NCBI GenBank assembly: GCA_002327525.1
Contig: DCWG01000025.1
Location: 1-37,379 of the forward strand
Direction: 5' to 3'
DNA: 37,379 nucleotides
From: Gammaproteobacteria bacterium UBA2168
GTDB lineage: Bacteria > Pseudomonadota > Gammaproteobacteria > Pseudomonadales > Azotimanducaceae
Of this stretch, positions 1-37,379 are shown in pieces (position 1 is the stretch's first letter; each line of letters starts with the position of its first letter). The position numbers and the translations under genes were made by a program. A model generated the notes under the pieces. It did not search any database. It saw only the letters and a list, made by a program, of their open reading frames with translations, and was not told the origin of the DNA.

Positions 1-1
1 G

Positions 2-286
2 CCCGGCGCGATAGAGGCATTCCTGCGCGTCGCAGATGGAACCCCCTGGAAAGAGGCCGGTATTCCCGGCGTTCCCGCTCGAGTCAGTCAAGACATCCGT
101 GGCTACTACGAGATGGCCGCGATGGAGATCTCCGATCACACACCCGCCGCCTGGTCGGGTTATCGGTGGTTTCGGGACAAAACCGAAACCGGCAAGGTCA
201 TCAGAGCCGCGCAGGCCGCGATCCGGGAATCCGGTGCGCCGGAACCGCTGTGGCGTTTCCTGCTGCCGCTGGACGCCTCGATGTAG
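2..286 (+). CDS. C-terminal part of an unrecognised protein, cut by window edge
   Basis: An open frame enters from the left edge and ends at TAG 284-286, giving 94 residues. No start lies in the window that would make a sensible whole gene. The tail is rich in Trp, Arg and Glu (for example GYYEMAAMEISDHTPAAWSG and WFRDKTETGKV) and looks like a folded cytosolic enzyme: amphipathic, with no membrane segment or low-complexity stretch. I do not recognise the family. It is read as real because it is fully open with protein-like composition and the other frames here are poorer. The following stretch holds only decayed genes, so nothing downstream hints at its role. Confidence 0.55.
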   Translation, partial: PGAIEAFLRVADGTPWKEAGIPGVPARVSQDIRGYYEMAAMEISDHTPAAWSGYRWFRDKTETGKVIRAAQAAIRESGAPEPLWRFLLPLDASM

Positions 287-384
287 GAGCGTGAGTACAC
301 CCCGGTCGCGCCACTCTCGCGACCAAACCATGAATGCCTCGCATCGTGCACGGCGCCGAATGCGGAACGGCCTCCCACGCGATC

Positions 385-752
385 TCAGTCCACCGCCCAA
401 CCCTCACGCCACGGCGCGAAGTGATAGGCCACGAACGCACCGTCGGCGAATCGCCAGTGCCCGCCACCTTGCGATAACGGTCGAAGTAGTGGCCCGCTGC
501 AGTTCGAGGCCCGCCTGAATGTGAAATACGAATCTCCACGGAGCATCGGCCGCTCGCGTGCCGTTCGTCCAGAAGCTCGATCACGTGGTTCTGGATGAAT
601 GGCTGGTGGGTTCGCTCACCCACGCTTTCGCGATGGAACGCGAGTAAAGCCTCATGGCCACTGGTTATGCGCTCGCCCATCCGAAATGAGGCATCCGCGC
701 AAAACAAATCGACTATCGTGGCGGCATCTGCTTCAGGGTCGTTCCCGTGCAC
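385..752 (-). pseudogene. SnoaL/NTF2-like protein, frameshifted and N-terminally short
   Basis: The minus strand encodes a SnoaL-like (NTF2 fold) polypeptide: DPEADAATIVDLFCADASF, then GHEALLAFHR, NHVIELL and GRCSVEIRISH, ending in AGHYFDRYRKV. After that the frame is lost. Shifting by one base near 466-476 restores the typical ending GGHWRFADGAFVAYHFAPW, with a stop at 385-387. The first available start is GTG at 750-752, and it lacks the usual N-terminal helix of about 20 residues, so the gene is also short at its 5' end. SnoaL-fold proteins include isomerases, hydratases and many of unknown function. No substrate can be assigned. A single-base indel could be an assembly error, but the missing N-terminus could not. 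Confidence 0.7.
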
Positions 753-979
753 AGAAAGGCCAGAAATACCGCCTGACCTACGAACCAGAACACCCTATCG
801 TAGGGATCGGTGGTGGCCTCCTCGCCCTCCGTAGTACGCTCCAGTGAGCGCGCGACTTCCCACGTGAATCCAACTTCGGGAGAGCGTAGCTTGAGTATCT
901 TTGTCAAAAGGTCTTTAAACACCTCGGATCCCTTCCCCGTGTCCGGATCCCGCACCGTTTCCGCGCCAGACGGTTTAAT

Positions 980-1216
980 GGTGGGGGCGCCAATCAAATG
1001 ACGAACGAGTGGCGGCGCGCCATGCATCTGAGTTACGTGCTCGGCTGGCTGACGCCCGAAGAATCGAGCCCCATCGATTATACGGACGAGGAACTGGCCG
1101 GTCTTTCGCCACGCGTGCAACGCCTGCTCGGCCATCGCTCCTATGATCCGCGCCCACACTTCGGCGGCGGCCTGTGGCTGCGACACGCGGACAAGATAGA
1201 GAACACTGGCGCGTAA
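980..1216 (+). pseudogene. Phytanoyl-CoA dioxygenase (PhyH) family, C-terminal remnant
   Basis: The frame reads GGGANQMTNEWRRAMHLSYV then LGWLTPEESSPIDY and LSPRVQRLLGHRSYDPRPH, ending at 1216. This is the C-terminal part of PhyH-family Fe(II)/2-oxoglutarate dioxygenases, where the GxGANR-TDEWR segment carries the Arg that binds 2-oxoglutarate and is followed by a YxLGWLxxEEN-type stretch. The upstream double-stranded beta-helix with the HxD motif is absent; I could not find it in any frame between 750 and 980. The ATG at 998 is internal to the domain, so this is a fragment and not a small gene. A second PhyH fragment lies at 18.4-18.8 kb. Confidence 0.6.
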
Positions 1217-1343
1217 CTCAGCAACGCTCGGGCGGCGGATACACGACCTGCCGGTTACGCATCAAGCTCCATGGCGTTTGTAGCGAACTCCTTCATGGGT
1301 GATGATGGATCAACGACACTTCTTCGATCTCAGGAAGCAAACC

Positions 1344-2177
1344 ATGGCCAATTCCGACAGTAACGACCCCGTCCTCTATCGTGTCGATGATAGGATAGCC
1401 ACCATCACTCTAAACCGTCCGCAAGCGCTCAACGCGATGACCGACAGCCTCATGTCGGGCTTATCCGAAGCACTGGCACGCGTTGATGCAGATGAAGCCG
1501 TGCGGGTTGTCGTGCTCACCGGCAACGGCCGGGGTTTCTGCGCCGGCGCCGATCTCGCGCAGGTGGCGAATCCCGAACCGGCCCCGGCCGCACCAGCCGG
1601 AAATTCCATGGGAGATGTCTTCAACCAGGCAATGCGCGCTATAGAAAACTGCCCCGTGCCCACCATCGCCCGCGTCAACGGCGCAGCTGCCGGAGGCGGT
1701 TTCGGCCTTTCACTGGCCTGCGACATAACCATAGCTGCACGTTCGGCCTTTTTCGTCGCCACCTTTGGCCCCAGGCTCGGCATCGTGCCCGACCTGGGTA
1801 CCACGTGGAACCTGCCCAATCGTGCTGGCCGGGCACGAGCACTCGGTCTGGCGCTGCTCGGGCAGCGCATCACGGCTGAACAGGCGCTGGATTGGGGACT
1901 CATCTGGAGTTGCGTGAAGGATGACCAGCTCGACACCGAGGTAGAACGCGTGGCTTCGATCCTCAAATGCAGCTCACCCGATGCAGCGGTGCGCATTCGA
2001 CACTCCATCGACGCGGCCGCCCGCAACACCTTCAGCGAACAATTGGATCTGGAAATGGAGCATCAGGCGGTACTCATCCCTAAAAACATGATGGAAGGCG
2101 CGCTCGCGTTCATGGAGAAACGCGAACCGGAGTTCAGCGCAGACCGCGGCCAGGACGAACACCCGGAACAGCGATAA
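1344..2177 (+). CDS. Enoyl-CoA hydratase/isomerase family protein, PaaG-like
   Basis: A 277-residue crotonase-fold protein acting on acyl-CoA thioesters. The oxyanion-hole segments are seen as GFCAGAD (64-70) and AAAGGGFG (114-121). The usual catalytic glutamates are not both present. The region FGPRLGIVPDLGTTWNLP places an Asp at residue 150 in the VPD-x-G context typical of PaaG-type 2-(1,2-epoxyphenyl)acetyl-CoA isomerases and enoyl-CoA isomerases, so isomerisation is as likely as hydration. Start: ATG 1344 has AGGAAG six bases upstream. An in-frame ATG at 1299 is less likely because the extra 15 residues precede the conserved fold. A second crotonase gene follows 194 bp downstream on the same strand, suggesting a small fatty-acid or aromatic catabolic cluster. 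Confidence 0.9.
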   Translation: MANSDSNDPVLYRVDDRIATITLNRPQALNAMTDSLMSGLSEALARVDADEAVRVVVLTGNGRGFCAGADLAQVANPEPAPAAPAGNSMGDVFNQAMRAIENCPVPTIARVNGAAAGGGFGLSLACDITIAARSAFFVATFGPRLGIVPDLGTTWNLPNRAGRARALGLALLGQRITAEQALDWGLIWSCVKDDQLDTEVERVASILKCSSPDAAVRIRHSIDAAARNTFSEQLDLEMEHQAVLIPKNMMEGALAFMEKREPEFSADRGQDEHPEQR

Positions 2178-2296
2178 TCGCGCATCCGGACGAGGACGTG
2201 GTGGTGCTGGTGAGACCGCCCTATATCGACCTCACTACCCATCGCGCCGAAATCAGCGGCGCCGACATCACCTATATCCCACCGCTGGAGAGCTAG
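2162..2296 (+). other. Possible short gene remnant between two hydratase genes
   Basis: After the stop of the upstream hydratase, another frame is open and ends at TAG 2294-2296. It reads VVVLVRPPYIDLTTHRAEI then SGADITYIPPLES, which looks like the true C-terminal end of a protein and not random sequence. It has no start codon of its own and no upstream part in another frame. I do not recognise the family. It may be the tail of a deleted gene. Confidence 0.25.
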
Positions 2297-2371
2297 TGGG
2301 CCGCACCCCTTTCTGCATCACGCCTCGCTGGTTTATCCTCACGCCCACCTAACGATTTTCAGGCACTTTTC

Positions 2372-3160
2372 ATGACCGAACCGCTTCTCGTCAGCGTGTC
2401 CAACGCCGTCGCCACGCTGAGCATAAACGATGCGCCCTACAACCGCATGACGCTCGATTACATGGACGTTCTCGAAGAGACTCTGCCAAAGCTCGCTGAA
2501 GATGAGAAGGTGCGGGCCATCGTCTTTACCGCTGAGGGCGAAGACAACTTCTCGGTAGGCATGAACCTCAAACAGTTTCCGGAAGGTATCGCCAGAAAAG
2601 GCAGCGCAGACGCCGTTTTCGACCAGAGGTTGCGTGTGCTCAACATGATCGAGCACCTTGGTAAACCGAGTATCGCCACCCTGTTCGGCTATTGCCTCGG
2701 TGGGGGCCTCGAGTTACCGCTGGCCTGCCATTTCCGTCTCGCGGCCGATCAGGGCGCGCAGATCGGATTACCGGAAATGGATCTCGGCGCGGTCCCCGCG
2801 TGGGGCGGTTCGGCGCGCCTGCCACGCTGCGTGGGTCGGGATCAGGCGCTCGACATGATCCTTCGCGGACGCAAGATCGACGGTGAAGAAGCACTGCGCA
2901 TGGGCCTCGTGACGGAAATCTGTCCGATCGCGGTGCTCAAGATTCGCGCCCAGGAAATCGGTGAAGAACTCGCCCGACAACCGAGATTGGCTGTCAAGGG
3001 CATGCTCGAGACCATCGTCGGCTTCGAGTCCAGGAGTCTTGCCGAGTCACTGCTCGATGAACGTGCCGCCGTACATCTGACACGAGGCACGCCAGATGCA
3101 GCGGAGGGCATGCGGGCGTTCCTGGAAAAACGCGACCCTGTGTTCAATCAGGAGTCCTGA
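2372..3160 (+). CDS. Enoyl-CoA hydratase/isomerase family protein
   Basis: A 262-residue crotonase-fold protein. The oxyanion hole is made by FSVGMNL (60-66) and YCLGGGLELPL (107-117). One catalytic glutamate is conserved in IGLPEMDLG (Glu135), but the second position, usually Glu or Asp in the P-x-x-GG segment, reads VPAWGGSARL. That makes a classical hydratase mechanism less certain. The C-terminal helix ends in FLEKRDPVF, a common hydratase ending. The ATG at 2372 has no strong Shine-Dalgarno sequence, only GGCA about six bases upstream. It ends 8 bp from the end of the oppositely oriented Nramp-like gene. Function in beta-oxidation or a related acyl-CoA route is inferred from the family alone. 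Confidence 0.9.
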   Translation: MTEPLLVSVSNAVATLSINDAPYNRMTLDYMDVLEETLPKLAEDEKVRAIVFTAEGEDNFSVGMNLKQFPEGIARKGSADAVFDQRLRVLNMIEHLGKPSIATLFGYCLGGGLELPLACHFRLAADQGAQIGLPEMDLGAVPAWGGSARLPRCVGRDQALDMILRGRKIDGEEALRMGLVTEICPIAVLKIRAQEIGEELARQPRLAVKGMLETIVGFESRSLAESLLDERAAVHLTRGTPDAAEGMRAFLEKRDPVFNQES

Positions 3161-3168
3161 ACCGGCCA

Positions 3169-4389
3169 CTACGCGTACAGCAACAGGAAATAGAAGTACG
3201 CCAGACTCGCCACTGTCAACAGCACGATTCCGGCGAAACTCCAGATCTTAAGTACGCTCCCAGGCGCATACTCCGCCGGAACCTCGCCGCTGAACATTGC
3301 GCGGTGGTTGAGCACCGCGAAGATGGGCGCGGTGACAAATCCCAGGCTAGTGGCGAAATTGATCAACTGTGTAAACGAGGTCATCAGCGTCGCCATCACC
3401 GCATAGGCGCCCGCGCCATAAACAGCGATCAGTACCGGATACACCCACCCTGGAGTGTCCTTCCGGCGTACATGCTGCAACACGTACACGAACTGACGCG
3501 GGAAACCGTCCATGGCGGCTAGCAGCGTGGTGAACATCGCCGCCAGCGCACAAGCACCGATGATGTAGAAGGCCCAACCTCCCATGGTTTCGGTAAACAA
3601 GCGGATCACCTGGCTGGTAAATCCACCTGGAGAGTTTTCCGGATTGATGCCCGGCTCATACATCACGGCAACCCCCAACACCAGAAAACCAAGCGCAAGC
3701 ACCAACGCCACCACGTACCCAACGTTGAAATCGAATCGCGATGCCTGTGCCGAGACGTTCAGTCCCCGGTCCTCCTGGCGGCTGCGTGTCCAGACCGAGG
3801 TCAGGAGCGCGCCTTCCATGGGAGTGGGCATCCATCCGACCATGGCCACGACAAACAGTGCCGCCGCAGCATCGAACTCTGACAGCACGAATCGCTCCGC
3901 TTGCCAGGTGACTCTCGGCAGCGCCAGAGCGGTGGCCACTATCACCAGCAACGCAAGAAGCAGCACCAGGAGCTTCGATAAGGATTCAAGCCACTGATAT
4001 CGTCCGGCTATCAACAGCGCCGCGGTTACCGCCAACAATCCGCCGGACACCGGCAAAGCGTCCATTTGTAGTCCCGCCACACTCAACACGAGCCCGGCGG
4101 TCGTGAGTGTGATGGCCGCGAGCGCAAACCACATGCCGAACAGGGTACTGCCAAGATACAGCGCCGCCGCCCACCACCCCTGCTCGAGGTAGTTTTCGGG
4201 AAGGCTCTTTCCGGTCGCCGCCGTGTACTGCGCGCCGAAACACAACCCTGGGTACTTCACGATCACGATGACGACGATGAATGTCGCCATCGCGAGCCCG
4301 TACACGGCACCGGCGCGAGTGGATTGCACCAGATGGGATACGCCCACCGCCATGGCCGCGTAGAGAATTCCCGGACCGAGCATATCCAA
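3169..4389 (-). CDS. Nramp-like divalent metal transporter lacking the DPGN motif
   Basis: An inner-membrane protein of about 405 residues with about eleven hydrophobic segments, belonging to the Nramp (MntH/SLC11) superfamily. The first membrane helix reads GPGILYAAMAVGVSHLVQST, where canonical Nramp proteins have the metal-binding DPGN motif. Here the aligned residues are GVSH, so the usual Asp and Asn ligands are missing. The sixth-helix region reads GWMPTPMEGALLTS and keeps the MP-x-x-M feature. This fits a divergent Nramp-like clade with uncharacterised substrate; Mn, Fe or Mg are possible. Usable starts are TTG 4387-4389 or ATG 4381-4383, but the best Shine-Dalgarno sits in front of an ATC codon at 4408-4410 (see that entry). 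It converges on the hydratase gene. Confidence 0.85.
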   Translation of the reverse strand: MDMLGPGILYAAMAVGVSHLVQSTRAGAVYGLAMATFIVVIVIVKYPGLCFGAQYTAATGKSLPENYLEQGWWAAALYLGSTLFGMWFALAAITLTTAGLVLSVAGLQMDALPVSGGLLAVTAALLIAGRYQWLESLSKLLVLLLALLVIVATALALPRVTWQAERFVLSEFDAAAALFVVAMVGWMPTPMEGALLTSVWTRSRQEDRGLNVSAQASRFDFNVGYVVALVLALGFLVLGVAVMYEPGINPENSPGGFTSQVIRLFTETMGGWAFYIIGACALAAMFTTLLAAMDGFPRQFVYVLQHVRRKDTPGWVYPVLIAVYGAGAYAVMATLMTSFTQLINFATSLGFVTAPIFAVLNHRAMFSGEVPAEYAPGSVLKIWSFAGIVLLTVASLAYFYFLLLYA

Positions 4390-4407
4390 ACGGCGTTTCA
4401 GAGTTTC

Positions 4408-4420
4408 GATCCTACCCTCC
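4408..4420 (-). promoter_or_regulatory. Shine-Dalgarno GGAGGG in front of an ATC codon (Nramp-like gene)
   Basis: On the minus strand GGAGGG (4415-4420) is followed after four bases by ATC (4408-4410). In frame this continues IETLKRRLDMLGPG, a natural charged N-terminus before the first membrane helix. The next real start codons, TTG 4389 and ATG 4383, have no ribosome site and would remove this basic segment. Either ATC is used weakly, or an ATG has mutated. Confidence 0.5.
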
Positions 4421-4443
4421 TGGAACGATCCGCCTCGCTTCCC

Positions 4444-4890
4444 TCAGCGTTCGTCGAAATCGATAACCACTGCTTCGCTGATTGGGTGAGATTGGCACGT
4501 CAGGACGAAACCCGCATCGATTTCCTCCGTTTCGAGACCGTGCGTGATGTCCATGTCGAGCGCACCTTTCCTCAGTCTCGCCTTGCAGCTGGAGCACACG
4601 CCACCTTTGCACGAATGCGGCAGATCCAGCCCATGGTTGATGCCTGCATCCAGGAGATTCTCGCCATCGGCGCTCAGTTCGAAACTGCCCGCGCGCGCCC
4701 AGGACAACGGTCATGGTACCCACCTTGCCGCCAAACGCCAGCAATCGGGCCTGATGCGTCTCGACCACCCCGTGCGCGTTCGCCGCGGACGCGCACAACA
4801 ATTCGTAGTGGATGTGCTCCTTATCCACACCGAATTCCCGCAACCCACGGGACACTTCCGAGATCATCGACTCGCGAACGTCTACTTGAC
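4444..4890 (-). pseudogene. PaaE-type ferredoxin:NAD(P)H reductase, truncated and frameshifted
   Basis: The downstream part is a plant-type [2Fe-2S] ferredoxin domain with all four ligands, seen as LPHSCKGGVCSSCKARLRKG and later FVLTCQSHP, ending FDER at 4444. In the neighbouring frame upstream lies the end of the NAD-binding domain (ESMISEVSRGLREFGVDKEH, then IHYELL) and the linker. The two halves join by a one-base shift at about 4696-4706 (GTMTVVL to ARAGSFELSADGE). This order, reductase then ferredoxin, is that of PaaE/phenylacetyl-CoA epoxidase reductase and related oxygenase reductases. The FAD domain and most of the NAD domain, about 230 residues, are missing. The remnant stops at the start of the divergently oriented molybdenum enzyme gene, so the lost part was probably removed by a deletion there. 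Confidence 0.75.
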
Positions 4891-4943
4891 GCGCATTTTC
4901 CCAAACCCATATCTTCGGTGTTACACCACATGCGGATTGACCC

Positions 4944-7160
4944 ATGCCGGAATTTCAGACCCTCGGTAAACGGCCCCTGCGCCCGGATGCCATCGACAAA
5001 GTGCTCGGGCGCGCCGTCTTCGGTGCCGACGTCTCGATGGGACAGATGCTACAGGGTGCCGTTTTACGCAGTCCCCACGCACACGCGCGGATTCTCTCCA
5101 TCGACACGTCGAAAGCGGAACGATTGTCTGGCGTGAAAGCGGTGATCACCTCGGCTGACTTTCCAGCACTACGGCCCCGCGGGCCCGGTGACATCGCACG
5201 GGACAATCTCGCCGTGGACAAGGTCCTCTATCACGGGCATGGCGTCGCCGCCGTCGCGGCGACCGGTATCGGCATCGCGCGCGCCGCACTCGATCTCATC
5301 GACGTCCACTACGAGCCCTTGCCTCACGTACTCAGCATCGACGACGCCATGGCCGAGGGCGGCGTAGTGCTACACCCGGATCTCACCCATGAAGGTCACG
5401 AGGGTCCGAGCAACGTCTATGAGCGCGTGGAACAATCTATCGGTGATGTGGAGAAGGGTTTCGAGGATGCTGACGTCATCGTGGAGCGAACATACAGCAC
5501 GCCAACCGTGCACCAGGGTTACATAGAACCACCGGCGTGCGCCGCCAGTTTTCAGCCGCACGGGCAGTCGACCATCTGGACCACGACGCAGGGGCATTTC
5601 ACCATACGCGATTCCGTGGCCCTGATGTGCGGCCTGCAAACCGCCGAGCTGCGAGTGGTACCCACCGAGATTGGCGGTGGCTTTGGTGGCAAGACCACTC
5701 CGTACCTGGAAGCAATGGCGCTTACCCTGTCGAAGAACAGTGGCCGTCCGGTGAAGATGCGCATGACGCGCGAAGAGGTGTTTCGCTGTGCAGGTCCCGG
5801 TGCGGCGAGCAAGTCCAGAGTCCGCATCGGCGCCAGAACCGATGGGACCATTACGGCGATGGACGCGGATCTTGTGTACGCGGGAGGCGCCTTTCCCGGG
5901 GCCCCGCTCGGTGGCGGCATGGGCTGTATCTTCTCTTCTTACGACGTGCCCAACGTCCGTATTCTGGGACGCAGCGTGGTGGTGAACAAACCCATGGTAC
6001 GGGCTTACCGGGGTCCGGGCGCACCCCAGGCCTGTTTTGCATCGGAGAGCCTCCTGAACGAACTTGCCACGCGCCTCGGAATGGATGCTCTGGCGTTGAG
6101 AGAGAAAAACGCGCTGCGCGACGGGGGCAGCAATATTGCCGGTTCGTTCCGAGAGCTGGGGCTGCTCGCCTGTCTGGAGGCAGCGCAAGACTCTAGCCAC
6201 TACCGAACCCCGCTGGAACCCGGCCGGGGCCGCTCTGTGGCTGTTTCGTTCTGGCGCAACGCCGGGGGTCTCTCCAGCGCTACCGTAGTGTTGCACCGTA
6301 ATGGATTCGCGTCGGTACTCACGGGTTCTGCCGATTTGTCGGGTACGCGCGCGTCGCTGGCAATGATCGCGGCCGAAACCCTGGGTTTACCAATCGAAAA
6401 CGTACACGCCGAGGTCGCAGACACCGAAAGTGTAGGCTTCACTGGCGTGAGCGGCGGCAGCCGTACGATCAACGCCACCGGACAGGCGGTTGCCAGTGCG
6501 GCTCAGGAAGCAATCTCGCAGATGAAAGAACGCGCCGCCTCTGAGTGGAACGTACGACCCGATCAGGTGGAATGGCGAGAGGGTCGGGCATACAACACCA
6601 CCAGGGATGAGAGTCTGACTCTGAAGGAGATCACGCGCCGCGCACCCCAAACCGGTGGGGTAATCAGCGCAAGTACCTCGATCAATCCACCCGGGGGTGA
6701 GGGACCCTGCTTCGCGGTTCACATCTGCGACGTCGACGTGGATCGTGAGACTGGCAAGACTGCGATCGCGCGCTACACAACTGTGCAGGACGCTGGTATG
6801 GCCGTACACCCCGCCTATGTCGAGGGGCAGTTTCAGGGCGGAGCCGTGCAGGGAATAGGCTGGGCGCTGAATGAGGAATACGTCTACGACAGCGATGGCG
6901 TGTTGCAAAATCCCGGCTTCCTCGACTACCGCATGCCAGTTGCCTCGGATCTCCCCATGATCGACACGATCATCGTGGAGGTTCCGAACTCCCGCCACCC
7001 GTTCGGCGTGCGCGGCGTGGGCGAGGCTCCCATCATCCCACCCTTGGCGGCTGTCGCCTCGGCCATCGGCAACGCCGTCGGTGTTCCGATGTGCGATCTG
7101 CCATGCACCCCGGAGAGAGTGCTGGCCAGTATCGAGGCAATTGTCGAAAAGGCGCCATGA
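4944..7160 (+). CDS. Xanthine dehydrogenase-family molybdopterin-binding large subunit
   Basis: A 738-residue molybdenum hydroxylase large subunit (CoxL/aldehyde oxidase superfamily), which hydroxylates aldehydes, N-heterocycles or acyl-CoA aromatics at a Mo-MCD centre. The N-terminal aldehyde oxidase a/b hammerhead region contains RSPHAHARILSIDTSKAE. The cofactor loop is GGGFGGK (244-250). The active-site loop is AYRGPGAP (354-361), unlike the AYRCSFR of true CO dehydrogenase, so this is a form II-like enzyme and CO oxidation is unlikely. The catalytic base is Glu694 in GVGEAPIIPP. The usual [2Fe-2S] and FAD subunits are not encoded beside it. Upstream is a ferredoxin-reductase remnant, downstream a PEP-utilising enzyme. 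The start ATG 4944 leads directly into GKRPLRPDAIDKVLG, the normal N-terminus. Confidence 0.9.
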   Translation: MPEFQTLGKRPLRPDAIDKVLGRAVFGADVSMGQMLQGAVLRSPHAHARILSIDTSKAERLSGVKAVITSADFPALRPRGPGDIARDNLAVDKVLYHGHGVAAVAATGIGIARAALDLIDVHYEPLPHVLSIDDAMAEGGVVLHPDLTHEGHEGPSNVYERVEQSIGDVEKGFEDADVIVERTYSTPTVHQGYIEPPACAASFQPHGQSTIWTTTQGHFTIRDSVALMCGLQTAELRVVPTEIGGGFGGKTTPYLEAMALTLSKNSGRPVKMRMTREEVFRCAGPGAASKSRVRIGARTDGTITAMDADLVYAGGAFPGAPLGGGMGCIFSSYDVPNVRILGRSVVVNKPMVRAYRGPGAPQACFASESLLNELATRLGMDALALREKNALRDGGSNIAGSFRELGLLACLEAAQDSSHYRTPLEPGRGRSVAVSFWRNAGGLSSATVVLHRNGFASVLTGSADLSGTRASLAMIAAETLGLPIENVHAEVADTESVGFTGVSGGSRTINATGQAVASAAQEAISQMKERAASEWNVRPDQVEWREGRAYNTTRDESLTLKEITRRAPQTGGVISASTSINPPGGEGPCFAVHICDVDVDRETGKTAIARYTTVQDAGMAVHPAYVEGQFQGGAVQGIGWALNEEYVYDSDGVLQNPGFLDYRMPVASDLPMIDTIIVEVPNSRHPFGVRGVGEAPIIPPLAAVASAIGNAVGVPMCDLPCTPERVLASIEAIVEKAP

Positions 7161-7252
7161 CCGACATCACGCGGCTCTGCTGACGCTGCACAGACTTGAT
7201 AACCGCCCACCGCACGTAGTCTACTGTTTGCGGATTTCTAGCCGTTTTCGGG

Positions 7253-9883
7253 ATGAACGAATCCTTACCCTTCATTTTTTCGCTGGCAAGTTCCGAGCTG
7301 AGCCTCGATGCCGTCGGCGGCAAGAGCCGCACGCTGTCCCACCTTGCCGCGGCCGGTTTACCGGTCCCTTCAGGACTTCTGATCTCAACCCGCGCTTACC
7401 GCGATTTCGTGGCGGTTAACGACCTGCAAGCGCGCATCCTGGAACTGAGCCACCATGCGCGCGACAGTGCCAAGGCTGCGCACACAGCGTCTTGCACCAT
7501 CCGCGACCTGTTCGAGACCGCCGCCCTGCCCAATGAAATCGAGGCCGCCATCGGACATGCCGCCGCACCCTTCGGCTGCGCACCACTTGCGGTTCGCTCG
7601 TCCGCCAACGCGGAAGACCTGCCGGATCTCTCCTTCGCCGGCCTGCAGGATTCATTTCTCAACGTCCGCGGGGAGAGCGCGCTGCTCCTTGCAGTGCGGC
7701 ACTGTTGGGCGTCATTGTGGTCCGAACGTGCCATCGTCTACCGCGATCGAATGGGCATTGCTCAGGAAACCGTGGCGATGGGCGTGCTCGTACAGACCAT
7801 GATCGATGCCGATGTATCCGGCATCCTGTTCACGGCCAACCCGACCACCGGTGCACGCAATGAGATCGTGGTCAACGCAAGCTTCGGTCTCGGTGAAGCT
7901 ATTGTCGGCGGAGAGGTCACCCCCGATACCTACCTCCTCGATCGCGATTCCCTGACCCCCGTGCAGGTGATCACGGGCGCCAAGACCACCATGATCGTCC
8001 CAGACGGCTCACGCGGTACGCGCAGCCAGGCCGTACCTGAATCAAGCCGTTCGCAGAACGCGCTCAACGGCGAACAACTTCGAGACCTCGCAAGCCTCGG
8101 GCTTCGAGCTGAATCCGAGTGTGGCGGTACGCCGCAGGATATCGAATGGGCCATCGATGGCGAACAATACTGGTTGCTGCAATCGCGGCCGATCACCGGA
8201 CTGCCCGCGGAGCAACCGGATGCAACCTGGTCATCGCCCTACGGAAACGCCAAGCTGGTTCGGCGCCAGGTGGTCGAGAACATGCCCGAACCCCTTTCCC
8301 CTCTTTTCGAAGCACTGTACTTGAACGAAGGACTCGATCGCGGGATAGACCTGTTGGTGGAGGAGATGGGGTTACCGCTCAACATCGACGAGTTCATCAC
8401 CCGGCCCCTGTTCGTCACCATCAACGGCTTCGGCTACTGCCGGTACGACTTTCACATCACCAGGCGCACTCTCGCCATGATTCCGCGCATCCTGTACTAC
8501 TACGTTCGCAGCCTACCCCCGCTCATCGGTAATCTCGTCCCGATGTGGCGGGAGTCAGGACTGCCCGACTACCAGCAAACCATCGCCCGTCACCGGTTGC
8601 TGGATCACAAAGCAGCCTCCGACGATGCGCTGCTCGGGGCGGTTACAGAATTGGCGATGGCGGATGCCCGCTATTGGTTCTACATCAGTATGATGGTCGG
8701 TGTTGCGAAGATCACCGAAGGACTACTCCACCGCTTCGTCACTTCACGTGCGGTGAGGGGAACTCTCACCAGTGCCATGTTCCTTCGCGGTTTTCCGTCG
8801 CAGACCCTCGAAGCCCAGCGCAGCCTCACCGCTATCGCATCCAACCTGTCGACCAACCCAGCCTTACGGGACCTGGCCGATGGCGAACCCGTCGAGGAGA
8901 TGGTAGAGCGCCTGCGGCAACACCCCGATGGACAGCGGATCGCGGCCGATATCACCAATCACCTTAAAAGCTATGGCCACCAGGTGTACAACCTCGACTT
9001 CGTAGTACCCACGCAGGCCGAAAACCCCGCTCCGGTACTGCTTGGCTTGTGGGCACTGTTGAGCGATGAAGATCCTCTCGGCACCTGGCGGGAGCGTCAG
9101 GCGACCCTCGTGCGCGAGCGCGAGACCCTGGAAGCACAGACAACGGCGTCGCTCGGCCCCGTTCGACGCGCCATATTTCAGAAACTCCTGTCCTGGGGGC
9201 AGCGATTCGGGCCCAATCGCGAGGAAGCTCTCTTCTATATGGGGGCGGCCTGGCCCGAGCTTCGCCGCTGCGCTCTCGAACTCGGCGCTCGATTGACGGC
9301 CTCGGGAACTCTGGCCACACCCAGCGACCTGTTCTTCCTGAGACCCGAGGAGATCGAGGAAGCCTGTACGGCCCGCGAAGGCAGCACCGCACGTCCAAAC
9401 CTGCGGGAACTGGCGGCCTCGCGCCGAACCCTGCGCGAAGCGCGAAAGAAACTGCATCCCCCGGCGAGAGTGCCGGAAAATCTGAGATTCAAATTGGGCC
9501 CTCTCGACTTCACGCGCTTTTTCGAGGTATGGGAAACCCAGAAGCTGAATCCCGATGAAGGCGATGTGCTGCGCGGATTCGCCGTCAGTCCAGGCACGGT
9601 AACGGGTATCGCGAGCGTCGTGCTCTCACCGGAAGACTTTACAGACATGCGCCCGAACACGATCCTCGTCTGCCCAACCACCACCCCAGCCTGGACACCG
9701 ATGTTCAACCACGCCCTGGCGCTCGTCACGGACATCGGTGCCATTCTGGCACACGGTTCCATTGTGGCCCGCGAGTTTGGAATCCCGGCGGTGCTCGGCA
9801 CCGGCAACGCGACCGTGCGTATCGCCACGGGTCAGCGCATTACCGTCGATGGGTCGGCCGGCACCGTCACGCTGGTGGATTGA
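7253..9883 (+). CDS. PEP/pyruvate-binding ATP-grasp enzyme, rifampin phosphotransferase-like architecture
   Basis: An 876-residue protein. The N-terminal ATP-grasp (PEP synthase ATP-binding) domain, about residues 10-315, shows GGKSRTLSHLAAAGLPVPSG, LAVRSSANAEDLPDLSFAG and DIEWAIDGEQYWLLQSRP. The C-terminal swivelling phosphohistidine domain, about 780-876, shows ILAHGSIVAREFGIPAVLG with the phospho-acceptor His834. The large C-terminal PEP-binding barrel of true PEP synthase is absent, and the middle 450 residues have no obvious motif. ATP-grasp, substrate domain, then His domain is the order of rifampin phosphotransferases (about 865 residues), which move the beta-phosphate of ATP to a small molecule. 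The natural acceptor here is unknown. It lies 92 bp after the molybdenum enzyme gene, so co-transcription is possible. No strong ribosome site precedes ATG 7253. Confidence 0.85.
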   Translation: MNESLPFIFSLASSELSLDAVGGKSRTLSHLAAAGLPVPSGLLISTRAYRDFVAVNDLQARILELSHHARDSAKAAHTASCTIRDLFETAALPNEIEAAIGHAAAPFGCAPLAVRSSANAEDLPDLSFAGLQDSFLNVRGESALLLAVRHCWASLWSERAIVYRDRMGIAQETVAMGVLVQTMIDADVSGILFTANPTTGARNEIVVNASFGLGEAIVGGEVTPDTYLLDRDSLTPVQVITGAKTTMIVPDGSRGTRSQAVPESSRSQNALNGEQLRDLASLGLRAESECGGTPQDIEWAIDGEQYWLLQSRPITGLPAEQPDATWSSPYGNAKLVRRQVVENMPEPLSPLFEALYLNEGLDRGIDLLVEEMGLPLNIDEFITRPLFVTINGFGYCRYDFHITRRTLAMIPRILYYYVRSLPPLIGNLVPMWRESGLPDYQQTIARHRLLDHKAASDDALLGAVTELAMADARYWFYISMMVGVAKITEGLLHRFVTSRAVRGTLTSAMFLRGFPSQTLEAQRSLTAIASNLSTNPALRDLADGEPVEEMVERLRQHPDGQRIAADITNHLKSYGHQVYNLDFVVPTQAENPAPVLLGLWALLSDEDPLGTWRERQATLVRERETLEAQTTASLGPVRRAIFQKLLSWGQRFGPNREEALFYMGAAWPELRRCALELGARLTASGTLATPSDLFFLRPEEIEEACTAREGSTARPNLRELAASRRTLREARKKLHPPARVPENLRFKLGPLDFTRFFEVWETQKLNPDEGDVLRGFAVSPGTVTGIASVVLSPEDFTDMRPNTILVCPTTTPAWTPMFNHALALVTDIGAILAHGSIVAREFGIPAVLGTGNATVRIATGQRITVDGSAGTVTLVD

Positions 9884-9976
9884 AGCCGGGCAATCTATCC
9901 AGCCGGGGTACCTGCCGCCTCACAAACGTGCAATCATCACACCCCATACGAGGCGTGCATTGAGCGCGGAGAGTAG

Positions 9977-10804
9977 ATGCAGGGTAGACGTGTTCTGATC
10001 ACGGGCGGCAACAGCGGTATCGGCATCGTGGCCGCCGCCGAACTGGCGGCCCTCGGCGCGGAAGTGGTTCTCGCGTGTCGGGACGGTGACAAGACGCGCG
10101 CCGCGCTCGATACTGTCAATGCCCAGGCCGCCGTCGAGGCGATCAACCTCCCCGTCGATCTCGCCAGTCTCACGAGCGTGCGCGATCTCGCCCGAGGATT
10201 TCTGGAACGCTACGACAGACTCGACGTGCTCATCAACAACGCCGGCACCTTTCCAGCGAAGCAGCGTTTCACGAAGGACGGCTTCGAGATGCAGATGGGC
10301 GTGAATCACTTTGCCCACTTCCTGCTCACCCATCTCCTGCTCGATTGTCTCAAAGCCAGCGCTCCGGCACGGATCGTCACCGTGACTTCCACCCTGCACA
10401 GGAAAGGCAGCCTCGATTTCGACACGTTCAGGGGTTTCAACAAATACAGCGCCCAAGCTGCGTACAATCAATCGAAACTCGCGAACGTGCTGTTTGCCGT
10501 GGAACTCTCGCACAAACTCGACGGCACGGGAGTAACCAGTAACTATCTGCATCCTGGGGCGGTGGCCACGGACATCATTCGAGATATGCCGTGGATCGTG
10601 CGCAAACTCATTGGCCTGGCCTTCACCACTCCCGAGAAAGGCGCACGCACCACGATCATGCTCGCGAGCGACGATGAGCTGGCAGAAGTCACCGGCCGCT
10701 ACTACGACCAATGCCAACCCGCCAAGCCTTCCCCACTTGCCGAACAGGCAGCCCTGCGTGAGTGCCTGTGGCGTGCAAGCCTCGAGGCCGTTGGTCTGGC
10801 CTGA
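9977..10804 (+). CDS. Short-chain dehydrogenase/reductase, retinol dehydrogenase-like
   Basis: A 275-residue classical SDR using NAD(P)H for a carbonyl/alcohol oxidoreduction. It has the cofactor motif TGGNSGIG (9-16), NNAG (87-90), and the catalytic Ser138, Tyr163 and Lys167 in the YNQSK arrangement. The N-S-G-I-G loop, the QMGVNHFAHFLLTHLLLD segment and the LHPGAVATDI segment are typical of retinol dehydrogenase/WW-domain oxidoreductase-like SDRs, whose bacterial substrates are mostly unknown. ATG 9977 has GGAGAG three bases upstream. The next gene, a cytochrome-PQQ dehydrogenase, can start four bases after the stop, so the two are probably one transcript and may act on a shared alcohol/aldehyde pathway. 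The link is inferred. Confidence 0.88.
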   Translation: MQGRRVLITGGNSGIGIVAAAELAALGAEVVLACRDGDKTRAALDTVNAQAAVEAINLPVDLASLTSVRDLARGFLERYDRLDVLINNAGTFPAKQRFTKDGFEMQMGVNHFAHFLLTHLLLDCLKASAPARIVTVTSTLHRKGSLDFDTFRGFNKYSAQAAYNQSKLANVLFAVELSHKLDGTGVTSNYLHPGAVATDIIRDMPWIVRKLIGLAFTTPEKGARTTIMLASDDELAEVTGRYYDQCQPAKPSPLAEQAALRECLWRASLEAVGLA

Positions 10805-10808
10805 TCGA

Positions 10809-12416
10809 TTGAAACCAGACGAGAGACATATAAAAAAAGTGCTCTGGATATCCGGCATCGTGGTCGGCGTACTGCTCGTCGCCGGCATCGGGCTCTACTT
10901 CGCGTTCAACGCGGCCATCCGCCAGGATCCCTTTCTGGCGATGTACGACGAAAACTGCGCCCTGTGCCATGGAGAGCAGATGGAGGGCGGTACTCAGGGT
11001 CCGCCGCTGGTCGGCGCTCCCTTGAAAAACGGGGAGTCGGTAGCCGAACTGACGCGCAGCATCAGCGATGGATTGCTCGCAAGCGGGATGCCGGGCTGGT
11101 CCACGACCATGCCGGAAAGCCACATCAGAAGCCTGGCCATACTGATCGCGGAACGCCGCGTGGATCGTACCTTCACGGACTTCAAGATGGAAAAAGAACT
11201 CGTCGTCCCAACTGAGGTCTTCGACACGGAGCTGGCAAGTTTTCGCCTGGAAACGGTAGCGGGCGATATCCACCCTTACCCGTTCTCCATCGCGCCACTT
11301 GCCGATAGCCGCATCCTGGTGAGTGAGAAAACTCTGGGACTCTCGCTCATCGAAACGGACGGCACGCGCTCCGCTCATATCACGGGTACTCCGGCCAGGT
11401 CGGATCTCGGATTCAACATGCTCGGACTCAACTACGGTATCGGCTGGCACCTTGATGTCGCTCCCCACCCCGACTACGCATCCAACGGCTGGATCTACCT
11501 GCACCATACTCACCTGTGTGAGGACTGCGGCAACGGCGACGATTCGGTCATACCGATAACAATGAATCGCGTCGTGCGCGGCCGCATCGAGGCGGGGCAG
11601 TGGACCGACGAGGAAGTCGTCTGGGAAGTCGCCTACCATCTCTACAGCTCCATGCCGGATATCGGCACCGGCGGGCGAATTGCGTTCGACCCCGCGGGTT
11701 ATCTGTTCCTGAGCGTGGGCATGAAAGGCGGTTACTTCGAGGGGATTCAGGACCTCAGCACACCCTACGGCAAGATCCACAGGGTGCACGACGACGGATC
11801 CATCCCGGAAGACAATCCCTTCGTCGCTACACCCGGCGTCTTCGCCTCCACCTGGACGTACGGGCACCGCAGCCCGCAGGGTCTCGAATTCGATACCTCG
11901 ACCGGAAAGCTGTGGGGTACCGAGATGGGTCCCCGCGGCGGAGACGAGGTCAACCTCCTGCTCCCCGGGCGCAACTACGGCTGGCCGCTGTACTCCAAGG
12001 GTGTGGACTACGACGGCACCCCGGTGGAGTACTGGAAGGACCTCAACATCGAATTCGACCTGGAGGACATCGAACAACCGGTGGTTGACCTGACACCATC
12101 GCCGGCCGTATCGAGCTTCGTCATCTACGCGGGAGACGCCTATCCCGAATGGCAGGGTGATTTCATCGTCGGCAGTCTGAAGGCGACAGAACTCTACCGG
12201 TTCGTGATCGAAGATGACCGGCTGGTTCACGCCGAAATCCTGATTCGAGACCTGGCCAGAATACGAGACGTCGAGACCGGCCCCGGCGGCCTCATCTATC
12301 TGCTGCTCGAACACGAAGCAGGCAGTCAGATCGTCAGACTGGTGCCCGAGCGTGATGGTGAGCAGATGACCGATCTCGCGGAAGAGAGTCACGGAATGGC
12401 GCCGGACCATGGGTGA
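10809..12416 (+). CDS. Cytochrome c domain fused to PQQ-dependent sugar dehydrogenase-like propeller
   Basis: A protein of about 535 residues. After a short basic N-terminus comes a single membrane anchor (WISGIVVGVLLVAGIGLYF), then a cytochrome c domain with heme motif CALCH (50-54 from the TTG), then a soluble aldose-sugar dehydrogenase-type beta-propeller: ILVSEKTLGLSLIETDG, GWHLDVAPHPDYASNGWIY, GGRIAFDPAGYLFLSVGM and GHRSPQGLEFDTSTGKLWG. Known relatives oxidise sugars with PQQ in the periplasm. The fused heme domain would take electrons from PQQ to the respiratory chain. The start is unclear: TTG 10809, GTG 10839, or a rare ATA at 10830 that has GAGAG four bases upstream and gives the best N-terminus (xKKVLWIS). 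The gene starts directly after the SDR and is followed by a dead acyl-CoA dehydrogenase gene. Confidence 0.87.
   Translation: MKPDERHIKKVLWISGIVVGVLLVAGIGLYFAFNAAIRQDPFLAMYDENCALCHGEQMEGGTQGPPLVGAPLKNGESVAELTRSISDGLLASGMPGWSTTMPESHIRSLAILIAERRVDRTFTDFKMEKELVVPTEVFDTELASFRLETVAGDIHPYPFSIAPLADSRILVSEKTLGLSLIETDGTRSAHITGTPARSDLGFNMLGLNYGIGWHLDVAPHPDYASNGWIYLHHTHLCEDCGNGDDSVIPITMNRVVRGRIEAGQWTDEEVVWEVAYHLYSSMPDIGTGGRIAFDPAGYLFLSVGMKGGYFEGIQDLSTPYGKIHRVHDDGSIPEDNPFVATPGVFASTWTYGHRSPQGLEFDTSTGKLWGTEMGPRGGDEVNLLLPGRNYGWPLYSKGVDYDGTPVEYWKDLNIEFDLEDIEQPVVDLTPSPAVSSFVIYAGDAYPEWQGDFIVGSLKATELYRFVIEDDRLVHAEILIRDLARIRDVETGPGGLIYLLLEHEAGSQIVRLVPERDGEQMTDLAEESHGMAPDHG
10821..10832 (+). promoter_or_regulatory. 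Shine-Dalgarno-like GAGAG before an ATA codon
   Basis: GAGAG (10821-10825) is followed four bases later by ATA AAA AAA GTG CTC TGG, which would give the ideal lipid-anchor start M/I-K-K-V-L-W. The nearest standard codons are TTG 10809, before this site, and GTG 10839, thirteen bases after it. This is the second gene here whose best ribosome site faces a near-ATG codon. Confidence 0.35.
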
Positions 12417-12420
12417 TGCG

Positions 12421-13423
12421 ATGCTGGCTCCGATACGGACACTGCTACCCGAAATCGCCGCGCGCGCCGAAGAAGTGGAAGACGAGCGGCGGATCTGATC
12501 GCCAAACTGACCAAAGCCGGTGGGTTCCGTGCGATGGTGCCGCGCGAACTCGGAGGCGCTCAGAGCGATTACCCGATCAGCGTGCAAATGCTCATCGAAT
12601 TGGCGCGGGCTGACAGATCCGTCGGCTGCGAATCCCCGCAACTGCCGGCGCTTGTGCCGGGTCGAGCTTCCTTGAGCTCTATGCAGGCGGACCCGACGTC
12701 ATCGTCAGCGACGCATTCGTCCCGAAGGGCAGCGCCGGGAGCGTAGACGCAGGTTACCGCGTCTCGAAACGCTGTGGATTCGCCAGCGGCTGCCAGCATG
12801 TCGACTGGCTGTTCGGAAACTGCGTGGTGGACGACGGTGCTGTCGGATTAGGCTGCATGATGCTGCCAGGGAGACAGTGGGCCATTCACGACACCTGGTA
12901 CTCCGCGGGACTGCGAGGTACCGCCAGTCACGACATCGAGCTCGAGGGCGCCTTCGTCCCCGAACAACATACATTCGATTTGTTCAGCGGCACTCCCTGC
13001 ATGAGCGGACCGCTGTTCGCCGCCCCCCTTGTCCAGTTCGCGTTACACATTGCGGCGCTCGCCCTCGGCAGCGCTGAAGGCGCGTCGGACGAACTCACCG
13101 AATTTGCCTGCACGGACGAGACGCGCCTGTATCGACGCACGCCAATGCAGGACAGCGAACTGTTGCAGTAGCCTATCGGGCACGCTCAGGCAGACTATCA
13201 GAGGCATGCGGTACAAACGAAAGCATGGGTAGCGGAGGCGTGCGCCTGCGTAGTCGATGCCTGCTACACCGCCGCGGGTGGTAGTGCGCTGTATCACGGC
13301 TCTCCGCTCCAGCGTCGACTACGAGACATCCACACCCTGACCCAGCACGCTTCCGCGCAGGAGGGCGCGTTCGCAAACTCGGGTGCAGGCCCGCTGGGTC
13401 ATCCAGCGACATTCGGTCTCTAG
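12421..13423 (+). pseudogene. Acyl-CoA dehydrogenase/flavin hydroxylase-like gene with multiple lesions
   Basis: Three reading-frame pieces line up as one acyl-CoA dehydrogenase-family protein (the HpaB/DszC-like branch with the Acyl-CoA_dh_2 C-terminal domain). Piece 1, ATG 12421, reads MLAPIRTLLPEIAARAEEVE. Piece 2, about 12495-12640, reads FRAMVPRELGGAQSDYPISV. Piece 3, from about 12670, reads GPDVIVSDAFVPKGSAG, DTWYSAGLRGTASHDIE and so on. Piece 3 meets TAG at 13169-13171, after which the same frame continues as IGHAQADYQRHAVQTKAWVA to a normal end at TAG 13421-13423. That makes two frameshifts, a damaged stretch at about 12630-12680, and a nonsense codon. Intact relatives are about 370-400 residues. 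The gene directly follows the cytochrome-PQQ gene and was probably in its operon. Confidence 0.85.
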
Positions 13424-13433
13424 CCTGGATTAA

Positions 13434-14420
13434 TCAGGCACCGGGACAGAACACCAACCGGCCGATGGATTGTCGATTGGCCAGTTTGCGAAGGGCATCA
13501 GGTAGTCCACCGAAACCCACCACCTCATCTATGAGCGGGCTGATGCGGCCTCTCACCATCAGCTCGTTCAGCACTTCGTTGCACCTGGTAAACGGTCTCG
13601 GATCGTGGTCGCGATATCCACCCATGTGCACTCCGACAATGGAGTAATTCTTCACTAGAACGTGATTCATGGGGGCGAGCGGGATACTGCCCGCGGCAAA
13701 CCCGATCACCAGTATTCTACCCTCCCAGGCTACCAGACGACGTGCGATGTCGAAGTACGCACCACCGACCGGATCGTAGATCAGATCGACACCCCGCCCC
13801 TGTGTCAGCTTCATCACACGCTCGTAGAGGTCTTCCGTGTCGTAGTTGATCACCTCGTCAGCACCGAGAGTGCGACACACATCCACTTTTTCGTCCGTCC
13901 CCGCAGCCGCAATGATCCAGCAGCCATGCTCCCTCGCGAGCTCAATGGCCGCGGAACCCACCCCCCCTGCCCCGGCCAGCACCAGCACCGTTTCTCCAGG
14001 CTGCAGATTGCCTCTCAGATGCAAGCCAACCCAGGCGGTTTGATACGTCACGTTCGCGGCTGCCGCCTTCACGGCATCCACGCCATCGGGTATCAGCATG
14101 GCGCGTTCGGCAAGGATGGTGCACTCCTCGGCGAACCCACCATGGTTCTCGGCCGCGGGTCCGACGATGCGCTGTCCCGGTTCGAGCGCAACACCGGACG
14201 CCGACTCGATCACGGTTCCCGCGGCGCTCATGCCAGGCACGAACGGGGGTGTCAGCTTGACCTGGTATTCACCACGGCACTGCAGGATATCGGCAAAATT
14301 GATGTCGGTCGCTTCAACCTTCACGACACAAGCGCCCTCGCGGGCAGGCGGCCGTTCCAGATCCGCCAGCTCCAGTTTCTGCCAGGGATCTCCCAGCTCA
14401 TTTATTTGAAGCGCCTTCAT
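13434..14420 (-). CDS. Quinone oxidoreductase family (zinc-independent MDR) enzyme
   Basis: A 328-residue medium-chain dehydrogenase/reductase of the NADPH:quinone oxidoreductase/zeta-crystallin type. The NAD(P)-binding motif AGAGGVGSAAIELA lies at about 149-162. The N-terminal GroES-like domain contains DINFADILQCRGEYQ, and there are no catalytic zinc cysteines, which agrees with the quinone oxidoreductase branch. PVGGAYFDIARRLVAWEGRI is the typical middle segment. Many family members reduce quinones or enoyl thioesters; the substrate here is unknown. The start ATG 14418-14420 begins the fold directly (MKALQINELG). AGGAGG-like bases lie too far upstream, about 28 bases, to be an obvious ribosome site. 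The gene is 10 bp from the end of the acyl-CoA dehydrogenase pseudogene, convergent with it. Confidence 0.9.
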   Translation of the reverse strand: MKALQINELGDPWQKLELADLERPPAREGACVVKVEATDINFADILQCRGEYQVKLTPPFVPGMSAAGTVIESASGVALEPGQRIVGPAAENHGGFAEECTILAERAMLIPDGVDAVKAAAANVTYQTAWVGLHLRGNLQPGETVLVLAGAGGVGSAAIELAREHGCWIIAAAGTDEKVDVCRTLGADEVINYDTEDLYERVMKLTQGRGVDLIYDPVGGAYFDIARRLVAWEGRILVIGFAAGSIPLAPMNHVLVKNYSIVGVHMGGYRDHDPRPFTRCNEVLNELMVRGRISPLIDEVVGFGGLPDALRKLANRQSIGRLVFCPGA

Positions 14421-14468
14421 GCAAATACTATCCGGTTCGAGCCGAGAAACCTCCTTCTCCTAGACCCT

Positions 14469-14900
14469 TCATCCACGCCCGATGAAGGGCATCTGATTGG
14501 CCATCACCGTCAGGAAGGGTACGTTGGTATCCAATGGCAAAGCGGCCATATAGCGTACCGCATCGACCACCGCAGCGACGTCCATTGTCGGTTCCGGCGC
14601 CAGTTCACCACTCGCCTGCGCTACCCCGTCGCTCATCCGTGCGGTCATCTGCGTCGCCGCATTGCCGATGTCGATCTGCCCGCAAGCAATATCGTGACGC
14701 CGTCCATCCAGCGCAGTGGAGCGGGGGAGACCCGTCATCGCGTGCTTGGTGGCAGTGTAGGCGACCGAGTTCGGTCGCGGGACGTGCGCTGAGATCGATC
14801 CATTGTTGATGATGCGCCCACCTCCGGGCATTTGCTTCTTCATCAACCGCACGGCCCATTGCGTGCACAGAAATGCCCCGGTCAGGTTGAGGAGAAACTC
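14469..14900 (-). pseudogene. Short-chain dehydrogenase with missing N-terminal third
   Basis: The protein-like part reads [68 protein letters not shown], ending FIGRG. It therefore keeps the catalytic Ser-Tyr-x-x-x-Lys region and the C-terminus of a classical SDR. The first 90-100 residues, with TGxxxGIG and NNAG, are gone. The frame upstream of about 14900 no longer resembles an SDR, and no Rossmann start was found on the minus strand up to the next gene. Without the cofactor site it cannot be an active dehydrogenase. Intact relatives are about 240-255 residues. Confidence 0.75.
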
Positions 14901-15210
14901 ATGATTGAACAGAACATGGCCAGGCACCGTCACCCCCTTGCGCGTAGTTGAAATGAATGAATACGAGGCTCCGCTGGTTATACGACAGCGTGACATACCT
15001 TGTGTTGGAAACTACGAGGCAGCCAGCATGAATGTCAACGGGGGAGTCAGCATCGACGATGTTACAACGATCAAGCCGCACATCCCATCAGGAACCCGTA
15101 GCGAGGCCGTGATGAAATAGCGCAGCACCAGCAACCCCAGAATCCAGGTAGAGCCATTCTCTGGCAGCCAGCCGACATCCATGAGCCTCAGCACGACCAT
15201 CCCGTTGAGA
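14901..15210 (-). other. 310-bp stretch without a recognisable gene
   Basis: This lies between the headless SDR and the next hydratase gene. Both strands have short open frames only. One on the minus strand is hydrophobic (WILGLLVLRYFITASLRV) but has no family resemblance or ribosome site. It probably holds decayed sequence that once contained the SDR 5' end. Confidence 0.4.
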
Positions 15211-16032
15211 TTATCGTCCCTTGAACTGTGGCGTGCGCTTCTCTTGAAAAGCCTTGATCGCTTCTCGTGCATCGTCGGTCTGAAACGCCCGGATCATGTG
15301 TTCCGCTTCGAGATCCAGGATCGTGGCTAGATCAGTGTTTGCTGCACGGTTGATGTTCTTCTTCATGAAGCGGATCGCCGACGTCGGCCCGTGTGCGATA
15401 CGCCTGGCGAACGCCGCCGCCTCTTCCCGAAAGGTCTCGTCGGGGAACACGCGGTTGACGAGACCGAGCTGGCGCGCCTCTTCCGCGCCTATGCGCTCGC
15501 TTAAGAAGTAGAGTTCCTTGGCCCTGGCCACGCCGACGAGTTGGGTCAGGTTCCAGCTTCCCCCGTAGTCACCGCTGACGCCGATATTGCGGAACGCCGT
15601 GACCAGGAACGCGCTCTCGGCCGCGACGCGTAGATCGCAGGCCAGCGCGATGGAAAAACCAGCTCCCGCGGCAGCCCCCGGCAACGCGGCAACCAGGGGT
15701 TTTTCCAGCTGCTGCATGCGCAGGGTCAGGGTGTTTTGTCCGTACTGCAGTGAGCGCACGCGGTCGGCTTGCGTCGGTGGAGGGGCTTCGGATTGCCGAG
15801 CGCCACTGCCCATCCCACTTACATCACCGCCACTGCAAAAGGCGCTACCTGCGCCAGTGATGACGATACAGCGTACGTCCTCACGCAACTCGAGGTCGAG
15901 CAGGCCCTGGCGCAAAGCCGGAGTGAGTTCGTTCGAAAGGGCGTTCTTCTTCTCGGGCCGATTCAATGTGAAGGTTGCGACCCCATCGTCGATCTCGCAC
16001 AGCAACTGGTCTGTTCCGGTGGTGTAACTCAT
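15211..16032 (-). CDS. Enoyl-CoA hydratase/isomerase family protein, PaaG-like
   Basis: A 273-residue crotonase-fold enzyme. Oxyanion segments are AFCSGGD (64-70) and AAGAGFSIALACD (121-133). The catalytic area reads NIGVSGDYGGSWNLTQLVG, putting an Asp at 155 where PaaG-like isomerases carry their key acid, and no Glu in the first position, so an enoyl-CoA isomerase or a specialised hydratase is likely. Start: ATG 16030-16032 is preceded by GAGG seven bases upstream. A GTG at 16047 is also in frame but weaker. A perfect 10+10 bp inverted repeat sits 20-40 bp upstream (16052-16072), so the gene is probably controlled by a dimeric repressor or activator. Confidence 0.9.
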   Translation of the reverse strand: MSYTTGTDQLLCEIDDGVATFTLNRPEKKNALSNELTPALRQGLLDLELREDVRCIVITGAGSAFCSGGDVSGMGSGARQSEAPPPTQADRVRSLQYGQNTLTLRMQQLEKPLVAALPGAAAGAGFSIALACDLRVAAESAFLVTAFRNIGVSGDYGGSWNLTQLVGVARAKELYFLSERIGAEEARQLGLVNRVFPDETFREEAAAFARRIAHGPTSAIRFMKKNINRAANTDLATILDLEAEHMIRAFQTDDAREAIKAFQEKRTPQFKGR

Positions 16033-16051
16033 GTCCGCGCCTCGCACCCCA

Positions 16052-16072
16052 GTAGTTTTATGATAAAACTAC
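16052..16072. promoter_or_regulatory. Perfect 10+10 bp palindrome, probable operator
   Basis: The half sites GTAGTTTTAT and ATAAAACTAC are exact reverse complements around one central G. The site lies 20 bp before the hydratase ATG (minus strand) and 39 bp after the end of the upstream M20 gene. Length, exactness and AT-richness in a GC-rich region fit a binding site for a TetR-type or similar dimer. No regulator gene is adjacent. A short RNA hairpin is possible but the stem is AT-rich and has no T-tract. Confidence 0.6.
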
Positions 16073-16110
16073 GCGGGCCGCGTCACCGATGCAACCAGCC
16101 TGGGGCCTGG

Positions 16111-17433
16111 TCAATTGGACAGCGGCTCCAGACCGCACCACATGGCGATGTACAGCGCCACCGTCCTGGTGACACGCTCGATGGATGCAATGCTCACTCG
16201 CTCGTCGAAGCCATGGATGTTGGACGACACAGGTCCGTAAACCAGGGCGGGGGTGTCGTCGTAGAGCAGAAACACGCGCGCATCGAGATAGGCGAGTGAC
16301 GTTACCGCGTTCAGTTCTTCTCTGAACACACGGCCATGCGCTGCTGCAAGTGTGCGTTCGGCCGCGCCGCCCTCGGCCAACTCGTAACCCTGTGCCATGA
16401 AGCCATTGAACTCCACTTCAGGTGGGTTGTTCGAGAGAAATGGATGGTGGCCCGAGGCTCTGCGGAGAAAATCTTCCACCTCGCGCGCTCCTTGACGCGC
16501 ATCCTCGCCCGGGTAGAGTCCCGTGCGCACATCGAAAGTGCACCAGGCTGGCACCGAGGATGCCCAGTCGCCTCCTTCTATCTTGCCGACATTGACGTTG
16601 ATGGGTTTCTTGAGATCCGCAAAGTGTGGGTAGCCGCTCTTCTTCACATTGCGACCGGTTTCGAACTCCTTCAATGCCTGAATCAGAAAAGCAGCCGCAT
16701 CGATGGCATTCGCGCCACTGCTCGCGTCCGCCACGTGCACCGGCCGCCCCTTTACATGCACCTTAAACCAGATGACGCCCACGTTGGTCCGCACCAGGGC
16801 ATCGTTCATGGGTTCTGTGATGATGGCCGCATCCGCGTGGTAGCCACGCACAAGGGCGGAGAGCGCCCCGTTTCCCGTGCACTCCTCCTCCGTGACCGAC
16901 TGCACGTACACGGTTGCGGCCGGTTGATAACCGATGCTGCGCAGCGCATCCAACGCGAACAGGTTTATACCGATACCTGCTTTCATGTCGCCGCTGCCAC
17001 GCCCGTATAGCCAGTCGCCGTCGACTTGCGCATCGAAAGGTGCTCGCGTCCACATATCCACCGGGCCCGTTGGCACCACATCCACATGACCATTCAGTAT
17101 GAGTGAAGCGCCGCTCTCATTTCGCGGGCGGTGCGCGCCTACCACATTGATGGCGTTGGTGTAGTCCACCGCCACCGGGGAAAAACCGGGATGCCCACGG
17201 AGATCGTCCACATCGATCTGCCAGCGGTCCATGGACAATCCCCGTTTACGCATCTCACGGAATAGAAAGTCCTGCGCTGTATGTTCCTGTCCGCGCACGG
17301 ACGGGTGCCGCACCAGCTCGCGGGTGAATTCGATCTGCGCATCCAGATTGTGACTGACCGCCTCACTGATGCGCGCCTCGAGCCCGGCATCGAGCTGCAG
17401 CGAAGGTTCGATGGATGGTTCAGACATACACAT
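16111..17433 (-). CDS. M20 family metallo-deacylase/peptidase (ArgE/DapE-like)
   Basis: A 440-residue M20 di-zinc hydrolase, cytosolic, that cleaves amide bonds of N-acyl amino acids or similar small substrates. Metal and catalytic residues are visible: LILNGHVDVVPTG (His116, Asp118), GRGSGDMKAG (Asp149), SVTEEECTGNG (general base Glu182 with Glu183), ITEPM (Glu207) and the C-terminal SSNIHGFDERVSI. The central dimerisation domain is present (GRPVHVADASSGANAIDAA), although the usual G-x-x-x-H-x-S form is altered to PVHVAD. ATG 17433 follows AGGGA by five bases; ATG 17427 is an alternative. It may share a transcript with the downstream hydratase, although the palindrome between them suggests separate control. 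The exact substrate cannot be told from sequence. Confidence 0.9.
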   Translation of the reverse strand: MCMSEPSIEPSLQLDAGLEARISEAVSHNLDAQIEFTRELVRHPSVRGQEHTAQDFLFREMRKRGLSMDRWQIDVDDLRGHPGFSPVAVDYTNAINVVGAHRPRNESGASLILNGHVDVVPTGPVDMWTRAPFDAQVDGDWLYGRGSGDMKAGIGINLFALDALRSIGYQPAATVYVQSVTEEECTGNGALSALVRGYHADAAIITEPMNDALVRTNVGVIWFKVHVKGRPVHVADASSGANAIDAAAFLIQALKEFETGRNVKKSGYPHFADLKKPINVNVGKIEGGDWASSVPAWCTFDVRTGLYPGEDARQGAREVEDFLRRASGHHPFLSNNPPEVEFNGFMAQGYELAEGGAAERTLAAAHGRVFREELNAVTSLAYLDARVFLLYDDTPALVYGPVSSNIHGFDERVSIASIERVTRTVALYIAMWCGLEPLSN

Positions 17434-17531
17434 TTATTCCCTTTCAGCCATGCGCCAGCATAAACTGAAGACAGGCCCACAACATTCCGACTCACTCTGC
17501 GATCAATGACCAACGAGAACAGGACACTATA

Positions 17532-18323
17532 GTGACGGAAAATTTCTATGAGCATCTCTTCGGCGTTCGCGACAAGGTTGCACTGGTCACCGGTGGTACC
17601 CGGGGCATCGGGCTGATGATCGCCGAAGGGTTGGTGCGCTGCGGCGCGGATGTCTACATCTCGTCCAGGAAAACCGATGCCTGTGCGCAGGCCGAAGCGA
17701 CGCTATCCCGCTACGGCCGCTGCACCGCCATCCCCGGAGACGTCGGTCACGTGGCGGGATGCCGGAAACTGGCAGCCGAAATCGCGCAGAGGTCTGACAA
17801 ACTCCACATTCTCGTCAACAATGCAGGACTCACCTGGGGGGCCGATATCGACGAATTCCCGGAGAAAGCCTGGGACAAGGTGATGAACCTCGACGCCAAG
17901 GGGCCTTTCTTCCTCACACAGGCTCTCCTGCCCCAATTGCGCGCGGCTGCATCCCCCGAGGTGCGGGCGTCGATCGTAAACGTGTCGTCCACCAACGCCA
18001 TCCGGCCAAGCGGCCTGCAGAACTACTCCTATGTGGCGGCCAAAGCCGGTCTGCAGGGACTGTCCACCCAGATGGCGCGGGATCTCAACAGCGACAACAT
18101 CAACGTCAACGTGCTCGCTCCGGGGCCTTTCAAATCCAAGATGACGGCGCCGTTGTACGCCAACGCGGACATCGAAAAGCAGGTGGTGGAGGGCTTCACC
18201 ATGGGCCGCTGGGGTGCGATGGAAGATGCTGCTGGTTTGACGGTGTTTCTCTCATCGAAAGCAGGCACCTTTCTCACTGGTGTGGTCATTCCCTGTGACG
18301 GTGGCGCCACCACCATCGGATAA
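17532..18323 (+). CDS. Short-chain dehydrogenase/reductase, RhlG-like
   Basis: A 263-residue SDR, using the GTG start at 17532 with AGGA seven bases upstream. It carries TGGTRGIG (20-27), a VNNAG cofactor-stabilising motif, and the catalytic Ser, Tyr and Lys (NVSSTNAIR followed by SYVAAKAGLQGL). The start FGVRDKVALVTGGTRGIGLM and the end GTFLTGVVIPCDGGAT resemble RhlG-type NADPH-dependent beta-ketoacyl reductases and gluconate 5-dehydrogenase-like SDRs. A ketoacyl or keto-sugar substrate is therefore possible; neither is proven. It is divergent from the M20 gene (98 bp between starts) and followed by a 100-bp gap and the PhyH fragment, which runs towards it. Confidence 0.9.
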   Translation: MTENFYEHLFGVRDKVALVTGGTRGIGLMIAEGLVRCGADVYISSRKTDACAQAEATLSRYGRCTAIPGDVGHVAGCRKLAAEIAQRSDKLHILVNNAGLTWGADIDEFPEKAWDKVMNLDAKGPFFLTQALLPQLRAAASPEVRASIVNVSSTNAIRPSGLQNYSYVAAKAGLQGLSTQMARDLNSDNINVNVLAPGPFKSKMTAPLYANADIEKQVVEGFTMGRWGAMEDAAGLTVFLSSKAGTFLTGVVIPCDGGATTIG

Positions 18324-18425
18324 CGTTGCATGCCGCCATCTCAAAAGACGCTACAACCCGGCTGACAGAGACGACGCGAGTTCTTTCAGGAGGAAACGCC
18401 TTACCTCGCATACAAAGCGTAGGCT

Positions 18426-18842
18426 TCAGCGCTTTACGTTGTTGAACGTCTGCAACAGCTTCGAGTAATCCGCACCGTTCGGTCCCTGCAGCATGTCCTC
18501 ACGACCTAACATCTGCCCCATATTCTCACCATGCTCATCGATCAAAGCGTCTGCATATGCCGCATAGTCTTCCACCAGGCGCATCCTCAACCGGGTGTAG
18601 GTGATGTGGCAGACCACACGCTCACCTTCGATCACGCGCGGATAGTTCGAATGCAAGAGGCTACCATCCCACATGGCAAATGATCCCGGCGGGCACTCGA
18701 TGGCGATCGCGCCAGCACACTCCGCCATTTCCGCCTCATCCGGATGTCGGCGCAGGATGTTGCTGCCGGGAATCACCAGCGTCGCACCGCCGGCCTCGGT
18801 GTACTCATCACATACCGTTCGATGAGTTTTTTTCGCTGCCAC
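18426..18842 (-). pseudogene. Phytanoyl-CoA dioxygenase family, N-terminally truncated
   Basis: The minus strand reads TEAGGATLVIPGSNILRRH, then ECPPGSFAMWDGSLLHSNYP, GERVVCHITYTRLRMRLVED and MLGREDMLQGPNGADYSKLL, ending at 18426. The pattern of GAT-x-V-x-PGSH, P-x-GS, a W-x-G-x-x-LH histidine and a following Arg is that of PhyH Fe(II)/2-oxoglutarate dioxygenases. It keeps the distal His and the 2-oxoglutarate Arg but lacks the N-terminal half with the HxD metal motif. The frame stays open further upstream to 19178, but that part is only the antisense of an acyl-CoA dehydrogenase fragment and is not PhyH-like. The break lies near 18.85 kb. Confidence 0.75.
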
Positions 18843-18860
18843 GACATCACGCCACGAGAG

Positions 18861-19298
18861 GCCGACGTGGTCATCACCGGCCGGGCCATCAGCAGGATTG
18901 ACGCCCATGTGGATTTGAAGGATGCGATGCACGAAAAGCTCGATCGCACACCTGATATTCCAGGCCAATATCACGGTGAAATCGCGAAAACCGTTGACCT
19001 GGCATTCGCATTTGCTGACAAAGTAGCCAACACCCACAACGAGCCCATGGCGCGGCAGGCCTCGGACGCCCTCTACAATGCGGCGTCGGCCGTATTGCTT
19101 GCTGCAGAGGGCGCGGAACTCGGTCGCCGCGGTGGCGACGCCCGACGCCTGATCATGAGCCGGATGGTTATCAACCACCGCCTGAGACCGCGCGATCCCC
19201 TATCGATAGAGCCCGACAACGACAATCTCGTCGCCGCACTACTGGGCACGCAGAAGATCGACCTGGATACGGCGCAAAGACTGGTAGAAGCTTCTTGA
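18861..19298 (+). pseudogene. Acyl-CoA dehydrogenase, C-terminal fragment
   Basis: The plus strand reads SRIDAHVDLKDAMHEKLDR, AFADKVANTHNEPMARQASD, ALYNAASAVLLAAEGAELGR and GGDARRLIMSRMVINHRLRP, ending at TGA 19296-19298. The ASDALYxxASAVLLAxEGA and GDARRL segments are the C-terminal helical domain of FadE-like acyl-CoA dehydrogenases. The N-terminal and middle FAD/acyl-CoA domains, several hundred residues, are missing. The fragment begins where the oppositely oriented PhyH fragment begins, so both genes lost their 5' halves at one junction. Confidence 0.75.
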
Positions 19299-19376
19299 TA
19301 GTACAGCCGAGTAGCTCGATACCCCTTCCATAAGCGACAATTTGTGCGCGATCAGAAACCGTATCGCTACAGGGGG

Positions 19377-19514
19377 ATGGCTGTGTCAGTTGAACTGCTT
19401 TCGTTCGACCACATCCACCTGATCAGTACCGATCCCGCCGCCACTCCCATCTGGACGAGCGCATCGACATCGAGCCGCCCTGGTACGACTTCGAACGGCA
19501 GGCGCACCAAATAA
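19377..19514 (+). pseudogene. VOC (glyoxalase-fold) protein, N-terminal remnant
   Basis: ATG 19377, directly after AGGGGG, begins MAVSVELLSFDHIHLISTDP. The FDHIHLIST segment is the first beta-strand with the metal-ligand His of VOC superfamily proteins. Resemblance stops after about 24 residues and the frame closes at 19514. The rest of the domain, about 100 residues, is absent. The overlapping frame LDERIDIEPPWYDFERQAHQ is protein-like but not recognised; it may be the tail of the same or another lost gene. Confidence 0.45.
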
Positions 19515-19567
19515 TCCATCCGGTGTTCGAAGTCTATTTGCTATGCTTAGCGTTTCGTATTGTCTGC

Positions 19568-22006
19568 GTGATCAGTTTGTCGTCACCAACTAACCATCGG
19601 GTGTGCTGTTGCCTGATGTCAGTAGCTCTGTTTTGTTTGTCTCCCGTATTTGCGTGGGCAGCGGCGGAGCCCGCGCCCGGAACCGGGGAGATGATTCACC
19701 TCGAGAGTAACGAGGTGGAAACCCGCATTGACGGAAAGCTGGACGAAGATATCTGGCAACGCCTCGAGTCGCACGGTGATTTCTACCTGACCAATCCGGC
19801 CACGCTGGCCAAACCAATGCACGATACCCGCGTGCGCATGTACTACTCCAGCAAGGGCCTACACATAGGAGTGGACGCATACCAGCCACCCGAGACCCTC
19901 ATCGCGCGCCTGTCTGGGCGGGACAGCTGGATTCTGGGTCGTGACTGGATACACGTTGCGCTCGATACCTCCGGTACCGGCCGCTACGGATTCTTCTTCG
20001 AGCTGAACCTCGGCGACTCGAAAACCGACGGCACGGTGTTGCCGGAGAAGCAGATGGCATTCGACTGGGATGGACCCTGGCACGGGGCGACCCACATAAA
20101 CGATTCGGGTTGGTCGGCAGAATACATGATCCCCTGGGGTACGGTGTCGATGCCTCAGATGGCCGGTAAGCGGTATATGGGGATCTACGTTGCCCGCAGC
20201 ATCGCGTACCGCGACGAGTGGGTGGGATGGCCGGGTCTGCCCATGACCAAACCCGAGTTCCTGTCAGCAATGCAACCGCTTGCAATGAGCGGAGTCGATC
20301 CCGGGCAGCAGTACAACTTCTACCCGTACGCATCCATTACGCGCGACGAGGTGGACGATGAGACAGAATACAAAGTAGGAGCAGAATTCTTCTGGCGGCC
20401 ATCGAGCAACCTGCAACTCACCGCCACGCTGAATCCCGATTTCGGTGCCGTCGAGTCGGACGATGTGGTTATCAATCTCTCTGCCACCGAGACCTTTTTC
20501 CCCGAGAAACGCCTGTTCTTCCTGGAGGGACAGCAGGTTTTCAACGCGACACCGCGCGCAAACACTCGCATCTTCGGCATCGGAGACCACGATGCGCCCT
20601 ACACAATGGTCAATACGCGGCGCATCGGCGGAAAACCCGATACGCCAAACGTTGCAGACGATTTGGATATCGAAGAACGGGACCTCATCCGGCCAGTGGA
20701 TCTTTTCGGCGCGGTGAAAGTGACAGGACAGGCCGGGTCTTATCGATACGGCCTGATCGGTGCATTCGAAGACGATGCCAAGTTTCGTGTCACGGATAAC
20801 GACGGTGTGCAACACCGGGTGGTACAGGACGGCAACGACTATGGTGCTGCACGTCTGCTCTGGGAATCCAACGACAGTGGCCGCTATCGGGCCCTGGGCA
20901 TTCTGAGTACAGCGGTCGTGAAGGACGCAGGTGATGCGTACGCCACGGGCCTCGACTGGCATTACTACACGCCCAATTCGAAGCTCAAAATCGACGGGCA
21001 GGCATTCACTTCCCATATCGACGGCGTCGGTACGGGCTATGGTGGCTTCGTGGACTTCGACTATTCCCATCGCCAAGGCGTGTCCACCCGGCTGGGAGTG
21101 GAATACCTGGACAAGAAGGTCGATCTCAACGACCTGGGATTTCTCGATCGCAACAATGCCTGGCAGGTGCGGGTTTCACACCAACGCACCCAACCGACTT
21201 TGTCGTTCGCGCAGCAGAACAGGTTCGATATTCGCGGTGGAGTGAGACACAATCTGGAGGGCCGGATGGTTCGCACCGGATTCGTGCTTACGGACATGCT
21301 GACCCTGAACTCATTGCATCGCATCTCTTTCGGCGCCGGTTTCAGACCCGCCCAGTACGACGATCTCAACAGCTTTGGCAATGGCACCTTTCGTATCGAC
21401 CCCACCGTCAATGCCAACATTGGATTCACGACCGATTCGACACGGCCGTTTGGCATTCGCGCGACGCTGGGTACGACCGGTGAGGCGACGGGTGGGCAGA
21501 GCTGGCAAGTTGGCGGGGACATTACCTGGCGCCCCAATGATCGAGCCAATCTGAGCCTGAAGGCCGACTACATGGACCGGGACGGCTGGCTGCTCCACCA
21601 GGCTGGCCGCGATATGACTACCTTTCGAACCAAACAGCTGAGCACCGGATTGAGCATGGAATACTTCATCGGCGCCAGCCAACAGCTGCGCATGTCTTTG
21701 CAGTGGATCGGCATCAGGGCACGGGAAGACCGCTTTTTCGTGATACCAGGGCGTACCGGCAGCCTGACCGAAGGCCCGAAGCCTCCTGGGCCAAGTGACG
21801 ATTTCAGTGTTTCCCAACTCAGCTTCCAGGCGCGCTATCGCTGGGAGATTGCCCCGCTGTCCGATCTCTTCGTCGTGTACACGCGGATGGCCAACATGGA
21901 CGATCGACTGCTGGATCAGGGTTTCGATGACATTTTCGAGAGCGCCTGGAACGAACCCCTCTCTAATCTGTTCATCGTCAAACTGCGCTATCGCTTGGGT
22001 TCCTGA
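19568..22006 (+). CDS. DUF5916 outer-membrane protein with CBM9-like N-terminal domain
   Basis: A secreted protein of about 812 residues. The probable signal peptide contains HRVCCCLMSVALFCLSPVFA and cleaves around AWA-AAE. A CBM9-like domain follows (RIDGKLDEDIWQRLESHGDF), as in bacterial carbohydrate-binding family 9-like proteins. After it comes DUF5916, marked by ATETFFPEKRLFFLEGQQVF and then repeated amphipathic strands ending KLRYRLGS, as expected of an outer-membrane beta-barrel. The family's role is not established; uptake or processing of oligomers is often proposed. The start is unsure: GTG 19568 gives the best signal peptide, ATG 19616 a very short one, and the frame is open to GTG 19523. 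No ribosome site is clear. It converges on the carboxylase gene with 25 bp between. Confidence 0.88.
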   Translation: MISLSSPTNHRVCCCLMSVALFCLSPVFAWAAAEPAPGTGEMIHLESNEVETRIDGKLDEDIWQRLESHGDFYLTNPATLAKPMHDTRVRMYYSSKGLHIGVDAYQPPETLIARLSGRDSWILGRDWIHVALDTSGTGRYGFFFELNLGDSKTDGTVLPEKQMAFDWDGPWHGATHINDSGWSAEYMIPWGTVSMPQMAGKRYMGIYVARSIAYRDEWVGWPGLPMTKPEFLSAMQPLAMSGVDPGQQYNFYPYASITRDEVDDETEYKVGAEFFWRPSSNLQLTATLNPDFGAVESDDVVINLSATETFFPEKRLFFLEGQQVFNATPRANTRIFGIGDHDAPYTMVNTRRIGGKPDTPNVADDLDIEERDLIRPVDLFGAVKVTGQAGSYRYGLIGAFEDDAKFRVTDNDGVQHRVVQDGNDYGAARLLWESNDSGRYRALGILSTAVVKDAGDAYATGLDWHYYTPNSKLKIDGQAFTSHIDGVGTGYGGFVDFDYSHRQGVSTRLGVEYLDKKVDLNDLGFLDRNNAWQVRVSHQRTQPTLSFAQQNRFDIRGGVRHNLEGRMVRTGFVLTDMLTLNSLHRISFGAGFRPAQYDDLNSFGNGTFRIDPTVNANIGFTTDSTRPFGIRATLGTTGEATGGQSWQVGGDITWRPNDRANLSLKADYMDRDGWLLHQAGRDMTTFRTKQLSTGLSMEYFIGASQQLRMSLQWIGIRAREDRFFVIPGRTGSLTEGPKPPGPSDDFSVSQLSFQARYRWEIAPLSDLFVVYTRMANMDDRLLDQGFDDIFESAWNEPLSNLFIVKLRYRLGS

Positions 22007-22031
22007 GAGGTTCGCTTGTGCAGGGCGGTTT

Positions 22032-25000
22032 TCACCAGGTGTCGATCCAGCCGCGTTTCTTGCCAGATCGTGGCGGTGCGGATGGCACCGAATCCAGCCC
22101 CATGACCAGCCATTTGCGCGTATCCGCAGGATCGATCACATCGTCGACTTCGGAGACCGTGGCCGCATTGAGTGCCCGTGACCATGCATAGGCATCGTCA
22201 ACGTATCGCTCGTAGCGGGCCTTGCGCTCGGCAACATCGGTGATGGCGAGAAGCTCTGCCCGCCGGCCGAGCTTGACCGCACCCTCGAGTCCCATACCGG
22301 CGAACTCACCCGTTGGCCAGGAAATGGAGAAGAAGGTCTCATCGAAGCTGCCTGTGGACATGGCGAGCGCCCCAAGCCCGTACGACTTTCGTAACACCAC
22401 TACGAAATAGGGCACCGTGATATTGGCTCCAGCCACGTACATGCGGCCGCAGTGACGAATCAACGCCGTCTTCTCCGCCTCGGGGCCGACCATGTTTCCC
22501 GGTGTGTCTATCAGGGACAGTATTGGAATGTCGAAGGCATCGCACAGCTGCATGAAGCGCGAGGCCTTATCGGCGCCATCGGAATCCACCGCACCCCCGG
22601 TAGGCGAGTTGGAGTTGTTGGCAATGACGCCGACGGCACGGCCCTCGATACGGATGAACGCGGTGACCATCGAGAGTCCAAACTCCGGCCGCAGTTCCAG
22701 CATTGATCCAACGTCACCCAGTGTTTCTATGACCTGTCGAATGTTGTAGACCGCACGCCGGTTTTCCGGAACCACGTGGCGCAACACACGCTGGTCGTGA
22801 GCGCTCCAACCCTGAATTCTGCCCTGGAAAAAGGACAGATAGTGTTTTGCCGCAGCCGTTGCCTCGATCTCATCCTCCACTAGGATGTCGATGACACCAT
22901 TCGGCTGCTGAATGCTGATGGGGCCTACTTCGTTTGGTGCGTAGGCACCCAGCCCGCCCCCTTCTATGACCGCGGGGCCTCCGATGCCGAGGCTGGAATC
23001 TCGGGTGGCGATGATGACATCGCAAGCACCAAGCAACACCACGTTACCGGCAAAGCAGTATCCCGAGTTCACGCCAACCAGCGGTACCAGCCCCGATAAC
23101 TTGCCCAGTTCCCGCCACGTGCGCACGCTCAACCCACCCACCGAACCCGCCTGAGGACCGGTGGCGCTGCGCGGACCGCCATAGGTGCGGCCTCCGCCGC
23201 CTTCCGTGTAGAGCACCACGGGCAGCTGGTAGTTTCTCGCTACGCCGAACATCCGGTCCTGCTTCTGGTGGTTCTTCCCCCCCTGCGTGCCGGCGAGCAC
23301 GGTGTAGTCGTACGACATCGCCACACAGCGCGCGTTCTCGCGACCCACCAAATCGCCGTTCACCCGACCCACGCCCATTACCATGGCATCCGCGGCAGTC
23401 TTGATGACACGCTCCTCCAGTTCCTCGAGCGAGTCGTTGCGGTACCGGGTCGCCGTCACCAGGGGACTGTACTCAAAAAACGAACCGGGATCGCAAAGGT
23501 CTGCTATGTTCTCCCGGGCGGTGCGCTTTCCGGCGTCGTGCCGCTTGGCCGTAGCCTCGGCACGAGCCTCGTCCGTGGTCAGATGGTGAAAGTGCTGCAC
23601 CTCGGCGACGTCGGGACGAATGCTGTCGAGATCTATGCGCTCTCCTGAATCGTACTCGCCCTCGATCTCCTGTGGTTCGATGAACACGATCGGGGTGTCC
23701 TCGAAAATCGTATCGCCCACTTCAAGCGCGATTTCACGTATCACCCCGGCATGCTCTGCCAGCACCATGTGCTCCATCTTCAACGCCTCTAGCACCGCGA
23801 CCGGTTGCCGCAGCCGCACGGTGTCACCCACGGAGACTTTCAGCTCGATCAGCATGCCCTGAAGGGGCGCCAGTACGGCGACGGTACCGGCAGGACCCAC
23901 CGCAAAGGGCACAGGCGCTTTGCCCGAGCCCCGCGCGGGCGTAACCGGGCCTTTCAGCGCGAGAACGGCCAGCGGATCGTCCGGATCGACACGCGTGCCC
24001 GCCTTGACCACATCCAGATCAGGCTCGAAGTAGCGGGCCCGCTCGCCATTTGCGCGCACCAGCTCGGCAGCATGTTCTTCGACATAGCGTGTGTGTATGC
24101 TCGCCTGCGCGAGCAGAGCATGGCGCAACAGCGCTGAAAGAAAGCCGGTGTTGCTACGTACGCCTTCGATCTTGAATTCGGCAAGGGCGCGCCTGGCTTT
24201 ACGCACCGCCGCATCGAGGTCGTCGGCATGAGCAATGACCTTGGCCAACAGGGAATCGTAATGAGGACTGGTGACGTAGCCGGTGTAGCCAAACCCATCC
24301 ACGCGCACTCCAGGTCCGGCGGGCGGTTCATAGGCCGTGATGACACCTCCGCCCGGGTGCGATTGACCGTCCCCGGTCATGGTCTCGAGATTGACACGAG
24401 CCTGCACCGCCACACCCCGTGGTGGGGCTACGTTGGCCTGCACCAGCCCCAGATCATCGAGAGTCGAGCCACCCGCGATCCGTAGCTGAATCGCCACCAG
24501 ATCCAATCCGGTCACCGCTTCGGTGACCGTGTGCTCGACCTGCAGTCGCGCGTTCGCTTCCATGAACACGAAGCGCTCATTCGCCTCGGGACGCGTATCG
24601 AGTAGAAACTCAATGGTGCCGACGCCACGGTAGGCAACCTCCGCGGCGATCTTTCCGGCGGCATCGAGCATCGCCGTACGTAACGACTCCGAAAGACCGA
24701 AGGCCGGTGCGATTTCAACGAGCTTCTGGCGCTGGCGCTGCAGACTGCACTCGCGATCCCAGAGGTGACAGACCTCACCCGACCCGTCACCAACGATCTG
24801 CACTTCGATGTGGCGGGCACGGGGCAGCAGTTCCTCGATATAGATCTCGCCGGATCCAAACGCCTGTTCAGCTTCTGAAGTTGCCCGTGCAAATGCCTCA
24901 TCGAGATCACCAAGCCGCTCGACTGCACGCATTCCACGTCCACCGCCTCCTGCCACCGCCTTCAACATCACACCAGCCCCAGGGGAGAGCGTCTCGAAGA

Positions 25001-25433
25001 AAGCCTTCGCTTCCTTGAGTGTGATCGCGTGGCTGAGTCCGTGCAGCACCGGGACACCGCACCGCTGTGCGAGCGAGCGCGCCTGTGCTTTGTCACCGAA
25101 ACGACGCAACGCCGAAGCATCCGGCCCCACGAACTCGAACCCCGCTTTCTCGCAGTCGACGGCAAAGTCGGCGAGCTCGCTCAAGAAACCGTAACCCGGA
25201 TGTATCGCATCGCAATCGGCTTCTTCCGCAAGCGCGATAATCCGTGCGGAGTCGAGATAGGCTGGAACGCCTGTCGCGCCGAGGCCGAGTACCTGGTCGG
25301 CGTGGCGCGTGTGCAATGACTGGCTATCATCGTCCGCATAGACCGCGACGGTTGCAATACCCAGATCCGAGGCGGCGCGGGCGATGCGAATCGCTATCTC
25401 GCCACGATTGGCGATCAGCAGGTTCTTGAGCAT
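22032..25433 (-). CDS. Single-chain acyl-CoA carboxylase (biotin carboxylase + BCCP + carboxyltransferase)
   Basis: A 1133-residue fusion carrying all activities needed to carboxylate an acyl-CoA. Residues 1-450 are biotin carboxylase: MLKNLLIANRGEIAIRIARA, the glycine-rich ATP loop AVAGGGGRGM, RECSLQRQRQKLVEIAPA, and MEANARLQVEHTVTEAV. A biotinyl domain follows with EALKMEHM (biotin Lys552). The rest is a carboxyltransferase with both N and C halves (TEGGGGRTYGGPRSATGP, and LSLIDTPGNMVGPEAEKTA). The order matches the single-polypeptide long-chain acyl-CoA carboxylases described in mycobacteria and Rhodopseudomonas, which use acetyl- to long-chain acyl-CoAs. Substrate choice cannot be read here. 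The start is decided by GGAGGAA seven bases before ATG 25431-25433. An upstream in-frame start at 25466 would overlap that site. Confidence 0.93.
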   Translation of the reverse strand: MLKNLLIANRGEIAIRIARAASDLGIATVAVYADDDSQSLHTRHADQVLGLGATGVPAYLDSARIIALAEEADCDAIHPGYGFLSELADFAVDCEKAGFEFVGPDASALRRFGDKAQARSLAQRCGVPVLHGLSHAITLKEAKAFFETLSPGAGVMLKAVAGGGGRGMRAVERLGDLDEAFARATSEAEQAFGSGEIYIEELLPRARHIEVQIVGDGSGEVCHLWDRECSLQRQRQKLVEIAPAFGLSESLRTAMLDAAGKIAAEVAYRGVGTIEFLLDTRPEANERFVFMEANARLQVEHTVTEAVTGLDLVAIQLRIAGGSTLDDLGLVQANVAPPRGVAVQARVNLETMTGDGQSHPGGGVITAYEPPAGPGVRVDGFGYTGYVTSPHYDSLLAKVIAHADDLDAAVRKARRALAEFKIEGVRSNTGFLSALLRHALLAQASIHTRYVEEHAAELVRANGERARYFEPDLDVVKAGTRVDPDDPLAVLALKGPVTPARGSGKAPVPFAVGPAGTVAVLAPLQGMLIELKVSVGDTVRLRQPVAVLEALKMEHMVLAEHAGVIREIALEVGDTIFEDTPIVFIEPQEIEGEYDSGERIDLDSIRPDVAEVQHFHHLTTDEARAEATAKRHDAGKRTARENIADLCDPGSFFEYSPLVTATRYRNDSLEELEERVIKTAADAMVMGVGRVNGDLVGRENARCVAMSYDYTVLAGTQGGKNHQKQDRMFGVARNYQLPVVLYTEGGGGRTYGGPRSATGPQAGSVGGLSVRTWRELGKLSGLVPLVGVNSGYCFAGNVVLLGACDVIIATRDSSLGIGGPAVIEGGGLGAYAPNEVGPISIQQPNGVIDILVEDEIEATAAAKHYLSFFQGRIQGWSAHDQRVLRHVVPENRRAVYNIRQVIETLGDVGSMLELRPEFGLSMVTAFIRIEGRAVGVIANNSNSPTGGAVDSDGADKASRFMQLCDAFDIPILSLIDTPGNMVGPEAEKTALIRHCGRMYVAGANITVPYFVVVLRKSYGLGALAMSTGSFDETFFSISWPTGEFAGMGLEGAVKLGRRAELLAITDVAERKARYERYVDDAYAWSRALNAATVSEVDDVIDPADTRKWLVMGLDSVPSAPPRSGKKRGWIDTW

Positions 25434-25440
25434 GTATCGA

Positions 25441-25447
25441 TTCCTCC
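25441..25447 (-). promoter_or_regulatory. Strong Shine-Dalgarno of the acyl-CoA carboxylase
   Basis: GGAGGAA on the minus strand, seven bases before ATG 25433, is the best ribosome-binding site in the window. It excludes the upstream in-frame start at 25466 as the main initiation point. Confidence 0.85.
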
Positions 25448-25550
25448 GGGTCCGGTACGTCGGCAATGACCCGGAGGCACCCTGGGGTGTGGTGGAATTC
25501 CGATTCGTACCGGGTGAAGCTCAGGTACAGAGAATACTACTCAGATGATT

Positions 25551-25573
25551 CGAGACAGGCAAAGCGTGTCTCG
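25551..25573. promoter_or_regulatory. Perfect 7+7 bp inverted repeat in a divergent promoter region
   Basis: CGAGACA and TGTCTCG flank nine bases. The repeat lies between the start of the carboxylase gene (118 bp away) and that of the small secreted protein at 25637 (64 bp away), where both promoters must be. It may be an operator or an RNA hairpin. No T-tract follows, so a terminator is unlikely. Confidence 0.4.
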
Positions 25574-25636
25574 ACTATGCTGCACACCCCTTAACCGGCT
25601 CACGACGGCGTGTAAACTCCATACTCCGGCGACCCG

Positions 25637-26155
25637 ATGAAACAGATGAAACCACTACCTGCCCTGGCCCTGCTCACCACGATGATCCTGTGCAACAGCG
25701 CCTCCGGTACAGCGCTTCTCGAACCGGGCGATGCGTTTCCTGCATTCGACGCCAGGGACCAGCACGATACCGAATATCAATTCCAACCGGGCACGAGGAC
25801 CGTCCTCATCGCCTTCGACATGCAAACCGCCAAAAAGACTAACAAGAAGCTCGCGAACCTCGATGCGGGTTTCCTGGCAGACAATGAGGCCGTGTTCATT
25901 TCCAACATCTACGGCATGCCCCGCGTAGGACGCCTTTTTGCGCTTCCCAAAATGAGGAAATACCCGCATCGCATTGTCCTCGCCGATGCCGAGAATCTCC
26001 TGAGCCTTTTCCCCCGGAAGGCAGATAGAGTCACCATCATCCGGCTGAATGCAAGTGCGGCGGTTCTATCGGTTGATTTCTGGAATCCCGGTGAAGAGGA
26101 GCTGTGGGATTACTTTGATCGTGGTGCGACCGCATCCGCGACATCGCTCGACTAG
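25637..26155 (+). CDS. Small secreted thioredoxin-fold-like protein
   Basis: A 172-residue protein with a Sec signal peptide (KPLPALALLTTMILCNSASG, cleavage near SGTA). The mature part begins with LLEPGDAFPAFDARDQHD, the usual opening of peroxiredoxin/thioredoxin-like domains, followed by RTVLIAFDMQTAKK, where a thioredoxin would have its CxxC; here both cysteines are absent. It then continues AVFISNIYGMPRVGRLFALP and HRIVLADAENLLSLFPRK. Similar proteins occur widely in gammaproteobacteria, often misnamed FAD/FMN-containing dehydrogenases. With no redox cysteines it is unlikely to be an oxidoreductase. ATG 25637 or 25646 may be used; there is no strong ribosome site. It ends with TAG and stands alone, divergent from the carboxylase. 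Confidence 0.75.
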   Translation: MKQMKPLPALALLTTMILCNSASGTALLEPGDAFPAFDARDQHDTEYQFQPGTRTVLIAFDMQTAKKTNKKLANLDAGFLADNEAVFISNIYGMPRVGRLFALPKMRKYPHRIVLADAENLLSLFPRKADRVTIIRLNASAAVLSVDFWNPGEEELWDYFDRGATASATSLD

Positions 26156-26215
26156 TGTCTATTCTGGCCGGCTATCATGCTTTCAATTCGTTCTACTACG
26201 AATGAGCCCCGCCTG

Positions 26216-26677
26216 TCACTGAGCAAAACTGGAACGCATTTTGATAGCCCACTTGCCGCTCTCCCGGGTCAGGATATAGAGCGAATCGTGGCAGTTGATG
26301 ACGGAACCATCTTCCCGATATCGGGTGAAACGTGTATTCACATGCACCTTGTCCTCCGATCGCATCGAGATTTCCCGTTTGTCCCACTCGCTGTGGTGCC
26401 ACCCGATTCCCTTCAGAAAGCTCTCCAGATCTTCTCGCTTCAGATCATCAGCACTTTGCAACACGTGCATCCGCCCACTGGCCAACCGGTAGTGAGGAAA
26501 GTGATACGTGCTGGTATGGGTCTTGATATCCAAGGCATTGAATGAGGACAGGAATTTGTCAAGCACCGCCATGATCTCATGATCCGTGGAGTTGTCTGAT
26601 CGACTCCAGGCGTTGTTGGCCATCAGCACGTGAGCCAGGATCAAACTCAACGCCCACAATAGATACGACTTTCTCAT
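26216..26677 (-). CDS. Secreted SnoaL/NTF2-like protein
   Basis: A 153-residue protein with a signal peptide (RKSYLLWALSLILAHVLMA, then NNAWS). The mature part fits an NTF2-like fold: EIMAVLDKFLSSFNALDIKT at the start, HFPHYRLASGRMHVLQSADD, HVNTRFTRYREDGSVI, and a C-terminal LYILTRESGKWAIKMRSSF. NTF2-like proteins in the periplasm are mostly uncharacterised. The gene is complete, with AAGGGA six bases before ATG 26675-26677, and is a useful contrast to the broken SnoaL gene at the left end. It runs towards the thioredoxin-like gene, 60 bp away. No partner gene suggests a substrate. Confidence 0.75.
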   Translation of the reverse strand: MRKSYLLWALSLILAHVLMANNAWSRSDNSTDHEIMAVLDKFLSSFNALDIKTHTSTYHFPHYRLASGRMHVLQSADDLKREDLESFLKGIGWHHSEWDKREISMRSEDKVHVNTRFTRYREDGSVINCHDSLYILTRESGKWAIKMRSSFAQ

Positions 26678-26810
26678 AGCACATCCCTTGATAACGGATT
26701 CAACCAGGTACGTATGTCACCGGTGATCGGACCGCCCCTCTCCCTGCTCCCAGGAGTTTAGCCGAGTTCGACAGCCATGAGTGGAGCCGGTGCGTTCTGC
26801 GACGATCAGG

Positions 26811-27249
26811 TCAATCCCAGAGGCCGCCGCGGGTGGGCTTCTCCTCCACGATCTCGACGTTCAGCCCGTCCGGGCCGTAGAAGTACATGTAGTGCACGCC
26901 TCCCAGCGGCGTGAACGGCGTGTGAACCTCGATGCCCGCGGCTTTGTGCCATTCAAATTCACTGGCACCGTCCTACCCCTGCCCAGCCGATATGCCATAA
27001 CGTGGAGCCAATCGACGATGGAGCACGCTCAGCCACTGTCTCTAGCAGGATGAACGACCGCTCTGTAAACAGCGCGGGAACCTTACCCCTGTAAATGACC
27101 TTGACGGCACCGAAATACTTCTCGTAGTACCCGATGAACTCTTCAGATTTGACGACATTCAGATGAACAGGACGCAAATGGGCCGTTTGCGCCAGGACCG
27201 ATACAACGCACAGCGAAAGTGTAGGGTAACCGATACAGCGATATCTCAT
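26811..27249 (-). pseudogene. Secreted VOC (glyoxalase-fold) protein with one frameshift
   Basis: ATG 27247-27249 starts a signal-like segment (MRYRCIGYPTLSLCVVSVLA) followed by a VOC domain: LRPVHLNVVKSEEFIGYYEK, FGAVKVIYRGKVPALF and LWHIGWAG. At about 26970-26976 one extra G shifts the frame and stops it at once. In the next frame the domain continues perfectly: DGASEFEWHKAAGIEVHTPF, GGVHYMYFYGPDGLNVEIVE, ending GGLWD at TGA 26811-26813. The metal-ligand His and Glu positions are all present across the break. The lesion is one base only, so this may be a sequencing error or a very recent mutation. Function of such periplasmic VOC proteins is unknown. Confidence 0.75.
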
Positions 27250-27304
27250 GCCACTGGTTTCTCGACGCGCGGGCATCAAACATAGCTTACGCATTGAGCC
27301 GCGG

Positions 27305-28069
27305 CTACGAACCGTCGTGCACCCTCGCATCCTGCGGCTTCTGCATCACGAAGAATTCGTACCCGTAACATTCGGAGTACGACCGATAGAGCTCGATTTC
27401 CTCCTGGTTTTCATCGAGAAATGCAAGATCTTCAGTGGCTGGCCACTGACGTGACCTGAGCTTCTCAATCTGACGTTCGAGAGGACCGTAGTAGTCATCC
27501 CACCAGGCCGAGGCAGGCAGAGAGAAGTGATGAATCAGGGAATAACCGGCCGCTTCGATGTAACCAACATTCTCATCCACGGTGGTTATGGGCGGATAGG
27601 CCGCCGACCAGAAGCGCAAGGCTGGTTCCGGAGGATCCGGCGTAAACCAGACCAACTCGGTGACCGCCAGGAAGCCGCCCGGCTTCAGAAAGCGTCTGAG
27701 GGCCCGTAGTCCGCGCTTGAATCCCACGTTATAGATGGCGCCTTCGCACCACACCAGATCGAACTCGTCGTCAGGCAGATCGAGTGCATCCATCGAGCAG
27801 CGTAGCGTGGAGACCTGAGACGCCACGCCCAGATTCTTGGCACGTCGGGCGAGGGTGTCGAGGAACGCCTGGCTTATATCCACGGCGGTGATACGCCCGC
27901 CCGTCAGACGAGCGAGCGCCAGTGTCTGACTGCCCGTGCCGCAGCCGATATCCAGGATGCGCGGATGCTCCGGTATGTATTTGGCGAAGGCCAATGCGCT
28001 GGCAGTAGCCAGATCGCTGCCCGGACCTTGTCTGGGAAGTGCATTAAAAAGTTCCAGGCGGCTGCTCAT
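27305..28069 (-). CDS. Class I SAM-dependent methyltransferase
   Basis: A 254-residue soluble protein with a Rossmann-like SAM domain. Motif I is RILDIGCGTGSQTLALA (Asp40 and the glycine loop 42-46), the acidic end of strand two is ITAVDISQAFL, and motif post-I to IV is LPDDEFDLVWCEGAIYNVGF. The C-terminal part (WWDDYYGPLERQIEKLRSRQ) is an unusual substrate-binding lid, not one I can assign. The target could be a small molecule or a quinone-like lipid. The gene starts 21 bp after the end of the quinone oxidoreductase gene on the same strand, so the two are probably co-transcribed. ATG 28067-28069 is used, with weak ribosome signals. Confidence 0.88.
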   Translation of the reverse strand: MSSRLELFNALPRQGPGSDLATASALAFAKYIPEHPRILDIGCGTGSQTLALARLTGGRITAVDISQAFLDTLARRAKNLGVASQVSTLRCSMDALDLPDDEFDLVWCEGAIYNVGFKRGLRALRRFLKPGGFLAVTELVWFTPDPPEPALRFWSAAYPPITTVDENVGYIEAAGYSLIHHFSLPASAWWDDYYGPLERQIEKLRSRQWPATEDLAFLDENQEEIELYRSYSECYGYEFFVMQKPQDARVHDGS

Positions 28070-28090
28070 GCGACCATTTACCCGTGCAAT

Positions 28091-29053
28091 TCAGGTAGTA
28101 ATCATCACCTTGCCGATCACCTTGCGATCGACGATGAGTTGATAGGCCTCGACGATCTCGTCCATGGGCAGTCGATGGGATACATAGGGCGAGATACGCC
28201 CGTGTGAGAGCCAGTCGAGCAGGATCTCGGCATTGGCACGGTTCTTTTCGGGATCGTGCCGGCTCAGCCCGCCCATCGTGTATCCGATCACCTGAGCGTC
28301 CTTGACCAACAGATGATTGGTTTTCGCGGTTGCAGCGCGTCCGCTGGTGAAGCCGACGATGAGAATGCGCCCGTAGGGCGCCACACAGCGCATGGACTCA
28401 TCGAACACATCACCGCCAACCGGGTCGTAAATCACGTCTGCGCCACGGCCGCCTGTAAGTTCTTTCACCTGATAGCGAAAGCCGTCCGTGTAGTTGATGG
28501 TATGGTCAGCACCCAGCGTTTTCACCACGGTGAGTTTTTCCTCCGAACTGGCGGCGGCAATGACCCTCGCGCCCATCAGTTTTCCGAGGTCGACCGCCGC
28601 GAGCCCCACGCCTCCGGCAGCACCGTGTACCAGCAACGTCTCACCAGGGCACAGCCTGCCGAGTTGCAACCCCCACAGCCCGGTTGCGTAATTGTTGCGA
28701 AATGACGCCGCCTGCTCGAGGTCGGTGCCTTCCGGCAACGGCGTTACCCGACGGGCAGCCACGTTTACGCGCTCTACACAACCACCCGGGGTGAGTACCG
28801 CATCGCCAACCCGAAACCCCTCCACGCCATCGCCGACGGCCGTGACGACACCACCAGCGTCTCCTCCGATCACGAACGGTAGCTCCGACTTTTCCTGATA
28901 GTCCCCGGCAATTCGCACCAGGTCGCTGAACTGGATTCCTGCGGTTTTGATTCGAACCGACATCTCACCGGGTTGCGGTGGTCCCGGTGGATCCACCTCT
29001 GCGACCACCAGGTCCCGGTGGCTGCCGTACTTGACGCAGTGGATGACTTTCAT
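28091..29053 (-). CDS. NADPH:quinone oxidoreductase family (zinc-independent MDR)
   Basis: A 320-residue medium-chain dehydrogenase/reductase. The N-terminal GroES-like half contains TAGIQFSDLVRIAGDYQEK, and the nucleotide motif is HGAAGGVGLAAVDLGKLMGA (from 143). DVIYDPVGGDVFDESMR and a C-terminal YQLIVDRKVIGKVMITT complete the family pattern; catalytic zinc ligands are absent. This is a different paralogue from the gene at 13.4 kb, sharing the fold but clearly diverged. Start: ATG 29051-29053 has GAAGAG eight bases upstream. The frame is open further to 29140 but the extra residues (RSQKKEEIA) are not family-like. It heads a pair with the downstream methyltransferase. Quinone or enone reduction is inferred. 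Confidence 0.9.
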   Translation of the reverse strand: MKVIHCVKYGSHRDLVVAEVDPPGPPQPGEMSVRIKTAGIQFSDLVRIAGDYQEKSELPFVIGGDAGGVVTAVGDGVEGFRVGDAVLTPGGCVERVNVAARRVTPLPEGTDLEQAASFRNNYATGLWGLQLGRLCPGETLLVHGAAGGVGLAAVDLGKLMGARVIAAASSEEKLTVVKTLGADHTINYTDGFRYQVKELTGGRGADVIYDPVGGDVFDESMRCVAPYGRILIVGFTSGRAATAKTNHLLVKDAQVIGYTMGGLSRHDPEKNRANAEILLDWLSHGRISPYVSHRLPMDEIVEAYQLIVDRKVIGKVMITT

Positions 29054-29209
29054 CGCGATCTCTTCTTTTTTTTGCGAGCGTTCAGCAGAGCCTAGCATCA
29101 TCGCTCTGATGCCGGAAACGATCGTCTCGAATGTGCGCATGTCGAGCCGCTGAACATTTTACTTCCCGAGAAACCCGTGGATCATGCTGAACACGAGACA
29201 ATAAGGAGC

Positions 29210-29386
29210 ATGCACGAAATACCCCATGTGCAGATCAACGAAGCGCGGCTTTGGTATGCGGTACGCGGGCATGGCGAATTGCTGCTGCACCACGGCTACA
29301 CCGCCTCCAGAGCAAACCGGATGCCGGTCGCGCAACGCCTGGAGGCACGCTGCCACGGAGATCGAGACACAATTCTCCAGCGATAG
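29210..29386 (+). pseudogene. Alpha/beta hydrolase, N-terminal remnant
   Basis: ATG 29210 is preceded by AAGGAG almost without a gap. It begins MHEIPHVQINEARLWYAVRG and HGELLLHHGYTASRANRMPV, the opening of an alpha/beta-hydrolase fold with the oxyanion HHG segment. Likeness ends after about 50 residues, at a stop 29384-29386. The nucleophile elbow (G-x-S-x-G), acid and His regions are absent. It must be the stub of a gene of about 270 residues. Confidence 0.6.
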
Positions 29387-29601
29387 CGTGACCGACACTG
29401 ACTCCCGCGATGGGGATGGAAAAGGTGGAATCCATGCAACGCAGTGTATGCGAGTTACACAGACCACACGTTGTCGCACCAGCCAGACCAGATTCGATGT
29501 CACTGCCCGAAAGCGGGCGATCAATTCCCGGACATCGGCATGCTTTGTACGCGATCACGCCTTCGCCGTAGAATCGACCCCTTATCAGCAGGAATGTATA
29601 A

Positions 29602-29847
29602 ATGACACGCAAAGCCATCGCGTTGATAGCAATGACATTCACGCTCAGCGCATGCTGGAACGCTGAGAACGTCCATGTGCGACTCGAAGATGTGTCACTG
29701 GGATAGCAGTTGCTGAATCTCAAAGCCGCCTACGCGGGAGATGCAATCACGCAGGACGAGTATGAGGCGACCAGGCGCACATTGCTTTCGTTGAACGATC
29801 TGTGCAAGAACACGGAATCCGAGGTCACCTGGTTCTGGGATCGCTAA
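29602..29847 (+). pseudogene. Small lipoprotein with SHOCT-like tail, split by in-frame TAG
   Basis: The ribosome site AGGA lies eight bases before ATG 29602. The product starts as a lipoprotein, MTRKAIALIAMTFTLSACW, with lipobox LSAC, then NVHVRLEDVSLG. Codon 35 is TAG (29704-29706). The same frame continues without other damage for 46 codons, QLLNLKAAYAGDAITQDEYE and ATRRTLLSLNDLC, and ends at TAA. The second half resembles the short C-terminal (SHOCT-like) helix found at the end of many small membrane proteins. A glutamine, CAG, would be the natural residue at the stop, one C-to-T change away. The gene is either newly broken or makes a 34-residue precursor. Confidence 0.6.
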
Positions 29848-30405
29848 CCGAATCGTTCAAGGCCTCGAGATCGCGGTGCGCGAAACCTTTTTTGCTCTTC
29901 GTGAGAATGCCTTCCAAGCCCCTGTAGATTGTAAGTTCGTCTAACCTGCCGGCGTGCCATCGCAGCCACCAGCCGTCGCACGGGTCGGGGCGCGATATCA
30001 AAAAAACCTTCGACGGCGTGCTCGAATCAATCTTCGTCGAGCCATCGGCTCGCCACCATGATCCAGTACAGAAGGTCTTCCGCGAGCCGCGCCAACGCCA
30101 CGCCCTGTGCTCGTTGGTGAGCATCGAGCCCCTGCTACACCCGGCCTTGCGCAAATTCGTCGAGATACTCCGTAATCAGTTCCGAATCCGCCAGGCGTTC
30201 GCCGTCGATCTCCAGAAACGGCAGCTTGCCCTAGGGTGCTTTACAGGGATCGCCTTCATGCTCCAGTTCGAAAGGTACCTCAAGGACCGTCATCAGCATT
30301 TCCGTCTTGAGACAGAACGGGCTCGGATTCCGCATTCCGAAAGCGAGGGGGCGGCATCACCAGTTTCAGCACAGTGTGGTTCCCTGTTTGCTCGATCGGC
30401 ACCAT
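29844..30405 (-). pseudogene. Glutathione S-transferase-like (Fax/Tom37-type), three nonsense codons
   Basis: ATG 30403-30405 starts PIEQTGNHTVLKLVMPPPRF. A one-base shift follows, then a single frame gives GMRNPSPFCLKTEMLMTVLE, PFELEHEGDPCKAP, stop, GKLPFLEIDGERLADSELIT, stop, then AQGVALARLAEDLLYWIMVA and stop, FEH and so on. The NPSPFC and GKLPFLEIDGE-x-LADS patterns mark the thioredoxin-like N-domain of Fax/metaxin-type glutathione transferases. The nonsense codons on the minus strand are TAG 30231-30233 (normally Lys), TAG 30135-30137 and TGA 30027-30029 (normally Trp). The last helices are also out of frame and about 70 C-terminal residues are lost. This gene is certainly dead. Its 3' end overlaps the end of the lipoprotein gene by four bases. 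Confidence 0.85.
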
Positions 30406-30683
30406 AGCAGAGCGCTGCTGACAACATCGTGTCACCAGGGCAGGAACTCGTGAAGCCTGTAATCCGGCATGACGACAGGCAGGCAAAGAATTCTCATTTC
30501 ACCTACCCTCACCCGCGCAAGCCCTGCGACAGATTTCGTCTTGACCCAGTGGAACAACAGGCACAGCAAAGTAGCGCCGCTGTCCGCCGGGTTGCACAAT
30601 GGGCTGTTCGCTCGGAAGGCAACAACAACAAAACGACACCGGATATGTGTGTCACCGCACAGCGCGACACACTGGGGAACTAG

Positions 30684-31985
30684 ATGTCAGATTCCGCGTT
30701 ACCACCGCACAGACCGCTGTACACGGCGAACTACACGAATTACGTGCTTGGCGTCCTGGTGGTCGTATACGTGTTCAACTTCATCGATCGCCAGATTCTC
30801 GCCATACTGGCTCCCGCCATCAAAGACGAATTGGGGCTTTCGGACACGCAGATCGGGGCGCTCACGGGCATGGCGTTCGGCATCTTCTACGCCACCCTCG
30901 GCATTCCCATCGCGCGTCTGGCGGACCGCCACTCACGCGTCACCATCATCTCCATCTGCCTGGCGATCTGGAGTCTGATGACGGCACTCTCGGGAGCAGC
31001 CGCCAACTTCTGGCAACTGCTCGCCGCGCGCATCGGAGTCGGTATCGGCGAGGCCGGCGGCAGCCCTCCTTCGCACTCGCTGCTGGCCGACTACTTCGCG
31101 CCGGAGCGCCGCGCCACCGCCCTTGGCATCTATGCGCTCGGCATCCCGGTGGGCATTCTGTTCGGTAACCTCGCCGGTGGCTGGATCGATCAGTTTTTCG
31201 GCTGGCGCAACGCGTTTTTCGTGGTCGGTATCCCGGGCGTGCTCCTGGCGCTGCTCATGAAGCTCACGGTGAAAGAGCCGCCACGAGGTTATTCAGAAGG
31301 GCGCACACCCGAGGTTCACAACGTGCCTTTTCGGGACGTGCTGAACACCATGTGGGGTTACAAATCTTTCCGGCATCTGTCGCTGGGTGCTGCGACACAG
31401 GCATTCGTCGGTTATGGTGCCATTGCCTTCATGCCATCGTTTCTGGTGCGAGCGCACGACATGAGTAGCGGAGAGGTCGGTACGGCGCTCGGGCTCATCA
31501 TCGGCATCTGCGGGGGCGTGGGCACCTTCCTCGGAGGTTACCTTTGCGACAAGCTCAGTATGCGCGACATCCGCTGGTATATGTGGATGCCGGGATTAGG
31601 CTTTCTCATCGCGGTACCTTTCGGTGTGGGCGTGTTCACCGTCGACAGCGTGGCCCTGTCACTGCTGCTGTACACCATGCCGGCGTTCCTGGTGAATCTC
31701 TACACGGGCCCGACATTTGGAATCACCCAATCGCTTGCCCCGCTGGCAATGCGCTCGGCCGCTTCAGCGCTGCTGTTGTTCATCATCAACATCATCGGGC
31801 TGGTGTTCGGGCCGACCACCGTGGGATTCATCAGCGATCTGCTCTATGAGAGCTGGCAGATGAGCGACGTCGAATCACTGCGCATCGCGCTACTCGCCAC
31901 GAATTTCGTCTACCTGATCTCATTCACCAACTACTACCTGGGCTCGAGGCACCTGAGGGCCGATCTGCAACGTGCCAATGCGTGA
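30684..31985 (+). CDS. MFS transporter, spinster/sugar-porter-like
   Basis: A 433-residue inner-membrane protein with twelve predicted helices. The signature loop between helices 2 and 3 is ARLADRHSRVTIISIC, a variant of the MFS G-x-x-x-D-R-x-G-R motif, preceded by ALTGMAFGIFYATLGIPIAR. Helix 5 has RIGVGIGEAGGSPPSHSLLA, as in the spinster-like branch often annotated as lipid or organic-anion transporters. ATG 30684 is preceded by GGGGAA five bases upstream. The gene is isolated: the GST pseudogene lies upstream, in the opposite direction, and the radical SAM gene ends 51 bp downstream. No substrate can be inferred; import or export of an organic acid is a reasonable guess for the family. Confidence 0.92.
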   Translation: MSDSALPPHRPLYTANYTNYVLGVLVVVYVFNFIDRQILAILAPAIKDELGLSDTQIGALTGMAFGIFYATLGIPIARLADRHSRVTIISICLAIWSLMTALSGAAANFWQLLAARIGVGIGEAGGSPPSHSLLADYFAPERRATALGIYALGIPVGILFGNLAGGWIDQFFGWRNAFFVVGIPGVLLALLMKLTVKEPPRGYSEGRTPEVHNVPFRDVLNTMWGYKSFRHLSLGAATQAFVGYGAIAFMPSFLVRAHDMSSGEVGTALGLIIGICGGVGTFLGGYLCDKLSMRDIRWYMWMPGLGFLIAVPFGVGVFTVDSVALSLLLYTMPAFLVNLYTGPTFGITQSLAPLAMRSAASALLLFIINIIGLVFGPTTVGFISDLLYESWQMSDVESLRIALLATNFVYLISFTNYYLGSRHLRADLQRANA

Positions 31986-32036
31986 CTCAGGCTGCCCGGC
32001 ATCGCAAAAGTTCGGCGCGTAGCGAATGCGAGTGCC

Positions 32037-33113
32037 TCAATCGCCGAGGCGTACGCGCATGCGCCCCGCACCGAACTGGCCGGGTGCTGCTTCGAAATGA
32101 CCCGGTACGATTTGACCGCACGATTGACAACCACCGCGAGGATTCAGGTGCCAGCGGCCGAGCACATACCAGTCCCGTTCTATCAGCAATTCACCGCAGT
32201 TTGGGCACCAGGTGCTCGAACCCGCGCTGTCATGCACATTGCCTGTGTAGGCGTACTTCACACCGTTACGCATGGCGATGCGACGCGCGCGGGTTAGCGT
32301 CTCGCTCGGCGTACTGCGTTTGTCGCGCATCTTCCAGTCTGGATGAAACGCGGTGAAGTGCATGGGCACACCCGGACCCAGATGCTCAACCACCCACGCC
32401 GTCATCTCTTCCAGTTCAGCCTCGGAATCGTTTTCACCCGGAATCAGCAGCGTGGTGGTCTCAAGCCAGGTTTCTGTCTCGTGTCTGATGTATTGGAGAG
32501 TTTCCAGCACCGGCGCAAGATGCCCGCCGCAGACCCTGTGGTAGAAACGCTCGGTAAATGCCTTCAGATCTACGTTGGCCGCATCCATCGCCTGAAAGAA
32601 CTCGGCGCGAGGTTCCGGGTCGACGTATCCCGCGGTCACCGCCACGCTCTTCACACCCTCCTCGTGACAAGCCCCCGCCACATCGACGGCGTACTCCATG
32701 AAGATGACCGGATCGTTATAGGTGAAGGCGATACTGCGGCACGCGAGTTCCACCGCCGCCCGGGCGAGTCGTTCCGGCATCGCTCGGTCCGCAAGCGTAT
32801 CCATCTCCCGTGATTTACTCACGTCCCAGTTCTGACAGAACTTACATGCCAGATTACACCCCGCGGTGCCGAAAGACAGCACGCTGCTGCCGGGGTAGAA
32901 ATGACTGAGCGGCTTCTTCTCGATTGGATCGACACAGAAACCGCTGGAACGCCCGTAACTAACGAGCTTGACCTCATCGTCCAGACGCTGGCGCACATAA
33001 CACAGCCCGCGTTGCTCCTCACGCAGCCTGCAGCGCCGCGGACACACATCACACTGCACCCGTCCGTCATCGCGTCGGTGCCAGTGTCGGGTGCTGACGA
33101 CAGTGTCTTCCAT
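32037..33113 (-). CDS. amrS: AmmeMemoRadiSam system radical SAM enzyme
   Basis: A 358-residue radical SAM protein with the pattern of the AmmeMemoRadiSam system (PflA-like). The iron-sulfur motif is GCNLACKFCQNW with Cys86, Cys90 and Cys93. The N-terminal cysteine cluster CDVCPRRC (Cys21, 24, 28) with Cys38, and a C-terminal pair of CxxC motifs (WCPNCGELL and GGCQSCG), suggest a bound zinc or an extra cluster. Central motifs are IAFTYNDPVIFMEYAVDVA and NVDLKAFTERFYHRVCGG. The reaction is unknown in the literature I know. Start: ATG 33111-33113 is next to the Memo gene's divergent start, with AGAAGG one base upstream; a TTG at 33182 is also in frame but would add an unlikely 23 residues. Divergent from the other two system genes, which supports a shared role. 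Confidence 0.92.
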   Translation of the reverse strand: MEDTVVSTRHWHRRDDGRVQCDVCPRRCRLREEQRGLCYVRQRLDDEVKLVSYGRSSGFCVDPIEKKPLSHFYPGSSVLSFGTAGCNLACKFCQNWDVSKSREMDTLADRAMPERLARAAVELACRSIAFTYNDPVIFMEYAVDVAGACHEEGVKSVAVTAGYVDPEPRAEFFQAMDAANVDLKAFTERFYHRVCGGHLAPVLETLQYIRHETETWLETTTLLIPGENDSEAELEEMTAWVVEHLGPGVPMHFTAFHPDWKMRDKRSTPSETLTRARRIAMRNGVKYAYTGNVHDSAGSSTWCPNCGELLIERDWYVLGRWHLNPRGGCQSCGQIVPGHFEAAPGQFGAGRMRVRLGD

Positions 33114-33244
33114 ACCTTCTATATGGTGGCAGACACCCAGAATGGCAAGGTGTCCTGGATAAAAGCACCGGAATACTTGCAATAAGCGGCGGACAGCCCC
33201 ATATAGCGGGTGTCACCAACTTCCCACACTCAGGGGAGGTACCC

Positions 33245-34042
33245 ATGCTGACACGTCAAACAGCGGTTGCCGGCTTTTTTTACCCGGAGGATCCGACGAC
33301 GCTGTCCGATACCGTGGCCAGCTTCCTGGAGCAGGCGCGTACTTCCAGAGCTGCCTTCCCGGCGGACAGCTTTCCCAAGGCGATCATCGCCCCGCATGCG
33401 GGATATCCATACTCCGGGCCCATCGCGGCAACTGTGTACGGATTGCTTCAGGGCGCCCGCGCGCGCATAAGACGCGTCGTATTGCTAGGTCCCGCACACC
33501 GGGTGTACCTGCGCGCAATGGCATTTCCTTCCGTCGATGCATTCGCCTCACCACTGGCAAACGTACCACTCGACAAAGCGTCTATCGCACGCGCGCTCGA
33601 GCTTGAATATGCACAGGTCTCGGACGAGGCTCACGCCGAGGAGCATTGCCTGGAGGTGCAACTGCCGTTCCTGCAAACCGTCTTGGACGAGTTTGCGCTG
33701 GTGCCCTTCGTGGTCGGCGACTGTCCACCCAGCGCGGTAGCCGCCGTTCTGGAATCGCTGTGGGGAGGCGAGGGGACTCTGATCGTCGTGAGTTCGGATC
33801 TGTCGCACTATTTGCCTTACGATCAGGCGCAAGACACAGACCGCGTCACCAGTCAGGCCATCGAGGCACGCAGCTCTCGACTCCTCGGCGACGAGGCCTG
33901 CGGCGCTCACGCCATCAACGGACTGATGCTGGTCGCAGAAAGGTACGGGCTCGAAGTACGCACCCTGGATGTGCGCAACTCGGGCGATACGGCGGGAGAC
34001 CGCAGTAGTGTCGTGGGATATGGCGCTTATGCACTCTCCTGA
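33245..34042 (+). CDS. amrB: AmmeMemoRadiSam system protein B (MEMO1-like)
   Basis: A 265-residue MEMO1/Memo-family protein, related in fold to non-heme iron dioxygenases. It has IIAPHAGYPYSGPIAATVYG (His51), VVLLGPAHRVYL (His85), EEHCLEVQLPFLQTVLDEF and VVSSDLSHYLPYDQAQDTD. The last is the region of the third conserved metal-site position in eukaryotic Memo. Eukaryotic MEMO1 binds iron, so a metal-dependent role is plausible. ATG 33245 is preceded by AGGGGAGG four bases upstream, one of the strongest ribosome sites here. The next gene, AMMECR1-like, overlaps its end, so they are translated as a coupled pair. The radical SAM gene runs the other way, 131 bp upstream. Confidence 0.93.
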   Translation: MLTRQTAVAGFFYPEDPTTLSDTVASFLEQARTSRAAFPADSFPKAIIAPHAGYPYSGPIAATVYGLLQGARARIRRVVLLGPAHRVYLRAMAFPSVDAFASPLANVPLDKASIARALELEYAQVSDEAHAEEHCLEVQLPFLQTVLDEFALVPFVVGDCPPSAVAAVLESLWGGEGTLIVVSSDLSHYLPYDQAQDTDRVTSQAIEARSSRLLGDEACGAHAINGLMLVAERYGLEVRTLDVRNSGDTAGDRSSVVGYGAYALS

Positions 34043-34604
34043 GTACGAATCGCGCGAGCGCACCATTCTGCTCACCATCGCCCGCCGCTCCATCGAACAC
34101 GGTATTCGTGAGGGAATTCCCCTCCTACCTGAAAGCGACACACTGCCCGACTCGCTGACACGAATCCGGGCGTCTTTCGTCACGCTGCGCAAGGCAGACG
34201 ACCTTCGCGGCTGCATCGGAACGCTGAACGCTCATCGCCCTCTCGCGGAAGACGTGGCCGGCTCCGCTTTTTCCAGTGCTTTTCGCGATCCCAGATTTCC
34301 TCCACTGCGGGAGCGGGAATTTGCCGGTTTGAGCATCGAAGTTTCCGTTCTCTCTCCGATGCAGCCCCTGTTCGTTACCAGCGAAGCGGAACTTCTGCAC
34401 GCATTGCGGCCCGGCATCGACGGACTCGTGATCGAAGAAGGCAGCCACAGCGCTACTTTTCTACCGACAGTATGGGAGAGCCTTCCCAAACCGCGGGCCT
34501 TCGTGAACGAACTCAGGCGCAAGGCAGGGCTGCCCGAGGACTATTGGTCCGCGAATCTGGCGCTGCATACATATCACACAGAAACCTTCGCAGGTCCTGC
34601 CTGA
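34020..34604 (+). CDS. amrA: AmmeMemoRadiSam system protein A (AMMECR1 domain)
   Basis: A 194-residue AMMECR1-domain protein. The family motif LRGCIGTL lies at 62-69, followed by FRDPRFPPLREREF and GLSIEVSVLSPMQPLF, IDGLVIEEGSHSATFLPTVW and the C-terminal AGLPEDYWSANLALHTYHTE. The molecular role is unknown. The start overlaps the Memo gene: ATG 34020 or ATG 34029, before the Memo stop at 34040-34042. The frame is open upstream to 33969 but that part lies inside Memo and is not family-like. Overlap implies translational coupling. With the radical SAM and Memo genes it makes the full system in three genes over 2.6 kb. Confidence 0.93.
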   Translation: MALMHSPEYESRERTILLTIARRSIEHGIREGIPLLPESDTLPDSLTRIRASFVTLRKADDLRGCIGTLNAHRPLAEDVAGSAFSSAFRDPRFPPLREREFAGLSIEVSVLSPMQPLFVTSEAELLHALRPGIDGLVIEEGSHSATFLPTVWESLPKPRAFVNELRRKAGLPEDYWSANLALHTYHTETFAGPA

Positions 34605-34702
34605 GAGGATACGGCGGCCATGGGTTGAGGCACACAATGCTCGCTATGATGACCTTCCAAATACAGGTTGTAAGGGCTTTGTCTTGGTTATAGGCAATTA
34701 CA

Positions 34703-34960
34703 TTGACTTGTACCCGGAGCCGCATCGACGCCATCGAAGATGTGTCCGAAGATCTGTTCGACGAATGGCGTTCCGAAACGGAACAGATCACCAACGCCAG
34801 ATCGCGTACCTCGAGCACGCGCCAGCTACAGGCATCGGAACGCAAGTACGCGGCACTGATTAAAGCCATGCGCCGCGCCGAGGCCAGCATGGACCCCGTG
34901 CTCACATCGTTTCGCGACCATGTCCTGGCCCTTAAGCACAATCTGAACGCCCAGGCCCAC
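34703..34960 (+). pseudogene. DUF2959 protein, internal remnant
   Basis: The frame reads RIDAIEDVSEDLFDEWRSET, RTSSTRQLQASERKYAALIK and AMRRAEASMDPVLTSFRDHV, LALKHNLNAQA. This is the helical, coiled-coil middle of DUF2959 proteins, which are about 210 residues, predicted to be exported, and of unknown function. The N-terminal signal and first helices, about 80 residues, and the last helices are missing. After about 34960 the open frame continues with no likeness to any family (HCSERPRASDN). ATG 34703 falls right before the domain without a ribosome site and so is probably chance. Confidence 0.6.
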
Positions 34961-35126
34961 TGTAGCGAAAGGCCGAGGGCTTCTGACAACATCCAGACTT
35001 CACTCATTCACTCGCTTGTTGCCCGGGACATACTTCCGCCGAGCGGCTTCGTGAGAGAAATGTTGATAAAATGGGCGTCGGGCAGGAATCGGGAGACCGA
35101 GCGCTCGTACGCTCGCAACATTCACT

Positions 35127-37379
35127 ATGTGCAGAATCAACTCACAAACACTCGTGAGGAGTTTGGTTTTGACAGCGTTCCTCGCACTTTCGAGCCATTC
35201 CGCCGCTGCCATCTTTTCATCCACGCTGCCCGCCAGCCGAAGCGTTCACACGGGTAGTCTCGCTACGCTTTTCGCGACGGTGGTCTCCTCCTCCGACAGC
35301 ACACTCACCAACTGCTCTGTCTCCGTCGCCACATCACTGGACGCCACTTTTTCGTATCAGACAACTGACCCGGCGACCAATCAGCCGGTCGGCCAACGCG
35401 ACACGCCGGTGGACATCCCTCCGGGTGGGTCACAGAGTTTCGTGTTGGGACTCACCGCCAACTCAGAGACTCCAACCACGCAGGTAGAATTCGCCTTCCA
35501 CTGTGACAACGATGGCCCCGCTCCAGTTGTTCCCGGGCTCAATACGCTGCTGTTCTCCGCAAGTACGCTCCCCGCCCCGGACATAATAGCGCTCGCCGCC
35601 ACTGTCGGCGGCAACGGCGTGTCCGAGGCTCCGAAGGATGATGGGTTCGGCTTTTTCACCATTGCCACGATCAACCTCGGTGCCGCCGCGACAGTGGACG
35701 TCGAGGCGGTGGTTGCGGACAACAGCGATCTGCTGTCCACTATCCTCCTGTGCGAAACGGATGCGAGCGGCGCCTGTATCAGCGGTCCACACCCGTCTCC
35801 CATCACCGTCACCGTCCCGCGCAACGCCACACCCACCTTTGCCGTGTTCTTCAACAGCGCGACAAAGGTCTCTTTCGATCCCGCGCGTAACCGATTGTTT
35901 CTGAACTTCAGAGAAGGTGCCGCCATTCGCGGTTCGACCAGCGTGGCTTTTCGAGGCGGTGGAGAATCGATACGTTTCGAGAACGCTGGACACCCCACGT
36001 TCATGAGCCCGCATGCCCGGCCAATTACCGTCAGCGGCGGGTTGGTCTACGCAGCCAACACACCGGCAGACACGGTAGACGTCATCGACACGGCAACGCG
36101 CGCTATCGTCAGGCGCATCAACGTCGGCATCGACCCGGTGGGCCTCGCCGTGCGTCCGGACGGCAGGGAGATCTGGGTAGCCAACCACGTCTCGGACACT
36201 GTGAGCGTGATCGACACCGACGCCACGAGTCCGACGTTTCACGAAGTAATTGCCACAGTACAGGCAATCGACGACACAACGTTCTCCACCCGTTTCGACG
36301 AGCCCGTGGGCGTTGCTTTTGCCAACACACACAAAGCCTACGTGGCGCTCTCTCCCGGCAACGAGATCGCGGTGGTCGACACCGACACCTACACTGTGAC
36401 CGACCGCCTGCCGGTACAAGCGCAGGATCCACGGGCAATCGTCGTGCGCGATGGTCGTCTGTACGTCGTTGCGTTCGAGTCGAACAACCAGACCCAGCTT
36501 TCCGGATGCACCCCGGAGAAAATCGACGGCGACACCTGCACCTTCGATGCGGTCGAGCACGTGTTCACCAACAACAACGTACTCTCGACGCACTACAACG
36601 CGGACATCGTTAAAAACAACGCGATTCCGGACCGGGATCTGTTCGTCTTCGATACCACGAACGACCAGCTGATCGACACCGTGGAAGGTGTCGGTACGCT
36701 TCTGTACGGCCTCGACGTGGACAGCAACGGCCGGGTGTTCATCTCCCAGAGCGATGCCCGCAACGATGCGAACGGCAAAGCCGGCACGCGCAAACACGGC
36801 CTCGCGGAAATGGAAAATCGCGCGTTTCTCAATCAGATAACACGTATCGATTGCGATACCGGCTGCGGGCAACACGCCTTCTTCGATCTGGAGCCGAGAC
36901 CGCCGGCGCATCCGGCCCCTGGCATGGCACTAGCTACGCCATTTGCGATCCGCGTAAGCGAAGACGACAGCATGCTCATCGTCACTGCCGCCAGCTCCAA
37001 CAAGCTGTTCACCCTCGACCCCGGTACCGGTACCGTGCTCGACCGCATTGAGGTCGGAGCCATTCCTCGTGGTATCGCCCTGCAATCGGCACCGGATGGC
37101 GCCCCCCTCAGCGCCTGGGTGCTCAATGTCGGCGACAACAGCGTAACTCTGGTCGACCTCTCAGCACCACCGGAACTGAGTGTTACAGCCACGATCACCC
37201 TGGACGATCCAACCCCCTCGGATGTCAAGCAGGGACGCCTCGCGTTCAATGACGCCAACGCCTCGACCACCAGCACCTTTTCCTGCGAAAGCTGCCACCC
37301 CGACGGGCATACGGACCAGCTCACCTGGGTACTAGACACCCCCATCTGCGACGTGGCGGGTTGCACCCAGATACCGCCG
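35127..37379 (+). CDS. Secreted YncE-like beta-propeller protein with CxxCH heme motif, incomplete at the window end
   Basis: One frame is open from ATG 35127 to the window edge, 751 codons without a stop. It starts with a signal peptide (RSLVLTAFLALSSHSAAA, cleavage near residue 28). Residues 30-230 are beta-rich, with an Ig- or adhesin-like character (VEAVVADNSDLLSTILLCET). Then come propeller blades of the YVTN/YncE type: GIDPVGLAVRPDGREIWVAN, SDTVSVIDTDATS, and GNEIAVVDTDTYTVTDRLPV. Near the edge is a c-type heme motif CESCH (720-724), with PDGHTDQLTWVLDTP, as in MauG/di-heme peroxidase-like proteins whose partner domain would lie beyond. The product is expected outside the cytoplasm. No ribosome site is clear. 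A long antisense frame over 35463-36911 is its shadow. Confidence 0.8.
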   Translation, partial: MCRINSQTLVRSLVLTAFLALSSHSAAAIFSSTLPASRSVHTGSLATLFATVVSSSDSTLTNCSVSVATSLDATFSYQTTDPATNQPVGQRDTPVDIPPGGSQSFVLGLTANSETPTTQVEFAFHCDNDGPAPVVPGLNTLLFSASTLPAPDIIALAATVGGNGVSEAPKDDGFGFFTIATINLGAAATVDVEAVVADNSDLLSTILLCETDASGACISGPHPSPITVTVPRNATPTFAVFFNSATKVSFDPARNRLFLNFREGAAIRGSTSVAFRGGGESIRFENAGHPTFMSPHARPITVSGGLVYAANTPADTVDVIDTATRAIVRRINVGIDPVGLAVRPDGREIWVANHVSDTVSVIDTDATSPTFHEVIATVQAIDDTTFSTRFDEPVGVAFANTHKAYVALSPGNEIAVVDTDTYTVTDRLPVQAQDPRAIVVRDGRLYVVAFESNNQTQLSGCTPEKIDGDTCTFDAVEHVFTNNNVLSTHYNADIVKNNAIPDRDLFVFDTTNDQLIDTVEGVGTLLYGLDVDSNGRVFISQSDARNDANGKAGTRKHGLAEMENRAFLNQITRIDCDTGCGQHAFFDLEPRPPAHPAPGMALATPFAIRVSEDDSMLIVTAASSNKLFTLDPGTGTVLDRIEVGAIPRGIALQSAPDGAPLSAWVLNVGDNSVTLVDLSAPPELSVTATITLDDPTPSDVKQGRLAFNDANASTTSTFSCESCHPDGHTDQLTWVLDTPICDVAGCTQIPP

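Follow-up and report, generated by a model that had tools for sequence, protein, structure and literature searches.

Does a stretch of DNA in which many recognizable genes appear broken belong to a genome that is losing genes, or does it reflect errors in a draft or the usual background of dying genes? The window considered here (37,379 nucleotides) is an entire contig of a 3.74-Mb draft genome, and a literature search, run without the name of the lineage, found no paper on that genome's lineage. An earlier note made from the sequence alone had listed about thirteen gene remnants in the window against some 21 intact genes. The second figure is close to our count of 22, which includes a PEP-utilising enzyme of 876 aa (7253–9883, forward strand), among the longest intact genes, a fused biotin carboxylase/carboxyltransferase (22032–25433, reverse strand), and an AmmeMemoRadiSam trio (32037–34604; radical SAM on the reverse strand, Memo and AMMECR1 on the forward strand). 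When the 286 bases of a gene end at the left edge are included, the intact genes make up 76.8% of the window's bases. Of the 13 items on that list, 10 resemble a known family or homologue and are truncated, frameshifted, or interrupted by stop codons, although for one of them, the SnoaL-like remnant, the breakage is less clear. These ten, with a hydrolase and a lipoprotein discussed below, cover 13.4% of the bases. Pooled GC differs negligibly between remnants (0.595) and intact genes (0.606).

Some remnants keep one part of a gene. At 893–1216 (forward strand), the C-terminal ~82–107 residues of a phytanoyl-CoA dioxygenase (PhyH) of ~285 residues persist (tblastn residues 199–280 of 285 at 959–1204, and 175–281 of 286 at 893–1204); this remnant has 341 homologues at E ≤ 0.001, and the best rows show 73–79% identity among the 120 of 341 listed. 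A second PhyH remnant (18426–18857, reverse strand) keeps the C-terminal 128 of about 272 residues; its Pfam match (E 5.9e-4) lies just under the cut-off, and same-family genomes have homologues of 272–273 aa at 63–66% identity. Its broken 5' end, at 18857, abuts that of an acyl-CoA dehydrogenase remnant starting at 18873 (18873–19298, forward strand), of which the C-terminal 111–141 residues remain, at 49–66% to homologues. A short-chain dehydrogenase (SDR) remnant (14469–14933, reverse strand) consists of the C-terminal half, without the cofactor-binding N-terminus (adh_short 102–191 of 195, E 5e-17; 66% over 140 residues against L077). The PaaE-like ferredoxin reductase remnant (4444–4945, reverse strand) keeps its ferredoxin domain (Fer2, E 2e-14) and lacks the N-terminal part, and the part before the ferredoxin domain, when read by eye, sits in another frame; the PaaE model TIGR02160 matches over positions 276–352 of 352, far under the model cut-off. 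The DUF2959 remnant (34715–34972, forward strand) is the middle part only (74–159 of 190, E 3e-31).

Others are interrupted internally. A flavin monooxygenase of the acyl-CoA-dehydrogenase fold (12417–13410, forward strand) carries at least one frameshift and one in-frame stop: its N domain (PF02771) and C domain (PF08028) lie in different frames, and tblastn likewise finds two frames with a stop. Its nearest NCBIfam model is HsaA (NF045629, E 4.9e-28, far under the cut-off). A VOC-family remnant (26814–27260, reverse strand) is frameshifted at about 26976; the homologue P0143, which matches Glyoxalase, aligns over residues 1–46 in one frame (61%) and 45–87 in another (63%), and P0142 is the interrupted VOC frame. 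The glutathione S-transferase (GST) remnant (29895–30344, reverse strand) has three in-frame stops and has lost its C-terminal third (GST_N_4, E 2e-21; NF049950 positions 10–165 of 238). The SnoaL-like remnant (414–752, reverse strand; Pfam SnoaL_4 23–125 of 126, E 4.9e-10) lacks the start of its domain and its end continues into an unrelated frame; since nearly the whole domain lies inside an open 183-aa frame, it is the member of the ten whose breakage is most open to doubt. The remaining three calls are less secure. A small lipoprotein with a SHOCT-like end (29602–29830, forward strand) has one in-frame stop and a weak match (E 1.7e-4, 21.7 bits, under the curated cut-off of 27). A possible alpha/beta hydrolase N-terminal stub (29190–29330, forward strand), recognized by eye, has no NCBIfam or Pfam match. 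A second VOC call, at 19377, was also read by eye; it has no Pfam match and one 17-residue alignment (E 0.15). Judged by matches to families or homologues, the list of about thirteen holds for ten, and the several kinds of lesion that had been described, namely frameshifts, stops, and lost ends, are found in a mixture of types and ages.

Frameshifts and stops can also be made by errors in a draft consensus or assembly, and a genome in 165 contigs, 91% complete and with 4.8% contamination, leaves room for them. However, several remnants have lost half the gene or more rather than suffering single indels, several bear more than one lesion (three in-frame stops in the GST), and no damage is seen in genes of about 2.2, 2.4, 2.6, and 3.4 kb. 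The interrupted VOC frame, of 111 aa, recurs in the database as three member sequences on six contigs; as these contigs are at most 5,252 bases long, they are apparently other than the window contig, though perhaps from the same sample. Furthermore, in genomes of the same family, several of which are no less fragmented than this draft, only two of 267 conserved places are broken. Given the multiple lesions and half-gene losses, the intact state of the longest genes, and the recurrence of the VOC frame on six contigs, we regard consensus error as very improbable.

The count just mentioned bears on a second alternative, that the window shows just the usual background of dying genes. We sampled 714 kb of the genome, including the window (~19%, about a fifth), and compared it with 12 genomes of the same family, none of them of the same genus. 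As references we used 826 proteins, each paired with a homologue from another genome at mutual 80% coverage; 15 places in our genome and 13 in the controls were set aside at stretch ends, and alignments running past a start codon were not scored as broken, which lowered the count outside the window from 24/182 to 16/182. Conserved places were frameshifted or stopped at 17 of 197 in the sample versus 2 of 267 in the controls (Fisher p 2e-5). By part, the count was 8/68 on evenly spaced contigs (p 6e-5), 8/114 on a second contig set (p 0.001), and 1/15 in the window, which on its own is not significant (p 0.15). Counting disrupted against intact homologues beyond the contig, as the earlier note had proposed, thus indicates that decay is not confined to the window. 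The window is average for its genome: 0.227 of its bases lie outside genes of at least 160 aa, versus a mean of 0.217 over 34 other stretches of at least 12 kb. By gene count, and as judged by reading the sequence, about a third of the window's genes are broken (13% of its bases), but this proportion does not extend genome-wide, where strict rates are about 9–10%.

Other measures point the same way less sharply. Genes shorter than 65% of their homologue's length numbered 25 of 244 versus 14 of 388 in 11 genomes (p 0.001), and interior gene calls under 120 aa were 18.5% of 650 versus 3.2–15.7% in the same 11; the twelfth, G004, is a single 20-kb stretch that entered the strict count and was too small for these counts and for coding density. 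Among acyl-CoA dehydrogenase N-domain matches, 2 of 75 have in-frame stops, versus 0 of 28 in G022. For ordinary turnover, it can be said that the excess becomes modest when truncations are included (40/197 versus 27/267), that fragments are as frequent in G002 (6/46, 13%) and reach 8% in G008, that short gene calls are almost as common in G005 (15.7%), and that coding density is ordinary. At 0.867, coding density is not low for the family (0.765–0.926), although the caller counts many remnants as genes. Neither it nor raw ORF tiling separates the genome from its relatives, and homologue-based counts were used instead. Not every family is affected: none of five aldehyde dehydrogenase matches is broken (a partial copy was rejected as a broken gene because it sits at a contig end), and enoyl-CoA hydratases are nearly all full length among those listed out of 171 matches in three genomes. 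With 17/197 set against 2/267, a mere background of dying genes is unlikely, if somewhat less so than consensus error.

The lesions, the truncations, and their excess across 19% of the genome are best explained if the genome of this bacterium is decaying by ordinary mutation, to which we give a probability of roughly 85%. Gene decay of this sort is a known phenomenon. Genes freed from selection would gain nonsense and frameshift changes, and deletions starting or ending inside the dead genes would then erode them, leaving stubs between genes still under selection. For example, a single deletion across a divergent PhyH/acyl-CoA dehydrogenase pair could have left the abutting ends at 18857–18873, although a search of six loci turned up no relative that carries the supposed ancestral pair. 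In a DNA-level comparison of 20 loci, little was common besides the carboxylase (an SDR and a PhyH stretch in two loci each, and one further stretch in one), so that no lesion was comparable at its own place. The remnants appear to be of mixed ages, a PhyH that retains 73–79% identity to its best-matching homologues standing beside a GST interrupted by three stops, and decay is therefore probably continuing. The lost functions had been described as mostly redundant. This applies to PhyH, with six matches covering the domain, and to acyl-CoA dehydrogenase, with the 75 N-domain matches (the window remnant included), but not to DUF2959, whose remnant is the sole match in the genome (91% complete).

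What drives the decay is a separate matter. Early gene loss, as the earlier note had proposed, is supported by the mixed lesions and ages and by the excess over same-family genomes; the note's further suggestion of a recent host-restricted symbiont is possible but less likely than not. The pattern fits, and the closest full-length carboxylase matches are MAGs with names that suggest sponges, although a carboxylase match is no proof of kinship: PhyH matches number 98 in G022 versus 7 here. No Ank_2 match was found (ankyrins are not required of all symbionts), and a search for one transposase family gave a single rve-type match, itself partial with a stop. The only repeat of at least 150 bp in the 714 kb is one 169-bp pair (draft assemblies can hide repeats), and many fatty-acid-oxidation paralogues are kept, including the 75 dehydrogenase matches. 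Such low counts are compatible with a host, since Ca. Thermopylae lasonolidus, described in PMC9600693 as a sponge symbiont in early reduction with ~16% pseudogenes, has few of either element (6 and 15 transposases in two assemblies, and 3 ankyrins). A mismatch-repair mutator through loss of MutL was rejected, the MutL_C domain being complete in a 656-aa open frame; repeats, MutL loss, and ankyrins were all searched and account for nothing. A similar, limited probability attaches to relaxed selection in a population that has no host and is small, isolated, or energy-limited. The searches for one transposase family and for repeats gave no sign of a mobile-element burst, a large catabolic repertoire is kept, and elevated pseudogene numbers outside a host have a precedent in subseafloor Thalassospira, as described in PMC8406185. 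The fuller version is more doubtful still: a bacterium of broad metabolism living outside a host, its genome full-sized, that sheds catabolic genes through point decay and deletion with no such burst, and so exemplifies drift-driven loss outside symbiosis.

Known systems resemble this genome in part. Ca. Thermopylae lasonolidus shares the large genome, many truncated genes, and few transposases and ankyrins, but belongs to another lineage, with a known host and, according to PMC9600693, a coding density of ~72% without pseudogenes. Thalassospira would be alike in accumulating pseudogenes outside a host, if our bacterium has none; it differs in that the PMC8406185 account concerns isolates grown in culture, for which the habitat is known and substitution ratios were measured. 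Sodalis and Shigella, as portrayed in PMC7067036, PMC3218036, and PMC3091646, also have many mutation-broken genes in genomes still of ordinary size; however, both are tied to hosts, and Sodalis underwent a proliferation of mobile elements, whereas here there is one damaged rve-type transposase. The draft genome has apparently been caught in the middle of gene loss, with stubs young enough for the lost functions to be named (PhyH, a PaaE-like reductase, an HsaA-like monooxygenase, GST, and DUF2959), and offers an opportunity to ask what causes decay when mobile elements seem not to be responsible. Our own automatic gene caller reported many of these stubs as small genes, and ordinary annotation may do likewise.

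Decay is real and spread across the sampled genome. The draft assembly (3,736,422 bases in 165 contigs, with an estimated completeness of 91.4% and contamination of 4.8%) includes the window as one whole contig, C81. Forty further stretches were sampled, 714 kb including the window. These were compared with 60 stretches from twelve genomes of the same family, using 826 conserved reference proteins, with those from the target genome left out. Frameshifted or stopped places, counted without those at stretch ends (15 own, 13 control), numbered 17 of 197 versus 2 of 267 in the controls (Fisher p 2e-5). Evenly spaced contigs contributed 8/68, less randomly chosen stretches 8/114, and the window, which is average for its own genome, 1/15. 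With truncations included, the counts were 40/197 and 27/267. Genes below 65% of homologue length (25/244 versus 14/388 in eleven control genomes) and gene calls under 120 aa (18.5% versus 3.2–15.7%) were also more frequent. One compared genome, G002, had 6 of 46 genes below that length, as high as the window's genome. Aldehyde dehydrogenases (0 broken among 5 matches) and enoyl-CoA hydratases (nearly all whole among the matches listed) count against decay. Applied to the window, these frameshift, stop and length criteria recover only three of its remnants and consequently undercount. The earlier note held that about a third of genes were broken; decay does extend genome-wide in the sample, but at some 9–10% of conserved genes by these criteria.

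Within the window, 76.8% of the sequence is taken up by 22 intact genes (some 21 were first proposed) together with the 286-base end of another gene at the left edge. The count comprises 20 long frames scanned with Pfam, an NTF2-like frame (26216–26659; DUF6841 match below its cut-off) and a beta-propeller gene that runs off the right end. Families were assigned to 19 of the 20 long frames, the one at 25637–26155 having no Pfam family: enoyl-CoA hydratases, Nramp, molybdopterin oxidoreductase, PEP-utilising enzyme, SDRs, sorbosone-type dehydrogenase, zinc alcohol dehydrogenases, M20 peptidase, DUF5916, carboxylase, methyltransferase, MFS and a radical SAM/Memo/AMMECR1 trio.

Every kind of lesion described earlier (nonsense codons, frameshifts, missing ends) is present among the remnants. 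In-frame stops interrupt the GST (three), the lipoprotein and an HsaA-like gene; frameshifts affect the HsaA-like gene, the VOC at 26814 and, by eye, the reductase; and ends are missing from both PhyH copies, the SDR, the second acyl-CoA dehydrogenase and DUF2959. Against the VOC homologue P0143, residues 1–46 align in one frame (61%) and 45–87 in another (63%). The interrupted 111-aa frame there represents three member sequences on six contigs of up to 5,252 bases. Consensus error is an unlikely source of the lesions. A PhyH stub on the minus strand ends near 18857 and an acyl-CoA dehydrogenase stub on the plus strand starts at 18873, neither with its 5' part; on the simplest reading, one deletion spanning a divergent pair would have removed both 5' parts. 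The two genes were not seen together in six loci with PhyH relatives, so the single-deletion step remains conjectural.

Remnants were identified by scanning intergenic spaces with stops read as X, covering part of the frames on both strands. Pfam recovered a nearly whole SnoaL_4, Fer2, GST_N_4, the middle of DUF2959, the C-terminal halves of adh_short and PhyH, and, lying in separate frames, the N and C domains of acyl-CoA dehydrogenase. Two C-terminal stubs missed by Pfam, PhyH near 980 and acyl-CoA dehydrogenase at 18873, had 341 and 21 homologues, respectively, in a protein search. By NCBIfam, the reductase is PaaE-like and, for the remnant at 12417–13410 (called an acyl-CoA dehydrogenase earlier), the nearest family is the steroid-ring monooxygenase HsaA; both scores fall far below curated cut-offs, as expected of fragments. 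The 12417–13410 remnant resembles HsaA-type monooxygenases more than acyl-CoA dehydrogenases, a hint of a former pathway for steroid or aromatic rings. For the lipoprotein, the SHOCT match scores under the cut-off, and the hydrolase at 29210 and VOC at 19377, called by reading only, had no family match in profile searches. Beside the SnoaL remnant, a coding-like minus-strand stretch (713–955, called as an 80-aa frame) had no match among the compared loci or in Pfam and may be another remnant.

The losses had been described as mostly redundant. This holds for PhyH (six matches covering the domain remain) and acyl-CoA dehydrogenase (75 N-domain matches), but not for DUF2959, of which no second copy was found in the 91.4% complete genome. 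In another MAG, DUF2959 is spread over two overlapping matches (L147 and L148, G023:C92:4222–4679) and is perhaps also broken. The 5.1-Mb genome G022, source of locus L027, has 98 PhyH matches versus 7 in the window's genome.

As to cause, the host restriction implied by the proposed recent symbiont is possible but unproven. The genome has no Ank_2 match, a single, damaged rve transposase match and ordinary coding density. A sponge symbiont reported to be at an early stage of reduction likewise has few transposases and ankyrins (PMC9600693). Decay without a host is also possible, by analogy with subseafloor bacteria, in which pseudogene build-up is reported (PMC8406185). We make no choice between the two. 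The MutL_C domain is intact.

The closest full-length relatives of the fused carboxylase (22032–25433) are in four Gammaproteobacteria-labelled MAGs (81–82% identity), whose names presumably indicate sponge samples; a fifth, partial locus reaches 84%. Identity to same-family genomes is about 50–55%, and the gene therefore does not settle the organism's kinship; its acquisition by horizontal transfer is possible. At locus L030, a 270-aa PhyH frame (8173–8985), 66% identical to the 18426 remnant, directly adjoins the carboxylase; in the window, that remnant lies about 3 kb away. The SDR at 17532–18323 has relatives of 70% DNA identity in two MAGs (L026 15716–16497 and L027 15720–16502), in both about 2.3 kb from the carboxylase.
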